A stretch of DNA of 64,000 nt from Arenibacter aquaticus (GTDB lineage Bacteria; Bacteroidota; Bacteroidia; Flavobacteriales; Flavobacteriaceae). Shown piece after piece: positions 1 through 64,000 of this stretch. The translations under genes were made by a program, and so were the position numbers. The stretch spans positions 8,060 through 72,059 of the forward strand of contig NZ_RQPJ01000014.1 of NCBI RefSeq assembly GCF_003957295.1. Direction: 5' to 3'. The notes beneath the pieces are model-generated. The model had not been told where the DNA came from, made no database searches, and saw nothing but the letters and a program-made list of their open reading frames with translations. Each line of letters begins with the position of its first letter. The stretch's first letter is position 1.

Positions 1-1
1 C

Positions 2-2887
<2,886 letters not shown>

Positions 2888-2986
2888 TAGCGACTTTAAT
2901 AATATTAAAAAAACTCTACTCAAGACAAAGGAGACAGATAAGTCTTCTGGATATTAGGAAGAGGTATTAAAAATATAAAAGGAGTA

Positions 2987-4165
2987 ATGAACACCATAAA
3001 GTATATAACCACTATCTTCATTCTGGCTGTGACATTGTTAGGCCATAGCCAGGATGCAGTGCATAATTATGGCAACATGCAAGTTCATGAGTCGGCCATG
3101 GTGGGCTTTCATATGGATGTAATCAACGATGGGACTTTTGATGAAAATTTAGGTTTGGTAGGGTTTTATAACGAAGAAAAGACACTTTCCATTTCAGGCG
3201 CCTTCTCCCCTGTTTTTTACGATACCGAAGTTTCAATTGAAGACGGACTCTATCTGGACATTCCAGTAGAAATAAAAAACAACTTTAATTTTATAAACGG
3301 AAATCTATATACTCCAAAAGATCGGTCCAGTGCATACCTAAAATTTTCCGAAAACTCCTTTTTTGTTGGGGAGGGCAACCGTACAAAAGTAGACGGCTAT
3401 GTGTCCGCAGAAAACAAGGAGAATTTTACATTTCCCGTAGGTGATGAGGATCGTATTCGTTCTTTGAGCATCTCCACTACCGAGTCCCAAAACACTTTTA
3501 AGTGTGCCTATTTTTTTGAAAACCCCAATAGTCCTTTGTCCATGGATAACAATTTTAATACCAGTACATTGGACCTAAACGTCTCTGGGGTTAGTGACAA
3601 GGAATTCTGGCGATTGGAAGGGTATGCCCCTGTGAACGCCACCCTAAGCTGGGATGATTACAGTAATATTGGAGGACTGGGAGAATACATTAGTGACCTC
3701 ACCGTAGTGGGTTGGAGCAAAAAACAATTGAAATGGATGAATTTAGGAAATACGGCACTGGAAGGATCATTTTCCTCTGGGTCTATTACTTCCGCAACCT
3801 TTATTCCGAATGAATATGAAATTATCACCATTGGGGGAGCTATTGACATGAACGAAACACTTACCACTATAGAATTAGGTAATTACTTCTTGACCCCTAA
3901 TGGTGATGGGAAGAACGACTTTCTTGTTATTGACGGCATCGCAGAGTCTCCCAACAACCTGCTTCAAATCTTTAACCGCTATGGGGTTTTAGTCTATTAC
4001 AAGGAAAACTATAATGATGAATTTGAAGGGCTTTCCAATAGGGATATGGTGGTAAAGGGGAATATAGGCTTACCTTCAGGGGTGTATTTTTACATCATAG
4101 TTTTAAAGGATTTAAAAATAAGACATCAAGGATATTTATATCTATCACAAACGGTAAAGAATTAA
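2987..4165 (+). CDS. T9SS-secreted protein with gliding-motility-type C-terminal domain
   Basis: 392 residues. An N-terminal Sec signal peptide (MNTIKYITTIFILAVTLLGHSQ) is followed by a beta-rich region that I do not recognise. From about residue 299 the end matches the CHU_C / TIGR04131 sorting domain: YFLTPNGDGKNDFLVIDG, then IFNRYGVLVYY, GLPSGVYFYIIV and a final GYLYLSQ strand. Such domains route proteins through the type IX secretion system to the cell surface. An AAAGGAG box sits a few bases before the ATG. The gene starts 99 bp after the collagen-like gene on the same strand, so the two may be co-transcribed and act together at the surface. Export route is well supported; role is unknown. 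Confidence 0.85.
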   Translation: MNTIKYITTIFILAVTLLGHSQDAVHNYGNMQVHESAMVGFHMDVINDGTFDENLGLVGFYNEEKTLSISGAFSPVFYDTEVSIEDGLYLDIPVEIKNNFNFINGNLYTPKDRSSAYLKFSENSFFVGEGNRTKVDGYVSAENKENFTFPVGDEDRIRSLSISTTESQNTFKCAYFFENPNSPLSMDNNFNTSTLDLNVSGVSDKEFWRLEGYAPVNATLSWDDYSNIGGLGEYISDLTVVGWSKKQLKWMNLGNTALEGSFSSGSITSATFIPNEYEIITIGGAIDMNETLTTIELGNYFLTPNGDGKNDFLVIDGIAESPNNLLQIFNRYGVLVYYKENYNDEFEGLSNRDMVVKGNIGLPSGVYFYIIVLKDLKIRHQGYLYLSQTVKN

Positions 4166-4454
4166 TTTTTCTTTATGTTCTTCCATGTAATTCTTAAAAT
4201 TAATAAGTTGACCCTAAGCTTCTAATTTAACTCCCCACAATGGCAAAATACACAGTTCTCACCTACTCTATCCATTTAAGCAATTGGGAGAGAAGCAAAC
4301 CCAAATCTTATTTAAAATGAGTACCTTTATAGTTTACGATCAATTCAATTATTGCACCTTTTGCCTCAAAGTAATCCTATAATTTAAAAGGTGGCAGTAT
4401 TTTTGTAATCAATAAGTTAATTGGATTGCGTTGTTCATAATTTATTAGTGCCTT
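4166..4454. other. Intergenic stretch, no gene seen
   Basis: 289 AT-rich bases between the T9SS cargo gene and the VanY-type peptidase. I find no convincing reading frame or hairpin with a T-run. The only recognisable element is a minus-7-like box at 4398-4405. Confidence 0.6.
4398..4405 (+). promoter_or_regulatory. Bacteroidota minus-7 box (TATTTTTG)
   Basis: Perfect match to TAnnTTTG, 49 bases before the ATG of the VanY-type peptidase. No TTTG minus-33 element is seen at the usual distance. Confidence 0.45.
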
Positions 4455-5189
4455 ATGCAAAGAAGATCTTTTATTAAAAAAAGTAGTTATGCCGGATTAG
4501 CCTTATCCATAGTGCCCGGAATAAGCCTCTCACAAGAAACAGAATATTCCATCTCGGAATTAATGGGCAAAGAGGACATTAAACTCTATGGTAAGGACAT
4601 AAATTTAAGAAAAGCAGCTCACGACTCATTTTTGGAAATGAAAAAGGCTGCTTATAGTGACGGTATGGATCTTAAAATTGTATCTAGTTATCGTAGTTTT
4701 TATCGTCAAGAGGCGATATGGGAACGCAAGTATCTGCAATATACCGAAGATAGGGGCCTAACCAAATTGGGGGCCATTGAAAAGATAATTGAATACTCTA
4801 CTATCCCCGGTACAAGCAGGCATCATTGGGGAACCGATATTGATATAATTGATGGTTACCCTAGAACCACAGGAGACGTTTTGGTTCCTGAAAAATTTGG
4901 GGAAGGGGGGCCATTTGAATTACTAAAAAAATGGATGGATGAAAATGCCAACAAATATGGGTATTACCTAGTGTATACCGATCATCCCAAAAGAAAAGGT
5001 TTTAAGTACGAACCATGGCATTACAGTTACGCCCCTATTTCCATTCCAATGTTAAAGGCGTTTAGAAGAAAAAACATTTTCAAATTAATTCTGGAAGAGG
5101 ACATCATAGGCAAAGAAAATTTTACCTCTGGTTTCTTAAAAGGCTATATCCAAAACAATATGTTGGATATAAATCCAAAACTGTTATAA
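4455..5189 (+). CDS. M15 (VanY-type) D-Ala-D-Ala carboxypeptidase, Tat-exported
   Basis: 244 residues. The N-terminus has a twin-arginine motif (QRRSFIKK) and a hydrophobic stretch ending near SLSQ, so export by Tat to the periplasm is likely. The M15B zinc site is complete: SRHHWGTDID (Ser121 to Asp130; ligands His123 and Asp130) and EPWH (catalytic Glu186, ligand His189). The family removes the terminal D-Ala from peptidoglycan stem peptides or from free precursors. The M48 peptidase gene follows 32 bp downstream on the same strand, so the pair may form a small envelope operon. Specificity cannot be read from the sequence. Confidence 0.88.
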   Translation: MQRRSFIKKSSYAGLALSIVPGISLSQETEYSISELMGKEDIKLYGKDINLRKAAHDSFLEMKKAAYSDGMDLKIVSSYRSFYRQEAIWERKYLQYTEDRGLTKLGAIEKIIEYSTIPGTSRHHWGTDIDIIDGYPRTTGDVLVPEKFGEGGPFELLKKWMDENANKYGYYLVYTDHPKRKGFKYEPWHYSYAPISIPMLKAFRRKNIFKLILEEDIIGKENFTSGFLKGYIQNNMLDINPKLL

Positions 5190-5221
5190 GCACTCAACCT
5201 ATCTTTAATTACCATTAAATA

Positions 5222-5998
5222 ATGAGAAGGGGAAGTTGGAAAATAAGAATATTTATAGGGCTGGCCATTGTTGCATTTGCCTATATCCAACGGTGCAGTA
5301 ATAAAGAAGAAAATCCCTATACCGGAAGGATCCAGAACATTGACATGAGTACAGATCAGGAAATCGCCATAGGCCTGCAAAGTGCCCCTGAAGTTACCCA
5401 ACAGTTTGGAGGGCTTTATCCTGATGAACGCCTACAATCCTTTGTTGACCAACTAGGTCATAAATTGGTAAACAGCAGTATCGCTAGGGAAACCCCCTAT
5501 AAATATGATTTCCATTTGTTGGCCGACCAGCAGACTATAAATGCCTTTGCCCTACCGGGCGGACAAGTATTTGTCACCTATGCCCTATTCTCCCAATTAA
5601 ACGAGGCCCAACTCGCAGGAGTTCTTGGCCATGAGATAGGTCATGTTATAGGAAGACATTCCGCTGAAAGGATTGCCGATGGTAACTTCTGGCAAACCGT
5701 TACCATGGGGGCTTCCGTTGGTGCGGATGCTGGGGATATAGTTGCCCAAATTGGCCAAAATACCTTATTGACCAATGGAAGGGAAGATGAATTGGAAAGT
5801 GATGAATTGGGAGTACTCTTAATGTTACAAGCTGGTTACGACCCTAATGAATTGATTACTGTAATGGAAATATTAAAAGCCGCAGCAGGACCAAATAGGG
5901 TACCCGAATTTCAAAGTACCCACCCCGACCCAGAAAACAGAATAGAAAAGATTAAAGAGGCCATTGCCAAATATAGAAACGGTAAGAATTTAAATTAA
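5222..5998 (+). CDS. M48 family zinc metalloprotease
   Basis: 258 residues with an N-terminal hydrophobic segment (about residues 8-22) ending before Cys25. This could be an imperfect lipobox or a membrane anchor facing the periplasm. The zinc motif HEIGH (137-141) lies in a run continuing VIGRHSAER, and the third ligand is probably Glu190 in DELESD. The layout matches short M48C peptidases of the BepA/LoiP type, which degrade or help fold outer-membrane proteins. No TPR domain is present, unlike BepA. Confidence 0.85.
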   Translation: MRRGSWKIRIFIGLAIVAFAYIQRCSNKEENPYTGRIQNIDMSTDQEIAIGLQSAPEVTQQFGGLYPDERLQSFVDQLGHKLVNSSIARETPYKYDFHLLADQQTINAFALPGGQVFVTYALFSQLNEAQLAGVLGHEIGHVIGRHSAERIADGNFWQTVTMGASVGADAGDIVAQIGQNTLLTNGREDELESDELGVLLMLQAGYDPNELITVMEILKAAAGPNRVPEFQSTHPDPENRIEKIKEAIAKYRNGKNLN

Positions 5999-6114
5999 TT
6001 TACGCAAAACACTGAAATTCAATAGTTTTTAGTATCTTGCAGCAGATCCCAATCTTCTAACCGTCCCAATTTAACCCTTATAGCTTTGATTTATAAACAC
6101 TTAAATGAAACTAT

Positions 6115-6282
6115 ATGGGAACTTTATTACATTTTAAGAACATTTATTTAGAGGCATTCGAGAATTGTAAACCAGAAATTGTTGTAATCCTTTTAAAGAT
6201 TTACTCGGTTTTCTGTGTTGCAATGTTAACTATGGCACTTTATGCATTTTTGTTTAGGGCCTTTACAGGATTCGAATTCTAA
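6115..6282 (+). CDS. Small single-pass membrane protein, 55 residues
   Basis: The frame runs from ATG 6115 to TAA 6282 and encodes MGTLLHFKNIYLEAFENC followed by a basic/amphipathic stretch, one membrane segment (about residues 21-48) and the end FRAFTGFEF. It resembles, from memory and unverified, a short flavobacterial family of unknown function (DUF6747) with a YLEAF motif near the start and an FR..TGF ending. A strong terminator follows about 50 bp downstream, which supports a real transcription unit. Its role is unknown. Confidence 0.62.
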   Translation: MGTLLHFKNIYLEAFENCKPEIVVILLKIYSVFCVAMLTMALYAFLFRAFTGFEF

Positions 6283-6333
6283 AAGTCAGATTTGCTCTTT
6301 TACTTGAACACTATAAAAGCAAATTTAATCCAT

Positions 6334-6366
6334 AAAAAAACCTATCGAAAATCGATAGGTTTTTTT
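6334..6366. terminator. Bidirectional intrinsic terminator
   Basis: Stem CCTATCGA (6341-6348), loop AAA, stem TCGATAGG (6352-6359), flanked by seven A on the left and seven T on the right. It can therefore stop transcription from both sides. It lies between the 55-residue gene (plus) and the ankyrin gene (minus). Confidence 0.9.
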
Positions 6367-6384
6367 ATGGACCACTACTTTCTA

Positions 6385-6780
6385 TTAGCTCTTAAGACTT
6401 AGATTTATTATCTCCAGGGCTTCCTTGGCATTGGATAATTCGGCGTGCTTTTTGGCATTGAAGCCTTTGTCACATTTGATCTTTAAATCTGCCCCGTTTG
6501 CTATAAGAAGCTTCAAAATTTCGGTTTTATTATACCGAGCAGCAAAAATTGCAGGAGTTTTTCCCATAGATTTTTTGTTAACATCCTCCCCCAACTCAAT
6601 TAATCGCTTTACCGTTTCAATATCCCCTTGCATAATTGCCTTGCAGAAAGAGCTAATATCATCTGCCTTTACCATTAACACTGCTTCATTAACAGAATTA
6701 AAGGTAACACTACTTTTGGCCCATACCGCGCTAACGCATAGTGAAAAGGCCATGACTGTTGTTAAGATCGTTTTTCTCAT
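6385..6780 (-). CDS. Secreted ankyrin-repeat protein
   Basis: 131 residues. A signal peptide (cleavage probably after SAVWA) is followed by about two to three ankyrin repeats, recognisable by GDIETVKRLIELGEDVN, GKTPAIFAARYNKTEILKLLIANGADLK and a final degenerate repeat ending AKEALEIINLSL. Such small periplasmic ankyrin proteins are common in flavobacteria; binding partners are unknown. The gene stands alone, converging on the shared terminator and divergent from gpmI. Confidence 0.85.
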   Translation of the reverse strand: MRKTILTTVMAFSLCVSAVWAKSSVTFNSVNEAVLMVKADDISSFCKAIMQGDIETVKRLIELGEDVNKKSMGKTPAIFAARYNKTEILKLLIANGADLKIKCDKGFNAKKHAELSNAKEALEIINLSLKS

Positions 6781-6993
6781 GATGAATAAGATTTAATTGA
6801 TGAATTATGAATAGTTTTTGATTACTATAATAGACTTCAACAAGATCAATTTGTTTCACACATATAGAAGTTATAACATAATTTTAACAGAATCCTGCCA
6901 TTTAAAATAGTTGTACACGAAACATAAGCTCCCTTCTTAGTGATTTTTAGTAAAAAGGTGTCCAAAATCTTAGCAATACATAGGCAATAGTTT

Positions 6994-7001
6994 TATTTTT
7001 G
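6994..7001 (+). promoter_or_regulatory. Minus-7 box of gpmI (TATTTTTG)
   Basis: Perfect TAnnTTTG box whose last base lies two bases before the ATG at 7004. Transcription would begin around 7005-7009, so translation should start at the next in-frame ATG, 7022. No clear minus-33 TTTG is seen. Confidence 0.6.
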
Positions 7002-7021
7002 GCATGAATAACAATCATATT

Positions 7022-8539
7022 ATGAACAAGAAAGTAATTTTAATGATTTTGGATGGCTGGGGTAAATCTCCAGACCCCAAAGTTTCCGCTATAGAAAATG
7101 CAAATACCCCTTTTATAGATTCACTGTATACCAAATACGCCAATTCCAATCTTCTGACCGACGGCATGAACGTTGGTTTACCGGAAGGTCAAATGGGCAA
7201 TAGTGAGGTAGGTCACATGAATTTGGGAGCAGGTCGAATTGTGTACCAGGATTTGGCCAAAATTAATTTGGCGATAGAGGAGGACACCCTTAAAGATGAG
7301 CAAGTCTTAAAGGAGGCTTTACAATACGCTAAAGAAAATGACAAACCCGTACACTTTTTAGGACTTTTAAGTGATGGTGGGGTTCATAGCCACACTTCAC
7401 ATCTAAGAGGCCTAATTGATGCCAGTGAAAAATACGGTCTCAAAAACACCTATATTCACGCCTTTACGGATGGTAGGGACGTTGACCCTAAAAGTGGAGT
7501 TGGATACATTAATGCCCTAAACGAATACTGCGCCGATAAAAACGCAAAATTGGCCAGTGTAATAGGTAGGTATTATGCAATGGACAGAGATAAAAGATGG
7601 GAACGGGTGAAAATGGCGTACGACTTGTTGGTTAACGGGGTTGGCCAAAAGACAGCCAACATAGAAGAATCTGTTTTGGCCAGCTATGAATCTGGAATTA
7701 CGGATGAATTTTTAAAACCTCTTTTGCTTACCGACGAAAATGGATCTCCGCAATCTGTCATAAAAAATGGAGATGTGATAATCTTTTTCAATTTTAGGAC
7801 AGACAGGGGTAGGGAGCTTACCCAAGTACTTAGTCAAACCGATATGCATGAACATAATATGCATAAATTAGACTTGTACTATGTTACCATGACCAACTAC
7901 GACGACTCGTTTAAGGGGGTAAAAGTGGTTTACGACAAGGAAAACATAAAGGATACATTGGGAGAAACCTTGGCAAATGCCCAGAAAAAACAAATTAGGA
8001 TCGCCGAGACCGAAAAATATCCCCATGTTACCTTCTTCTTTAATGGTGGTAGGGAGATCCCTTTTGATGGTGAGGATCGTATTTTATGTCCTTCACCCAA
8101 AGTGGCTACCTACGATTTAAAACCAGAGATGAGCGCCTATGAAATTCGTGACGCCATTATTCCGGAACTGAAAAAGGGCGAAGTAGATTTTGTATGCCTT
8201 AATTTTGCAAACCCTGATATGGTTGGTCATACAGGAGATATGAATGCAGCCATCAAGGCTTGCGAAACCGTAGACAGTTGTGCCGAATCCGTAATAACTG
8301 CAGGTCTGGAGAATGGATACACCACCTTGGTCATTGCAGATCACGGAAATTGCGAAACTATGGTAAATCCGGACGGCAGTCCAAATACGGCACATACCAC
8401 CAACCCAGTACCATTAATCTTAGTGGACAATGAATTAAAAAGCATCAAGGATGGTGTCTTGGGCGATATTGCTCCTACTATCTTAAAATTAATTGGTGTG
8501 CCACAACCTGAGTTGATGACAAGAAAGGCATTGGTCTAA
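7022..8539 (+). CDS. gpmI: 2,3-bisphosphoglycerate-independent phosphoglycerate mutase
   Basis: 505 residues from ATG 7022. An in-frame ATG at 7004 is rejected because it abuts the minus-7 box. The enzyme interconverts 3- and 2-phosphoglycerate in glycolysis, using two Mn ions and a phosphoserine intermediate. The metal motif DGWG near residue 11, the nucleophile Ser61 in GQMGNSEVGHMNLGAG, and the later motifs TDGRDVDP, YYAMDRD, NFRTDRGREL and ADHGNCETM are all present. Length matches the family. It is followed by map under its own promoter. Confidence 0.96.
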   Translation: MNKKVILMILDGWGKSPDPKVSAIENANTPFIDSLYTKYANSNLLTDGMNVGLPEGQMGNSEVGHMNLGAGRIVYQDLAKINLAIEEDTLKDEQVLKEALQYAKENDKPVHFLGLLSDGGVHSHTSHLRGLIDASEKYGLKNTYIHAFTDGRDVDPKSGVGYINALNEYCADKNAKLASVIGRYYAMDRDKRWERVKMAYDLLVNGVGQKTANIEESVLASYESGITDEFLKPLLLTDENGSPQSVIKNGDVIIFFNFRTDRGRELTQVLSQTDMHEHNMHKLDLYYVTMTNYDDSFKGVKVVYDKENIKDTLGETLANAQKKQIRIAETEKYPHVTFFFNGGREIPFDGEDRILCPSPKVATYDLKPEMSAYEIRDAIIPELKKGEVDFVCLNFANPDMVGHTGDMNAAIKACETVDSCAESVITAGLENGYTTLVIADHGNCETMVNPDGSPNTAHTTNPVPLILVDNELKSIKDGVLGDIAPTILKLIGVPQPELMTRKALV

Positions 8540-8604
8540 CCCATGTCTACGAGAAATAAAATAGGCCAACCTTCAAACAAGATGGAGGTTTAAAACTATT
8601 GTTT

Positions 8605-8612
8605 TACATTTG
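8605..8612 (+). promoter_or_regulatory. Minus-7 box of map (TACATTTG)
   Basis: Perfect TAnnTTTG box ending seven bases before ATG 8619. The expected start of the transcript coincides with or lies only a few bases before the start codon, so the mRNA may be leaderless. Confidence 0.6.
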
Positions 8613-8618
8613 CATTCT

Positions 8619-9437
8619 ATGATAAAGATCAAGAGTTTAGAGGAGATCGAATTAATGCGTGAAAGTGCATTGATCGTTAGTAAAACCTTGGGGATGTTGG
8701 CCAGTGAGGTTAAACCCGGTGTAACCACATTACAATTGGATGCCTTAGCCGAGACATTTATCAGGGATCATGGTGCGGAACCAGGTTTTTTGGGGTTGTA
8801 CGACTTCCCCAATTCACTATGTATGAGCCCTAATTCCCAGGTTGTCCATGGCATTCCAAATGACACCCCAATGGAAGAAGGCGACATTATTTCTATTGAC
8901 TGCGGTGCCCTAAAAAATGGATTTTATGGTGACCATGCCTATACATTTGAAGTAGGTGAAGTTTCTCCTGAAATAAAAAAATTACTTCAGGTAACCAAGG
9001 AGTCATTATATGTAGGAATCCGGGAATTTAAAGTAGGCAACAGGGTTGGAGATGTTGGTTATGCCATTCAAAAATTTACCGAGAGTCATGGTTACGGAGT
9101 TGTAAGGGAATTAGTTGGTCACGGACTTGGTAGGGAAATGCATGAAGATCCGGAAATGCCCAACTACGGTAAGCGCGGTCGGGGAAAGAAATTTGTGGAA
9201 GGAATGGTTGTGGCCATTGAGCCTATGACCAATATGGGCACACACCGTATAAAACAGTTAAAGGATGGTTGGACCATTCTTACGGCAGACGGGCAACCAA
9301 GTGCCCACTTTGAGCACGATGTAGCCATAGTGGACGGCAAGCCAGAAATACTATCTACATTTGCCTATATATACGAAGCCTTGGGGATAGAAAGTGATGA
9401 GGAATCCGAGTTTAGACAAAAAGCATTGGTCCTTTAA
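8619..9437 (+). CDS. map: Type I methionine aminopeptidase
   Basis: 272 residues, starting at ATG 8619 (MIKIKSLEEIELMRES). A TTG three codons earlier overlaps the minus-7 box and is not used here. The enzyme removes the initiator Met from new proteins in the cytoplasm. All five metal ligands are visible: the two Asp in SIDCGALKNGFYGDHAYTF, His in GHGLGREMHEDPEMP, Glu in AIEPMTN and Glu in FEHDVAI. It lacks the N-terminal zinc-finger extension, as in typical bacterial forms. A terminator follows directly. Confidence 0.95.
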   Translation: MIKIKSLEEIELMRESALIVSKTLGMLASEVKPGVTTLQLDALAETFIRDHGAEPGFLGLYDFPNSLCMSPNSQVVHGIPNDTPMEEGDIISIDCGALKNGFYGDHAYTFEVGEVSPEIKKLLQVTKESLYVGIREFKVGNRVGDVGYAIQKFTESHGYGVVRELVGHGLGREMHEDPEMPNYGKRGRGKKFVEGMVVAIEPMTNMGTHRIKQLKDGWTILTADGQPSAHFEHDVAIVDGKPEILSTFAYIYEALGIESDEESEFRQKALVL

Positions 9438-9444
9438 AACAAAT

Positions 9445-9475
9445 AACAGCCCAATCTAGGGCTGTTTTGATTTTA
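9445..9475 (+). terminator. Intrinsic terminator after map
   Basis: Stem AACAGCCC (9445-9452), six-base loop, stem GGGCTGTT (9459-9466), then a T-rich tail, placed just after the map stop codon. Confidence 0.85.
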
Positions 9476-9603
9476 ATATTTCACCAACAATTTCATCTTA
9501 GACAGCAAACCAAACCCTAATTTTTTTTTCGGTCTGCACTGTTGTCTCTATATTCATAATGGTATAACCAACTAGCCTACATTGAATACGTTATATATAC
9601 GGT

Positions 9604-10368
9604 TTGAAAAAATTATTTAAATACTTCCTAAATGCCGTCCCTAGGCCCATACTAATAAAAATAAGCTATTGGGTTAGACCCATTCTGGCATTTAGCATGC
9701 GAGGCAAGCGCTACACCGACCCTATTGATGGAAAATCGTTCAAGGCCTTTCTACCTTATGGGTACGAAAATCCACGTGAAAATGTACTCTCCCCCTCCAC
9801 CCTCTCCTTGGAACGCCATAGACTTTTGTGGCTCTATTTACAGAATGAAACTAATTTTTTCAAGGAAAACTTAAGTGTACTTCATTTTGCGCCAGAGCAA
9901 GCTTTTTACAAAATATTTAAAAAACTAAAAAACATAAATTATACCACCACGGATTTAAATTCACCCTTGGCCGATGTCAAGGCCGACATATGTAACCTTC
10001 CTTTCCCGGACAATTCCTATGACGTAATTCTTTGTAACCACGTATTGGAGCATATCCCCAACGATACCTTGGCCATGAAAGAATTATACCGAGTACTTAA
10101 ACCTGGAGGCTGGGGCGTATTTCAAATTCCACAAGACCTAAACAGATCAGAGACATTTGAAGACAATAGCATTACGGACAAAAAAGAGAGGGCCAGGATA
10201 TTTGGGCAATATGATCATGTACGCATTTATGGGCGGGATTATTTTGACAAGCTAAGAACAATAGGCTTTAAGGTAAATGAGGTAGATTACACCAACGAAT
10301 TACCTGCAAAAGACGTGGAAACCTATCGCTTGGCCAAGGGGGAAATAATCCCCATAGTTTCCAAATAA
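9604..10368 (+). CDS. SAM-dependent methyltransferase (class I)
   Basis: 254 residues from a TTG start at 9604 (then KKLFKYFLNAVPRP); I see no better ATG, and the conserved-looking sequence begins here. The methyltransferase core includes VLHFAPEQ as an unusual motif I, a DICNLPFPDNSYDVILCNHV block and EHIPNDTLAMKELYRVLKPGG, typical of Methyltransf_11. The basic N-terminus with aromatic residues may contact membrane or lipid. The substrate is unknown. The stop codon abuts the apbE stop with no base between them (convergent genes). Confidence 0.8.
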   Translation: MKKLFKYFLNAVPRPILIKISYWVRPILAFSMRGKRYTDPIDGKSFKAFLPYGYENPRENVLSPSTLSLERHRLLWLYLQNETNFFKENLSVLHFAPEQAFYKIFKKLKNINYTTTDLNSPLADVKADICNLPFPDNSYDVILCNHVLEHIPNDTLAMKELYRVLKPGGWGVFQIPQDLNRSETFEDNSITDKKERARIFGQYDHVRIYGRDYFDKLRTIGFKVNEVDYTNELPAKDVETYRLAKGEIIPIVSK

Positions 10369-11397
10369 TTACTCAATAACTTTAGCTTTAAATCCAGGGG
10401 TCACATATTCCATAACCTTGCCGGCTGCATCCAAATAGACAATATACCCCTCCAATTCCGCATTCCCGGTAAGTATCTCCTTTGATTTCTCCAAATCCAT
10501 AGCCATAAATGCCGTAGCAAAAGCATCTGCTTTAGCACAGGTATTAGCCATAACGGTAGCAGCCAAAATATTGGAGTTTTTAGTATAACCGGATTTAGGA
10601 TCTATAGTATGCACATACTTCTCCCCTGTTGCTGGATCTACCTTATACTTTCTATAATTGCCGGAAGAAGCCATAGCAACGTCTTTCATGTACACCGTTC
10701 TTCTGGAAGTCCTTACAGTACCCATCATAGGGTCATCAATAGCCACGACCCATTTTTTATCTCTCATCCTATTCTCTCCCTTGGCCACAAGCTCCCCTCC
10801 TACTTCTATCAAATAATCTGTAATACCCTTATTTTCCAATAAAACCGCTATTCTATCTACAGCATATCCCTTGGCAATGGCATTAAAATCGAAATAGATA
10901 TTTGGGTTGGCCTTATAAATCCTATTATCGGATGTCATTTCAACCTTATCAAAACCTACGAACTCTAGCAGACTATCTACCTTTGTGCTATCCATTCTTA
11001 GCTCTTTTCCCGGTCCAAAGCCCCAAGCATTGACCAAGGTTCCCACAGTAGGGTCAAAATAGCCATCTGTTGCCTTAAAGACATTAGCAGACAGTCCAAA
11101 AACTTCTTGGAACATCTTATCCACGACAATCGTAGCATCGCCTTGGTTAATTTTGGAAATATCTGAAGTAGGCACATAGGTAGACATGGAACGGTTCATG
11201 GCCTGGAAAACAGAATCAATTTCCTTTTCATAATCCAATTCTACCTTAGCAAAATAAATAATGCTGTATGAGGTTCCCAAAGCTCCACCAGTAGAGTGGT
11301 TTTTCACCCAAACGTTGCCATTGGACTTACATCCTAAAAAAAAGATGGCAACCAAGCAAAGTGAAACAGCGTAAAATCTATACTTTAATAAGTCCAT
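10369..11397 (-). CDS. apbE: FAD:protein FMN transferase, lipoprotein
   Basis: 342 residues. The lipobox FFLGC places the mature protein on a membrane facing the periplasm. ApbE cleaves FAD and attaches FMN through a phosphoester bond to Thr in NqrB and NqrC. Family blocks present include FDFNAIAKGYAVDRIA, GGELVAKG, MASSGNYRKY, YVHTIDPKSGY and the metal-site-like ANTCAKADAFATA. Its position at the tail of the nqr cluster fits this job. It overlaps the preceding 119-residue gene by 20 bp, implying translational coupling. Confidence 0.93.
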   Translation of the reverse strand: MDLLKYRFYAVSLCLVAIFFLGCKSNGNVWVKNHSTGGALGTSYSIIYFAKVELDYEKEIDSVFQAMNRSMSTYVPTSDISKINQGDATIVVDKMFQEVFGLSANVFKATDGYFDPTVGTLVNAWGFGPGKELRMDSTKVDSLLEFVGFDKVEMTSDNRIYKANPNIYFDFNAIAKGYAVDRIAVLLENKGITDYLIEVGGELVAKGENRMRDKKWVVAIDDPMMGTVRTSRRTVYMKDVAMASSGNYRKYKVDPATGEKYVHTIDPKSGYTKNSNILAATVMANTCAKADAFATAFMAMDLEKSKEILTGNAELEGYIVYLDAAGKVMEYVTPGFKAKVIE

Positions 11398-11737
11398 CGT
11401 ATTCCAAGATATAAGCTTCGTTTAAATAAACCGGTAAGTTTCTATCCTCGGCATTATAGAGGCCTACTCCGGCATAATAGGCTTCTGCATTTTGTTTTTG
11501 TGCGTGGTCCTTGATTTTATCCATAAGGAAGACGTCATAATCTTTGGGATCATTAGGATATGTAACACTTCTGACCACAATGAAATGCAATTTTTTATTT
11601 TTTAGACAAACAAACTGCGGATTCTTTTTAGGCTTACTGTTAACACCCATAAACTCAAATCCATCGGCTTCCAACTGCTTGCCAACTATATTCATTGCCA
11701 AATTGTGCAATTCCTGATCTGTTAAAGCTTTACTCAT
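11378..11737 (-). CDS. Conserved protein of unknown function linked to nqr/apbE
   Basis: 119 residues, soluble, no signal peptide, beginning MSKALTDQELHNLAMN. It is an alpha/beta-type sequence (FVCLKNKKLHFIVVRSVTYP, then KDYDVFLMDKIKDHAQ) with no catalytic motif that I recognise. It lies between the nqrF terminator and apbE, overlapping apbE by 20 bp, so it is co-translated with the flavin transferase. Such genes are sometimes annotated as an NQR subunit because of their neighbours, but nothing in this sequence shows electron-carrier motifs. A role in NQR maturation is an inference from position only. Confidence 0.75.
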   Translation of the reverse strand: MSKALTDQELHNLAMNIVGKQLEADGFEFMGVNSKPKKNPQFVCLKNKKLHFIVVRSVTYPNDPKDYDVFLMDKIKDHAQKQNAEAYYAGVGLYNAEDRNLPVYLNEAYILEYDGLIKV

Positions 11738-11791
11738 TTATTCTCACTATTGAATTTTGGATAAAACAATCACTGCATTAAACTTATAAAA

Positions 11792-11830
11792 CAAAAAGAC
11801 CTGTCAAGTTTTTAAAGCTGACAGGTCTTT
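11792..11830 (-). terminator. Intrinsic terminator after nqrF
   Basis: A 12-bp perfect stem (AAAGACCTGTCA at 11795-11806, TGACAGGTCTTT at 11819-11830) around a 12-base loop. On the minus strand it ends in a T-run. It separates nqrA-F from the downstream 119-residue gene and apbE. Confidence 0.85.
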
Positions 11831-11872
11831 ACTGCTGGACCTATAAGGCCTTATCTATTTAGAGATTGATTG

Positions 11873-13180
11873 TTAACCTCCAAAGTCATCAAATCTAATA
11901 TGCTCATCAGGGATACCAAAGTCCTCACCCATCTTTTGCACCGCCTTGTTCATCAATGGAGGTCCACAGAAATAGAGTTCAATATCCTCTGGAGCCTCAT
12001 GGTGATCCAAGTAGTGTTCAATTACACAGTTGTGGATAAAGCCTACAAAACCATCACCAGGTGCATCAATATTTTCCTTCACTTTCCAGTTGTCCTCTGG
12101 TAGAGGCTCTGACAAGGCAAGATAAAACTTGAAATTAGGAAATTCTTTCTCCAGTTGGTAGAAGTGATCTAAATAGAACAATTCCCTCTTAGATCTACCA
12201 CCGTACCAGTAAGTCACTTTTCTATTGGTCTTTAAAGTTTTGAAAAGGTGATAAAGGTGCGATCTCATCGGGGCCATTCCGGCTCCCCCTCCAACGTACA
12301 ACATTTCAGAATCGGACTCATTGATAAAGAATTCACCATAAGGTCCTGAAATGGTAACGGGATCACCTTTCTTAAGGTTAAAAATATAGGATGATGCAAT
12401 TCCAGGATTAACATCCATCCATCCATTTTTAGCTCTATCCCAAGGTGGTGTAGCGATACGCACATTCAGCATAATTTCCCTTCCTTCTGCAGGATAGGAC
12501 GCCATTGAATAAGCCCTTTCCACAGTTTCCGGATTTTTCATCACCAAAGGCCATAAATTAAATTTATCCCACTCTGCCTGAAACTTGTCCGGTGTCTCGT
12601 GCTCTTCAGGGTGAGCAGTAATATCGATATCGGAGTACTTAACTTCACAGGCAGGGATTTCAATCTGTATATACCCCCCAGCCTTGTAGTCCATATCTTC
12701 AGGGATTTCAACAACAAATTCCTTGATAAAGGAAGCCACATTATAGTTCCGTACTACAGTACCTTCCCATTTTTTAATACCAAATACCTCTTCAGGAATG
12801 GTTATCTCCATATCCTGCTTCACTTTTACCTGGCAGGCCAAACGGGCCCCGTGGTTTAATTCCTTTTTAGAGAAATGAGGGGTTTCTGTTGGCAAGGCCT
12901 CTCCACCTCCAGACAGCACGTGACATTCGCACTGAATACAGGTTCCACCTCCACCACAGGCAGAAGGCAAGAATATTTTCTTGTTACCCAAAGTGGTCAA
13001 TAAAGAACCTCCAGAACCAACTTCCAGTTTCTTTTCACCATTAATGGTAATGGTAACCGGTCCAGATGGTGATAATTTTTCTTTGGTAAACAGCAATAGT
13101 GCTACCAATAATAAAAGCAATACCATAAAGGCCACTACCGTTATTACTATTGTTCCAATTGTGCTTGTAGCTAAAATCAT
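11873..13180 (-). CDS. nqrF: Na+-translocating NADH:quinone reductase subunit F
   Basis: 435 residues. NADH enters the pump here. One N-terminal membrane helix (about 8-31) precedes a 2Fe-2S ferredoxin domain with Cys75, Cys81, Cys84 and Cys116 ([15 protein letters not shown], then RLACQV). The FAD-binding domain (RAYSMASYP) and the NAD-binding domain ([22 protein letters not shown]) follow. Order and length are canonical. It is the last gene of the nqrA-F run, two bases after nqrE, and is followed by a terminator. Confidence 0.97.
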
Positions 13181-13182
13181 TT

Positions 13183-13920
13183 CTACTCGTTTATTATAGC
13201 GTTATTAAACGAAACCGTATTCTCTTTGGCCTCCTCGATAATTTTTTCTTCTTCCGATGTCTGAACAGTGTTTTCTTCTCCCTCTTTAGGAGCTTCGTCA
13301 CCGCCTGTCAACATACCTCCAAAACTCATGAAACCTATAGCCATAAGGCCGGTAGTAATAAAGGTTATCCCTAATCCCCTTAATGGGGCCGGAACATTTG
13401 AATATCTAATTTTTTCGCGTATTGCCGCGATGGCCAAAATAGCCAAAAACCAACCGATTCCAGAGCTAAGGCCATAATTAAAGGCCAACCCTAAAGATTG
13501 AATATCCCTTGATTGCATAAACAAGGATCCACCCAAAATAGCACAGTTCACCGCAATGAGTGGTAAAAATATCCCCAAGGAGTTATAAAGTGCCGGTGAA
13601 AATTTCTCCACAACAATTTCAACCAGCTGTACCATAGTGGCGATGGTTGCAATAAAAAGGATGAACGACAAAAAGCTAAGGTTGTAATCTGCATATTCAG
13701 GTCCTAACCACTCCAAAGCCCCATCTCTTAACAAATATTGATCTAACAACCAGTTTAAAGGAACCGTTACTGCGAGTACAAATATCACCGCTGCACCAAG
13801 ACCTACGGCTGTAGTCACTTTTTTAGAAACGGCAAGATAAGAACACATTCCTAAGAACGTGGCAAACACCATATTATCTATGAATATGGATTTAAAAAAT
13901 AATTCTACATGTTCTAACAT
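13183..13920 (-). CDS. nqrE: Na+-translocating NADH:quinone reductase subunit E
   Basis: 245 residues with six membrane helices; starts [26 protein letters not shown]. NqrE pairs with NqrD around a buried iron-sulfur centre; the Cys in FLGMCSY and in VNCAILGG are the expected ligands. The usual length is about 200 residues. Here an extra polar tail of about 40 residues (from about [13 protein letters not shown], rich in Glu) follows the last helix. Confidence 0.96.
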
Positions 13921-13944
13921 AACATTCTATTCTTATTGTGACTA

Positions 13945-14592
13945 CTAGTTTTCTTCTATTAACGCCTTGTTCCTTGAACGCTGAACCCAGATTATAAGTC
14001 CTACCACGATAAGGGCCATTGGAGACAACAACATAAATCCGTTGTTTTCATAGCCAATAGCGTACAATCCTGTTTTTGCAATAGGATCTCCCAATACTTT
14101 ATAACCAAGCAGGGTGCCAGAACCCAATAACTCCCTAAAGAATCCAATAATAACCAATATTACCCCATAACCTGCTGCATTCCCTATTCCGTCCAAAAAG
14201 GACCTCCATGTTCCATTGGCCAAGGCGAAAGCCTCAAAACGCCCCATAATGATACAGTTGGTAATAATCAGCCCCACGAAAACCGAAAGTGTTTTACTAA
14301 GCTCATAGGCAAAAGCCTTTAAAACCTGATCCACTATAATTACCAGTGTTGCTACCACAACCAACTGTACAATAATTCTAATTTTGGAGGGTATAATATT
14401 TCGCATCAACGAAATTACCACGTTACCCACACCCATTACAAATAGTACGGAAACGGCCATTACAATAGAAGCCTTTAATTCTGCGGTAATCGCCAAAGCC
14501 GAACAAATCCCTAGTACCTGAATGGTTATTGGGTTGTTATCCGCTAATGGATCTAATATAAGATTTGCATCTTTTTTTGAAAGTAGTGCCAT
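13945..14592 (-). CDS. nqrD: Na+-translocating NADH:quinone reductase subunit D
   Basis: 215 residues, six predicted membrane helices, homologous to NqrE in inverted topology. Cysteines at LGICSALA and ITNCIIMG match the conserved iron-binding pair shared with NqrE. A final basic stretch (QRSRNKALIEEN) is cytoplasmic. Placed between nqrC (3 bp) and nqrE (24 bp) in the operon. Confidence 0.96.
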   Translation of the reverse strand: MALLSKKDANLILDPLADNNPITIQVLGICSALAITAELKASIVMAVSVLFVMGVGNVVISLMRNIIPSKIRIIVQLVVVATLVIIVDQVLKAFAYELSKTLSVFVGLIITNCIIMGRFEAFALANGTWRSFLDGIGNAAGYGVILVIIGFFRELLGSGTLLGYKVLGDPIAKTGLYAIGYENNGFMLLSPMALIVVGLIIWVQRSRNKALIEEN

Positions 14593-14595
14593 TGT

Positions 14596-15348
14596 TTATT
14601 TATTAGTTCTTATGGTTTCCAAATAGGATTTATAAAGGTTTACGCTTTCTTTGATCATTGCGGATAGGCCATCACCAGTAATAGTTGCTCCGGCCAAAGC
14701 ATCAACTTCGTTATCGTCCTTGATTTCGTTGGTAGGATCGTTATTACCTTTGGCAACAGCTATTCCTGCATATTCAGTTCCGTCAAGTATGGACTCCCCT
14801 TTAAAGTCGTCCATAAAATAACGCTGTTTAATATTTGCACCTAAACCTGGGGTTTCTCCCTTATGATCAAAAAATACACCCTGAACGGTCATGGTATCAT
14901 CCAAGGCCACAAAACCCCAAATAGCATCCCAAAGACCTTTACCTCTCATGGGAATAATGTAATATTTCTCACCATCCTTCTCTCCAATGAACAAAGGAAG
15001 TTTTCTAGTGTTTCCGGCCTTGGCTGCAGTTTCCTGCTTTTTAAGGTCTATCAAATAAGCCTCATCGTTTTCGGTAATTTGATCACCTTCAATAACAAGT
15101 TGTTCCTTAATATACTTATCAAATTCACTGGCAACCTTATCAGTAGATACAAAATTGACACTACCCTCGTCCTCGTTTTCATTTACGCCCATGGCATAAA
15201 GGATATTCTGCTGTTTTTCCAGCCTTTCGTTCTCCTTTATCTTACCGCTAAGTGAGGAGGCAAAAAATGCCAATAGTGTCCCCACAATAACCACCATTAC
15301 TACGGCAAAGATTACCGTATAACTATTTTTTTCTGTATTAACTGCCAT
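14596..15348 (-). CDS. nqrC: Na+-translocating NADH:quinone reductase subunit C
   Basis: 250 residues: one N-terminal membrane helix (about 11-33) and an FMN-binding domain. The flavinylation site is DALAGAT with acceptor Thr222; known NqrC proteins carry S/T-G-A-T, so the first motif residue is Ala here. The preceding GKGLWDAIWGFVAL and GETPGLGA blocks are typical. Covalent FMN would be installed by the downstream ApbE. It starts 2 bp after nqrB ends. Confidence 0.96.
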   Translation of the reverse strand: MAVNTEKNSYTVIFAVVMVVIVGTLLAFFASSLSGKIKENERLEKQQNILYAMGVNENEDEGSVNFVSTDKVASEFDKYIKEQLVIEGDQITENDEAYLIDLKKQETAAKAGNTRKLPLFIGEKDGEKYYIIPMRGKGLWDAIWGFVALDDTMTVQGVFFDHKGETPGLGANIKQRYFMDDFKGESILDGTEYAGIAVAKGNNDPTNEIKDDNEVDALAGATITGDGLSAMIKESVNLYKSYLETIRTNK

Positions 15349-15350
15349 AA

Positions 15351-16619
15351 TTATACTGTTTCTGCTTTTAATTCTTCCGATTTCCCCTGGCCATCGCTAG
15401 GCAAAATGGTAGCGTTTTTAGCACGCTTTAATCTTTTATTTACATTTCCTCTTATCACATAGTGATCTATTGTAGGAGCAAAAACGTTCATTAGCAGTAT
15501 AGCCAAGAATACTCCTTCTGGATAAGCCGGGTTGAATACCCTGATCAAAACCGAAATAAACCCTATGAAGAACCCATAATACCACTTCCCTTTATTGGTC
15601 TGGGCACCCGTTACAGGGTCGGTTGCCATATACACTATACCAAAGGCCAGACCTCCAACAAGAAGGTGCTGCCAGAAGGTGAAGTTCATTAATTCATAAA
15701 ATTTACTAGTCTCTGTTATTACCCCTGCGTCTACTACAACATTAAAAATAAGTCCCATGACCAAAGCTCCTACAACGGCGCTCACCATGATTCTCCAACT
15801 GGCAATTTTACTATATATCAAGAAAAGTCCGCCCAAGAGTATAAGAATAGTAGAAGTTTCCCCTACCGACCCTGGGATAAATCCAAAAAACATATCGGCA
15901 ACAGAGTAGCTCATTTCGGTACTTTTACCTTGTGCAAGAAAACCTAAAACAGTTTCTCCGGAAATAGCATCTGGACCACCGGCCCTTTCAACCGCCTGAT
16001 GAACCCAAACCTTATCACCACTCATCCATGTAGGATAAGCAAAGAACAAAAACGCCCTAATAGTAAGTGCCGGATTTAAAATATTCATTCCCGTACCACC
16101 AAACACCTCTTTACCGATGACCACACCAAATACTACGGCTACAGCCAACATCCACAATGGGGTATCTACAGGTACAATCAATGGAACCAACATACCGGTA
16201 ACCAAATAACCCTCCTCTACCTCATGTCCTTTGATCACGGCAAACAAGAATTCAACCGCAAGTCCAACCACATAAGAAACAATTACCAAAGGCAATACAG
16301 TCCATGCCCCCATGATAAAGTTGTCCCAGGTTAGAAAGTTTCCAAATAAGGAAGCTTGCCTAATAACACCATTTGCAGCATCTACAGCTGCATAATGCTG
16401 ATAACCGGCATTGAATATCCCAAATATAAGTACAGGCACCAAAGCCATGATCACCGTGTTCATGGTACGCTTCAAATCATCCACCACACGCACGTGTGAA
16501 CCAGAGTGGGTAGTCTCATTAGGAGCATACAAAAAAGTATGGATAGCATTAAATGCAGGGGCCATTTTCTTGCCCTTATACTTCTCCTTTAAATTATGCA
16601 AATTATTTTTTAAGCTCAT
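15351..16619 (-). CDS. nqrB: Na+-translocating NADH:quinone reductase subunit B
   Basis: 422 residues, about ten membrane helices; the main Na+-channel subunit, also carrying riboflavin and covalent FMN. The candidate FMN-acceptor is Thr223 in DAISGET; the family motif is S/T-G-A-T, so Glu222 replaces the usual Ala. GKEVFGGTGMNILNPA and FIPGSVGETST are recognisable conserved blocks. It lies three bases after nqrA. Confidence 0.96.
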   Translation of the reverse strand: MSLKNNLHNLKEKYKGKKMAPAFNAIHTFLYAPNETTHSGSHVRVVDDLKRTMNTVIMALVPVLIFGIFNAGYQHYAAVDAANGVIRQASLFGNFLTWDNFIMGAWTVLPLVIVSYVVGLAVEFLFAVIKGHEVEEGYLVTGMLVPLIVPVDTPLWMLAVAVVFGVVIGKEVFGGTGMNILNPALTIRAFLFFAYPTWMSGDKVWVHQAVERAGGPDAISGETVLGFLAQGKSTEMSYSVADMFFGFIPGSVGETSTILILLGGLFLIYSKIASWRIMVSAVVGALVMGLIFNVVVDAGVITETSKFYELMNFTFWQHLLVGGLAFGIVYMATDPVTGAQTNKGKWYYGFFIGFISVLIRVFNPAYPEGVFLAILLMNVFAPTIDHYVIRGNVNKRLKRAKNATILPSDGQGKSEELKAETV

Positions 16620-16622
16620 CTT

Positions 16623-17975
16623 TTATCCTATTTCTTTATATAATAAATCCAACCCTTCCCTAATAATCTGCTGATGGGGCTGTTTAGAGATGCAAATAAA
16701 TTCTGTGAGTGAAAAATCCTCAGGAGCCACTTCATAAAGACCCAACTGTTCCATTTCATCCAAGTCTTTTACCATACAAGCCTTTAGAAGCTGTAAAGGA
16801 TAAATATCCATTGGAAAAACCTCTTCGTACAATCCGGTAACCACAAAAGCCCTATGCTCACCATTGGTATTGGTATCCAAATCATACTTCTTCTTGGGCT
16901 GCAACCAAGAGAAGGTCAACGCCCTAGTAGGGGAAACCTTATTGAAGACAGGCTTGTTCCATCCAAAGAACTCATAATCATCCCCTTCTGGAATAGCTGT
17001 CACCATATTATTATAAAAACCTAGGTAACCATCCGGTTTTGTTTTGGAACCTGTTAGAACATCACCATTGATGACCCTAAAATTTTCCGTATTAACACCA
17101 CTGGCATATAAAAAGGTAGAAATTTCCGATCCTATAATAGTAGAATAATATTTTGGAGCTTTTACGCTAGATCCTACCAAGGCAACAATCCTTTCTGGAT
17201 TAAATTTACCACTTAACAAAAGCTCACCTATAATAACTAAATCCTGAGGAGAAACGGTCCAAACCACTTCACCTTTGTTTATTGGATCTATCTTATTTAT
17301 CTGTGTTCCTACCAAACCAGCGGGGTGCGGCCCTGACACTTTATGAATTTCAGCATCTTTTATATTGGAAAATACGGATCCCCCGTCTTTCCCTATAGAC
17401 ACATGCACCTTACCGGGGGTCAATTTGCCCAAGCCTGTAATAGCTGCCTGCAATTCCTTTTCTTTACCTTTTAAGGTATAATCCAAATCTGCAGCCATAG
17501 GACCAGTAGCGTAAGCAGAGATGAAAATAGCCTTGGGAGTCACTGCCGGATTGGCAATAATATCATATGGTCTTTGCTTTATAAAAGGCCAACAACCAGA
17601 TTTCAAGAGCAAAGCCTTAATTTCTTCGGCTCCAGCATTTTCTGGCGACAAAGGCGCATGTGAAACAAATTCCTGGCTTTTATCTGCCAAAATTTTCAGT
17701 GTCAAAATTCTTCTCCTGGCACCTCTTACCACCTCTACTAGCTCCCCGCTTACTGGGGACACAAACAGCATGTCTTCCACATTTTTATTGTAAAAAAGTG
17801 GTTCTCCCGCCTTTACTTCGGCGCCCTGTTTAACTAACAATTTGGGTGTAATTCCGTGAAAATCCTGAAGATTAATTGCGTAAACATTACTTAGAACAGC
17901 TTTGGAAGTAGTCTTTTCCGCCTCACCTATAAGATTAATGTTCAAGCCTTTTTTAATTCGGATGTCTTTAGACAT
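16623..17975 (-). CDS. nqrA: Na+-translocating NADH:quinone reductase subunit A
   Basis: 450 residues, soluble and membrane-associated; begins MSKDIRIKKGLNINLIG. NqrA sits on NqrB and contributes to the quinone site. Family blocks seen are PKLLVKQGAEVKAGEPLF, GPHPAGLVGTQINKIDP and FGWNKPVFNKVSPTRA. First gene of nqrABCDEF, with a minus-7 box 34 bp upstream and gaps of only 2-24 bp down the operon. Confidence 0.96.
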   Translation of the reverse strand: MSKDIRIKKGLNINLIGEAEKTTSKAVLSNVYAINLQDFHGITPKLLVKQGAEVKAGEPLFYNKNVEDMLFVSPVSGELVEVVRGARRRILTLKILADKSQEFVSHAPLSPENAGAEEIKALLLKSGCWPFIKQRPYDIIANPAVTPKAIFISAYATGPMAADLDYTLKGKEKELQAAITGLGKLTPGKVHVSIGKDGGSVFSNIKDAEIHKVSGPHPAGLVGTQINKIDPINKGEVVWTVSPQDLVIIGELLLSGKFNPERIVALVGSSVKAPKYYSTIIGSEISTFLYASGVNTENFRVINGDVLTGSKTKPDGYLGFYNNMVTAIPEGDDYEFFGWNKPVFNKVSPTRALTFSWLQPKKKYDLDTNTNGEHRAFVVTGLYEEVFPMDIYPLQLLKACMVKDLDEMEQLGLYEVAPEDFSLTEFICISKQPHQQIIREGLDLLYKEIG

Positions 17976-18008
17976 ATTTAGTAGACCTTAGGTTATCAAA
18001 ATTTCGAG

Positions 18009-18016
18009 CAAATTTA
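18009..18016 (-). promoter_or_regulatory. Minus-7 box of the nqr operon (TAAATTTG)
   Basis: On the minus strand this reads TAAATTTG, a perfect TAnnTTTG box. The transcript would start near 18002-18005, leaving a leader of about 30 bases before nqrA. Confidence 0.55.
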
Positions 18017-18124
18017 CTACTTAATAAAAAGTTTTCATAATTATTACTTATAAATTTAGGGATTAAACCATCCAAGCCTATTTAGCCTTGGTTTTTGCTT
18101 ACCTTTACTGGAAAATTTCGACAA

Positions 18125-19369
18125 ATGCGATTGAATATTTACACCGTTTTAGTCCTACTTCTAGCCCATTTTAGCTACGCTCAGGTACAAATGGAAGTCA
18201 ACCCACCAGAAAATATTAAATCGATAGTATTCAAAGGCAGTACAGACGACCAATTTCCGGTAGTACCTCTTGGGGAATCCGTATTTCTTGAATTTGACGA
18301 CCTTCTTGCCAATGAGCAGGACTATTATTATAAGATTGTACACTGTGATTATGACTGGACCCCTTCCTCTCTTTTAAAATCACAGTACCTAAACGGTTTG
18401 GACAATGAACGGATCGTAGATTACGAGAATAGTTACTCCACACTACAGCCCTATTCCAACTATCAGCTTACGCTGCCCAACGAAAATACAGGACTAAAGG
18501 TAAGCGGTAATTACGTATTGGAAATATACAACAGCTACAATGAAATTCAATTTTCACGGAGATTCGTTGTTTACGAAGACCAGTTGACGGTAGGGGGCGT
18601 TGTAAAAAGATCAAGGGACTTTTCATACCTCAACGAAAAACAGGTGGTACAATTTACCATCAATACCAATCAAGTTAATTTGGTGGACCCAAAGAAGGAA
18701 GTTAAGGTCGCCATTATACAAAACCACCAATGGCCATCTATTATCAATAATATACCCCCCCAATTTATTTTAGGAAGTGAGTTGGTTTATAAATATGACC
18801 AGGAAACCAGCTTTTATGGCGGAAATGAATATTTCAATTTCGACACAAAAGATCTACGGGCTCCAAGTTCATCAATATCACATATTGAATTGACCGATCT
18901 ATACCATCATTATCTGTTCACGGATTACTACAGATACGACAGACCTTATACCTATTACCCGGACATTAATGGAAACTTTGTGGTACGCACCCTGCAGGGC
19001 GATGACAGCTCCCGAGAAGCGGAATACAGCTACATTCATTTTACACTTCCTTATAATGAAGCACTAGGCCTCAATGAAGTCTACGTCTATGGCAAGTACA
19101 ACAACTATGACCTAAGCGAAGAGAACTTAATGACCTACAATAAAGAAACAGGCAATATGGAAGCGATTATTAAAATGAAGCAGGGTTTCTATAATTATAA
19201 ATATGTAATAAAAAAGGACGATGGCGCTATAGATATGAATACCATTTCAGGGAACTATCATTTTACCGAAAACGATTATCTTATCTTGGTATACTATAGA
19301 AATTTTGGGGATTTATACGATAGTATTATAGGGGTAGGATCTGCCAATTCCAGAACTATTACCAATTGA
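18125..19369 (+). CDS. Type IX secretion system Plug protein (DUF5103)
   Basis: 414 residues from ATG 18125 (MRLNIYTVLVLLLAHFSYAQ, a signal peptide). An upstream in-frame extension lacks signal-peptide character. The mature protein is all-beta and rich in Tyr, Asp and Asn. It matches the DUF5103 family (HCDYDWTPSSLLKSQYL, FVVRTLQGDDSSREAEY, VYVYGKYNNY). In Flavobacterium the family member Plug closes the periplasmic side of the SprA translocon. It probably works with cargo such as the sorting-domain protein at 2987-4165. It is divergent from nqrA. Confidence 0.8.
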   Translation: MRLNIYTVLVLLLAHFSYAQVQMEVNPPENIKSIVFKGSTDDQFPVVPLGESVFLEFDDLLANEQDYYYKIVHCDYDWTPSSLLKSQYLNGLDNERIVDYENSYSTLQPYSNYQLTLPNENTGLKVSGNYVLEIYNSYNEIQFSRRFVVYEDQLTVGGVVKRSRDFSYLNEKQVVQFTINTNQVNLVDPKKEVKVAIIQNHQWPSIINNIPPQFILGSELVYKYDQETSFYGGNEYFNFDTKDLRAPSSSISHIELTDLYHHYLFTDYYRYDRPYTYYPDINGNFVVRTLQGDDSSREAEYSYIHFTLPYNEALGLNEVYVYGKYNNYDLSEENLMTYNKETGNMEAIIKMKQGFYNYKYVIKKDDGAIDMNTISGNYHFTENDYLILVYYRNFGDLYDSIIGVGSANSRTITN

Positions 19370-19569
19370 TCTTTAGGTATACCTTTTTATCGCGTCTTTA
19401 ACCCTAAAGTTGCTAACCACCAACGCTAAGGGATTCATCAGCATAGCAAAATTAAAGAAAGGGAACAATAGTAGACATTAACATTTGCTTAAACGTATAA
19501 ACAAAAAATCTTATTATTTTGCACCAGAATTAACAAAATAGATACATACTCCTTATATAAACACATAAC

Positions 19570-20451
19570 ATGGAAATGAACAGCAAGCGTAAACCAATTT
19601 GGTTTAGAGTAACTTTGATCTTTATACTTCTTCTGGGCTTTTTTGCCACTGCACAAAATTCCCAACTAGACCTACTTCTCAATGATTACAACAACCATCC
19701 AGAGCATATTTTAGTTGCAGCTCATAGGGCCACCAATCCACATTATCCAGAGAACTCACTGGCCGCAATAAAAGAAAGTATTGCCATAGGGGTCGATATT
19801 GTTGAGATCGATATTAGAAAAAGTAAGGACGGGGAGCTTGTAATAATGCACGACAAGACTATTGACAGAACAACCAATGGCAAGGGACGGGTTGACGATT
19901 ATTCCCTGGACCAACTAAAGCAGTTTAACCTAATGTTCCAAGGCAAAACTACAACTGAACAAATACCCACCTTTGAAGAAGTACTACAATTGACAAAGGG
20001 TAAAATACTACTTGATGTAGATTTTAAACTGGAAGATGAGGCATCGGTAAAACAAACCTATGCCCTAATTGAAAAATATGGAATGGAAAACCAAATAATA
20101 TTCTTTCTATATGACTACCCTGAAACCCCACAATTTCAAAAATTGAACAATGACATTTCTATTATGCCAAGAGCCTATTCTAAAAAAGATATCCGTGCCA
20201 TTCGTAAATTAGATGACATCTCCATTATTCATATAGATGAGAGTTATTATACGAAAAGGACCATGCGCCGGCTTATCAATTCCGGATACAGGGTATGGAT
20301 AAACGCTTTGGGAAAATATGATGAGATGGAGAGGATCAAGAAAAACAGTGGTTTTGATTCCCTATTAACCAAAAAATATGTCAACGTTATCCAAACCGAT
20401 TTACCAAAAGAGCTTCTGGACTATCTTAGGTCCAAGGATCTACATCGATAA
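19570..20451 (+). CDS. Secreted glycerophosphodiester phosphodiesterase
   Basis: 293 residues with an N-terminal signal peptide or anchor (about 11-28, ending FFATAQ). The GDPD catalytic set is complete: His52-Arg53 followed by PENSLAA, Glu79 and Asp81 in VEIDIRKS, and His94-Asp95 in MHDKTIDRTTNG. The enzyme releases sn-glycerol-3-phosphate from deacylated phospholipids in the periplasm. It converges with the GH31 gene (41 bp between stops), so it may or may not belong to the glycan/lipid locus that follows. Confidence 0.88.
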   Translation: MEMNSKRKPIWFRVTLIFILLLGFFATAQNSQLDLLLNDYNNHPEHILVAAHRATNPHYPENSLAAIKESIAIGVDIVEIDIRKSKDGELVIMHDKTIDRTTNGKGRVDDYSLDQLKQFNLMFQGKTTTEQIPTFEEVLQLTKGKILLDVDFKLEDEASVKQTYALIEKYGMENQIIFFLYDYPETPQFQKLNNDISIMPRAYSKKDIRAIRKLDDISIIHIDESYYTKRTMRRLINSGYRVWINALGKYDEMERIKKNSGFDSLLTKKYVNVIQTDLPKELLDYLRSKDLHR

Positions 20452-20492
20452 TCCCTAGGGGTGTTCTTGGGTTGAATATGAATGGTACTTGA

Positions 20493-22268
20493 TCAGAACT
20501 TTACAGTATACCCACCTTCACTGTATTCCGCGCTGTTCTTTATGATTATTTTTTGATCAAGATCTTCATAATCCCAAAATTTACCCCTTTCTAAAATTTC
20601 GCCGTCCAAATAGATTTCCTTTGGACTTATTTTAGAGTGTACTCTAAGTATATGCGGAATTTTGGTTCCACGCAAAGAAAGTTTACACCCATAATTGGTC
20701 TTTAGATAGGATATATTGGTTTTCCCTGCTCCATCTGTGTGATAGTAAACAAAGCTATTTTTATTCTTAGGGTACACTAAAATAGTGACAAACCCTTCTG
20801 AATTGGCATCACCAAAACCAGTATAGGCACGTTTAATCCTTAAAGGCACAATTGCACCGTCCTTGACAAATACCGGGAATTCGTCCATAGGGAATTCCCT
20901 ATCCACTACAACTCCCCCTTCCAGCAATTCCCTATCTGCAAAAAAGTACCTCCAATTCCCCTTTGGCAGGGAAACACTTCGTTTCTTAGAATCCATATAG
21001 ATGGGGGCCACCAAAAAATCATCACCAAACATATAGTGGTATTTACCCTCTTTCAGAGGTGTCTGCAATCTTCTTCCTCCTTTATTGGCCATTACAACAT
21101 AGTGGTACATATAGGGCACCAATTCTGTATGCAGCCATGAGAATTTGCGTATCACTTGCAACTCCTCCTTACTCCTTTTCCACAATCGCCTTTCCCCATG
21201 TCCGCCATTCATAAAAAGACCACAAAAAGTAGAGAACTGCGCCCACCTTATATATAAACGGGGAGGAATGGTCTTTCCAGAAAATCCAGCGATATCGGAA
21301 CCTATAATATTATACCCCAGATCTGCACTTTTTAGGATACTCTCAATGGCCGACTCAAACCCTTGAATTCCATCCAAAGCAATATCTACTTTTTCATCCT
21401 GGCTTTCAGATATCATTTCATCCGTCACCCATTTGTGCTCTTGATCGCCCACCCAACTAACAGGAGAGGCGTCAATGGGCGAAAATCCTTCTGGATGAAA
21501 ACTGCGATCTATTGACCGGGATAGCGTAACAAACTCCGGGTTTTGTCCAAGTCCATGTAAATATTCGTCCCTATAATAATGATCCATGTAGGTTCTGGTA
21601 GACATTAGTCCTTTGGAGGCACTTTTATAAAAAAATGGAATACCCCCCAATTTACTCCAAAATAGTGTTGCTGTTCCGTCCAATTTCCAACCATCAACCC
21701 CCAAATCAAAAACATTCTGTTGCATTCCCCGCCACCATTCCATAGCTTCCTTACTGGTGTAATCTATAAAACCGCCTCTACCCTTCCACCATTTGTTGGG
21801 ACTATCCGATTGTACCAAAAAACCATTACCCATAGCCTGGTTAAACCAATCTTCCGAATCTTTAATTTTTGTATCCTTGCTAGCACTGTTCACCATGGAG
21901 GTCATCCATAGCACCACCCTGTATTCATTATCCTGTAGTTTTTTAAACCACTTATAGGGTTGTTTATAAAGACTGGTGTCTATTTGAAAATCATTATAGC
22001 GCAAAGACCATGGACTATCTATGAGTATCGTACGCACCGGAATATCATGCTTTTTGTAGCCCTCCAGCAACTCATCCACATAATCGGAAGTATTAACATC
22101 ATCTTCCCAAAGCCAACATTCCAAAGCCCATGACGGGGTCAAAGGTGGGTTACCATGTCGCTGTTTGTTAAAAGGCATGCCCCACACCGGAAGAATCCAA
22201 TAAAAATAGGTTATTACACCTAATAATAGCAGTACCGCAACACTTATAAGTACCCCTTTTCTTTTCAT
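20493..22268 (-). CDS. Membrane-anchored glycoside hydrolase family 31
   Basis: 591 residues. A single N-terminal membrane helix (about 6-28) anchors a TIM-barrel GH31 domain, so the enzyme acts in the periplasm or on the outer membrane. The catalytic nucleophile is probably Asp197 in DGWKLDGT, and the acid/base Asp275 in SWVGDQEH. The conserved GSDIAGF block is at 323-329 and a beta-sandwich tail follows. GH31 covers alpha-glucosidases, alpha-xylosidases, sulfoquinovosidases and alpha-galactosidases; the substrate cannot be fixed by eye. It overlaps the preceding PHP gene by four bases (ATGA), so the two are translationally coupled. Confidence 0.85.
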   Translation of the reverse strand: MKRKGVLISVAVLLLLGVITYFYWILPVWGMPFNKQRHGNPPLTPSWALECWLWEDDVNTSDYVDELLEGYKKHDIPVRTILIDSPWSLRYNDFQIDTSLYKQPYKWFKKLQDNEYRVVLWMTSMVNSASKDTKIKDSEDWFNQAMGNGFLVQSDSPNKWWKGRGGFIDYTSKEAMEWWRGMQQNVFDLGVDGWKLDGTATLFWSKLGGIPFFYKSASKGLMSTRTYMDHYYRDEYLHGLGQNPEFVTLSRSIDRSFHPEGFSPIDASPVSWVGDQEHKWVTDEMISESQDEKVDIALDGIQGFESAIESILKSADLGYNIIGSDIAGFSGKTIPPRLYIRWAQFSTFCGLFMNGGHGERRLWKRSKEELQVIRKFSWLHTELVPYMYHYVVMANKGGRRLQTPLKEGKYHYMFGDDFLVAPIYMDSKKRSVSLPKGNWRYFFADRELLEGGVVVDREFPMDEFPVFVKDGAIVPLRIKRAYTGFGDANSEGFVTILVYPKNKNSFVYYHTDGAGKTNISYLKTNYGCKLSLRGTKIPHILRVHSKISPKEIYLDGEILERGKFWDYEDLDQKIIIKNSAEYSEGGYTVKF

Positions 22269-23692
22269 TTTTTAACTTTTCTAAAGAAGCGTATATACAT
22301 AACAAAAAGTGAATAGCCCATAAAGACACTACCAATGATCAATAGCAGGGAACTATATTCTAAAAAGAGATCACTATATCCCTTTACCGCATTGGCACGG
22401 ACCCAATAATAAAACCCCAATGCAACCAAAAACAAGGCACTTAACAACCCTGCTATGGCGATTTTTTTACGCATGGGAACAAAATATCTCCTTCTAAAAT
22501 TCCACAACAATTGAACCAGTATTAACCAAAAAAACCAAGACAGAACCTGATACAAATTAAGGGTCCTAAAGTAATTTATCAATGTTATAAACGGACTAAA
22601 TACAAGATTTGAACTATCATAATATGGCCGGTCATTATACATCAATACCTTTACTTTATCCTGATCCCTTGCCCGAAGCACCTCAAGAATAGCATTCTCC
22701 CTTGAAACAAGATCCATTTTATCCCAATTAGGTATGGTAAAGGCGTTCCAAATGGCACAGGCACGACCATATCCATGGAAATCCAACCCTCCTACCATAA
22801 GTAGGTTGTGGTCCTCGCAATACTCCTTTAGTTCGCGGAACAACTCTCGATCATAATATAACTCCTTGCCTACATTTTCTATTTCAAAGCCATCTACCCC
22901 AAGGTCTTTATAGAACTCTTTTGCCTTACCTTTTCCATCAAACCAATGATTTACCAGCACTGCACCTCCATATTTATGCACCAAGTTTACTATCACGGAA
23001 TCAGGTTTGCCCTTGGTTTCAAATGTACCCTTGAGTCCCAAAAGACTCATATGGTTAGATCCTGAATGCTCCTGACCTACCAAAATCAAGGGTTCTGGAG
23101 GCAACTCCCTTCTTCTTTGCCTCTGCGAAAATTCCAAAGTCTTGGCATAGTTGGCGTGATCTGTTATGAAAAAGGCATCAAAACCATTTCTCCTATGCCA
23201 TTGCCACATTTTTTCCTGGGACATTAAGCCGTCATGACTAAACTCGGTATGGGCATGGGTAGTAACCAACACCTCGTTGTCCGTATTATTAACAATGGTA
23301 TTATTGGGCAATGGAAGAAAGAGAATAACCACAAAAATGGCGAAACAAATACCAATCAACAAAGGCAGGTTACCTAAAAACAATAAGACCCTCCTACTTC
23401 TCTGCCCATCAGAAATAGTGCTACGTACCTTATAAAGACCATACAGTACATAAAATGTCACTATCCATCCTAGGGCAATGGGTAATTCCTGTAATGGGTA
23501 AAGGGAGCGGTTCAAATACAATAACACTCCCAACACAGGTTCAAAAATGACTCTAACAATAGATATCTGTACCCCGTAGCCGGGAACAGACTCCAAGGTG
23601 AGGGCATTAATTATATGTACTGGATATTGAAATATAGTCGCTAAGATTGCGATTACCGCTAAAGGAAGCACAACAATATATTTTTTAACCAT
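22265..23692 (-). CDS. Integral membrane protein with PHP phosphoesterase domain
   Basis: 475 residues: four membrane segments in the first 130 residues, a PHP metallo-hydrolase domain at about 140-365, then three more membrane segments. Metal-site motifs are THAHTEFSHDG (His146, His148, His153), ITDHANY near 176, and later HWFDG and GGLDFHG. The arrangement resembles CehA/McbA-like PHP hydrolases but embedded between membrane bundles, which is uncommon. Coupled by a four-base overlap to the GH31 gene. It may act on phosphorylated or lipid-linked sugars at the membrane; this is inference. Confidence 0.78.
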   Translation of the reverse strand: MVKKYIVVLPLAVIAILATIFQYPVHIINALTLESVPGYGVQISIVRVIFEPVLGVLLYLNRSLYPLQELPIALGWIVTFYVLYGLYKVRSTISDGQRSRRVLLFLGNLPLLIGICFAIFVVILFLPLPNNTIVNNTDNEVLVTTHAHTEFSHDGLMSQEKMWQWHRRNGFDAFFITDHANYAKTLEFSQRQRRRELPPEPLILVGQEHSGSNHMSLLGLKGTFETKGKPDSVIVNLVHKYGGAVLVNHWFDGKGKAKEFYKDLGVDGFEIENVGKELYYDRELFRELKEYCEDHNLLMVGGLDFHGYGRACAIWNAFTIPNWDKMDLVSRENAILEVLRARDQDKVKVLMYNDRPYYDSSNLVFSPFITLINYFRTLNLYQVLSWFFWLILVQLLWNFRRRYFVPMRKKIAIAGLLSALFLVALGFYYWVRANAVKGYSDLFLEYSSLLLIIGSVFMGYSLFVMYIRFFRKVKK

Positions 23693-23928
23693 ATCTCAAA
23701 AAATCCTTAAATCTTGACCTTATTAAGTATGGCTACCAAGCCTACACTTCAACCTAGGCCTTTTTGCTCGGGCAACTGTAGGCAACTTGCCAGTAGATAA
23801 ATAATATCAAAATAGACCTGCCTCCAAAAAACAAATACAAAATAGCCCATTATACAACTCAATAGTAACCTATTTTCTTGAAACCGGAAAACTCTACATT
23901 CCGTAAACTATGGTCTGTATATACTGTA

Positions 23929-24852
23929 CTAATGTGCGGACTTATATTCGTTCTTATAGTTAAACTGCTCAATATGCTCCTTTATCTGGGACTGCTTGTC
24001 TTCACTAAACCGGGACAGTGGCTCAGCGCTATAATCTTGACAAATACCCATGGCCATCAATGCAGATTTAATACCCTTAATATGTCTAGATGAATATTGC
24101 CCTACTTCATAAATAGTGCTATGCACTTTTAAAACCTTATCTCGCAGCAATTTAACTTCTTCCAAGTCGTTACGCAATGCTGCATCGTATAAGTCTACAA
24201 ACAATCGCGGGAAAAAGTTGGCACCCCCCGCCACTGCTCCATGCCCGCCATACATAATAGTCTCTGGCAAAAACAGTTCGGCCCCTGCAATAACGGAAAA
24301 CAGGGGATCTCCCTTAAATTCCTCGATCAATTGGTACAAATAACTTAAGTCACCGGAACTATCCTTAATCCCTATGGCTCCTAATTTCTTGGCTTTTATT
24401 ACCACGTCTAAAGATAAATGGAGTTTGGTACAACTTGGCATATTGTACAGCATAAAAGGCAAGGACAAGGCTGGCACTACCCTTTCCAGATAGTCGCCCA
24501 TTTCCTTTTGTGAAATAGGTAAATAATAAGGCGGAGCCACCACTAGCGCATCGGCGCCAGCACTTTTTGCATGGTTGGCAATTTTCAAAGTACCCGTTTC
24601 AGAGGTATCGGTAACACCCACCAAGACCGGAACTCTACCAGCTACTATCTGGCAAGTTGCCGTAATAAGCTCTTTACGCACCTTATAGCTTAAACTAGGG
24701 CCTTCCCCCGTGGTTCCCAAGATAAAAATCCCATGCACCCCGCCACCGATCAAATGTTTCAGCAATTTTTCCAAACCTAGATGGTCCAATTCCTTATTTT
24801 CCAATAATGGGGTAATCATGGGCGGTATAATTCCTTTTAACGGTAGTTTCAT
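23929..24852 (-). CDS. DHDPS/N-acetylneuraminate lyase family aldolase
   Basis: 307 residues, a (beta/alpha)8 class I aldolase. The Schiff-base lysine is Lys163 in GAIGIKDSSG, the proton-relay Tyr136 is in LYNMPSCT, and the substrate carboxylate loop is GTTGEG (46-51). Members cleave or form 2-keto acids: NanA splits sialic acid, KDG aldolases act on uronate products, DapA makes dihydrodipicolinate. The setting beside an AraC-type regulator and a catabolic locus favours a catabolic lyase over lysine biosynthesis. It is cytoplasmic, with no signal. Confidence 0.85.
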   Translation of the reverse strand: MKLPLKGIIPPMITPLLENKELDHLGLEKLLKHLIGGGVHGIFILGTTGEGPSLSYKVRKELITATCQIVAGRVPVLVGVTDTSETGTLKIANHAKSAGADALVVAPPYYLPISQKEMGDYLERVVPALSLPFMLYNMPSCTKLHLSLDVVIKAKKLGAIGIKDSSGDLSYLYQLIEEFKGDPLFSVIAGAELFLPETIMYGGHGAVAGGANFFPRLFVDLYDAALRNDLEEVKLLRDKVLKVHSTIYEVGQYSSRHIKGIKSALMAMGICQDYSAEPLSRFSEDKQSQIKEHIEQFNYKNEYKSAH

Positions 24853-25135
24853 CTTTGCCTATTATTTAGATTAATATTCATAAGACCTACCCCAAAAGAC
24901 ATAGTAGTGTAATTATGGACTTCATAAATGTTGGTTTTAAGGGTTGGTTAATTAACTTATGTGGCGCCAATAAATATACTATTGGACAACATGAAATATT
25001 TGAGTAGCTGCTCTAACAAATTAAACCCAATTAAAAATTCCCTACCACTATAATATTGTTTTAATTACATTATATTTTAACCTTATTTCCTAATAAATTA
25101 ATTATATTAGTCCAAGATTGTCAATATAACAACTT
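24853..25135. promoter_or_regulatory. Divergent control region of aldolase and AraC genes
   Basis: 283 AT-rich bases between divergently transcribed genes. The clearest element is the perfect 10-bp palindrome GTTAATTAAC at 24947-24956. I find no exact TAnnTTTG box for either gene. Confidence 0.45.
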
Positions 25136-25984
25136 ATGGAATTTATTTTTGAAAAGATATTTGTCCCCAACAAGCATTCGTTTATATCTAGAAAACTACC
25201 CTTGGCCTCCGATGCCAGAATTCATTCCCACAAAAATTTTGAGTTGAATTTCATCACCTCGGGATCGGGTAGGAGAATAGTTGGGGACAACATCTCTGGT
25301 TTTGACACGGGGGATCTGGTCTTATTGGGTCCCAATTTGCCACATTGTTGGGAAGCCTTGGATTATGACAATGGTATGGACCCCTTTTGCATTGTCACCC
25401 ATTTTTCCGAGGACATTATAAATTCTGATTTTTTTAAAATGCCTGAATTGGAGAAAGTGGTAGATTTATTGAAGCAGTCCAGTACAGGGCTCCGCTTTAA
25501 ATTGGGAGATGACAGGCACATTAGAAAATGTCTGGAAAAGATGACTCAATTACAGGGCTTGGAATACTATATAGAAATGCTAAAGATCTTCAATTTTCTC
25601 CTTCAAATTGAAGACAGGGAAAATTTGTCCAATCCGCACAACAATTCAGCCGTATTCGCTAAAAATTTGGACAAAATAAACAAGGTGTACGAATATGTTT
25701 TTCAAAACATACAGGAAGGTGTAAAACTAGAGGAAGCCGCTGCTGTATTGAATATGGCCCCCAGTTCATTTTGTCGATATTTCAAGAAAAAAACCAAACT
25801 CACTTTTATGGAGTATGTAAAAAGTGTAAGAGTGGGCATAGCTGCCAAATTACTGGCAGAAACCGATAAGCAGATAACCCAAATTTGCTTTGAGAGCGGC
25901 TATAACAACCTTGCTAACTTTAACCATTACTTTAAACATATTATGGGCAAGACACCTTCGGAATACAGAAAGACCTTTAGGTAG
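25136..25984 (+). CDS. AraC-family transcriptional regulator
   Basis: 282 residues: an N-terminal cupin-like effector domain (HSHKNFELNFITSGSG, then GDLVLLGPNLPHCW) and a C-terminal double helix-turn-helix from about 190. The HTH is seen as VKLEEAAAVLNMAPSSFCRY and ITQICFESGYNNLANFNHYF, with the family signature continuing KTPSEYRKTF. The cupin suggests it senses a small sugar-like ligand. Divergent from the aldolase gene, it is the likely local regulator of this locus. It converges with the next minus-strand gene, overlapping by 8 bp. Confidence 0.92.
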   Translation: MEFIFEKIFVPNKHSFISRKLPLASDARIHSHKNFELNFITSGSGRRIVGDNISGFDTGDLVLLGPNLPHCWEALDYDNGMDPFCIVTHFSEDIINSDFFKMPELEKVVDLLKQSSTGLRFKLGDDRHIRKCLEKMTQLQGLEYYIEMLKIFNFLLQIEDRENLSNPHNNSAVFAKNLDKINKVYEYVFQNIQEGVKLEEAAAVLNMAPSSFCRYFKKKTKLTFMEYVKSVRVGIAAKLLAETDKQITQICFESGYNNLANFNHYFKHIMGKTPSEYRKTFR

Positions 25985-26654
25985 CTTTAGGATTGGCTAC
26001 AGCGGGCTGTTTACCTCTCCCCAATCCATTTGCAAAGAATCCCAAAAGAACCACAACAAACGAAATTAAACTTATTGGAGGCAGTCTGCCTTGCCATTTA
26101 GAAGGGGTAAACCAACCGCTGTATCCCATAAAAAAAAGATGCACCCCCATCATAAATAGCAGCCCAAGCAAAAAAGTTTTTGACGTAATAATCTTGATCA
26201 ACACCTCTTTCCCCTTGGTACGGTTTCCAAAACACCAATGATATAGCCCTAAAACCATAAAGCTGCCCATACCCGCTAGCAAACTAAAGTTGCCTATAAC
26301 TGAAAGACTGTTATCCCCAGCAAAAAATTTTGGATAATATTGGGGATTGAATATCAAAAAGCTAAGTAGAACATGAAAAATGGTCAACAGCAATCCCACT
26401 ATCCCCATAATCTTTCTACTTTCCTTGCCCAAATTTAAATTGGCAATCCCCAAATTGTTTATAGGCCTAATAGAAAAACTAAGGGTAAGTAAAATGACGC
26501 CTGCCAAGGAAACTCCTTTATTAAAAATAAATATTGGCAAATCTTTCCAAGGTACGGTTCCCACCACATTATATCTAAGAATTGCATAACCAATTGATGT
26601 TATCAGTATTGGCCATATAATCTTAATGCACATTCTCTTTTCGCTGCCGCTCAT
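25977..26654 (-). CDS. Six-helix membrane protein, function unknown
   Basis: 225 residues with about six hydrophobic helices. Helices three, four and five each carry a His (TIFHVLLSF, GLYHWCF, GVHLFFMGY), a layout reminiscent of cytochrome b/ferric-reductase-like membrane domains, but I cannot confirm haem binding. It is the last gene of the minus-strand SusCD operon, 17 bp after another membrane protein. Its 3' end overlaps the AraC gene by 8 bp on the opposite strand. Confidence 0.75.
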   Translation of the reverse strand: MSGSEKRMCIKIIWPILITSIGYAILRYNVVGTVPWKDLPIFIFNKGVSLAGVILLTLSFSIRPINNLGIANLNLGKESRKIMGIVGLLLTIFHVLLSFLIFNPQYYPKFFAGDNSLSVIGNFSLLAGMGSFMVLGLYHWCFGNRTKGKEVLIKIITSKTFLLGLLFMMGVHLFFMGYSGWFTPSKWQGRLPPISLISFVVVLLGFFANGLGRGKQPAVANPKAT

Positions 26655-26671
26655 ACGTATTCTCTAAATTT

Positions 26672-27943
26672 TTAACCTATAGGAAATCTATTTCTATCAC
26701 CCATGTCGCCATGTACATTTATAGCTATCACCGCCCAAATGGCGATTACCAAAAGTACAATGATTAAGTAAAAAAGCCATTTTTTTAGGTCTATCTTATC
26801 AACTTCTCCAAATGAAAAGTGGAATCTCTTGGATCGTATCAAGACCAAGATCATTAATATATTCAGAACATAAAGATGATGGTTAAGATGCATTTCTCCC
26901 CCAAAAATCCCGGTTACAGCATAGCTCATAAAGGTATATGCTATGAACATGGTAAAAAATGTAACCAAAACATCCTTTTGCGAGAATTCTTGTTTTTTGA
27001 ATTTCCAAAAGATAGATACGACCATTACCAACAAAACCAATAATACCATTAAAGTGCTTGTAGAGGCAACGGATTCTATATTTGGCAAACTCTCCAAACG
27101 TCTGGCAATATGGGCAGAAGTCAATGATTCCCTGTAAACGATCAATGGAATAAAGAGTACCACTATCAACAGGGCAGACCAATTTTCCCATTTTTTGGCA
27201 CTAGGAATTTCTTTTGGCCATTTGGAACTAAAAACCCCATAGGCCATACCCCATCCACCAAAGAAACCAATACTGTATTCCATAATGTTCCACGTATTGA
27301 ACGGAATGTGCCAGGTATTGCCCAAAACGTGTAAAAAATTACCAAAACTAAAACCAATACCCCCGCCCAGCATGGCATAAAAAGCTACACGGATGGCAGA
27401 ATTCCTTTTTTCCCTGGCCATATACCATAACATGGCCAAGCCGGCCCCCAAACAAACTGCCCAGGCTTCGGACCGCGGGGGCGTCATTTTAAAACCGATC
27501 TGCTCTATTAGAAAATAGTAACTTATAAGCCCACCTACGGCCATCTCAGACAACAAAGCGCCCCATCTCACTTTGTTTTCCTTGGTAGAATCCAAGGTAA
27601 GTCCTACTAGTCCACCTCCCAAAAGCCCAAACAAACCGCCAATAACAAACAACATTGCCAGTCCATAGTAAGCATTGATAAAATTATCGGCAAAGCCATA
27701 GCCCACTACCTTTCCATAACTTATCATCCCTCCGGCACCCCATCCAACAGCCGATGCCAGGGCAATCAGCATCATTTTATTGTACCAGTCTTTTCTTCCC
27801 GAAACCAATACTAGTGCCAAGCCTCCAATAGCTCCGGCCCAAGCTGCTCCCTGTTCATGCCCAAATTGCCCCCGGATCGCCCAAGCGGTTGCTAGAGCCA
27901 TGGCTACGATTAACAATTGTTTCCCCATATTAGTAGATTTCAT
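26672..27943 (-). CDS. Polytopic membrane protein, function unknown
   Basis: 423 residues with roughly eleven or twelve membrane segments and many Gly-rich helices (AWAGAIGGLALVLVSG, GLFGLLGGGLVGL, MLGGGIGFSFGNFLHVLG). The start MKSTNMGKQLLIVAMALATAWAIRG has no cleavable signal. Residues Arg, His and Glu lie near the first helix (RGQFGHEQGA). I do not recognise the family; it could be a transporter or a membrane-embedded enzyme. It follows the phosphoesterase gene by 14 bp and precedes the other membrane gene by 17 bp, so all three are probably co-transcribed. Confidence 0.78.
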   Translation of the reverse strand: MKSTNMGKQLLIVAMALATAWAIRGQFGHEQGAAWAGAIGGLALVLVSGRKDWYNKMMLIALASAVGWGAGGMISYGKVVGYGFADNFINAYYGLAMLFVIGGLFGLLGGGLVGLTLDSTKENKVRWGALLSEMAVGGLISYYFLIEQIGFKMTPPRSEAWAVCLGAGLAMLWYMAREKRNSAIRVAFYAMLGGGIGFSFGNFLHVLGNTWHIPFNTWNIMEYSIGFFGGWGMAYGVFSSKWPKEIPSAKKWENWSALLIVVLFIPLIVYRESLTSAHIARRLESLPNIESVASTSTLMVLLVLLVMVVSIFWKFKKQEFSQKDVLVTFFTMFIAYTFMSYAVTGIFGGEMHLNHHLYVLNILMILVLIRSKRFHFSFGEVDKIDLKKWLFYLIIVLLVIAIWAVIAINVHGDMGDRNRFPIG

Positions 27944-27957
27944 GGCCGTAGTACTAG

Positions 27958-29079
27958 TTATTTCCTTCTTTTTATCTCAATGGTCTCTATCTCGTTGCCA
28001 TTTATATCCGTCACATATAGGAAGGCATTTTTCTTGTTTATCTGTACATTGACAAAATGTTCTATTTTACTGGATTTTTTGGTTTCAGGAAGTTCTACCT
28101 CAATATCGTATAGTGGGGCCCCAGCTCCAGCCGAGGTTATATAATGTACTCCGTTCTTGGTGGCCCTGTGATAATGATGGTCGTGTCCGTTTAAAAAGAC
28201 CTGTACCTTATGCCTTTCAAAAATATCACCCCAAAATTTTCGGGTTTCCTCGGCCTCGGCCATCCTATTTTTCATGGCACTATATAGCGGTTTATGCTGA
28301 AAAATAAAGACAAAGCCGGCTTCTTTATTTAATTCCAAAACCTGCTCCAGCCATTTCTTCTGGGTAGTAAAATATTCGGAGAAGGCATCTCTCCAAAAGG
28401 CATCACTATTTTTATCCGAAACAAATTCTGGTTGCGAAATTTGTTTGCCCTCGCTGTCTAAAACAATAAATAGGGCATCGCCAACCGTGAAGTAATAGTA
28501 TTTTTCATTGTTGGGCAGGTCAAATAAGTCGTAATAGTAGGGAGAATCCTTTTCATGATTACCCAAAACAGGATAATATGGGGTATTCTTCATGAATTCC
28601 TTGTTTACCTCAAAAAAGGCTTCCCAATCACTAATAGACCGACCATTGGCTACCAAATCGCCCGAATTAATGATAAACCTTGGGTTGGTTTCCATAATCT
28701 TGGCCACTATTTTAGCGTGTACATCGTGTCTATTTCTAGAATCACCGGTCACGGCAAAATTAAAGGGTATAGCCTCGTCCGGGTAGGTGGTCAGGGTGCC
28801 TTTGCCCTCATCACTACCGTCATTAAGCACGTCATAGTTGTAAGTAGTATTGGGCTCCAATTCTCCCAAATGTATCTTATGGTGTTTATACTCCCCTATG
28901 GTTTTAACATTCCCCTCTTGATCGGTGATGGTAGGTGTACTTTCCAAGGTAGACCAGCATATGGTAGCATCCTTGGTTCCCATTTGCTGAATATAAGGTC
29001 CGAAGGCAATTTTTTGCTTTTCTTGTGCTACAACAATAGCAGTGGTACTTAAGAGTAATAAAAACAGTAATTTCTGCAT
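27958..29079 (-). CDS. Secreted calcineurin-like metallophosphoesterase
   Basis: 373 residues. A signal peptide (ending IVVAQ) leads into a short fibronectin-like N-terminal part (ATICWSTLESTPTI, then LGELEPNTTYNYDV) and a metallophosphatase core, the layout of purple acid phosphatase-like enzymes. Metal motifs are TGDSRNR, NSGDLVANG, LGNHEKD and NGHDHHYH. It probably removes phosphate from a sugar or lipid headgroup in the periplasm. Its position, 160 bp after SusD and with two membrane genes tightly downstream, ties it to the glycan locus. Confidence 0.88.
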   Translation of the reverse strand: MQKLLFLLLLSTTAIVVAQEKQKIAFGPYIQQMGTKDATICWSTLESTPTITDQEGNVKTIGEYKHHKIHLGELEPNTTYNYDVLNDGSDEGKGTLTTYPDEAIPFNFAVTGDSRNRHDVHAKIVAKIMETNPRFIINSGDLVANGRSISDWEAFFEVNKEFMKNTPYYPVLGNHEKDSPYYYDLFDLPNNEKYYYFTVGDALFIVLDSEGKQISQPEFVSDKNSDAFWRDAFSEYFTTQKKWLEQVLELNKEAGFVFIFQHKPLYSAMKNRMAEAEETRKFWGDIFERHKVQVFLNGHDHHYHRATKNGVHYITSAGAGAPLYDIEVELPETKKSSKIEHFVNVQINKKNAFLYVTDINGNEIETIEIKRRK

Positions 29080-29173
29080 AATTTAGAATTAATTGAATTG
29101 GGTAAACGTATTTTTTTGTGTTGCTTATTTGTGCTTCTAAAAAGATTTCTGGAGAATGAATTAATGGGGCAGC

Positions 29174-29202
29174 AAAAAGAGGCAATTCTTATCGAACGCC
29201 TC
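29174..29202 (-). terminator. Hairpin with T-run between susD-like and phosphoesterase genes
   Basis: On the minus strand GAGGCGTTC pairs with GAATTGCCTC (one bulge, one G-U pair) around a five-base loop and is followed by five T. It could partly terminate transcription after SusC/SusD and lower expression of the three downstream genes. Confidence 0.55.
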
Positions 29203-29239
29203 CTTTAAATAGCTGCAAACTAACTCAAATAAAATATTA

Positions 29240-30895
29240 TTAATAGGGTTTTCCCGTGCCCTGTAACAACCACATTTTAGACCAGGCACTATTATTACTT
29301 ACATCCTCACCTTTATATGGAGTGGTCTCCAATTTTTGAATGGCCGCCTCGGCATTGGCTGAATTGTTATCTATCTCATCTATATGGTAATAGAACCGCA
29401 ATGGCAAGGCATCACGTTTTGATGACGGACCTGTTTGTAAATCTGGGAGACCGGTCCTTCTATAGTCGAACCAAGCTTCGGTAGCTGCCGTCCAGCTGGC
29501 TATCCATTTTTGCTCTATAATATCTTCCAATCCACCGTAGGCTGCTCCAGCTATATAATCGTTATAATCATCTCCAACACCCCAGGTTTCCAATGATTGC
29601 TTTACACCTTCGTTATAATGGCCCTCAGGATCTCCGGATACCCACCCCTTGAGTGCTGCTTCAGCCAAAATAAAATGTACCTCAGCAGCGGATAGTAAAC
29701 GCGCCTTTAATAAAGGACCACTAGCGGCTTTATAAATATCATTTAACTGGGAAACATGGGGATTATATATACCCTGTGAAGCGTCTTCTTTTAAATTATA
29801 TGCCGGACCAAATGCAATGGCCGTTGGCAGCCCCACATATTCCTTATCAAAATCTACCGGCACTCCCAATAGATCCAAGTGGTCATCAACCAATTTTTGG
29901 CCTACATAACGCTCCCCATCCCTAACTTCATCGGTATCCTCGGGTTCTCCTTCCGCCAATACCAAGGGTACTCCAACCTTATTGGCCCAAACCCCTAACC
30001 TTGGATCATCCAATTCCTGCAAGGCATCTACAAGGGTTTTGGCCATTTTAATTCTAAAATAGGAGCCACTGGGACTTTCATCCAATACGGTATTAGTGGG
30101 CCAAGAATCGCTTGAGGTATTACCAACATAAGATAAGGCCGCATCGTCCTCGGTATTCAAAATAAGAGGGTATTGGCCAGAATTGGAAGCTATTCTTCTT
30201 ATTCCCTCTTCCGCAATGCCTGGTTCTTTTTCTGACAATCTCATATAATAACGCAAGGCAAGGGAATTGGCAAATTTCCTCCATTTGGAAACATCCCCGC
30301 CATACAGCACATCTTGATCTTGTTGAATACTAAAGTAATCACCTTGGTTTTTTGACAATAGCGTGTTAGCCCTGCCCAAATCACTCAAAATACCTAAATA
30401 GATATCTCTTTGATCATCAAAGGCAGCATCAAAATATTCGGGTCCCTCATCTCCTCTTAAGGCTTCGGAATAGGGTGCATCGCCCCAAAGATCGGTAATC
30501 ATCCCGAACAAGTAGGCTTTCATTACCAATCCTACCCCAATATGGAACTCCAAATTATCGGTTTCCGCCTTTTCAATAAGCGTTTTATTGTTGGTCAATA
30601 AACTGTAATAGCCATTCCAACTATGGGAACGATTATTCCAGTCATAGGCATTATGTCCACTGGACCAGCCGTCTTTTTGTGTATGTTGCATTACACCAGC
30701 CATGTCTCCAAATCCAAGGCCAACAACATTTTTGGCAGTTCCAGAAATCAACGTCCCTACCAAAAGGTTGGGATCTACATTTTCTGAGCCTATTTTATTG
30801 GGGTTATCATTTAGGTCCTCAAGCCCATGGCAAGAGATTAAGATGCTGACCCCCAACATCAATACGCCAATTTTATTTATTGTTTGATATATCAT
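29240..30895 (-). CDS. SusD/RagB-family outer-membrane lipoprotein
   Basis: 551 residues; lipobox at ILISC followed by HGLEDLNDNPNK, a start typical of the SusD-like_2 subfamily. TPR-like helical sequence follows, including LMKAYLFGMITDLWGDAPYSEAL, where substrate-capture loops lie. It forms the surface lid of the SusC porin and binds the nutrient. It sits 18 bp after the SusC gene in the same operon. Sequence alone does not tell the ligand. Confidence 0.94.
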   Translation of the reverse strand: MIYQTINKIGVLMLGVSILISCHGLEDLNDNPNKIGSENVDPNLLVGTLISGTAKNVVGLGFGDMAGVMQHTQKDGWSSGHNAYDWNNRSHSWNGYYSLLTNNKTLIEKAETDNLEFHIGVGLVMKAYLFGMITDLWGDAPYSEALRGDEGPEYFDAAFDDQRDIYLGILSDLGRANTLLSKNQGDYFSIQQDQDVLYGGDVSKWRKFANSLALRYYMRLSEKEPGIAEEGIRRIASNSGQYPLILNTEDDAALSYVGNTSSDSWPTNTVLDESPSGSYFRIKMAKTLVDALQELDDPRLGVWANKVGVPLVLAEGEPEDTDEVRDGERYVGQKLVDDHLDLLGVPVDFDKEYVGLPTAIAFGPAYNLKEDASQGIYNPHVSQLNDIYKAASGPLLKARLLSAAEVHFILAEAALKGWVSGDPEGHYNEGVKQSLETWGVGDDYNDYIAGAAYGGLEDIIEQKWIASWTAATEAWFDYRRTGLPDLQTGPSSKRDALPLRFYYHIDEIDNNSANAEAAIQKLETTPYKGEDVSNNSAWSKMWLLQGTGKPY

Positions 30896-30913
30896 GATCG
30901 TAGTTTTTGTTAA

Positions 30914-33900
30914 TTAAAAAGTTAGGCCAATTTTAAATCCAACGGGAATTACCCATGGATCCACATTATATCGTTCTATACCCTGCTTAAACTGTGTTCC
31001 TCTGTTACCGCTACTAGATTCTGCTTGGAAAGCCCTTTCTGGATCTACCCCAAAAGCGGAATCCTTGGTCCATAACATAATATTCCTGCTATAAACAGAC
31101 ACACTAATATTATCCAATCCTGTTCTTTCTATTAGCTTACTTGGTAAACTGTAACTCAGGGACACCTCCCTTAATTTAATGTAATCGGCATCAAACATGT
31201 TCTGAGTTCCAAATGCCCATGGATTTGATGCTGAAAAAGGAAAAAATATGGTCCCATCTTCTCCAAGATTTTCGCTTTCTAAAATAAAATTACCGTTCTC
31301 GTCATGATACCCCAAAACGCCAGGGTAAAAAACACCATCATACACTACACTTCCTCCCCATTCTTCTGGAAAACCTCCTTCTCCAGGTGTACCTCCAACA
31401 GGATAAAATTCTTCACCTTCAAGCAATAGTTCAGAATTATCCAACACCCATTGTTTTAATTCAGGTCCAGGCTCGGCTATACCAGGGTTGATTAAATTAT
31501 CCAGCAGTTGCTGTCCATAACCATCCTCTACCATATATCTGGAAGTTTGTGACATATATTGTCCGCCAGAACGCCAATCGAAGGTCATGTTCAGAGTAAA
31601 ATTTTTATAAGAAAGACTGGATTGTAATCCCATTATAAAATCCGGGTTGTAGTTCCCCACTTTCACCCGTTCTTCCTGAGGTAGAAACTCACCTTCATCC
31701 CCGTCAATCAATGGATAGCCAAAATAAGGTGAATTGGGATCGGTTACCCTAAGTTTCAATGGAGAATACATATTGCCCAACAAGCCATCCTCTCCGGTTG
31801 CCGGATTGGCCACGTACGCTCTGGAAACACTTTTGTTTTCACTCCAAAACTCTATATAATCCACTCCTGGAGCCAAAGCAATTACCTTGGATTCATTGGT
31901 TGTATAATTTAAATTAAGATCCCAATTCCAATTTTCTGTCCTAATTGGGGTGATACCAAGTGATAATTCATATCCTTTGCTTTCCAGTACTCCAGCATTA
32001 ATACTTACACTGTTATACCCTGAGGACCCCGGTATAGGTATACTAGGCACAATTTGATTTTTATTTTCAACGGTGTAGTAAGTTCCTTCAAAACGGAACC
32101 TATTGTTGAACATAGTGAGGTCCAAGCCCACTTCTTGGGAAGTGGCTTCCTCCGGTTCCAAGGTTGGAGTACTTAAACTTCCAGGTGCCGAATACAATAC
32201 GGCATTTTCCCATTGTCCTGCATTGTTGTAATAGGCCCCCAATTGATAAGGGTTGGTGTCATTACCTACACGGGCCCAACCACCCCTAATCTTTAAAAGG
32301 TCTACCTTAGGTATGTTAACCACTTCGCTGACCAAGAAACTCAAGGATGCAGAGGGATAAAAATAGGAGCGGTTGTCTACGGGAAGCGTACTAGACCAAT
32401 CGTTCCTTGCTGTAACGTCCAAATACAACATATCCATAAACCCAAAGTTACCCAAGGCGTACACACTATTTATTCCTCTTTCACTCTCAAAACTGGAATA
32501 ATTCAAAGCTGTTGGGGCTATATTGGAAACGGTAAAGAGATCAGGGACCACAAGACCTACCCTTGAAAATGCCGAGTTGTTGAGTCCGGTATTTTTTTGA
32601 TACATTAGGTTACCACCACCGGAAATACTAAAATCAAAATCGCCTAAATCCTTTTTAAAGGTTGCCAAAATATCCACATTGGTCTCCACCCCATCGGTTT
32701 TGGAAATACCATAAGTTCCATTATTGGACTCCCTGTCATATCCAGGAGATATTTTGGTTTCCTGTGTCTGATTATAACTGTTTAAATTGTAACTACTTCT
32801 AATATTAAAGGATGGTGATATGTTCCAATCCAAAACTAGGTTACCATAAATCCTATATCTGGAGAAACTATTGTTCACACCATAGGCCAAAAAATATGGG
32901 TTGTTATAGCCCGGGGCCAGGGTAAGTACATCTGTTCCGGGAAGATCGTAGTCTCTTAGTAACCCCAGATCAATATTGGCCGGAGTGGAGTAGGCCCATT
33001 GCAGTGGATTGGTCCCTCTATTGGAAGATGGCCTATTATCTGCAAAACTATGCACCAAGTTTACATTGGTGCTTAATGTAAGTTTGTTATTCATATTGGA
33101 GGAAGCCGATAAGGAAAAACTATTCCTATTTACGTCCGAATTGGGTACCAAGCCAGTATTTTGCATATTGGTCACGCCCATCCTGTAATTCATAACTTCT
33201 GTACTATTGGTAACTTCAAGACTATTGGTAGTAGTGATACCTGTCTGAACAAAATTTTTAACGTTATTGGGATACGATTTCAATTCGGTTGGGATAGGCA
33301 CTCCGTTGGCATCCAAGGGAGCATTCCATTGTACTGCAAAATATCCCTTATCCAACTCTGGACCACCGTTACCCCCGGACAGCGCTACATCCGGAAGCAA
33401 ATAACTACCCCCTTGTGATTCTGGGGAAAAGGAAAAATACCCTGATGCAAACCTAGTTTGTTGTTCCAAAAATTTATAAGGCACATCAAATACGGTATTG
33501 GTGGTAAAGGAAACTTTCATTTTTTCCTTGTCCTTGGCTTTTTTGGTAGTAATCAACACCACCCCGTTACCTGCTCTTGAACCGTATAAGGCTGCTGCAC
33601 TTGGTCCTTTTAGGATACTTACATCTTCTATGCTATTTGGATCCAAATCTGAAATAGCATTTCCGTAATCTACAGCATTCCTATCTCCAAATCCACCAAT
33701 ATTATTTAGGGAATTGGACACGGGAACCCCATCGATTACAAAAAGCGGTTGATTGTCCGAACTCAAGGAAATAGCCCCACGTATTACCATACTAACCGAG
33801 GAACCTGTACCTCCGGTTGAATTAAGGGTTACTCCCGCTACCTTACCGGATAACGAATTTAAAACGTTTTCTTGGGCTACCCGGGTCAATTCTTCCCCGG

Positions 33901-34312
33901 CCACATTTTCTACCGAGTATCCCAGAGACTTGTCTTCTCTTTTAATTCCCAAAGCGGTTACCACTACCTCGTCCAAGGCCTCAGCTCCCGGCTCCATGCT
34001 AACGTTAATGGAAGTCCTCCCATTTACGGCCAGCTGCTGGGATTCAAATCCCAAATATGAAAATACCAAGGTTCCATTGCCATTAGGGACATTGATACTG
34101 TAATTACCGTCAAAATCGGACGTAACCCCTTGTGAGGTACCTTGCAACACTATACTAACCCCTGGCAAGGGCATACCATCTTCGGAAGACGTTATATTTC
34201 CTGTAACCGTGTGCTGAACAGATTGAGCCATTAGGGCATTGGTGCTGAAGAACAGCAGCAGCCAGAACATTTGTCCACCCCACTGAAATTTGTTTTTTAA
34301 ATACGTATTCAT
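30914..34312 (-). CDS. SusC/RagA-family TonB-dependent outer-membrane transporter
   Basis: 1132 residues. A signal peptide ends at ALMAQ. A carboxypeptidase-like regulatory domain (VTGNITSSEDGMPLPGVSI, residues about 35-110) precedes the TonB plug (LDEVVVTALGIKRED, then VLNSLSGKVAGV and the SusC signature GPSAAALYGSRAGNGVVLI). A 22-strand barrel follows, ending in the aromatic FKIGLTF. It imports large oligomers captured by SusD using the proton-motive force through TonB. It is second in an operon that starts with a PKD lipoprotein gene. Confidence 0.96.
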   Translation of the reverse strand: MNTYLKNKFQWGGQMFWLLLFFSTNALMAQSVQHTVTGNITSSEDGMPLPGVSIVLQGTSQGVTSDFDGNYSINVPNGNGTLVFSYLGFESQQLAVNGRTSINVSMEPGAEALDEVVVTALGIKREDKSLGYSVENVAGEELTRVAQENVLNSLSGKVAGVTLNSTGGTGSSVSMVIRGAISLSSDNQPLFVIDGVPVSNSLNNIGGFGDRNAVDYGNAISDLDPNSIEDVSILKGPSAAALYGSRAGNGVVLITTKKAKDKEKMKVSFTTNTVFDVPYKFLEQQTRFASGYFSFSPESQGGSYLLPDVALSGGNGGPELDKGYFAVQWNAPLDANGVPIPTELKSYPNNVKNFVQTGITTTNSLEVTNSTEVMNYRMGVTNMQNTGLVPNSDVNRNSFSLSASSNMNNKLTLSTNVNLVHSFADNRPSSNRGTNPLQWAYSTPANIDLGLLRDYDLPGTDVLTLAPGYNNPYFLAYGVNNSFSRYRIYGNLVLDWNISPSFNIRSSYNLNSYNQTQETKISPGYDRESNNGTYGISKTDGVETNVDILATFKKDLGDFDFSISGGGNLMYQKNTGLNNSAFSRVGLVVPDLFTVSNIAPTALNYSSFESERGINSVYALGNFGFMDMLYLDVTARNDWSSTLPVDNRSYFYPSASLSFLVSEVVNIPKVDLLKIRGGWARVGNDTNPYQLGAYYNNAGQWENAVLYSAPGSLSTPTLEPEEATSQEVGLDLTMFNNRFRFEGTYYTVENKNQIVPSIPIPGSSGYNSVSINAGVLESKGYELSLGITPIRTENWNWDLNLNYTTNESKVIALAPGVDYIEFWSENKSVSRAYVANPATGEDGLLGNMYSPLKLRVTDPNSPYFGYPLIDGDEGEFLPQEERVKVGNYNPDFIMGLQSSLSYKNFTLNMTFDWRSGGQYMSQTSRYMVEDGYGQQLLDNLINPGIAEPGPELKQWVLDNSELLLEGEEFYPVGGTPGEGGFPEEWGGSVVYDGVFYPGVLGYHDENGNFILESENLGEDGTIFFPFSASNPWAFGTQNMFDADYIKLREVSLSYSLPSKLIERTGLDNISVSVYSRNIMLWTKDSAFGVDPERAFQAESSSGNRGTQFKQGIERYNVDPWVIPVGFKIGLTF

Positions 34313-34362
34313 AAATATATATTGTAGTTAGTTATTTATATCGAAAGAAAACTTTTTAAAGC

Positions 34363-35316
34363 TCAATTTACCGTCTCAAATGTAAGTACCAACCCATTAG
34401 TATTGATACCTGGCGCACTGGGTTCCGCTGCCATAAACATTACCAATCGCATAGAATTATCTTTTATATCCTGAATAATCACTTTACGTTGAAAATCCAT
34501 AAAACCAATAAATTCCGTTCCAGAGAAATCCAAGGTACTAACCCCACTATAAGTCATGGTACCATCACCTCCAAAAACAGAGGAGACCGTTAGATCCTCA
34601 TTTTCAACATAGGTAAATGTGGCGTCGGACTCTGGGGTATAGGCCCCTGTACACAACCCAAAACTCTGATCACTACTAGGATTTACAATCCCCGCACCAC
34701 CAGTGGTGAGAAACTGATATACAAGCCCACTAAAAGAAGCCCCATCGTCCTTTACATCGTGACTGTAACTCCCGTCAAAATAAAAAGTAAATTCATCCTC
34801 GTATACCTCTCCCAATCCTAGGCCTACACCAAAAATACCTGCAGGAAGTGGATTTGGTGCTCCATCAAATGGTGTAAGATCGGCATCGGCATAGGCAAAA
34901 TAATCCATATCGGAGTGACCACTGGCCAATCGCCATGTTTTCCCATTTGTAGCCGTAGGTCCCCCTGTAAGCAATATATAAGGAGTTAAATCTATTGCCA
35001 ATTTAACCTCTTTGCTCACCGAACTACCATCATCGGAAGTAGCTGTTAACTTGGCCGTGTAATACCCACCTTCTGTATACACATGTACAGGATTTTTTTC
35101 TGTACTGGTGTTGCCATCTCCAAAATCCCACATCCAAGATGTAGCACTATTGGTCAACCCTTGAAAAGCTACTTTCTTACCATTGACACTATTAAAAATA
35201 TCAGCGGTTAGCGGAAAATTAGCCGAAGCACCATCATCATCCGAACTACAGGAAGTCAGGAAGAGGGTCAACGAAAATAAAATCCCATACAGCAGTATTA
35301 AATTTTTTTTAGTCAT
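34363..35316 (-). CDS. Surface lipoprotein with PKD domain
   Basis: 317 residues. Lipobox LTSC at residue 23 followed by SSDDDG, an acidic signal resembling the Bacteroidota lipoprotein export signal for outer-surface display. A PKD domain spans about 37-110 (WMWDFGDGNTSTEKNPVHVY is its hallmark). The C-terminal 200 residues (TGGPTATNGKTWRLASGH onward) look like a beta-sandwich binding domain. It is probably a surface glycan-binding protein that works with SusC/SusD. It lies first in the operon, 50 bp before SusC, rather than after SusD as is usual. Confidence 0.85.
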   Translation of the reverse strand: MTKKNLILLYGILFSLTLFLTSCSSDDDGASANFPLTADIFNSVNGKKVAFQGLTNSATSWMWDFGDGNTSTEKNPVHVYTEGGYYTAKLTATSDDGSSVSKEVKLAIDLTPYILLTGGPTATNGKTWRLASGHSDMDYFAYADADLTPFDGAPNPLPAGIFGVGLGLGEVYEDEFTFYFDGSYSHDVKDDGASFSGLVYQFLTTGGAGIVNPSSDQSFGLCTGAYTPESDATFTYVENEDLTVSSVFGGDGTMTYSGVSTLDFSGTEFIGFMDFQRKVIIQDIKDNSMRLVMFMAAEPSAPGINTNGLVLTFETVN

Positions 35317-35534
35317 AAATTATAGCTTTAAGTTAGTTTATGAAGCCCCAAGATCATAAATAATTGCTATCCCATCTATTGGTTCCAAATAGGATAACAA
35401 TGAGTTAACAATATGTTAATATTTTAACCATACAGCTTCAATTCATCCAAAAATATATTTAAAAAAATCAATTCTATTCAGGTATTTTATTAATTATGCA
35501 TTATAATTTAACCCTCGATTTAACTTTTTAATTA

Positions 35535-35542
35535 TAATTTTG
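35535..35542 (+). promoter_or_regulatory. Minus-7 box (TAATTTTG) of the plus-strand hydrolase operon
   Basis: Perfect TAnnTTTG box. The transcript would start near 35547, about 70 bases before ATG 35620, placing the 35571-35584 palindrome in the leader. Confidence 0.55.
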
Positions 35543-35570
35543 CCAAACATGTCAATATTCCTTTTATTAT

Positions 35571-35584
35571 TTATGCATGCATAA
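35571..35584. promoter_or_regulatory. Perfect 14-bp palindrome, candidate operator
   Basis: TTATGCATGCATAA is self-complementary across 14 bases and lies about 25-40 bases downstream of the predicted transcript start, a position suited to a repressor. Its half-site TTATGCAT also occurs at 35494-35501. Confidence 0.4.
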
Positions 35585-35619
35585 TAAGGGTATTTTTTAA
35601 CATTTAAAAGGGAAGTTCT

Positions 35620-36915
35620 ATGGAATATTTTAATTATCCCATGCCCACCCCCAAGGCATTTAGACTACTGCTATTTATTATCATTCTTATATCGGCCCAT
35701 GGCTACACCCAAGAGTTAAGGGTTGGTGCCGCAAAGCGAATTATTACCCCTTCTCCCTTAATATCTGTTTCGGGCGGGGTAGGCACCCCTAGACCGGCCA
35801 GCATAAAAAAAGGAGATTTATTTGTAAGGGCCATGGTACTGGAAAGTGGTGAAGAAAGAATAGCCATTGTTAATGTGGACAATCTAGGCTGGCCGGCCGC
35901 CTTGGGCGACAGATCCAGAGCACTAATAAAAGGGATACCCAAAAAAAATATACTTATTGGGGCCACACATACCCATAGCGCCCCTGACGCCTATGCCTTC
36001 CCCGACAACGATGGCAATCATGCTGCCGATTTAAAATATCTGGATCATTGTGTAGTACAAATTGCAGATGCGGTAAACGAAGCTTTACGTAATCTGGAAG
36101 CTGCAGAATTAAAAATTGCTGTAGGTGAAGCAAATGGAAAAATAGCCTATAACTATTACGCCCCAGATTTGTACGACCCAAGATGCGGTGTAATACAAGC
36201 AATAAGTAGTCAAGGGAAAAATAAAGGGCAGCCAATAGTCACCTTGGTAAATTACGCCATACATCCCGAAGTAATTGGTAACGAACAGGAAATTCTTAGC
36301 CCAGATCTTATAGGCCCTTTATACGATAGAATAGAAGCCAGAACTGGAGGCATGGCCCTCTTTATGAACGGAGCCCAAGGTGGTATGGTCACGGCCGATA
36401 ATAGACTCGATAACAACAAAGAGGCCAATGACTGGGAAGAATGCCAACGCATTGGAAATCTATTGGCAGACGAGGCTCTTAAAATTGTTTCAGAAGCCAA
36501 AATCCAAAAAAATCCGGCTATTTATTGTGCTTCCAAAAAGGTTACTTTCCCTATAGACTCTGAAATGTTACGCTATATTTTAAGCAATTCCCCACTAAGC
36601 ATGGGCAACAAAGACCACGACTCTATCAGCAGCACACTTAACCTATTAAATATTGGATCTGCTCAAATACTGACCATCCCGGGGGAGGCTTTACCCAACA
36701 TTGGCTATTATTTAAAAAGAAATATGCCCACTCAGCACCCCTTTATCTTTGGATTGACCAATGATGCGTTTGGGTATATATTGACCAAAGAAGATTTTAA
36801 TAGTTTTAAGAGATACGAATATGTGAGTCGCACCAGTCTTGGCGAAAAAACTGGTGAAATCCTGATCAATGAATTGATGGACATGATTAAAAACAATCCA
36901 ACACCAAAGAAATAG
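35620..36915 (+). CDS. Ceramidase-family (PF04734) secreted hydrolase A
   Basis: 431 residues. A signal peptide covers the first 30 residues (ending HGYTQ); an alternative start is ATG 35641. The region from RVGAAKRIITPSP matches the N-terminal domain of neutral/alkaline non-lysosomal ceramidases, including the zinc-ligand loop GATHTHSAPDAY and the second His in NYAIHPEVIG. The catalytic-serine block of true ceramidases (GDVSPN) is not seen; FMNGAQGGMVTAD occupies that place, so the reaction may differ. The C-terminal ceramidase domain is also absent. First gene of the plus-strand arm. Confidence 0.78.
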   Translation: MEYFNYPMPTPKAFRLLLFIIILISAHGYTQELRVGAAKRIITPSPLISVSGGVGTPRPASIKKGDLFVRAMVLESGEERIAIVNVDNLGWPAALGDRSRALIKGIPKKNILIGATHTHSAPDAYAFPDNDGNHAADLKYLDHCVVQIADAVNEALRNLEAAELKIAVGEANGKIAYNYYAPDLYDPRCGVIQAISSQGKNKGQPIVTLVNYAIHPEVIGNEQEILSPDLIGPLYDRIEARTGGMALFMNGAQGGMVTADNRLDNNKEANDWEECQRIGNLLADEALKIVSEAKIQKNPAIYCASKKVTFPIDSEMLRYILSNSPLSMGNKDHDSISSTLNLLNIGSAQILTIPGEALPNIGYYLKRNMPTQHPFIFGLTNDAFGYILTKEDFNSFKRYEYVSRTSLGEKTGEILINELMDMIKNNPTPKK

Positions 36916-36946
36916 TTTCAATCCAAATATTTAACAACAAAGCGAT

Positions 36947-38329
36947 ATGAAAAAAATTTTCACCCTTATCACCATTTCTTTCTTGCTAACCGTAGCATGT
37001 AAGGACAATAACCAGAAACTAGCAGAGCACGTTCCACAACCCATTGAGGCCGTTACGCCCGAAACGGCACTTCAAAGCTATCTAAGCAATGATGACCAAT
37101 CCTATAAATGGGAACTTAAGGACAATTATGCTTTAGGAGAGACAACCGCCTACCAAATATTACTTACTTCACAAAAATGGCGTGAACATATTTGGACCCA
37201 TGAACTAACCATATTGGTCCCCAAAGAAATAAAACATGATGGGGCCCTTCTTTTTATTACCGGTGGAAGTACAAAAGAAGGCCTGCCCAATTGGTCTTCC
37301 AAAAGCGAAGACAAGAAATCCAAAAACTTCTCTAAAGTTGCCATTAAAAACAAGGCCATTGTGGCCATTGTAAGACAGGTACCCAATCAACCGCTTTATG
37401 ACGGTTTGGTAGAAGACCAACTAATATCCTATACCCTTCATAATTACAAAAAAGACAAAGACCTAACCTGGCCATTGTTATTCCCTATGGTAAAAAGTGC
37501 TGTAAAGGCCATGGATGCGGTTCAGGAATTTTCCAAGAAAAACCTAGATAAAGATATAAATAGGTTTACCGTAACCGGCGCTTCAAAAAGGGGATGGACC
37601 ACTTGGTTGACCGGAGCCAGCGATAAAAGGGTAGAAACCATTGCTCCAATGGTAATTGATGTTCTGAACATGCCCGTGAGCTTGGATTATCATATTACCG
37701 CTTGGAATGAATACAGTGTACAGATAAACGACTATATAAAGTTGGAAATTCCGCAAACGGTAAGATCGGCCGATGGCAACGCTCTCAGTCAAATGGTTGA
37801 CCCCTATTCTTATAGAAAAAAATTAAAGATGCCTAAACTAATCTTTATCGGTACCAATGATGAATATTGGCCTGTTGATGCCATTAAAAATTATATCAAT
37901 GACATTCCAGGAGAAAACTACATCCACTATGTACCAAATGCCGGACATGACCTAGGAGGCGGTGAACAAGCTATTAGGGCATTGAGTGCCTTCTGGGGAA
38001 AATCGTTGAACAACAAACCTCAAACACCACTGTCCTACGATCTAACTACAGAACAAACTGCCGCTACCCTTTCTGTGAAGACCAGCTCCCCAGAATTTGA
38101 AAACGCCTACCTATGGACTGCCAGTTCAACGGATAGGGATTTTAGGGATGAGAAATGGACGGCACAGAAATTAAATGTAGAGGATCAGAACCGTATTTTT
38201 GAAACAGTAGAATACCCAAATAATGGGTACAAGGCCTTTTATATTGATTTGGAATACAGTGACCCCAATGGTGGTAGCTATACCAAGAGCACCAGAATGT
38301 ATGTAGCCGACAACGATGAAATTCTATAA
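36947..38329 (+). CDS. PhoPQ-activated pathogenicity-related (PqaA-like) lipoprotein
   Basis: 460 residues; lipobox LLTVAC at about residue 18. It matches the PqaA/PhoPQ_related family: LLFITGGSTKEG, IVAIVRQVPNQPLY, the nucleophile-elbow-like TGASKRGWTTWLTGA, ETIAPMVIDVLNMP, and FIGTNDEYWPVD with HDLGGG, the presumed acid and histidine. The fold is alpha/beta hydrolase; the natural substrate is unknown. It lies 31 bp after the first ceramidase-family gene and overlaps the next hydrolase gene by 14 bp. Confidence 0.85.
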   Translation: MKKIFTLITISFLLTVACKDNNQKLAEHVPQPIEAVTPETALQSYLSNDDQSYKWELKDNYALGETTAYQILLTSQKWREHIWTHELTILVPKEIKHDGALLFITGGSTKEGLPNWSSKSEDKKSKNFSKVAIKNKAIVAIVRQVPNQPLYDGLVEDQLISYTLHNYKKDKDLTWPLLFPMVKSAVKAMDAVQEFSKKNLDKDINRFTVTGASKRGWTTWLTGASDKRVETIAPMVIDVLNMPVSLDYHITAWNEYSVQINDYIKLEIPQTVRSADGNALSQMVDPYSYRKKLKMPKLIFIGTNDEYWPVDAIKNYINDIPGENYIHYVPNAGHDLGGGEQAIRALSAFWGKSLNNKPQTPLSYDLTTEQTAATLSVKTSSPEFENAYLWTASSTDRDFRDEKWTAQKLNVEDQNRIFETVEYPNNGYKAFYIDLEYSDPNGGSYTKSTRMYVADNDEIL

Positions 38330-39233
38330 CAAAAAACGACCTTATTGGTTAATGGGAGTGGTAAGCCTATTATTAATACTAGGCTTTTCCGCTATTTATC
38401 TGGGCAATACCCAGCAGTCCTTCCCCGTAAGCCAATATTACGAATATGACCGGGCCATTCCGTTAAAAGACACGCTCTTACCACAACTCAACAATACAGA
38501 ATATCCGTTGTACCACATCACCTATAAGAGTGTACATGACAAAAAAGTTACAGGTCTACTGTCACTGCCCAAGAGTGGTACCTCTCCCTTTCCGGTAATT
38601 ATTCTAATGCACGGATTGGGCGATCATAAAAATGTAGACTATATAGCCTATGGCAATGAACTGTTCTTGAAGCATGGCTATGCAGTATTAAGGATAGATT
38701 TCAGCAACCATGGGGAAAGGAAAAAAGAGGTGTACGATTTTGATCTCACCGGAAAATATAAATACTGGACCCGGAATGTTATTTCTCAGACTGTATTTGA
38801 TTTAAGGCGTGCGGTAGATTTTATTGAATCCAGACCGGATCTGGACGCCGAAAGAATAGGGTATTACGGAATAAGTTTAGGTGGTATTACAGGGACTATT
38901 TTCTGCGGAGTGGACAAACGGATCAAGGTGCCCATAATTGCATTGGCGGGTGGCCAAATGAATCTATTGTACAAAAAAGAAGCACTGCTAAAAGAATCCA
39001 AGGACTTTGTAAGCATAGTAGAGCCCTTGAACTATGTTGAACAAATTGCCCCCCGTCCCTTATTGATGCTAAATGCAAAAAACGATGAAATAGTACCCCC
39101 TATAATGAGTAAATTACTGTTCAGTGCAGCAAATGACCCCAAGGAGATTATTTGGTACGATGCCAAACATAGAGACGCCCCCTTGGAGGTTATTTACGGT
39201 GACGGACTAAAATGGTTTAAAAAATATTTATAA
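38316..39233 (+). CDS. Membrane-anchored alpha/beta hydrolase (esterase-like)
   Basis: 305 residues with one N-terminal membrane helix (about 9-28). The alpha/beta hydrolase core shows the oxyanion region LMHGLGDHKN, nucleophile elbow GYYGISLGG, acid in NAKNDEIVP and His in AKHRDAP. This resembles dienelactone-hydrolase or acetyl-esterase types and may remove acyl decorations from the substrate in the periplasm. The 14-bp overlap with the PqaA-like gene indicates coupling. Confidence 0.82.
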   Translation: MKFYNKKRPYWLMGVVSLLLILGFSAIYLGNTQQSFPVSQYYEYDRAIPLKDTLLPQLNNTEYPLYHITYKSVHDKKVTGLLSLPKSGTSPFPVIILMHGLGDHKNVDYIAYGNELFLKHGYAVLRIDFSNHGERKKEVYDFDLTGKYKYWTRNVISQTVFDLRRAVDFIESRPDLDAERIGYYGISLGGITGTIFCGVDKRIKVPIIALAGGQMNLLYKKEALLKESKDFVSIVEPLNYVEQIAPRPLLMLNAKNDEIVPPIMSKLLFSAANDPKEIIWYDAKHRDAPLEVIYGDGLKWFKKYL

Positions 39234-39252
39234 TCACACAAAAATAATTAAT

Positions 39253-40275
39253 ATGAAAAAGTCATTCTTACCAAGCATCAGCTTTTGCCTGCTAGTATTA
39301 CTTGGAGGCTGCAAGGAAAAGAACAAGGATAAAGCCGATGTAGTTCAAAGCACTACTACACAGCAAGTTGACGAACATACTACAAAGACCTGGGCAGAAA
39401 AGCTCGGATGGCCAGAAGGCCAAAAGGTGGTCATGCTGCATGCAGACGATATTGGAATGTGTCCTGAAGCCAACATCGCTGCCAAAGATCAATTGACCAA
39501 GGGACATATACAATCTGCCGCGGTAATGATTCCATGTCCCAATGCAGAGGAGTTTATTTCATGGGCCAAGGAACACCCCAATATGGATGTTGGCCTTCAC
39601 CTAACCCTGACCAGTGAGTGGAAGAAATACAGATGGGGCCCTGTAACCCCAAGTGAGGAAGTACCCGGCCTTATAGATCCAGAAGACAAACTATGGCGAA
39701 GTGTTCCAGAAGTAGTACAACACGCCAGCGCGGACGAGGTGGAAAAAGAAATACGGGCCCAAATAGAACAATCTTTAGCTTGGGGCTATAAGCCAGACCA
39801 TATAGACACCCATATGGGCACCTTATTTGGCCACCCCAATTACGTAAAAGCCTATATAAAGGTTGCTCAGGAATACGGTATCCCGGCTAACATAATAGAC
39901 TTATCGGATCCGGCCGTATTGGCCGAATTTAGATCCAAGGGATACCCTTTGGACGAATCTGTTGTTGAAATGACCGCAGCCTATACCCTGCCCAAACTGG
40001 ACTACTTTTCCAGCGCTCCCAAGGCCGACACCTATGAGGAAAAAGTGGAACATTTCAAAACCTTGATCAAATCCTTAAAACCAGGACTTACCGAAATTAT
40101 TTTCCACCCCTCTGTGGAAACCGATAACTTAAGAAGCATTACCGGATCCTGGCAACAGCGGGTTTGGGAATCTCAGATTTTCTCGGATCCTGAGCTTATA
40201 AAATTCTTTGAGGAGGAGGGTATCATTTTTACCAATTGGAAGGAAATCATGGAGAGGTTTCAGCAACATAATTAA
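39253..40275 (+). CDS. YdjC/ChbG-family carbohydrate deacetylase, lipoprotein
   Basis: 340 residues; lipobox LLGGC near residue 20. The YdjC fold is shown by HADDIGMCPEAN (the Asp-Asp pair), DVGLHLTLTSEW (His) and PDHIDTHMG (metal His and catalytic His). Known relatives remove N-acetyl groups from chitobiose or related amino sugars. Export as a lipoprotein is notable, since ChbG itself is cytoplasmic. It follows the hydrolase by 19 bp in the same operon and implies an N-acetylated sugar in the substrate. Confidence 0.86.
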   Translation: MKKSFLPSISFCLLVLLGGCKEKNKDKADVVQSTTTQQVDEHTTKTWAEKLGWPEGQKVVMLHADDIGMCPEANIAAKDQLTKGHIQSAAVMIPCPNAEEFISWAKEHPNMDVGLHLTLTSEWKKYRWGPVTPSEEVPGLIDPEDKLWRSVPEVVQHASADEVEKEIRAQIEQSLAWGYKPDHIDTHMGTLFGHPNYVKAYIKVAQEYGIPANIIDLSDPAVLAEFRSKGYPLDESVVEMTAAYTLPKLDYFSSAPKADTYEEKVEHFKTLIKSLKPGLTEIIFHPSVETDNLRSITGSWQQRVWESQIFSDPELIKFFEEEGIIFTNWKEIMERFQQHN

Positions 40276-40491
40276 AATCACCCTAGACTCCTCTCCATGG
40301 CAAAGGGAACCAAGACAATCAATTAAAAAATATTAAAATTTTAAGATAATTTTTAACATATGTAGTAGCCGTAAGCAAAATTTAATGTAAATAAAACAAT
40401 ATATAATAAGGAAATATCCCTACAATAAGTTTTATTTGTTATAGCCCGATATTGGGTGATTGATCATGATTTTCCTTAAAACTTATTTATC

Positions 40492-41382
40492 ATGGATTCT
40501 ACTGCTGGAATAATTCTTGCCATATCCCTGATCATTATTATGTTCGGGATGGGCCTTTCCCTAACCTTGACCGATTTCAAAAGAGTGGTCACTTATCCAA
40601 AGGCTATGATTATAGGCCTAATTTGTCAACTATTACTACTCCCGCTAATTGGATATGTAATTGCTATCACCCTATCCCTCTCGCCTACAACGGCAATAGG
40701 AATTATGTTATTGGCCGCCTGTCCAGGAGGACCTACATCCAATATGCTTACCTATATGGCCAAAGGGGATTTGGCGCTATCCGTTTCGCTCACTGCCGTC
40801 TCCAGTATGACATCTATTCTAAGCATACCATTTATAGTACAATTTGCCTTGGCAGAATTTTCCAATCAGAATATGGCCATAACAGTAGATGCCCTCACCA
40901 TGATAAAACAATTATTGGTCATCGTAATTATCCCCGTGGCCATAGGAATGTTCATAAAAGCCAAGTATGAATTTTTCGCCCTAAAAATGGAGAAACCCGT
41001 TAAGATTGCCTCGGCTATAATATTTATTTTGGTAATTATAGGGGTAACCATTAGCATTAAGGATGTGTTTTTAAGCTATTTGTCCGAAGCCGGGCTTCCT
41101 GCCATTTTACTTAATATAAGTACCATGACCATAGGGTTTATGGCCGCTGTTTTATTTAAGCTAACAAGACCCCAAGCTATTAGTATATCTATAGAAACCG
41201 GAATACAAAACGGCACCTTGGCCATTACCTTGGCCACAATAGCCTTGAACAATGCGGAATATTCCATTGTACCCGCCATTTATGGTCTTTTAATGTTTGT
41301 TACCGCTACAGTAATCATTTTTGTTAGAAAGCCTTTGGGTGTAAAAGATCAATTAAGCGTGGAAAAAGATTCTCCCCAATAA
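40492..41382 (+). CDS. Bile acid:sodium symporter (BASS) family transporter
   Basis: 296 residues, eight to nine membrane helices. Hallmark blocks are MLLAACPGGPTSNMLTYMAKGD and SIETGIQNGTLAITLA, which line the sodium and substrate sites. BASS proteins take up organic anions such as bile acids, pyruvate or keto acids with Na+. In this setting it would import an acidic product of the locus, powered by the sodium gradient that NQR builds. A 216-bp gap precedes it, so it may have its own promoter; the MFS gene follows after 15 bp. Confidence 0.88.
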   Translation: MDSTAGIILAISLIIIMFGMGLSLTLTDFKRVVTYPKAMIIGLICQLLLLPLIGYVIAITLSLSPTTAIGIMLLAACPGGPTSNMLTYMAKGDLALSVSLTAVSSMTSILSIPFIVQFALAEFSNQNMAITVDALTMIKQLLVIVIIPVAIGMFIKAKYEFFALKMEKPVKIASAIIFILVIIGVTISIKDVFLSYLSEAGLPAILLNISTMTIGFMAAVLFKLTRPQAISISIETGIQNGTLAITLATIALNNAEYSIVPAIYGLLMFVTATVIIFVRKPLGVKDQLSVEKDSPQ

Positions 41383-41397
41383 TTAGCCTTACCGAGA

Positions 41398-42678
41398 ATG
41401 AGAAAGAATCATCTAATAGTAGCACTTATCTTATTTATTTTCTTTGTCATTTCCTTCCTGACCAACATTCTGGGTCCCTTAATTCCGGATATTATAACCG
41501 ACTTTGAGGTAAGCCTAACCATGGCGGCCTTATTACCTTTTGCCTTTTTTCTGGCTTACGGTGTTTTTTCCGTTCCTTCAGGCATGGCAGTTGAAACCTA
41601 TGGTGAAAAAACAGCCATACTATTGGCCTTCTCAATATCCTTTTTAGGGGCCATTTTATTTTCCTTATACCCCAATTTTCCTATAGCTTTAATTTCTCTT
41701 TTTTTAATAGGTTCCGGTATGGCCATGTTGCAGGTGGCCATAAATCCACTTCTTAGGGTAGCGGGTGGGGAGGAGCACTTTGCCTTTAATTCAGTTTTGG
41801 GACAGTTGGCCTTTGGGTCGGCCTCTTTTTTTAGTCCTATCCTATTTTCATATCTGGTACTAAACTTGGAAGATTATTCTGCTACGGAAAACACCAATCC
41901 TATCATAGAGCTATTTCACCATATTGTGCCCCCACAACTGCCATGGGTATCCTTATACTGGATCTTTGCCTTTATCTCCTTACTAATGCTCTTGTTGATT
42001 TTTCCCATTAGGCTACCAAAAGTTACGCGCAAAGAAGATGAAAAAACAGGATCTTGGGCCACAAACATAAGCCTCCTAAAAAACAAAAAGGTTATCCTTT
42101 ATTTTATTGCCCTTTTCGCCTATGTAGGTACGGAACAGGGGGTTGCAAATTGGATGTCAAAATTCCTGTCCGAATACCATGGCTTGGACCCTAGGGTTGA
42201 AGGAGCCAAGGCTATATCCCTATTCTGGGGCCTCTTAACAGTTGGATGCATTCTAGGCCTTGTATTATTAAAATTCCTGGATAGTAAATTGGTACTTAAA
42301 ATTTTCACTGGGGCAGCCATCACAAGTTTAACCGTTGCACTTTTTGGTTCTGCCAAAATGGCTATTTGGGCATTTCCCATGGTTGGTTTCTTTGCCTCTG
42401 TGATGTGGTCCATTATTTTTTCATTGGCCTTAAACTCCGTTCAGGAAAACCACGGAGCCCTCTCCGGAATCCTCTGTTCCGGTATAGTTGGAGGGGCTAT
42501 TGTTCCCTTAATTGTTGGTGCCATTGGCGACTTGGCAGGGCTAAAAGGAGGGATGATTTTTTTGTACCTGACCTTAGGATTTATCTTCAGCATCGGTTTT
42601 TGGGCCAAGCCATTGGTGAACAACAAAACAGTTACGTTTAAAGAATTATTGGGACGGGGAAAACCAACAGAAACATAA
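41398..42678 (+). CDS. MFS sugar transporter (FucP-like)
   Basis: 426 residues, twelve membrane helices. The N-terminus (NILGPLIPDIITDFEVSL, then FFLAYGVFSVPSGM) matches the fucose/glucose/hexosamine permease branch, which imports monosaccharides with protons. LIGSGMAMLQVAINPLLR and the GTEQGVANWMSKF block are further family marks. It is likely to carry the sugar released by the locus into the cytoplasm. Twelve bases separate it from the next hydrolase gene. Confidence 0.88.
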   Translation: MRKNHLIVALILFIFFVISFLTNILGPLIPDIITDFEVSLTMAALLPFAFFLAYGVFSVPSGMAVETYGEKTAILLAFSISFLGAILFSLYPNFPIALISLFLIGSGMAMLQVAINPLLRVAGGEEHFAFNSVLGQLAFGSASFFSPILFSYLVLNLEDYSATENTNPIIELFHHIVPPQLPWVSLYWIFAFISLLMLLLIFPIRLPKVTRKEDEKTGSWATNISLLKNKKVILYFIALFAYVGTEQGVANWMSKFLSEYHGLDPRVEGAKAISLFWGLLTVGCILGLVLLKFLDSKLVLKIFTGAAITSLTVALFGSAKMAIWAFPMVGFFASVMWSIIFSLALNSVQENHGALSGILCSGIVGGAIVPLIVGAIGDLAGLKGGMIFLYLTLGFIFSIGFWAKPLVNNKTVTFKELLGRGKPTET

Positions 42679-42689
42679 ATAAACCAGCT

Positions 42690-43643
42690 ATGAGAGCCTT
42701 TCTATATTTATGGGTAATTTTATTGTTTGTCGGCTGCAAGGCCAAACAGTATGATGTATCCATACCTCCCAAAGGCTATTCCAGCAATACTACACTAAAA
42801 ATTGCCTATGCCACTGGCTCATTAAAACTCATTGAAAATGACTATCCCCTGCCAGCAAACATAACAGAACACAAGGACCTGGTATATAAATCGGTTGATA
42901 GTCTTGCACTAAAATTGAGTTTATATCATTCCAAGGACATTAAAAAAAATGCACCCTTACTGATTTTTGTTCACGGTGGAGCATGGAAAAAAGGAAAAAA
43001 AGAAGACTATTGGCACTATCTGATCAGTTATGCCCAAAAAGGGTATATTACGGCTACAGTCCAATACAGGTTAAGCGGGCAGGCCAAATACCCCGCCCAG
43101 CTACAAGATGTGGACGATGCTATTGTTTATCTGAAACAGCAGGCATCCAAATACCATATCAACAAGCATAAGATTGCCTTGATCGGCGGTTCTGCAGGTG
43201 CACATTTGGTCATGATGAGTGCCTATACCAACAGTCATAAGATCCTGAACAACAACCAAGAATCGGCTCAGGTGCAGGCAGTGGTCAATATCTACGGGCC
43301 TTCTGACCTTACTACAGAAAAAGCTATTAATGACGCCTCTGTAAAATCACTGTTCGGAAAAACCTATACGGAAGCGCCTGACTTGTACAAAAACGCCTCC
43401 CCCATATTCCAAGTTTCGGAAAAAGCCCCTCCCACCCTTAGCTTTCACGGCACTTTGGACGAACTCGTACCTGTAGAGCAGTCGGATAGGCTACATCAAA
43501 AGCTAATGGACATAGGGGTGCCTACCCAATACCATAAACTAAAAGGGTGGCCACATACTATGGACATAGCTGTTAAAGTAAATGAATACTGTCAGTTTCA
43601 CATGGACCGGTTTTTTGAAAAATATATTCCCAAAACCCCATAA
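42690..43643 (+). CDS. Alpha/beta hydrolase lipoprotein (carboxylesterase, BD-FAE-like)
   Basis: 317 residues; lipobox LLFVGC near residue 14. Motifs: oxyanion FVHGGAWKKG, nucleophile ALIGGSAGAHL, acid HGTLDELVPVEQ, base KGWPHTMD. These match the alpha/beta_hydrolase_3 / BD-FAE group, often acetyl- or feruloyl-esterases in glycan loci. A likely job is removal of O-acyl groups from the imported glycan in the periplasm; this is inferred from family and place. Confidence 0.87.
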   Translation: MRAFLYLWVILLFVGCKAKQYDVSIPPKGYSSNTTLKIAYATGSLKLIENDYPLPANITEHKDLVYKSVDSLALKLSLYHSKDIKKNAPLLIFVHGGAWKKGKKEDYWHYLISYAQKGYITATVQYRLSGQAKYPAQLQDVDDAIVYLKQQASKYHINKHKIALIGGSAGAHLVMMSAYTNSHKILNNNQESAQVQAVVNIYGPSDLTTEKAINDASVKSLFGKTYTEAPDLYKNASPIFQVSEKAPPTLSFHGTLDELVPVEQSDRLHQKLMDIGVPTQYHKLKGWPHTMDIAVKVNEYCQFHMDRFFEKYIPKTP

Positions 43644-43724
43644 AACCTATGGTTGACTTATACTTAATAAATAAGATTACAAGAAAATAAAACCGTAATA
43701 AAAAAAATATTTAAACCAAAACTT

Positions 43725-44804
43725 ATGAAGTCATTGCTATTATTTTGTTCCCTGATCATCGTATCTTGTAAAGGAAAAATGGAGAATTTACCCGAAGTAA
43801 TTCCCCTGGAACATCCGGCCATTCTGGAACAGGAATTTATCTATGAATTAGAGGACGCCCTTACTCCGGAATGCCATGCCTCTACAGTGGAGGTTAGCAA
43901 TGGGGTTGTCATTGCTTCCTGGTTTGGTGGAACAGAGGAAAAAAATGACGATGTGGGCATTTGGGTAGCACGAAAAACAGCTGGTTCCTGGTCTACTCCC
44001 ACCGAGGTGGCCAATGGAGTACAAAAAGATGGAACGCGCTACCCAAGTTGGAACCCCGTACTATTTAAACCAAAAGACGGACCATTATTTTTATTTTACA
44101 AGGTAGGCCCCAATCCACAGGAGTGGTGGGGATTGTACATGACCTCCACCGATGATGGTAAAACATGGTCCGACCCGGTAGAACTACCTGATGGTATTCT
44201 TGGCCCTATCAAGAATCAACCTATACAATTGGCCAATGGGGAAATAATTTCTCCTTCCAGTACCGAAGACGATACGGACGGATGGAGAATTCACCTGGAG
44301 TTTAGTTCGGACAATGGAAAAACGTGGTCTAAATCTGCCGCACTTAACGACGGCAAGGAATTTGGCGCCATACAACCGGTGGTCTTAAACTATGGAAACG
44401 GAAAATTACAGCTATTGAGCCGGACCGAGAATGAAGTGATCTCCGAGAACTGGTCTGCGGATTACGGCAAGACATGGAGTGCTATGCAGGCCATCTCCCT
44501 TCCCAACCCAAATTCTGGTATAGACGGGGTATCCTTGCAAGATGGAAGACAATTATTGGTCTATAATCCCACAGGAAAAAATTGGGGAGATAGGGTGCCA
44601 TTAAGCCTTGCCTTGTCCAATGATGGCAAAAACTGGAAAAGGGTATTGGACTTGGAGCCTTTGAGGGAAAATACCGACAAGAAAGGGGAGGAGTACTCCT
44701 ACCCTACTATGATACAAGCGGCAGATGGGAAGGTACACATAGTTTATACCTGGAATAGGAAAACAGTTAAATATATTGTTTTGGATCCACAAAAACTCAA
44801 CTGA
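43725..44804 (+). CDS. BNR-propeller sialidase-like lipoprotein
   Basis: 359 residues; lipobox LIIVSC near residue 14. A BNR_2-type beta-propeller with Asp-box repeats near residues 141-149 (STDDGKTW), 194-202 (SSDNGKTW), 244-252 (SADYGKTW) and 298-304 (SNDGKNW). The segment CHASTVEVSNGVVIASWFGG followed by EEKNDDVGIW is typical of this subfamily. The arginine-bearing RIP motif of classical sialidases is not seen, so calling it an exo-sialidase is not secure; related propellers include polysaccharide lyases. It is 5 bp upstream of the second ceramidase-family gene. Confidence 0.82.
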   Translation: MKSLLLFCSLIIVSCKGKMENLPEVIPLEHPAILEQEFIYELEDALTPECHASTVEVSNGVVIASWFGGTEEKNDDVGIWVARKTAGSWSTPTEVANGVQKDGTRYPSWNPVLFKPKDGPLFLFYKVGPNPQEWWGLYMTSTDDGKTWSDPVELPDGILGPIKNQPIQLANGEIISPSSTEDDTDGWRIHLEFSSDNGKTWSKSAALNDGKEFGAIQPVVLNYGNGKLQLLSRTENEVISENWSADYGKTWSAMQAISLPNPNSGIDGVSLQDGRQLLVYNPTGKNWGDRVPLSLALSNDGKNWKRVLDLEPLRENTDKKGEEYSYPTMIQAADGKVHIVYTWNRKTVKYIVLDPQKLN

Positions 44805-44809
44805 TAATA

Positions 44810-46213
44810 ATGAAAGGTAGATGGTTAAAAATATTTCTTAAAACGCTAGGAGGGCTTATTGTTCTCCTAGTCTTATTGTTCTATTTTGCAACCACCCCTA
44901 TAGATACCACTCCCTATTTTGAAACCCAATACTATAGGAATACCATTCAAAATATTAATGAAGCCGTTAAAAATAGGACAGAGGTCCAAGGATCTTTGTT
45001 TGCCGGTTTTGCCAAAACAAACATCACGCCACAAGTAACCAATAGTGTTGCAGATCCCAATCAGGACCTGTTCACCAATATTAAATTGGCAGGATATGGC
45101 GATGGAAAAATTGCAACTGGCGTTCATGACTCTATCTATGCAAAAGCCATCGCACTCAGTATTAACAACGAGTCCGTTGTTTTGATCAGCGCGGATCTAG
45201 TAGCCATACCGGAGGAAATTGTTCTGAATGTTGAAAAAAGATTAAAGGGCAAAATATCGCGTAATCAACTCTATTTTGGCGCCACCCACACCCACGCCAG
45301 TATTGGGAATTGCATGCCAGGGTACGTAGGCAAAAGTTTTGGCGGGGAATACCAAGCAGCCGTAGTGGAGTGGCTGGGTAAAAAAATTTCCGATCTTATT
45401 TTAAAGGCCTTGGCAGATAGGCAACCTGCACAATTGTCATCGGGTTACATTAAGGTCCCCAATTTAGTACGCAATAGGATTATTGGAGAAACTGGCAGAC
45501 TCAATGACAAACTGGATCTTTTATCCATTGTTCAGGAGAACGGGAAAAAAGCCAGCATTGGAGTCTTTTCTGCCCATGCCACGGTTATTGGTCCTGATAA
45601 CGATTTGTATAGCGGGGATTACCCCGGCTATTTTCAACGCTATTTGGAAGATAAGGCTGTAGACATTGCCCTGTTCTTCGCCGGTACGGTAGGGAGCCAT
45701 AGCAATAAAGGTGAGGGCCATAAATTTGACAAGGCCCAATACATTGGGGAAACCCTTGCCGATTCGGCCATTGTTGCATTGAACAAAATGCAGTATTCCT
45801 CAAGGGTGCAACTGAGCGCTATATCCTCTGAAATAGAAGTACCAAAATTACAATTCCTGTATATTTCGGACCGTTTGCGATTAGCTCCCTTTTTAGCAAA
45901 AAAACTAATGCCACCCATGAACCCGATACAGGTACAGGGGCTAAAACTAAACAACCTCATCTGGCTGGCCCTTCCTTATGAATTAAGTGGGGAATACGGC
46001 GTGGATTTAAAAAACGCTTTGGAACTCCAAGGCTACAATTCTGTTCTTAGTAGTTTCAACGGACAATATTTGGGCTATATCACCCCGTCTAAATATTATT
46101 ATTTTGACACCTACGAAGCCCGATTAATGGGCTGGTACGGTCCCACAATGGGGGATTATTTAATGGAACTCAATTATAAAATGGCCAATGCATTAACCCA
46201 TTCCAGACTATAA
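44810..46213 (+). CDS. Ceramidase-family (PF04734) membrane-anchored hydrolase B
   Basis: 467 residues with one N-terminal helix (about 8-28) as anchor. From FAGFAKTNITPQV it follows the ceramidase N-terminal domain: FGATHTHASIGN (zinc ligands), VFSAHATVIG (second His) and SGDYPGYFQRYLE, which parallels the SGDNKGYA block of ceramidases. In place of the GDVSPN serine block stands FFAGTVGSHSNKGEG. It is shorter than classical ceramidases. It follows the propeller gene by 5 bp and precedes a paralogue by 11 bp. Confidence 0.78.
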   Translation: MKGRWLKIFLKTLGGLIVLLVLLFYFATTPIDTTPYFETQYYRNTIQNINEAVKNRTEVQGSLFAGFAKTNITPQVTNSVADPNQDLFTNIKLAGYGDGKIATGVHDSIYAKAIALSINNESVVLISADLVAIPEEIVLNVEKRLKGKISRNQLYFGATHTHASIGNCMPGYVGKSFGGEYQAAVVEWLGKKISDLILKALADRQPAQLSSGYIKVPNLVRNRIIGETGRLNDKLDLLSIVQENGKKASIGVFSAHATVIGPDNDLYSGDYPGYFQRYLEDKAVDIALFFAGTVGSHSNKGEGHKFDKAQYIGETLADSAIVALNKMQYSSRVQLSAISSEIEVPKLQFLYISDRLRLAPFLAKKLMPPMNPIQVQGLKLNNLIWLALPYELSGEYGVDLKNALELQGYNSVLSSFNGQYLGYITPSKYYYFDTYEARLMGWYGPTMGDYLMELNYKMANALTHSRL

Positions 46214-46224
46214 CAGACAAGGCT

Positions 46225-47790
46225 ATGAAAACACTAAAAAAAGGGCTAAAAATATTTGGGTCGATATTCCTCATACTACTGTTGGTAGCTGCAACTATTA
46301 CAGTATATAACTGGCGAGACAGGCATCCCGACTACTCGGTAGATATAAATATAAAAAATAAGACTCCCGGACCTATAAGAGCCGGATTTTCAAAAAAACC
46401 CATAACACCTACTATAGTAGATACCTGGAACGACGCGAACGGGAACAACAAGTATAGCAAGGCCGAAGGGGACACCTACAACGACAACAATAACAACGGA
46501 AAGTTTGATGCCTTTTGGATAGCGGGAATGAGCAATGCCAAGCCTGCTCAGGGCGTACATGACGATGTTTGGTCCAGGGTTATGGTGATAGATGACGGAC
46601 AGAGCAGGATTGCCATGATATCAATGGATGCCATAGGTTTTTTACATAGTGACGTTGTTGACATAAGAAAGCGCATCCCAGCTGACTTGGGAATAGACTA
46701 CACCTTATTATCATCTACCCACACCCATGAAAGCAATGACTTGGTGGGTATTTGGGGCGAAAGCATGTTTAAGTCGGGCGTAAATCCCGACATGATGGAA
46801 TACGTTAAATCGCAAACCGTGGCTGCCATAACGGAAGCAACACAAAATTTACGTCCTGCAAAATTGGTTTTTGCCGAGGACCTTTCCGGAGAAGACGCCA
46901 AGCTTATAAAGGATACCCGCAAACCCATTGTAAAAGCTACTGGAATACATCTTATGCAGGTGTTGGATGCCGAAAAAAATACTACTCTGGGAACCATCAT
47001 AAATTGGGCCAACCACCCAGAGACCCTTTGGTCACAAAACTTATTGATCAGTTCTGATTTCCCCCACTATATAAGAGAAGGCATTGAGAAAGGAATTTTT
47101 AAGGGAAATGAACAAGTCCACGAAGGTCTTGGCGGTGTGGCCATATATTTTTCAGGAGCCATTGGTGGACTAATGGCCCCACATCCTTCCTTACCCATCC
47201 CCGACCCCTTTACCGAGGAAGAATATCTAGAACCTACATTTAAAAAAACCAAGGCATTGGGCGATCAAATTGCTATAATGTCCCTCTCCGCTCTCAAAAA
47301 AGCTAGTGATACCTTGACCCGTTCCAATTTATCCTTAAGAGCTAAAACAATATTGGCTCCATTGGACAATACTACTTTTAAAATTGCCAGTGCTATTGGA
47401 TTGATCAATATAGGGATGCCCCAATATTTTAAATCCCGGACCGAAGTGGGGGCCATACGCATTGGGCCCGCCTTATTCCTTAGTATTCCAGGAGAAATAT
47501 ATCCCGAAATTGTATATGGCGGAATTGAAGCCCCAGTAGGCAGGGAATTTAATATAGAACCCTTAGAAGTCCCTCCCCTTCAAGAGTTTATTAAGGACCA
47601 ATACAAATTTTATTTAGGACTTTCCAATGATGAAATAGGGTATATAATCCCGAAAAGCGAATGGGATACCACCAAACCATACCTATACAACGATGAAAGG
47701 GACACCTATGGAGAGCAAAACTCCTTGGGCCCCGATACAGGTCCTATAATCTATAAGTCATTGGTAGAGGTTATACAGGATTTAAACTAG
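46225..47790 (+). CDS. Ceramidase-family (PF04734) membrane-anchored hydrolase C
   Basis: 521 residues, N-terminal membrane helix (about 11-28). The ceramidase-type core shows STHTHESNDLVG, NWANHPETLW and SSDFPHYIREGIE; the presumed active-serine region reads YFSGAIGGLMAPHP. Between the first strand and the metal loop there is an Asp/Asn-rich insert (WNDANGNNKYSKAEGD, then NDNNNNGKFDAFW) resembling a calcium-binding loop; the other two copies lack it. Last gene of the plus-strand arm; no clear terminator follows. Confidence 0.78.
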   Translation: MKTLKKGLKIFGSIFLILLLVAATITVYNWRDRHPDYSVDINIKNKTPGPIRAGFSKKPITPTIVDTWNDANGNNKYSKAEGDTYNDNNNNGKFDAFWIAGMSNAKPAQGVHDDVWSRVMVIDDGQSRIAMISMDAIGFLHSDVVDIRKRIPADLGIDYTLLSSTHTHESNDLVGIWGESMFKSGVNPDMMEYVKSQTVAAITEATQNLRPAKLVFAEDLSGEDAKLIKDTRKPIVKATGIHLMQVLDAEKNTTLGTIINWANHPETLWSQNLLISSDFPHYIREGIEKGIFKGNEQVHEGLGGVAIYFSGAIGGLMAPHPSLPIPDPFTEEEYLEPTFKKTKALGDQIAIMSLSALKKASDTLTRSNLSLRAKTILAPLDNTTFKIASAIGLINIGMPQYFKSRTEVGAIRIGPALFLSIPGEIYPEIVYGGIEAPVGREFNIEPLEVPPLQEFIKDQYKFYLGLSNDEIGYIIPKSEWDTTKPYLYNDERDTYGEQNSLGPDTGPIIYKSLVEVIQDLN

Positions 47791-48028
47791 ACCTGCTACT
47801 GCCAGTTGCGAAGCAACCCAGCATCTACAGGTTTTGTTCTGACCTCAAAATAAAGGGTTCACAATTCCCCTAAAATGCAACTCTTTAGCATTGCACAAAT
47901 CATCCCGGACATGGTCATCCATTTTACGGACCAAAAAAACTTTATCTTCCAATTACTCCTAAAACACCAAAAAGTTTTGATCTAATTCCCATAACTTTAG
48001 GGTCCCATTTTGAATAGGCCCAAATTAA

Positions 48029-49408
48029 ATGTACACCATCATAGACATAGAGACCACCGGAAACGGTATAAAGGGTAATAAGATTACCGAAATTTCTATC
48101 TTCAAATTTGACGGACATGAGATTATAGATGAATACACTTCCCTTGTAAATCCTGGCTGTGAGATTCCTTATTTTATAACCGGCCTTACAGGCATAGACA
48201 ACGATCTGGTACGCAATGCCCCACCATGGGAAGAAATTGCACCACACGTCCTTAAAATGACCCAGGATTCCATATTTGTGGCGCACAGCGTAAATTTTGA
48301 TTATAACGTCATTAAAAATGAATTTCAGGAACTTGGAATTACTTTTTCACGAAAAAAACTATGTACGGTACGCTTATCCAGAAAACTAATCCCCGGCCTT
48401 AATTCATACAGCCTGGGCAAATTGTGCAGCGCTTTGGGAATTCCGCTTACCGATCGGCACAGAGCTAGAGGTGATGCGCATGCTACCGTTTTGCTTTTCC
48501 ATAAATTGCTTAGAACGGAGGGTGCTGAAAAAGTCTTTAAAACCTTTCTAAACTCACGATCACAAGAGGCCACCTTGCCCCCATCATTGCCGAAAGAGGT
48601 TTTTCAAAAACTGCCCAACTCCCCAGGTGTCTATTATTTCAAAGATAAAAAAGGCAACATCCTCTATATAGGAAAGGCCGTGAATATTAAAAAGAGGGTA
48701 TTGGGGCATTTCTATGACAAAGCCACCAAAGAAATATTACTGTGCAAGGCCACCTATGACATAGACTTTGAATTATCAGGTAACGAACTCATTGCCCTTT
48801 TAATGGAATCGGCTGCCATAAAAAAGCACTTCCCCTTCTACAATCAGAGTCAGAAACGAAGTCCACAGGAGTATGCAATTTTTTCCTATGAGGATAGGAA
48901 AGGCGTATTGCACCTTGCCTATAACAAATTAAAATTGGCCCCCAACCCCCTAGCTACTTTTAATACCATAACGGATTGTCGCCTATTTTTGGAGGAGCTA
49001 TGCAAGGAGTACCTACTTTGCCCTAAATTTTGTCATCTTCAAGAAAATACCAAAAGCTGCTCCCATTACAGCCTAAGTAGCTGTGAAGGGATCTGTAACA
49101 GCACAGAGTCCACAATGGAGTACAATATGAAAGTAAAAATGGCGATTGAGGGTACGTTGGCAAAGAACCAAAATATCTTGATTAAGGAAAAAGGAAGACA
49201 TGCGGAGGAAGAAGCTTTTATTTTAATTTGGGACAACCAGTACAAGGGATACGGATATATCCCTAAAAGCGAACAAATCAAAACAGTTGACGATTTAGAG
49301 AGCTATCTGCAACTACAAAAAGAAAACTCGGACACAAAGCGAATAATTTCATGGTACCTAAGAAAACATCCACAAAAAGCCATGCAAATACCTTCCCCTA
49401 CCGGTTAG
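48029..49408 (+). CDS. DEDDh exonuclease fused to UvrC-type GIY-YIG nuclease
   Basis: 459 residues. N-terminal domain (1-165) is a DnaQ/epsilon-like 3'-5' exonuclease: IIDIETTGNG (Asp6, Glu8), HSVNFDYN and HRARGDAHAT. The second domain (about 195-280) is a GIY-YIG endonuclease: SPGVYYFKDKKGNILYIGKA, then GNELIALLMESAAIKKHFPF. This matches the Cho (UvrC homologue)/epsilon fusion seen in several bacteria and implies incision plus trimming in DNA repair. A cysteine-rich stretch (CPKFCHLQENTKSCSHY, then SSCEGICN) follows. It stands alone. Confidence 0.9.
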   Translation: MYTIIDIETTGNGIKGNKITEISIFKFDGHEIIDEYTSLVNPGCEIPYFITGLTGIDNDLVRNAPPWEEIAPHVLKMTQDSIFVAHSVNFDYNVIKNEFQELGITFSRKKLCTVRLSRKLIPGLNSYSLGKLCSALGIPLTDRHRARGDAHATVLLFHKLLRTEGAEKVFKTFLNSRSQEATLPPSLPKEVFQKLPNSPGVYYFKDKKGNILYIGKAVNIKKRVLGHFYDKATKEILLCKATYDIDFELSGNELIALLMESAAIKKHFPFYNQSQKRSPQEYAIFSYEDRKGVLHLAYNKLKLAPNPLATFNTITDCRLFLEELCKEYLLCPKFCHLQENTKSCSHYSLSSCEGICNSTESTMEYNMKVKMAIEGTLAKNQNILIKEKGRHAEEEAFILIWDNQYKGYGYIPKSEQIKTVDDLESYLQLQKENSDTKRIISWYLRKHPQKAMQIPSPTG

Positions 49409-49452
49409 CGATTACAGCAAGGACCTTTCAACACCAATAAACTTCGGGTTCA

Positions 49453-49584
49453 CTATTTTTTGCCGCTATTCATAAGCAAGAGTACGGCGGTTACCAAACC
49501 TACACATACAGCTCCAAATATAGAAATCATTATAATTCCGTTACTCCAGTTCACCAAAGGTAAATATTGCACTAACATAGGCAT
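49453..49584 (-). CDS. Small single-pass membrane protein, 43 residues
   Basis: The frame from ATG 49584 to TAG 49453 encodes MPMLVQYLPLVNWSNG, one membrane helix (about 17-38) and a polar end NSGKK. A second possible start is Met3 (ATG 49578). It lies 66 bp after the stop of the persulfide-dioxygenase/rhodanese gene on the same strand, so it may share its transcript. The layout (amphipathic start, helix, short basic tail) fits a real small membrane protein; its function is unknown. Confidence 0.6.
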   Translation of the reverse strand: MPMLVQYLPLVNWSNGIIMISIFGAVCVGLVTAVLLLMNSGKK

Positions 49585-49650
49585 TCATCTTAAATTTAGA
49601 AGGCTAAAATATAGACAAACCAAATTTCAAAATATGATAAATATCATCTC

Positions 49651-51060
49651 CTATAAAGTAGTTGGGCACACATAGTCTGTTACCTCGTAACCAGACTTTT
49701 TTATTTCGGCAAATCCGCCAGCAATATCCACCAAATTATGAATCCCCCTACTTTTAAGAATAGAAGCTGCTATAACAGATCTATAACCACCAGCACAGTG
49801 AACATAAAAAGTCTTTTCCTTTGGGAATTGGGCCATATAATCATTTAAAAAATCCAATGGTGTATTCTCTGCATTCACTAGGTGCTCAGAAACATACTCG
49901 GATTCTTTCCTAACATCAAAAACAGGAATATCCTTATTTGAAATTACATTTTTTAAATCCTTGGCATGCACAGAGCTAAGCGTGTCATACTCCTTACCGG
50001 AATCTTTCCAAGCCTTAAAACTACCTTTTAAATATCCAACGGCAGCATCAAAGCCAACCCTTGAGAGTCTTATTATGGTCTCTTCCTCCCTGCCTTCTGG
50101 AGTAACCAGTAAAATAGGCTGTTTGGTATCGGCGATAAGAGCTCCTACCCAAGGTGCAAAACTCCCGTCCAAACCAATGAAAATAGACCTAGGTACAAAG
50201 CCTTTAACAAAATCGTTCTGATGCCTCACATCCAGGATCACAGCGTCCGTGGCATTGGCAGCTTCCTCAAAATCATCAGGACTCATAGCCGTAGTTCCCC
50301 TTTCCAAGACATCAGCAATATCCTCATAGCCTTCCTTGTTCATCTTAACATTCAGAGGAAAATATTTTGGAGGCGGCAATAACCCTTCTGTCACCTCTTT
50401 AATAAACTCTTCTTTTGTCATATCGGCCCGTAGGGCATAATTCATTTTCTTCTGGTTGCCCAAGCTGTCCACTGTTTCCTTCATCATATTCTTTCCACAG
50501 GCCGAGCCCGCACCATGGGCAGGGTATACAACTACGTGGTTGGCCAAAGGCATTATTTTGTTTCTAAGGCTATCATACAAAAGTCCAGCTAAGTCCTCTT
50601 GGGTCATACTTGCCGCTTTTTGAGCCAAATCTGGCCTACCTACATCGCCCAAGAACAAGGTGTCTCCGGAAAATATCGCATAATCTTCGCCTTTTTCATC
50701 CCGTAGCAAATAAGTAGTACTTTCCATAGTATGCCCTGGGGTATGCAAGGCCTTAATGGTAATATCCCCTAGACTAAATTCTTGACCATCCTCTGCTATT
50801 ATAGCATCAAAAGAGGGATTGGCATTGGGACCGTACACAATGGGAGCCCCTGTTTCTTTGGACAAGGTAAGGTGACCACTTACAAAATCTGCGTGAAAGT
50901 GGGTCTCAAAAATATACTTAATACTGGCGTTATCGGCTTTGGCCCTTTTTAAATAGGGTTCCACCTCTCTCAAAGGATCAATAATAGCTACCTCTCCCTT
51001 ACTTTCAATATAATATGCGCCCTGCGCCAAACATCCTGTATATATCTGCTCTATTTTCAT
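49651..51060 (-). CDS. Persulfide dioxygenase-like MBL hydrolase fused to two rhodanese domains
   Basis: 469 residues. The N-terminal metallo-beta-lactamase domain (1-240) has the ETHE1-type iron site: THFHADFVSGH (His54, His56, Asp58), HTPGHT (His110), SGDTLF (Asp133) and YPAHG. Two rhodanese domains follow (about 260-360 and 370-465). The first lacks the active Cys (TPEGREEE in its place); the second keeps it as Cys422 in HCAGGYRS. Such fusions oxidise glutathione or other persulfides to sulfite and move sulfane sulfur. The SulP permease gene lies immediately upstream on the same strand. Confidence 0.9.
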   Translation of the reverse strand: MKIEQIYTGCLAQGAYYIESKGEVAIIDPLREVEPYLKRAKADNASIKYIFETHFHADFVSGHLTLSKETGAPIVYGPNANPSFDAIIAEDGQEFSLGDITIKALHTPGHTMESTTYLLRDEKGEDYAIFSGDTLFLGDVGRPDLAQKAASMTQEDLAGLLYDSLRNKIMPLANHVVVYPAHGAGSACGKNMMKETVDSLGNQKKMNYALRADMTKEEFIKEVTEGLLPPPKYFPLNVKMNKEGYEDIADVLERGTTAMSPDDFEEAANATDAVILDVRHQNDFVKGFVPRSIFIGLDGSFAPWVGALIADTKQPILLVTPEGREEETIIRLSRVGFDAAVGYLKGSFKAWKDSGKEYDTLSSVHAKDLKNVISNKDIPVFDVRKESEYVSEHLVNAENTPLDFLNDYMAQFPKEKTFYVHCAGGYRSVIAASILKSRGIHNLVDIAGGFAEIKKSGYEVTDYVCPTTL

Positions 51061-51251
51061 CTTTACTTTTCTATTTTATTTAGCGTAAACCACGATTGTC
51101 AAAAACGCCAGGCCCACACATAATCCAAACCTTAATCAAACTTAAAATTACTGAATTTCAGTTACTTACTCAAAACCAGCACCTAATTCACAAAGTACAC
51201 AACCATCCTTTATTAGGGTACTTAAAAACTATTTAAATATAAATTGTCTTA

Positions 51252-51259
51252 CAAAGGTA
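51252..51259 (-). promoter_or_regulatory. Minus-7 box (TACCTTTG) upstream of the MBL/rhodanese gene
   Basis: Perfect TAnnTTTG box on the minus strand, between the SulP stop and the MBL gene. It implies a leader of about 185 bases, which contains the near-palindrome ACTGAATTTCAGT at 51150-51162. Confidence 0.5.
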
Positions 51260-51287
51260 GATAATCCAACACTTAAGTTTTGTAACA

Positions 51288-53012
51288 TTAGTTGCTCAGA
51301 TTTTGATGCGCTATCTTTTCCCTTAGAACAGGGATTTTATCAGGGTCTTCATAATGTGCTACCGCTTCCTTTATTTTGACAAAGAGATACTTCTTGTCCA
51401 AACAATTAACAATTCCACTTTCAAAAATAATATCCCTAGTAGGACCAATAGCCCCGGCAATATAAAACTGAATATTTCTTTGATGAATCTCCTCAATAAC
51501 CTTAATAAGCATGGAAGAAGCCGTGGAATCTATGTAGTTGATTGCCTCTGCATTCAATATTACCGCTTTTAATCCAGGCCCCTTAGCTTCAATATACCTA
51601 AAGAGTTGACTTTTAAAATAGGACGAGTTCCCAAAATACAGTTGTGAATCAAATCTAACAATCAAAAGGTCTGGACGTACCTCCACCTCATCGCCAAAGC
51701 GATAGATATTTTTATAGTAATCTGACCCCTTGATATTTCCCAAAATGGCAAAATGAGGCTTAGAAGTCCTATACACCATTACCAATAAAGACATTAGGAC
51801 CCCTAGCATAATCCCTTCCACAATTCCCATTGAAAGGGTAAAAAGAAAGGTAATCATGAGTACCGCAAATTCATCTTTTCTTTGATTCCATAAACTTTTG
51901 GGATAGGACAGGTCTATCAAACCAAAAACCGACACCATAATTATAGAAGCTAAAGCAGCTTTGGGCAAATTGTAAAAGAGTGGAGTTAAAAACAATAGGG
52001 TCAATACCACCATCACTACACTTACCATTGAAGCCACAGTTGTTTTTGCCCCCGCTTCATAATTTATTGCCGATCTGGAAAAACTAGATGTAACCGGGTA
52101 AGCCTGAAAAAAGGAACCTATCATATTGGAAAGCCCCAAAGCTACCAGCTCTTGGTTTGGACTAATGGTTTCCACTTTGTTCTTATCCTCAAAGGCCCTA
52201 CCTATAGAAATGGCTTCCAAATACCCTACAAATGCAAGCGTTAAAGCTATGGGCCAGATGTCTTTAAAATTTTTAAAACTAAATTTATGCCAATTAAACG
52301 ATGGTAAGCCTGCTGGCACCTCCCCTACCACATGCACTCCATAGCTTTCCAAATTAAAAAAATAAACAACCAATGTACTTAAAACCACTACCAATAAAAT
52401 GGCCGGAAACCTTTTAAACCAGTTTTTAAAAGAAATAATGACCAATATTCCTACAATTCCTATCGCAAAATCATAAAAATTGGTTTCCTTAATATGGTGC
52501 AGGGCATTGATTACAAGCTCATGAAATTTATTGCTATTCTCTATATTGGTTCCCAACAAGTGTTTGAGCTGACTAAAGATAATAATCACCGCAGCTGCCG
52601 AGGTAAATCCGCTTATTACCGGCCTTGACATGAAGTTAACCAGAAAGCCCATGCGAAAAATTCCCATAAAAAATTGAAACGCCCCTACCATGAATGATAG
52701 GAACAGGGCCATTAAAATATAATTCTCCAATCCCGTAATGACCAAAGTTCCCAGTCCGGCTGCCACCAAAAGCGAATCCATCGCTACCGGTCCAACGGCT
52801 ATTTGTCTGGAGGTCCCCAAAAAAGCGTAAATTATTACAGGAAACAAAGCGGCATATAAACCGTAGACCGGAGGCAGACCGGCTATCATGGCATAAGCCA
52901 TTCCCTGAGGAATTAGTATTATCCCCACGGTCATACCAGCCGCCAAATCTTTCCTAAAAAGCTTTTTGTTATATTTTGGAAGCCAATCCAAAAAGGGTAA
53001 AAATCTTCTCAT
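51288..53012 (-). CDS. SulP-family anion permease with STAS domain
   Basis: 574 residues: MRRFLPFLDWLPKYNKK, then about 12-14 membrane segments with the sulfate-transporter signature region GIILIPQGMAYAMIAGLPPVYGLYAA, and a C-terminal STAS domain (about 440-560; LKAVILNAEAINYIDSTASSML). SulP proteins carry sulfate, bicarbonate or other anions. The adjacent persulfide/sulfite enzyme favours a sulfur oxyanion, but bicarbonate cannot be excluded. The minus-7 box sits five bases before the ATG. Confidence 0.93.
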   Translation of the reverse strand: MRRFLPFLDWLPKYNKKLFRKDLAAGMTVGIILIPQGMAYAMIAGLPPVYGLYAALFPVIIYAFLGTSRQIAVGPVAMDSLLVAAGLGTLVITGLENYILMALFLSFMVGAFQFFMGIFRMGFLVNFMSRPVISGFTSAAAVIIIFSQLKHLLGTNIENSNKFHELVINALHHIKETNFYDFAIGIVGILVIISFKNWFKRFPAILLVVVLSTLVVYFFNLESYGVHVVGEVPAGLPSFNWHKFSFKNFKDIWPIALTLAFVGYLEAISIGRAFEDKNKVETISPNQELVALGLSNMIGSFFQAYPVTSSFSRSAINYEAGAKTTVASMVSVVMVVLTLLFLTPLFYNLPKAALASIIMVSVFGLIDLSYPKSLWNQRKDEFAVLMITFLFTLSMGIVEGIMLGVLMSLLVMVYRTSKPHFAILGNIKGSDYYKNIYRFGDEVEVRPDLLIVRFDSQLYFGNSSYFKSQLFRYIEAKGPGLKAVILNAEAINYIDSTASSMLIKVIEEIHQRNIQFYIAGAIGPTRDIIFESGIVNCLDKKYLFVKIKEAVAHYEDPDKIPVLREKIAHQNLSN

Positions 53013-53016
53013 CCAT

Positions 53017-53024
53017 CAAATTTA
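53017..53024 (-). promoter_or_regulatory. Minus-7 box (TAAATTTG) of SulP gene
   Basis: Perfect TAnnTTTG on the minus strand ending four bases before ATG 53012, with an ATTG element about 19 bases further upstream. The transcript may be leaderless. A hairpin GTAAC-GAAG-GTTAC at 53047-53060 lies just upstream and could bind a regulator. Confidence 0.55.
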
Positions 53025-53158
53025 CCATTAAATCGCAAATCGCAATGTAACGAAGGTTACCATTTTAAAGCATAAGGTTTAACCTAGCTCAAAACTAAGG
53101 GCTAAATCAGGATTAATTATTTTATATTGTACTCCCAAACAACCAATTTACTTTTAGC

Positions 53159-54034
53159 ATGTACAAAATACGTTATATCCTTCCTTGCTTATTATTGTCC
53201 GCCATACTTTGCCAATGCAGGTCGGCTAAATCTATCGCCAAAGAAAATAATGATGGCTGGGTATCCATGTTCAATGGCAAGGACATTAAAGACTGGACCA
53301 CCAAAATCCACCATTACGAGGTAGGCGATAATTATGGTGACACCTTTAGGGTTGAAGATGAAATTATTAAAGTTAGGTATGATCAATACGAAGGCGATTT
53401 TAACGAACGCTACGGTCATTTATATTATAACACTCCTTATTCTTATTACCATTTGGTAGTAGAATATCGGTTTGTGGGAGAGTTGCATCCCGGTGCTCCA
53501 AGCTATACCATAAAAAATAGCGGGGTTATGTTCCACTCCCAGGATCCCAGGACCATGCCCAAGGAACAGGATTGGCCCATTTCTGTAGAAATGCAGTTCT
53601 TGGCCGGACTGGAAGAGGGCAAATCTAGACCTACAGGAAATATGTGTTCTCCAGGCACAGATGTGGTATACAAGGGAAAAATTGACCCTAGGCATTGTAT
53701 AAATTCTAGCTCCAAAACCTATTTTGGCGACCAATGGGTACGTGCCGAAGCCATAGTATTGGGCGATTCACTAGTTACACATATCGTTAATGGGGAAGAG
53801 GTATTGCAATATACCAAGCCTCAAATAGGCGGCGGAGTTGCAAATGGCTACGACCCTGCCATTAAGGTGGACGGTAAATTATTAAAAGAGGGCTTTATCG
53901 CCTTACAGGCAGAAGGACAACCTATTGATTTTAGGAAAGTGGAAATAAAAAACCTTAAGGGATGTATGGACCCCAAGGCCAAAAATTACCGCGATTACTA
54001 TGTAGAACCAGATCCAACAGCTTGCAAGTATTGA
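53159..54034 (+). CDS. DUF1080 lipoprotein (3-keto-disaccharide hydrolase family)
   Basis: 291 residues; lipobox SAILC at about residue 19-20. The jelly-roll core shows DGWVSMFNGKDIKDWTTKIH, NSGVMFHSQDP, WPISVEMQFLAG and EGFIALQAEGQPIDFRKVEI, the normal DUF1080 order. Relatives hydrolyse 3-keto-glycosides or bind glycans. After the domain a short Cys-loop (GCMDPKAKNYRDYY, then DPTACKY) resembles the GC-DPxAxNY repeats found on Bacteroidota surface proteins. Convergent with the peroxidase gene, 21 bp between stops. Confidence 0.87.
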   Translation: MYKIRYILPCLLLSAILCQCRSAKSIAKENNDGWVSMFNGKDIKDWTTKIHHYEVGDNYGDTFRVEDEIIKVRYDQYEGDFNERYGHLYYNTPYSYYHLVVEYRFVGELHPGAPSYTIKNSGVMFHSQDPRTMPKEQDWPISVEMQFLAGLEEGKSRPTGNMCSPGTDVVYKGKIDPRHCINSSSKTYFGDQWVRAEAIVLGDSLVTHIVNGEEVLQYTKPQIGGGVANGYDPAIKVDGKLLKEGFIALQAEGQPIDFRKVEIKNLKGCMDPKAKNYRDYYVEPDPTACKY

Positions 54035-54055
54035 GATACAAGAGCCTTTAGCAAT

Positions 54056-55240
54056 CTATTGGATGTTGCCCCCAACAGGCAGCCCACTAGGTACCCTTTC
54101 TGGAATTTCTTTATCAAAACTGTCATCGTTCAGGGTGTTTAAAAAAGAAATTATCAAGGACATATCCTTTACACTCAGTTCCAACTCCCTAACAAATGGA
54201 TCGAACATTTCTTTGGTAACCGATGGATTTCTTGTTTTTCCAAAGGAGATATCCTCATAAAACTCCAATACCTGTTTTAAGTTCTGAAAAACACCGTTAT
54301 GCATATAGGGTGCCGTAAAACGAAGGTTTCTGAGCGTTGCGGTTCTAAAGGCGAAACTTTCCTCAAAACCGCTATCCGGTTCTTGCACCTTACTGTTATG
54401 GGGCACTCCCAAGACGTGCATTTGGTAGTCTGAAAACATAGGTCCGTTGTGGCAATTTATACACCCAACAGACTTAAAGAGCTTAAAGCCTTCTTTTTCG
54501 GACTGTGACATAGCATCAATATCACCCGCCATATATTGGTCGAAACGGGAATTATTGGCCACCAATGTCCTTTCAAAGGCAGCAATGGCCATTCCTATTC
54601 TAATACTATCTATGGGGCTATTGGCCCCAAAAGCATTAGCGAAAAGCTCCCTATACTCGGGGATATCCTTTAGCCGCTCAGCAACTATGCCCAAAATATC
54701 ACCCTTTGTATGATGTAGCCCCCTCATTTCCTCCATGGTCTTTATAGGTTCCAAGGCTTGTTTTTCCAGGCTCTTTACCCTATCGTCCCAAAACATAGGG
54801 GCCTTCTCTGGAACATAATCGTCTTTGTCCTGGATTCCGTTAAATGCCGTATTTAATATTGTTGGGGAATTGCGCTTCATCAACGGAATAGCATTGGGTT
54901 CATTAAACACCCTACGACTGCCCAATCCGCGACCATTGCTCCCAATAGATAGATCCAAAAACTCTGCATAGCCCGTACTTGGGTGGTGGCAAGTGGCACA
55001 GGCAATGTCCTTTCCCCCTGAAAGAACGGGGTCGTAAAACAAGAGCTTCCCCAAAAATTCCTTTTCGGGGGTGTTGGCGTTATTAGTAGGCGATTTAATC
55101 TGCTTGGGCAATGCCGCTACCTTGGCTACTATTTTAGGTATTTTGGTTTCCTGTTCTTTTTCTTTTGCCGAATTGGCACAGCCCATAAATAAGGTAATCC
55201 CTATTACTATGCACACCCACCAAGCACAACGTGTGACCAT
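54056..55240 (-). CDS. Di-haem cytochrome c peroxidase (MauG/CcpA family) lipoprotein
   Basis: 394 residues; lipobox LFMGC near residue 21. Two haem c sites: CATCH (81-85) and CINCH (260-264). GRTLGSR-like GRGLGSRRVFNEPN, RNSPTILN and TAPYMHNGVFQNL are family blocks. It reduces hydrogen peroxide in the periplasm using cytochrome electrons, or acts as a MauG-type oxidase. It is last in a minus-strand series after a Crp/Fnr regulator (36 bp), which may respond to redox stress. Confidence 0.92.
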   Translation of the reverse strand: MVTRCAWWVCIVIGITLFMGCANSAKEKEQETKIPKIVAKVAALPKQIKSPTNNANTPEKEFLGKLLFYDPVLSGGKDIACATCHHPSTGYAEFLDLSIGSNGRGLGSRRVFNEPNAIPLMKRNSPTILNTAFNGIQDKDDYVPEKAPMFWDDRVKSLEKQALEPIKTMEEMRGLHHTKGDILGIVAERLKDIPEYRELFANAFGANSPIDSIRIGMAIAAFERTLVANNSRFDQYMAGDIDAMSQSEKEGFKLFKSVGCINCHNGPMFSDYQMHVLGVPHNSKVQEPDSGFEESFAFRTATLRNLRFTAPYMHNGVFQNLKQVLEFYEDISFGKTRNPSVTKEMFDPFVRELELSVKDMSLIISFLNTLNDDSFDKEIPERVPSGLPVGGNIQ

Positions 55241-55276
55241 ATCTTTGTTCCTATAACCTTACATTTTCGAAACCCA

Positions 55277-55915
55277 TCACAGATCCAAAACTTTTATCTG
55301 ATTTCTGGAAAGGGCTATCTTACCCTCATTTTCTATTTTCTTCAATAATCGTGATACCACCACTCGCGAAGTGTGCAGATCATAGGCAATTTCCTGATGC
55401 GTAACATAGATAACATCATCATGGGTAACCTTTGCCTTATCTTGAAGGTGTTTTAACAGCCTTTCATCCATTCGTAAAAAAGCCAAGGTATCTATAGTCT
55501 CCATCAGCTCCATCATACGGGCATGGTAACTATCAAGTATAAAACGCTGCCAAGTCTTGTATTGGCCCATCCATGTTTCCAGATAGCCAACAGGTATCAT
55601 CAGTAATTCGGTATCCGTTTCGGCCACCGCCCTAATACCGCTTTTTTTATCGCCCATACAGCAGCTAAAGGTCATGGCGCAGGTATCCCCTTTTTCAACA
55701 AAATACAAAAGCAGTTCATTGCCCTCCTCATCTTCCCGCAATACTTTAACCGCCCCGTTAAGCAATAGGGGCATGGATTTAATGGTTTCACCTATTTGCA
55801 TAAGCGTTTGCCCCTGTTGTACCTTTTTTAGCACCCCTACTTTCTTGATTTCCTCCAATAGTTCTGGCTCAAAAAGATAGCCATAATGGTGCTGCAATGC
55901 CTCTGTTGTGGTCAT
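55277..55915 (-). CDS. Crp/Fnr-family transcriptional regulator
   Basis: 212 residues: a cNMP-binding-like beta-barrel (VLKKVQQGQTLMQIGE, then MPLLLNGAVKVLREDEEGNE) and a C-terminal winged helix (about 150-212; VTHQEIAYDLHTSRVVVSRL). The N-terminal Fnr cysteine cluster is absent; three Cys occur in DTCAMTFSCCMG near residue 75-84, where a redox or metal sensor is conceivable. It lies 9 bp after the epimerase gene and 36 bp before the peroxidase gene. Confidence 0.92.
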   Translation of the reverse strand: MTTTEALQHHYGYLFEPELLEEIKKVGVLKKVQQGQTLMQIGETIKSMPLLLNGAVKVLREDEEGNELLLYFVEKGDTCAMTFSCCMGDKKSGIRAVAETDTELLMIPVGYLETWMGQYKTWQRFILDSYHARMMELMETIDTLAFLRMDERLLKHLQDKAKVTHDDVIYVTHQEIAYDLHTSRVVVSRLLKKIENEGKIALSRNQIKVLDL

Positions 55916-55924
55916 GGTCTAAAT

Positions 55925-56704
55925 TTAATTTGTTGGCGTTATAAAAACCGAAAAATATTTATCGTCCTCTTCCAATGACTGAAATCCGCTATGCAATTGT
56001 GTTTGGCCAACGGTATAGGGGTAAAAGCTAATAGGCTCAATGCACAACATATTGGCCACCTCTGTCCAAAGCATAAAATTCCCAAAACCTTCTGTCCTTA
56101 TTGTTAATTCACCACCGTCCCTTAAGGTAATAGCATTACAATTTAAAACTGGTAACGCCCTATGGCCCACATCCAGTACCTCTTGCAAGGATATGGTTCT
56201 TTCCGGGGTTACGATACTTGCGTTTTTGGTATGCAACTTAAAGGCCGGGTGATATCCCAACATAAACGGCATCCCCGGTTCCCCGGAAACTTTAAAACTA
56301 ATTTGAAGGCCATTTTCCAAAAGCTCGTACCGCTTTTCAAAAATAAAATCATAGGGCCAGGATACATATTCCTCGGTAGATTTGGAAGGGTGCTTGGCGT
56401 TCTTTACCAAGGTACCTTTATTATAGGATTTGGTAAAAATTGCCTTGTTGTTGGTTTGGGAGGTATTGTGATATTCCATTTCCCGTAGAAGCCCGTGCTG
56501 ATCTTGAATAGCTTCTCCCTTAGGGGTGATTACCCTAAAATTAGCCTCATTGGTAGGGCCAATTACCGGAAACATTTCAGTATCGGAACTACGCCATCCC
56601 GGACTGCCTTTTTGGTGAATATATTCATGGCCTTCAACCTTATAACTTACCAATTCCCCGGCTTCTATTTTAACTATCTGATTCTTTACTGTTAGAGTAA
56701 CCAT
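55925..56704 (-). CDS. Aldose 1-epimerase-like protein
   Basis: 259 residues, a galactose-mutarotase-like beta-sandwich. Recognisable parts are FPVIGPTNEANF, QDQHGLLREMEY, PFMLGYHPAFKL and the late acidic MLCIEPISFYPYTVGQ. It is close to the short LacX/YeaD-like branch and would interconvert alpha and beta anomers of a sugar or sugar phosphate in the cytoplasm. No signal peptide. It follows the permease gene by 45 bp. Confidence 0.85.
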   Translation of the reverse strand: MVTLTVKNQIVKIEAGELVSYKVEGHEYIHQKGSPGWRSSDTEMFPVIGPTNEANFRVITPKGEAIQDQHGLLREMEYHNTSQTNNKAIFTKSYNKGTLVKNAKHPSKSTEEYVSWPYDFIFEKRYELLENGLQISFKVSGEPGMPFMLGYHPAFKLHTKNASIVTPERTISLQEVLDVGHRALPVLNCNAITLRDGGELTIRTEGFGNFMLWTEVANMLCIEPISFYPYTVGQTQLHSGFQSLEEDDKYFSVFITPTN

Positions 56705-56749
56705 CTAAAACTACTATTTAACTATTGGTTTATGTACAAGTCTTCTTTT

Positions 56750-57991
56750 TTATTCGAACTGAATGGCCTTTACTGGAGAAATTTTAGTGATGATATATGA
56801 AGGCAGCAAAAGCATCAGTAAACATAAAAATAGTACTCCTAAATTTAGCAGCAATATTGTAAATAAATCTATATGCACAGGTATATAGTCTATATAATAT
56901 TCCTGTGGATTAGGAAATTTAAACATACGAAATTTATATTGTAAGACTATAATACCCAAGCCCATAACATTGCCCAGAAGCAGGCCTATCCCAATTAGAT
57001 AGGTTGCATTGTATAAAAAAATCTTGCGTATACTCCAGTTGGAAGACCCCAATGCCTTAAGGATCCCTATCATTTGGGTACGTTCCAGAATTAAGACCAA
57101 TAGGGCCGTAATCATGTTTATGCCTCCCACTATAACCATGATCCCGATAATCAGGGCAATATTAAAATCGAACAGACCCAGCCATTCAAAAATTCGATAG
57201 TATTTGTCCCTTATAGTCTGCGTATCCAAATTGGACAGGGTTTTTCCGTATACCTCCATGGCTATATTGTCCATTTCCTCAAAATTATCGACAAAAATCT
57301 CAAAGTTCCCCACCTCATCATCCTTCCATTTGTTCATATGTCGAATATGACGAATATCTATAAAGATATAAGAACCATCAAGCTCCTCAAAGCCACTGTC
57401 ATATATACCGGTAATGGTAAATTTACGTTGATTGGGAATTTTGGACTCATCGTCTTCCTTAAAAAAAATAGACACAAAGCTGTCCCCTGTTTTCAATTCT
57501 AAGCGATTGGCCAACACTTGGGAAATCAAAGTCTGGTTATTTACCTCCCCCTCAAAATCTGGCAGGGCCCCATCCACTAGGAATTCTTTAAAAACCTCCC
57601 AATTATAATCTGCCCCCACACCTTTTGCAATGATACCCTCAAAAGTTTCTTCTGTTCTAATGATTCCTGCTTTGGTGGCCACGGCCTGTATGTGATCTAT
57701 ACCTTTTACCGATTTAAATTCCGGATAAAACTCCTGCTCAAGAGATACCGGGACCATAGAGACATCGGAATTATTATTATCGTAATTGTATATTTGTATA
57801 TGCCCATTGAACGCCGCTATTTTCTCCCTAATTTTATACTTTAGCCCTACTCCCGTGGCAATAGCCACCAACATCATAAGTACACCCAATGCAATTGCGG
57901 CTATCGCTATTTTTATAATTGGTGCAGATATACTAATTTTATGCTCCTTACCAGTAACAAGGCGCTTTGCAATAAAAAATTCTAAATTCAA
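56750..57991 (-). CDS. FtsX/LolE-type ABC transporter permease
   Basis: 413 residues from a TTG start at 57991 (then NLEFFIAKRLVTGKEHK, the usual family start). One N-terminal helix, a large periplasmic MacB-like core (about 50-270), and three C-terminal helices in a FtsX domain (MVIVGGINMITALLVLILERTQMIGIL). It is typical of LolC/E-type lipoprotein release or macrolide-type exporters. No ATPase partner is adjacent. The start codon lies three bases from the divergent NamZ gene start, and its minus-7 box is inside that gene. Confidence 0.88.
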   Translation of the reverse strand: MNLEFFIAKRLVTGKEHKISISAPIIKIAIAAIALGVLMMLVAIATGVGLKYKIREKIAAFNGHIQIYNYDNNNSDVSMVPVSLEQEFYPEFKSVKGIDHIQAVATKAGIIRTEETFEGIIAKGVGADYNWEVFKEFLVDGALPDFEGEVNNQTLISQVLANRLELKTGDSFVSIFFKEDDESKIPNQRKFTITGIYDSGFEELDGSYIFIDIRHIRHMNKWKDDEVGNFEIFVDNFEEMDNIAMEVYGKTLSNLDTQTIRDKYYRIFEWLGLFDFNIALIIGIMVIVGGINMITALLVLILERTQMIGILKALGSSNWSIRKIFLYNATYLIGIGLLLGNVMGLGIIVLQYKFRMFKFPNPQEYYIDYIPVHIDLFTILLLNLGVLFLCLLMLLLPSYIITKISPVKAIQFE

Positions 57992-57994
57992 TTT

Positions 57995-59242
57995 ATGGCA
58001 GTTTTTTCCGTTCTCAAAAATACAGTTTTATTATTGTTTTTGACACTTTCTTCCTGTGGAAACCAGGCCAAAACAAATAATAAGGGGCATGAACCTGCCC
58101 TAAAAGAAAATGTCACGGCCGTAAATCTGCCTATAGTGGTGGCTGCCAACCGCACACCGGAATACCTACCCCTGCTACAAGGAAAAAAAGTAGGAATTGT
58201 GGCCAACCAGACCAGTGTGATTTTTAAGGACACCGATCCACTTAGCTACACCCACATTGTAGATTCCCTATTGGCCCAACAAATTGATATAAAAAAAGTC
58301 TTTGCCCCAGAACACGGTTTTCGTGGACAAGCAGATGCCGGGGAAAAAGTGACCGATGGCAAGGACGACAGAACCGGACTACCCATTATCTCCCTTTATG
58401 GAAAAAACAGAAAGCCATCCAAGGAGCAATTGCAGGATATTGATATTGTTCTTTTTGATATACAGGATGTTGGAGTACGTTTTTACACCTATATCGCCAC
58501 CATGCAATTGGTCATGGAAGCCTGTGCCGTAGAAGGCATCCCTGTGATAGTACTGGACAGGCCCAACCCCAACGGACACTATGTTGATGGCCCCAGTATG
58601 GAAACCCAACATAGGGGTTTTCTAGGGATGACCAATATCCCATTGGTCTACGGAATGACCATAGGAGAATACGCCCAAATGATCAACAAGGAAGGGTGGC
58701 TTGAAAATGGGTTGGAAGCCCAACTTACCGTTGTACCCATGGAACAATACAACCGTCACAAAGATTATATATTGCCCATACGGCCCTCTCCCAATTTACC
58801 CAACAACACCTCCATTTACCTCTACCCTAGCTTGGGGCTATTTGAGGGCACCAACATTAATGCTGGCCGGGGAACCGAGTTTCAGTTCCAACGATACGGC
58901 GCTCCGTTTCTAGACAGTACCCAATACAACTTTCATTACACCCCGAGTCCTAATTTTGGATCCAAATCACCCAAACACAATGGGGAAGTATGTTATGGAA
59001 AGGATCTTTCGCAAACTCCAAAAATGAACAGCGTAGATCTTAATTATATTTTGGATGCCTACAGGAACACCAAGGACAAGAGTCTTTTTTTCAACACAAG
59101 CGGATTTACCAGACATGCAGGCACCGAGTTACTACAAAAACAAATAGAGGACGGACTGTCACAGGAGGAGATAAAAAAGACCTGGATAGATGATATTAAC
59201 AGCTTTAAGAAGATTAGGGCCAAATACCTTATTTACGATTAG
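57995..59242 (+). CDS. namZ: NamZ-like exo-beta-N-acetylmuramidase (DUF1343) lipoprotein
   Basis: 415 residues; lipobox LTLSSC near residue 21. The DUF1343 core is clear: LLQGKKVGIVANQTSVI, APEHGFRGQADAGE, PIISLYGKNRKPS, DIQDVGVRFYTYIATM, VLDRPNPNG and LFEGTNINAGRGTEFQFQ. Family members (GH171) remove terminal MurNAc from peptidoglycan fragments, feeding recycling. It is divergently placed against the ABC permease, with only three bases between the two start codons. Confidence 0.86.
   Translation: MAVFSVLKNTVLLLFLTLSSCGNQAKTNNKGHEPALKENVTAVNLPIVVAANRTPEYLPLLQGKKVGIVANQTSVIFKDTDPLSYTHIVDSLLAQQIDIKKVFAPEHGFRGQADAGEKVTDGKDDRTGLPIISLYGKNRKPSKEQLQDIDIVLFDIQDVGVRFYTYIATMQLVMEACAVEGIPVIVLDRPNPNGHYVDGPSMETQHRGFLGMTNIPLVYGMTIGEYAQMINKEGWLENGLEAQLTVVPMEQYNRHKDYILPIRPSPNLPNNTSIYLYPSLGLFEGTNINAGRGTEFQFQRYGAPFLDSTQYNFHYTPSPNFGSKSPKHNGEVCYGKDLSQTPKMNSVDLNYILDAYRNTKDKSLFFNTSGFTRHAGTELLQKQIEDGLSQEEIKKTWIDDINSFKKIRAKYLIYD
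58015..58022 (-). promoter_or_regulatory. Minus-7 box (TATTTTTG) of the ABC permease, inside the NamZ gene
   Basis: Perfect TAnnTTTG on the minus strand within the first codons of the divergent gene; transcripts would start near 58008 and reach the TTG start after about 17 bases. Confidence 0.5.
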
Positions 59243-59435
59243 TACCGGGAAGAAATATCACTACACCCAATAAAAAGCTTTCCAAATACCATGCTAATTT
59301 TATGATGTACCGGCGGCATTATTTCCAAATAAGAATTGGATCCATACAGCCCTAAAAAAGCATATACACCAGGAAGTACCAAACAAGAACCAACATCTTT
59401 CCCACAGCCGGGCAATCGCCCTAAATGGCGTTTCA

Positions 59436-59933
59436 CTATCTATTGGCAAGTAACTTTTTCATTTCTTCCACAATATTGTAGGCTGCTGGGCAAATGGCAA
59501 CATTTTTAAGGGTAAGCTGACTTATTTGATGAAACTTTTTCCTATCGGTATGGGGAAACTCACTACAGGCCTTAGGGCGAACGTCGTAGATGGAACAATA
59601 ATTATCTGCCCCCAAAAAAGCACAGGGCAGCTCCTGCAATACATAATCATTATCCTCGTCCATCCGCAGATATTGGTCAATGAATTTTTGGGGCTTCATC
59701 CTAAAATGCTTGGCAATACGCTCTATATCGTTATTGGTAAAAAGTGGTCCGGTAGTCTTACAGCAGTTGGCACAGTCCAAACAATTGGTCTGCCTAAATT
59801 CGGCCTCGTGCAGGTCTCGCATCACATAATCCAAATCCTTTGGCGGCCTTTTGCGCAGTTTGGCAAAAAATTTCTTATTCTCCTTACTCTTCTCCTGGGC
59901 CATCCTGGGAAGTTGCTGAATTAGCTTGTCCAT
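59436..59933 (-). CDS. YkgJ-family cysteine-cluster protein
   Basis: 165 residues from ATG 59933 (MDKLIQQLPRMAQEKS); a longer frame begins 57 bases earlier but adds a poor N-terminus. The metal-binding cysteines are TNCLDCANCC and later CAFLGADNYC with RPKACSEFPHT, the PF03692 zinc/iron-chelating pattern. The first 50 residues are charged and helical. Function is unknown; relatives bind Fe-S or Zn. It converges with NamZ and is divergent from the methyltransferase gene at 59997. Confidence 0.85.
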   Translation of the reverse strand: MDKLIQQLPRMAQEKSKENKKFFAKLRKRPPKDLDYVMRDLHEAEFRQTNCLDCANCCKTTGPLFTNNDIERIAKHFRMKPQKFIDQYLRMDEDNDYVLQELPCAFLGADNYCSIYDVRPKACSEFPHTDRKKFHQISQLTLKNVAICPAAYNIVEEMKKLLANR

Positions 59934-59996
59934 TATGTAATAAACTTTTAAAAGTTGGCTAAAAGTCTCACATTTGCATTGAAAATACAAATTTAA

Positions 59997-60710
59997 ATGG
60001 CTCAGGACATATTTGGCAAGGCTTTATTGGACTACCAATCTGGCAACTATTCCGAAGATATCATAACCTATTCCTCATTGGACGAAGAAGACCATATTCC
60101 CCTGCCCTATCTGTTCAGGGACTATAAAAAAATGCCTTCTTTGGAACAAAAGGCACTTAAACTGTGCAAGGGCAGCGTTTTGGATATAGGCTGCGGTGCA
60201 GGGAGCCACAGTCTCTATTTGCAAAAAAAGGGCATCAGTGTAACCGCACTGGACCATTCTCCCGGAGCCATTGAAACTTGTAAACAACGAGGAGTACAAC
60301 ATACGGCCCTTAGTGGAATCCTGGATTTTCGGGATCAAAAATTTGACACTCTGCTAATGCTAATGAACGGCATAGGCATAGTAGGAAAACTTAACAACAT
60401 AGATAGCCTTTTCACCCATTTAAAATCACTTTTGCGCCCCAACGGACAAATAATTTTGGACTCCAGTGATATTATCTACATGTATGACGAGGATGAAGAT
60501 GGGGGGTACTGGATTCCTGACAACCAAAAATATTATGGGGAAGTTGTATTTGAGATGGAGTACAAAGGAGAAAAGAGCGGGCCACTACCGTGGTTGTATA
60601 TAGATTTTAACACTTTACAGCGAGCGGCAAATGCAAATAACCTATCTTGTGAACTGGTCAGCAGTGGGGAGCATTATGATTACCTTGCCAGACTCAGCGT
60701 CATAAAGTAA
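59997..60710 (+). CDS. SAM-dependent methyltransferase (class I)
   Basis: 237 residues. Motif I is VLDIGCGAGSHSLYLQ, followed by VTALDHSPGAIETC (acidic end of beta-2) and DTLLMLMNGIGIVG with LRPNGQIILDSSD. The N-terminal 50 residues form a helical lid. No signal peptide; cytoplasmic. The substrate is not evident. It is divergent from the cysteine-cluster gene (63 bp between starts). Confidence 0.85.
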   Translation: MAQDIFGKALLDYQSGNYSEDIITYSSLDEEDHIPLPYLFRDYKKMPSLEQKALKLCKGSVLDIGCGAGSHSLYLQKKGISVTALDHSPGAIETCKQRGVQHTALSGILDFRDQKFDTLLMLMNGIGIVGKLNNIDSLFTHLKSLLRPNGQIILDSSDIIYMYDEDEDGGYWIPDNQKYYGEVVFEMEYKGEKSGPLPWLYIDFNTLQRAANANNLSCELVSSGEHYDYLARLSVIK

Positions 60711-60762
60711 TACTTACTGGTATTTATCGTTAGTATATTATGGACCCTATCCCTGAACTTAA

Positions 60763-61554
60763 ATGAAGAAAAAAATGAAGAAGTTATCTTTTGTGCTGTT
60801 ATTGACGCTCACTCTGTTCCTTGGCTGTTCTAAAGAGAATAGCGATGACAACACACAGACTGTAAACAGGAGTGCCAACCTATTGGGCCCTGGAGATTCA
60901 GCAAATGATATACTCTCGGACAACAAATTTAAAAATATGCTGATCGAGATTGCCTATGTTAAGGGTTATGCCCCTACAGAAACGGCCATTTCCAATTTTG
61001 TAGAGCAGCTGAACGAACGAATCCATAAAGATGATATCAGTTTAGTGTACAAGGAACTACCGTCTCCAGAAAAAGACAGTCTTAGCGTTTCGGAAATTTC
61101 CGACTTGGAAAAAGAAAATAGGACCGTTTACAATGACGGGGACACTTTGGGACTTTACATTTATTTCACCGATGCTTCTTCTGAAGATGATAATCCGGAG
61201 GAAGACTTGGTAACCCTTGGTGCCGTATACCGCAACACCTCCATGGTTATCTACGAGGCCACCATTAGAAAATTGGCATCTCGAAGCTCATTAATCACTA
61301 ATAGCACAGTAGAAACGGCCACCCTAAACCACGAAGCAGGACATCTTTTTGGCTTGGTAGACCTAGGCACCACCCCTGTTAACGACCACCAAGACCCCGA
61401 TGCAAAAAGTCACTGCAACGAAGAGAATTGTCTAATGCGGGCAGAACTTCAATTTGGATGGGGAATGGCAAAAATGCTCACCTCCAAAAATGGGGCAACC
61501 CCAAGCTTTGGCGTGGAATGCATAAGGGATCTACAATCTAACGGAGGAAAATAG
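60763..61554 (+). CDS. Zinc metalloprotease lipoprotein (metzincin-like)
   Basis: 263 residues; lipobox LFLGC near residue 22 (a second start four codons in, ATG 60775, gives the same signal). The zinc site is NHEAGHLFGLVDLG (His190, Glu191, His194), with a following Asp200 in the HExxHxxGxxD style. CNEENCLM lies near the C-terminus, where a metzincin Met-turn would fall. It is probably periplasmic or surface-bound. Monocistronic by spacing. Confidence 0.82.
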   Translation: MKKKMKKLSFVLLLTLTLFLGCSKENSDDNTQTVNRSANLLGPGDSANDILSDNKFKNMLIEIAYVKGYAPTETAISNFVEQLNERIHKDDISLVYKELPSPEKDSLSVSEISDLEKENRTVYNDGDTLGLYIYFTDASSEDDNPEEDLVTLGAVYRNTSMVIYEATIRKLASRSSLITNSTVETATLNHEAGHLFGLVDLGTTPVNDHQDPDAKSHCNEENCLMRAELQFGWGMAKMLTSKNGATPSFGVECIRDLQSNGGK

Positions 61555-61699
61555 TACTACTCTACTATTAACAAAATACAGGGAGTAGAAAAATTTTGCA
61601 TCCCTATTACTATAAAGAAATTTAAAAATAGTGGGCCAGTGCACCACAGGGATTCCTTTTTTTTTGATTAATTTTCCCAAAAATTAATTCGCACTTTAA

Positions 61700-62080
61700 A
61701 TGAAAAAAATTATTACCACCAAAAATGCACCGGCACCAATAGGCCCTTACAATCAGGCCGTTCTTAGCGGGAATACCTTATATATTTCCGGACAAATCCC
61801 AATAAACCCAGCAACTGGTGAACTAGTATCCGGGGACATTAAAAAAGAAACTAAGCAATCTCTTGAAAATTTAAAAGCCATTCTTACCGAGGCAGGAATG
61901 ACTTTTGACAATGTAGTTAAGTCTTCGATATTTGTAAAGGACATGCATCAATTTTCTGAAATTAACGAGGTATATGCCTCATATTTTGATGCGGATACTG
62001 CTCCGGCCAGGGAAACTGTTGAAGTGGCCAATCTTCCAAAATTCGTTAATGTGGAAATCTCAATGATTGCCGTTAAATAG
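61700..62080 (+). CDS. ridA: RidA-family imine/enamine deaminase
   Basis: 126 residues, the standard RidA length. GPYNQAV, YISGQIP, LENLKAILTEAGMTFDNVVK, the substrate-binding Arg in APARETVEV and the Glu in VEISMIAV are all present, so the protein should hydrolyse reactive 2-aminoacrylate-type intermediates. It acts as a trimer in the cytoplasm. Its 3' end overlaps the convergent kinase gene by 8 bp. Confidence 0.94.
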   Translation: MKKIITTKNAPAPIGPYNQAVLSGNTLYISGQIPINPATGELVSGDIKKETKQSLENLKAILTEAGMTFDNVVKSSIFVKDMHQFSEINEVYASYFDADTAPARETVEVANLPKFVNVEISMIAVK

Positions 62081-62924
62081 ACGCCCTATGAAACTCCACC
62101 AGCCCCTCTATTGGCCGTTGTCTTATTACCCCTAGTACCAGGTCGTTTCTTTCAATAACCGCAGTTAGTTCCTCGCGCAAGTAATGGGCAATACTCCCTA
62201 CAAAACTAACAGGTACTTTTGTAGCCAGCTCAAACTGCATAATGTAGTTGTTTACAAACTGCTGAAAGCCTTTGTCTATGACACCTCTACAATAGGGATG
62301 ATCTTTGTTTTCCACAATAAATCTGGCAAAAGTGGCCAAATAGGTATTGGGGTTGGGTTGTTTGTATAAATTCTCCTTGATTACATCGGCATCCAAATTG
62401 TACTCCTTGGCAAATTTGGTGGCCAAATCCATAGGGATCTTATTAAAGTAATAATCCCTGATCAATTTACGCCCAAAAAAGTTTCCACTACCGTCGTCCA
62501 TTGGAATGTATCCCAAGGAGGTTACCTTTTGATGTAATTTCTCCCCATCGTAATAGCTACAATTTGAACCTGTTCCCAAGATACATACTATACCGTGCTG
62601 ACCAATTTTGGTAGTAGCGAAAATTGCTGCATAGGTATCTTCTTTTACTTCCGCCTTGGCGTTAGGAAAAAAGTCGTTGAAGATCTCTGTCAAGAACTTC
62701 TTCATTCTGTCAGTACCACAACCGGCACCGTAAAAAAACAAATGTGTAACCTTCTCCTTGTTCTTGGAGAGTTCAAAATTATTCGCCAAGCGATCTTCAA
62801 TGACTGGTCGGGTTAACACTTCTGGACTTAATCCCAGGGTTTGGGTCATAAACAGCTCATTGCCTTTCTCATCCAAAGCAATCCAATCCGATTTTGTTGC
62901 TCCACTATCTACAATCAATATCAT
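62073..62924 (-). CDS. BadF/BadG-family ATPase, N-acetyl-sugar kinase-like
   Basis: 283 residues, an ASKHA-fold kinase. Phosphate-binding motifs are VDSGATKSDW at the start, GTGSNCSYYDG near residue 120 and DDGSGNFFGRKLI. The same family includes N-acetylglucosamine kinase and the MurNAc/GlcNAc kinase MurK. With NamZ 3 kb away, a role in amino-sugar salvage is plausible. It lies between the gap terminator and ridA. Confidence 0.85.
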   Translation of the reverse strand: MILIVDSGATKSDWIALDEKGNELFMTQTLGLSPEVLTRPVIEDRLANNFELSKNKEKVTHLFFYGAGCGTDRMKKFLTEIFNDFFPNAKAEVKEDTYAAIFATTKIGQHGIVCILGTGSNCSYYDGEKLHQKVTSLGYIPMDDGSGNFFGRKLIRDYYFNKIPMDLATKFAKEYNLDADVIKENLYKQPNPNTYLATFARFIVENKDHPYCRGVIDKGFQQFVNNYIMQFELATKVPVSFVGSIAHYLREELTAVIERNDLVLGVIRQRPIEGLVEFHRASI

Positions 62925-62939
62925 AAAACAAGTGTATTA

Positions 62940-62986
62940 AAAAAGAATCCTGAAAATAAGCAAAAAATTACTCATTTTCAGGATTC
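62940..62986 (-). terminator. Intrinsic terminator after gap
   Basis: A perfect 13-bp stem GAATCCTGAAAAT (62945-62957) with ATTTTCAGGATTC (62974-62986) around a 16-base loop; on the minus strand it ends in a T-run. It ends the gap transcript before the kinase gene. Confidence 0.88.
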
Positions 62987-63007
62987 ATAAAATTATTACC
63001 AAAAAGA

Positions 63008-64000
<993 letters not shown>

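Follow-up and report, generated by a model that had tools for sequence, protein, structure and literature searches.

A 27-kb two-armed gene set occupies positions 20493-47790 of the window, the 64,000-nucleotide stretch of Arenibacter aquaticus DNA analysed here. It combines adjacent SusC and SusD genes with degradative genes and a regulator, which makes it a polysaccharide utilisation locus (PUL) by content. Our leading reading, tentative and held at a little below even confidence, is that this PUL-type locus, under one AraC regulator, serves an O- and N-acylated glycan carrying a 3-deoxy-2-ulosonic acid, for which Kdo (3-deoxy-D-manno-octulosonic acid) is the most likely candidate. The gene set, its conservation, shared operator-like sites, the aldolase class, symporter residues and an isomerase/kinase linkage in some relatives come from computation; we infer every catalytic activity, the sugar identity and the polymer. 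The PKD, SusD and SusC proteins would bind and import oligosaccharides, while envelope esterases (AXE1, BD-FAE, PqaA), YdjC and PF04734 metal hydrolases would strip acyl groups, the phosphoesterase and PHP proteins would take off phosphate, and GH31 (GH92 and GH2 in relatives) would trim neutral sugars. A sialidase-fold propeller may free the ulosonic acid for uptake by a carboxylate symporter, which relatives would supply as an SSS protein and this locus perhaps as its BASS or MFS carrier. The DHDPS-type aldolase would split it into pyruvate and D-arabinose, and the latter would reach the pentose-phosphate pathway via FucI and ribulokinase, encoded at another site in this genome.

Profile searches recovered all families named in the initial annotation, at the coordinates and on the strands given here. 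From low to high coordinates, the minus arm comprises a membrane-anchored GH31-family glycosidase with a short N-terminus (20493..22268, minus; PF01055, 134 bits) and a multi-spanning membrane protein with a partial PHP phosphoesterase domain (22265..23692, minus; PF02811, 32.3 bits); the latter is kept in L039, L042, L043 and L046, and the two genes also adjoin in L043 and in L042, which is truncated where its stretch ends. After the aldolase comes the AraC-type regulator (25136..25984, plus; PF12833, 74-80% identity in relatives), which likely controls both arms. Two membrane proteins were added to the earlier list: one of 225 aa without a Pfam family (25977..26654, minus; 48% identical to its orthologue in L041) and one of 423 aa with only a sub-threshold Cation_ATPase_C match and no assigned family (26672..27943, minus). 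Then follow a probably exported calcineurin-like (purple-acid-phosphatase-like) phosphoesterase (27958..29079, minus; PF00149, 60.4 bits), a SusD-like lipoprotein (29240..30895, minus; PF12771, 263 bits), a SusC/RagA TonB-dependent transporter (30914..34312, minus; TIGR04056, 613.7 bits) and a PKD-domain surface lipoprotein (34363..35316, minus; PF18911).

The plus arm opens with the secreted PF04734-type hydrolase CerA (35620..36915, plus), followed by a PqaA-like (PhoPQ_related) alpha/beta hydrolase lipoprotein (36947..38329, plus; PF10142, 356.5 bits), an AXE1-like acyl/acetyl esterase (38316..39233, plus; PF05448, PF20434) and a YdjC-family sugar deacetylase lipoprotein (39253..40275, plus; PF04794, 197.2 bits). 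Two carriers come next, a BASS-family Na+-coupled organic-anion carrier (40492..41382, plus; PF01758, 134.8 bits; TIGR00841, 213 bits, below its cut-off) and a GluP/FucP-like MFS sugar transporter (41398..42678, plus; PF07690; TIGR01272, 126 bits, below its cut-off). A BD-FAE-like esterase lipoprotein (42690..43643, plus; PF20434, 201.7 bits), the BNR_2 propeller lipoprotein (43725..44804, plus; PF13088, 301 bits) and the membrane-anchored PF04734-type hydrolases CerB (44810..46213, plus) and CerC (46225..47790, plus) complete it. Genes of other functions flank the locus, with an Nqr operon, a T9SS plug and a GDPD gene on one side and exonuclease/GIY-YIG, rhodanese/MBL and sulfate permease genes on the other. 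Two proposals were borne out: the two arms form a single locus, and neither the usual lyases nor a multi-GH content are present.

We observed that the two-armed locus recurs, with some genes lost, in marine Flavobacteriaceae (Arenibacter, Zobellia, Maribacter, Pseudozobellia, Sediminicola and others). The possibility that gene order is conserved in no relative had been raised; the order of common genes holds, with losses, in four relatives (G011, G018, G135 and G080), and in a fifth (G129) it is kept with the locus split over two sites. Because this order is maintained across relatives, the gene set is not a chance assembly. Of the 80 named loci centred on BNR, 18 have PKD adjoining plus-arm genes within the fetched stretch. 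CerC, 68-78% identical in four relatives, ranks with the better conserved proteins of the locus. The locus type is rare: the 423-aa membrane protein, almost exclusive to it, occurs in 6 of 149 family genomes (one copy being a 42-residue remnant) and in 3 of 395 phylum genomes, the Arenibacter source genome included in both counts. The suggested division of labour, one arm capturing and dephosphorylating and the other degrading and importing, does not hold in several relatives, which carry aldolases, a symporter and an oxidoreductase in the SusCD arm.

A minimal unit of symporter, aldolase, AraC and propeller, with no other locus genes within the stretch, was found in 10 of the 80 BNR-centred loci (L066, L068, L069, L072, L079, L090, L092, L094, L098 and L114); the symporter is seen in nine, the sequence of L098 being cut. 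Propeller, aldolase and symporter are also consecutive in two loci of one genus in another family (L170, L172).

A site model was trained on AraC/aldolase promoters from other genomes, with nine of 13 AraC-side sites (the four weakest, L039, L041, L046 and L117, were dropped). Its best match in the window is an 18-bp site in the AraC/aldolase divergent promoter (25066..25083, minus; score 23.3), and the second an 18-bp site in the PKD/PF04734 divergent promoter (35497..35514, minus) whose score of 16.1 is within the shuffled range, 4 of 20 shuffled windows reaching it. Since the two best sites fall in the two divergent promoters, both arms are probably one regulon, and the shared operator-like sites predict their co-induction. 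The scan is not fully independent, because the nine training sites were chosen in a joint search that included the window and PKD-side promoters. As a class, PKD/PF04734 promoters exceeded the 95th percentile of background in 12 of 16 cases (duplicates removed, window included). Operator-like sites also lie upstream of FucI in L064 and of ribulokinase in L075 and L084; the ribulokinase promoter of the window genome (6.8) has no good site, nor does the FucI promoter in L096 (5.7) or L166 (8.6).

The aldolase (23929..24852, minus; PF00701, 192.8 bits), a DHDPS-superfamily pyruvate-aldolase and candidate Kdo aldolase, had been described as NanA-like. By signature it is neither NanA nor DapA. The arginine after YNVPxR, which we take to be a functional DapA residue, is missing (YNMPSCTK, against YNVPGRTG in the genome's DapA-type gene), and the protein scores below the TIGR00674 cut-off. 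The sialate-lyase signature is also absent, with neither the G[FYPV]DE sugar-binding block, as a passage of PMC4016182 defines it for N-acetylneuraminate lyase, nor the GSTYN-type block of NanA present. Locus aldolases share a signature of their own (YN[MI]PSCTK / AGGAN), different from those of the DapA and two NanA of the same genome. In the aldolase tree, the window type (25 sequences) and a second type (8) form an exclusive group, but node support is 0.47, and 0.335 when the window type is taken by itself; we therefore base the grouping on identity and signature. The nearest PDB entry, 4xky, presumably from Bacteroides thetaiotaomicron, is labelled DHDPS, yet its aligned stretch lacks the DapA arginine and reads YNMPTHTK / GPEE / NGGAN, like the FucI-linked aldolases. 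Passages of PMC4016182 report that sialate lyases form Kdo from D-arabinose and pyruvate, and treat an engineered L-KDO aldolase.

Genes for an SSS symporter, an isomerase and a kinase are all absent from the window's own locus. In relatives, the SSS symporter beside the aldolase has SiaT as its nearest solved relative (233 bits; next 126). In the 14 closest symporters (14 loci, 70-100% identity), the carboxylate residues Ser60 and Arg135 of SiaT are kept, with Ser for Thr63, while Gln82 and Thr58, two further SiaT contacts, are replaced by Ala and Tyr (SiaT residues as given in a part of PMC5931594). Ser60 and Arg135 are both missing from the symporters linked to GH2 in 11 loci. Compared with nan loci (NanA, SiaT-type SSS symporter, sialidase), the locus type has in common an aldolase, an SSS symporter (in relatives), a sialidase-fold hydrolase and a scheme in which release is followed by import and cleavage to pyruvate; it differs in aldolase signature, in the symporter residues for the sugar tail and in propeller residues, and some relatives carry FucI and a pentulose kinase in place of the epimerase and ManNAc kinase. 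A true sialic acid (Neu5Ac) locus, to which the SiaT-like symporter of relatives, the BNR propeller and an aldolase of the same superfamily would lend themselves, is nevertheless very improbable and was rejected: the propeller, symporter and aldolase residues differ, no epimerase or ManNAc kinase family matched any of the 20 locus genes in the profile search, and two canonical NanA genes with AGE epimerases lie separately in the same genome, on C9 and C4.

We next considered the fate of the aldolase product. Among 395 Bacteroidota genomes, 12 have this aldolase group, 16 have FucI and 5 have both (Fisher p 4e-5), with four of the five belonging to one genus. In these four, aldolase and FucI are 4.5-22 kb apart on one contig; in three, aldolase, symporter, further ORFs, pentulose kinase and FucI run in one direction. 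A propeller precedes the kinase in L164 and L165, the propellers of L163-L165 being only 24-27% identical to that of the window; for the ORF that separates symporter from kinase in L163, BLAST gave no match. FucI and ribulokinase adjoin the two-armed locus in Sediminicola (L043/L044) and in L084; ribulokinase adjoins it in L075, with FucI just beyond, and FucI alone is found in L064 and L096. In the 42 propeller-holding genomes, ribulokinase adjoins 17 of 24 FucI genes (a FucI match of L111 at 23% identity was left out), and FucI is missing from 18 (9/9 with the minimal unit only and 9/33 others). The window genome encodes FucI and ribulokinase on C4, about 21 kb from another aldolase, 44% identical and located near 548 kb of C4. 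Two families fill the kinase step, AraB-type ribulokinase or TIGR01315 pentulose kinase, and both fit D-ribulose rather than L-fuculose. L-fucose as the product is accordingly disfavoured. The aldolase and SiaT-like symporter of relatives, joined in some lineages by a fucose/D-arabinose isomerase and a pentulose kinase, make up the set that Kdo catabolism would need.

The absence of FucI from those 18 holder genomes, all nine minimal-unit ones among them, favours a rather unlikely alternative, in which the acid of the acylated glycan is instead Kdn, Dha, some bacterial nonulosonate, or an unsaturated or keto uronate that a lyase-like propeller sets free. This acid would then be the aldolase substrate, and FucI and kinase would serve a separate sugar of the glycan such as L-fucose or L-galactose. 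The modified propeller site described below would suit it, and L123, where genes of GH78, GH28 and HpaI type lie next to the unit, leaves room for other deoxy-keto acids. The FucI-adjacent kinases, which fit D-ribulose rather than L-fuculose, speak against it, and no fuculose-phosphate aldolase was noticed next to these kinases.

The propeller, a candidate Kdo/ulosonate glycosidase, is predicted to have a sialidase fold: with its AlphaFold model (pLDDT 80.8), the best 50 of 738 Foldseek matches (E up to 0.001) are mostly sialidases, at E 4e-15 and TM of about 0.7. It appears to depart from sialidases at two catalytic positions, with H51 for the first Arg of the triad and Q217 for the Glu paired with the catalytic Tyr (Q217 was taken from the alignment and H51 from spacing against NanI residues; conservation was checked). 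The substrate may therefore not be an ulosonide. GH33 activity lists include a Kdo hydrolase, in one table passage of PMC9120202; it would share the sialidase fold and the proposed activity with our candidate, which differs by the His and Gln just named and whose GH33 assignment is putative. The conserved His also suggested a PL42/GH145/PL24 lyase. Such lyases, FoRham1 and relatives, are seven-bladed and employ one essential and one supporting His (PMC8377490). It is unlikely, as those best 50 of 738 matches are mostly sialidases. Sialidase propellers are six-bladed.

The beta-L-arabinobiosidase 5mqr is among the profile matches of the propeller, so that sialidase-fold propellers of other specificity exist. 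An ordinary O-acetylated algal polysaccharide without ulosonic acid, on whose neutral sugars aldolase and propeller would act (the latter e.g. as an arabinan propeller of GH93 type), would agree with this, with the several esterases and with the marine flavobacterial hosts. We consider it unlikely because propeller, aldolase and symporter are recurrently coupled and the symporter retains carboxylate-binding residues.

The three PF04734 assignments stood only in part: CerB (51.9 bits) clearly and CerC (32.6 bits) just exceed the cut-off of 32.1, and CerA (26.4 bits) is below it. In an alignment of 11 PF04734 sequences to 2zws, His160, His162, His256 and Glu391, which together with Tyr423 we take to be the ceramidase metal ligands, are invariant and Tyr423 nearly so, and all three locus proteins keep the ligands. 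The position that we take to be the nucleophilic serine of neutral ceramidase is T in CerA, A in CerC and an unclear Ser in CerB, next to an alignment gap; CerA and CerC thus seem to lack it. Their metal-ligand residues align with those of neutral ceramidases (2zws, 4wgk), but the locus proteins are 431-521 aa long against 646 and 688. When CerB and CerC were compared, only CerB gave a single-sequence match to ceramidase (E 2e-7); its predicted structure (pLDDT 58.9) was too poor for structural search. True ceramidases were rejected on the apparent loss of serine in two of three and the distance of the sequences. Our literature search returned nothing on PF04734 in Bacteroidetes gene clusters, nor on ceramidase Ser274.

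These results bear on the initial annotation, which had envisaged an N- and O-acylated keto-sugar polymer or a decorated glycolipid. An acylated target with an ulosonic ('keto-sugar') acid stays likely, and the ganglioside, sialic acid and sphingolipid parts were not supported. Retained metal ligands, the sialidase-fold propeller and the phosphoesterases would suit a lipid of ganglioside or inositol-phosphoceramide type that true ceramidases and a sialidase break down; the PF04734 scores and the distance from ceramidases, the serine, the two propeller positions, the aldolase signature, NanA encoded elsewhere and the absence of PF04734 genes from minimal-unit stretches make such a lipid highly improbable.

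The acylated glycan proposed above might, though this seems quite improbable, be lipopolysaccharide. The locus would then scavenge Kdo-lipid A of other bacteria, with a Kdo hydrolase, symporter and aldolase, PF04734 amidases removing N-acyl groups from glucosamine, esterases removing O-acyl groups, and phosphoesterases. PafA phosphatase and a NagX-like glucosamine acetyltransferase (below its cut-off) in L157 would fit LPS scavenging, as would a GH2 in L038 whose Ig domain is of the exo-glucosaminidase type.

Similarly to SusC/SusD-centred PULs of Bacteroidota, the locus has the SusC/SusD pair, surface lipoproteins, envelope hydrolases, a regulator and a transporter; it differs in its AraC regulator, its richness in esterases and PF04734 proteins, a single GH31 and the additional aldolase. 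An open-licence literature search returned nothing on Kdo catabolism, degradation or utilisation and nothing joining Kdo, RG-II and aldolase; 'KDO aldolase' is mentioned once each in PMC4016182 and PMC4412817. Should the aldolase and propeller prove to act on Kdo, genes would be assigned to Kdo breakdown. The proposed reading, if true, would also give bacterial PF04734 proteins unlike true ceramidases a testable role.

The 27-kb locus (20493-47790) consists of 20 genes on two arms, which diverge between a PKD lipoprotein gene (34363-35316, minus strand) and PF04734-A (35620-36915, plus strand). The AraC regulator gene (25136-25984) is the sole plus-strand gene inside the minus arm. Every family named in the initial annotation was recovered with Pfam, PF04734-B (44810-46213) and PF04734-C (46225-47790) exceeding the family cut-off and PF04734-A falling below it. 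Two membrane proteins that it did not mention are encoded at 25977-26654 and 26672-27943. The second, of 423 aa, matched no Pfam family; its N-terminal stretch WAIRGQFGHEQGA is strongly conserved, and the protein occurs almost solely with this locus type, as well as in two distant families (genomes G305 and G332). The edges of the locus are clear since the flanking genes look like other functions: an Nqr operon and T9SS plug on one flank, a DnaQ-like exonuclease, rhodanese and sulfate permease on the other. A GDPD gene just outside (19570-20451) may also be part of it, because 15 of 80 related loci likewise contain GDPD. At the start of the window lies a long coding stretch of collagen-like Gly-X-Y repeats (1-2887; G+C 0.52) which may begin upstream of the window; the first 2 kb show strong GC and AT skew.

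We found some PF04734-A relative in 9 of 149 family genomes and a close full-length one (71-100%) in four, the window's genome counted in both; the G080 copy is a 56-residue remnant. Around these relatives both arms recur, with gene losses. On the SusC side, PKD-SusC-SusD is followed by a more or less complete set of genes for aldolase, PHP, GH31, 423-aa membrane protein and AraC, and the opposite arm has PF04734-A, PqaA, AXE1, YdjC, BASS, propeller, PF04734-B and PF04734-C. Within the fetched stretches, G011 has no AXE1, BASS, PHP or GH31, PF04734-C is missing from G080, where the 423-aa protein is a remnant, and G129 has the locus genes split over two places. The window's propeller (43725-44804) shares 81-88% identity (best segment) with two-armed-locus propellers from named Arenibacter species, and exonuclease, rhodanese, sulfate permease and 3-keto-disaccharide hydrolase genes trail 12 or 13 of these loci, which assigns the window to an Arenibacter-like flavobacterium of the family Flavobacteriaceae. 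The best 80 of 242 propeller loci found in named genomes were surveyed in stretches ending at 10 kb or at the contig end, so that partner counts are lower bounds: PF04734-B in at least 34, PF04734-C in at least 32, YdjC in at least 31, PqaA in at least 28, AXE1 in at least 25, PF04734-A and BASS in at least 23 each and PKD in at least 18. GH92 was found in 13 of the 80 and GH2 in 12.

The conserved core is smaller than the full locus. Ten of the 80 loci hold, of this gene set, symporter, aldolase, AraC and propeller alone (in L098 the contig stops before the symporter). Loci of Maribellus (L117) and Draconibacterium (L123) combine these four with YdjC; rhamnosidase-type and HpaI-type genes adjoin the unit in both, and a GH28 rhamnogalacturonidase-like protein in L123, all three matches lying under curated cut-offs. 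Propeller, YdjC and the 423-aa protein are retained in Flavilitoribacter (L112) and in G305 (L157), the latter with a PafA phosphatase and a NagX-like acetyltransferase (below cut-off) in addition, while the 423-aa protein of G332 has no propeller match within ~39 kb. Separately, nine Arenibacter genomes carry a second propeller locus (L101-L109; propeller 62-64% identical) with SusCD, another SSS type, GH2, GDPD, a Gfo/Idh/MocA-type gene, a 214-aa ORF and a DegT aminotransferase, which fits no evident catabolic role. Related genes adjoin the two-armed locus in L038 and L047.

A motif search in 21 promoter regions revealed a common 18-base word. The site matrix was built from nine of 13 AraC-side sites of other genomes (the four weakest dropped), training sites which themselves came from the joint motif search. 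Its two top matches in the window, at 25066 (23.3) and 35497 (16.1), each lie in one of its two divergent promoter regions within the locus; the next-best scored 12.6. Top scores in 20 block-shuffled windows lay between 11.1 and 17.5, four of them at 16.1 or above; the site at 25066 is thus beyond chance and that at 35497 within chance by score alone. We then scanned 567 distinct intergenic regions, of which 350 served as background (95th percentile 10.2), related genomes not being independent. Outside the training set, this percentile was exceeded by 12/16 PKD/PF04734-A and 7/9 AraC/aldolase promoters, as well as by 2/3 of the PKD/PqaA form, 9/19 pre-BASS promoters plus 3/5 with a different gene opposite, and 11/11 of a SusC class drawn mostly from the second Arenibacter propeller locus. 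An operon on contig C5 of the same genome (L153), encoding two DHDPS-type aldolases and a Gfo/Idh/MocA-type protein, may share the regulon, since a strong operator-like site (23.0, at L153 4354) precedes it.

A joint profile of 11 PF04734 sequences (three from each of the types A, B and C, plus two additional relatives) matched the neutral ceramidase entries 2zws (1e-26) and 4wgk (1e-25). The positions that we take to be metal ligands show no or hardly any variation, and the presumed position of the P. aeruginosa ceramidase serine aligns to Thr in PF04734-A and Ala in PF04734-C, adjacent to a gap. From their sequences the three are best called putative metal-dependent hydrolases. In most full loci PF04734-B and then PF04734-C directly follow the propeller; given this adjacency, they may target the same portion of the substrate. 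The predicted propeller structure (pLDDT 80.8) matches sialidases of solved structure, among the matches listed. In the alignment with NanI (assumed numbering), Arg555 is retained as R233, and Q217 takes the place of Glu539; by spacing, Asp291, Arg615, Tyr655 and Arg266 presumably correspond to D76, R290, Y326 and H51. Each of these six propeller residues is 97-100% conserved in 80 sequences. The propeller is thus predicted to be an enzyme of the sialidase fold whose site is modified. The GH33 list of one report includes a Kdo hydrolase (PMC9120202).

The aldolase (23929-24852, minus strand) had been called NanA-like, which holds for the superfamily and not beyond it: the best curated model is DapA, under its cut-off, with NanA further under. 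Aligned aldolases of this genome fall into three kinds: a DapA type on C17 (YNVPGRTG), two NanA (GFDE and GSTYN) near AGE epimerases, and the locus type (YN[MI]PSCTK and AGGAN), with a 65%-identical copy on C5 ahead of the Gfo/Idh/MocA-type gene and a 44%-identical relative on C4. The sphingolipid and sialic-acid readings of the locus were abandoned. Two sites on C9 and C4 (L148-L150), with canonical NanA, AGE epimerase and 873-aa proteins containing an SSS part, are likely the real sialic-acid loci of this genome. The PDB entry 4xky, which we take to be from B. thetaiotaomicron, shares its signature with the FucI-linked aldolases; its name, 'dihydrodipicolinate synthase', may be wrong.

In relatives, an SSS symporter lies downstream of the aldolase, its nearest solved protein being SiaT; the window's own locus has no such symporter, and the nearest in the genome (41% identical) is on C4. 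SiaT is described as holding the Neu5Ac carboxylate via Ser60, Thr63 and Arg135, Gln82 and Thr58 touching other hydroxyls (PMC5931594). In the symporter alignment, the 14 closest sequences keep Ser60 and Arg135, whereas Thr63, Gln82 and Thr58 become Ser, Ala and Tyr. The Ser/Arg pair is also kept in seven aldolase-linked symporters of L163-L172 and in the sialate-type fusions of L149/L150, and therefore marks an acidic substrate, not Kdo as such.

Kdo itself is suggested by neighbouring sugar genes. In Sediminicola luteus, the two-armed locus itself contains ribulokinase and L-fucose isomerase (FucI) genes, placed between those for SusD and the 423-aa protein. Both are downstream of PF04734-C in L084; L075 has the kinase in the stretch and FucI beginning just past the fetched end, L064 and L096 have FucI without ribulokinase, and in L093 the pair may lie ~5 kb past the stretch end, if contig numbers agree. 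FucI/ribulokinase promoters scored high with the site matrix in L064 (16.4), L075 (15.5) and L084 (13.5) and low in L096 (5.7), L151 (6.8) and L166 (8.6). From the 80 loci, 43 were selected for an isomerase search, which covered 42 genomes: FucI was present in 24, beside ribulokinase in 17, and not found in 18 (the nine minimal-unit genomes and those of L062, L063, L070, L074, L076, L082, L083, L087 and L112). The window's own genome has the pair at C4:523-527 kb, adjacent to a propeller that shares 50% identity with that of the locus; the 44%-identical aldolase and a symporter lie ~21 kb away. Of 395 Bacteroidota genomes, 12 carried the aldolase group, 16 FucI and five both (Fisher p 4e-5, inflated as four of the five are from one genus). 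In those four, aldolase and FucI are 4.5, 4.7, 6.8 and 22 kb apart, and three read in one direction: aldolase, symporter, further ORFs, kinase, FucI. Between symporter and kinase L165 has one propeller, L164 a further gene and a propeller, and L163 an ORF without BLAST match, its two propellers lying upstream of the aldolase. The kinase of L163-L165 is a TIGR01315 pentulose kinase, not of the AraB type.

Ribulokinase and FucI suit the conversion of D-arabinose to D-ribulose and ribulose phosphate. Aldol cleavage of Kdo would yield D-arabinose and pyruvate; sialate lyases are described as catalysing the reverse in vitro, making Kdo from these two (PMC4016182). Kdo is favoured over other ulosonic acids because FucI and the kinase fit this cleavage product. 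One genuine problem for a target with Kdo or a similar ulosonate is the absence of the isomerase from 18 of 42 genomes, and another is the altered site of the propeller. The locus is rare, conserved and apparently co-regulated, and the initial observation of it stands on stronger ground than could then be known. Its best-supported target, with every enzymatic step one that we infer, would be an acylated glycan containing Kdo or a similar ulosonate.
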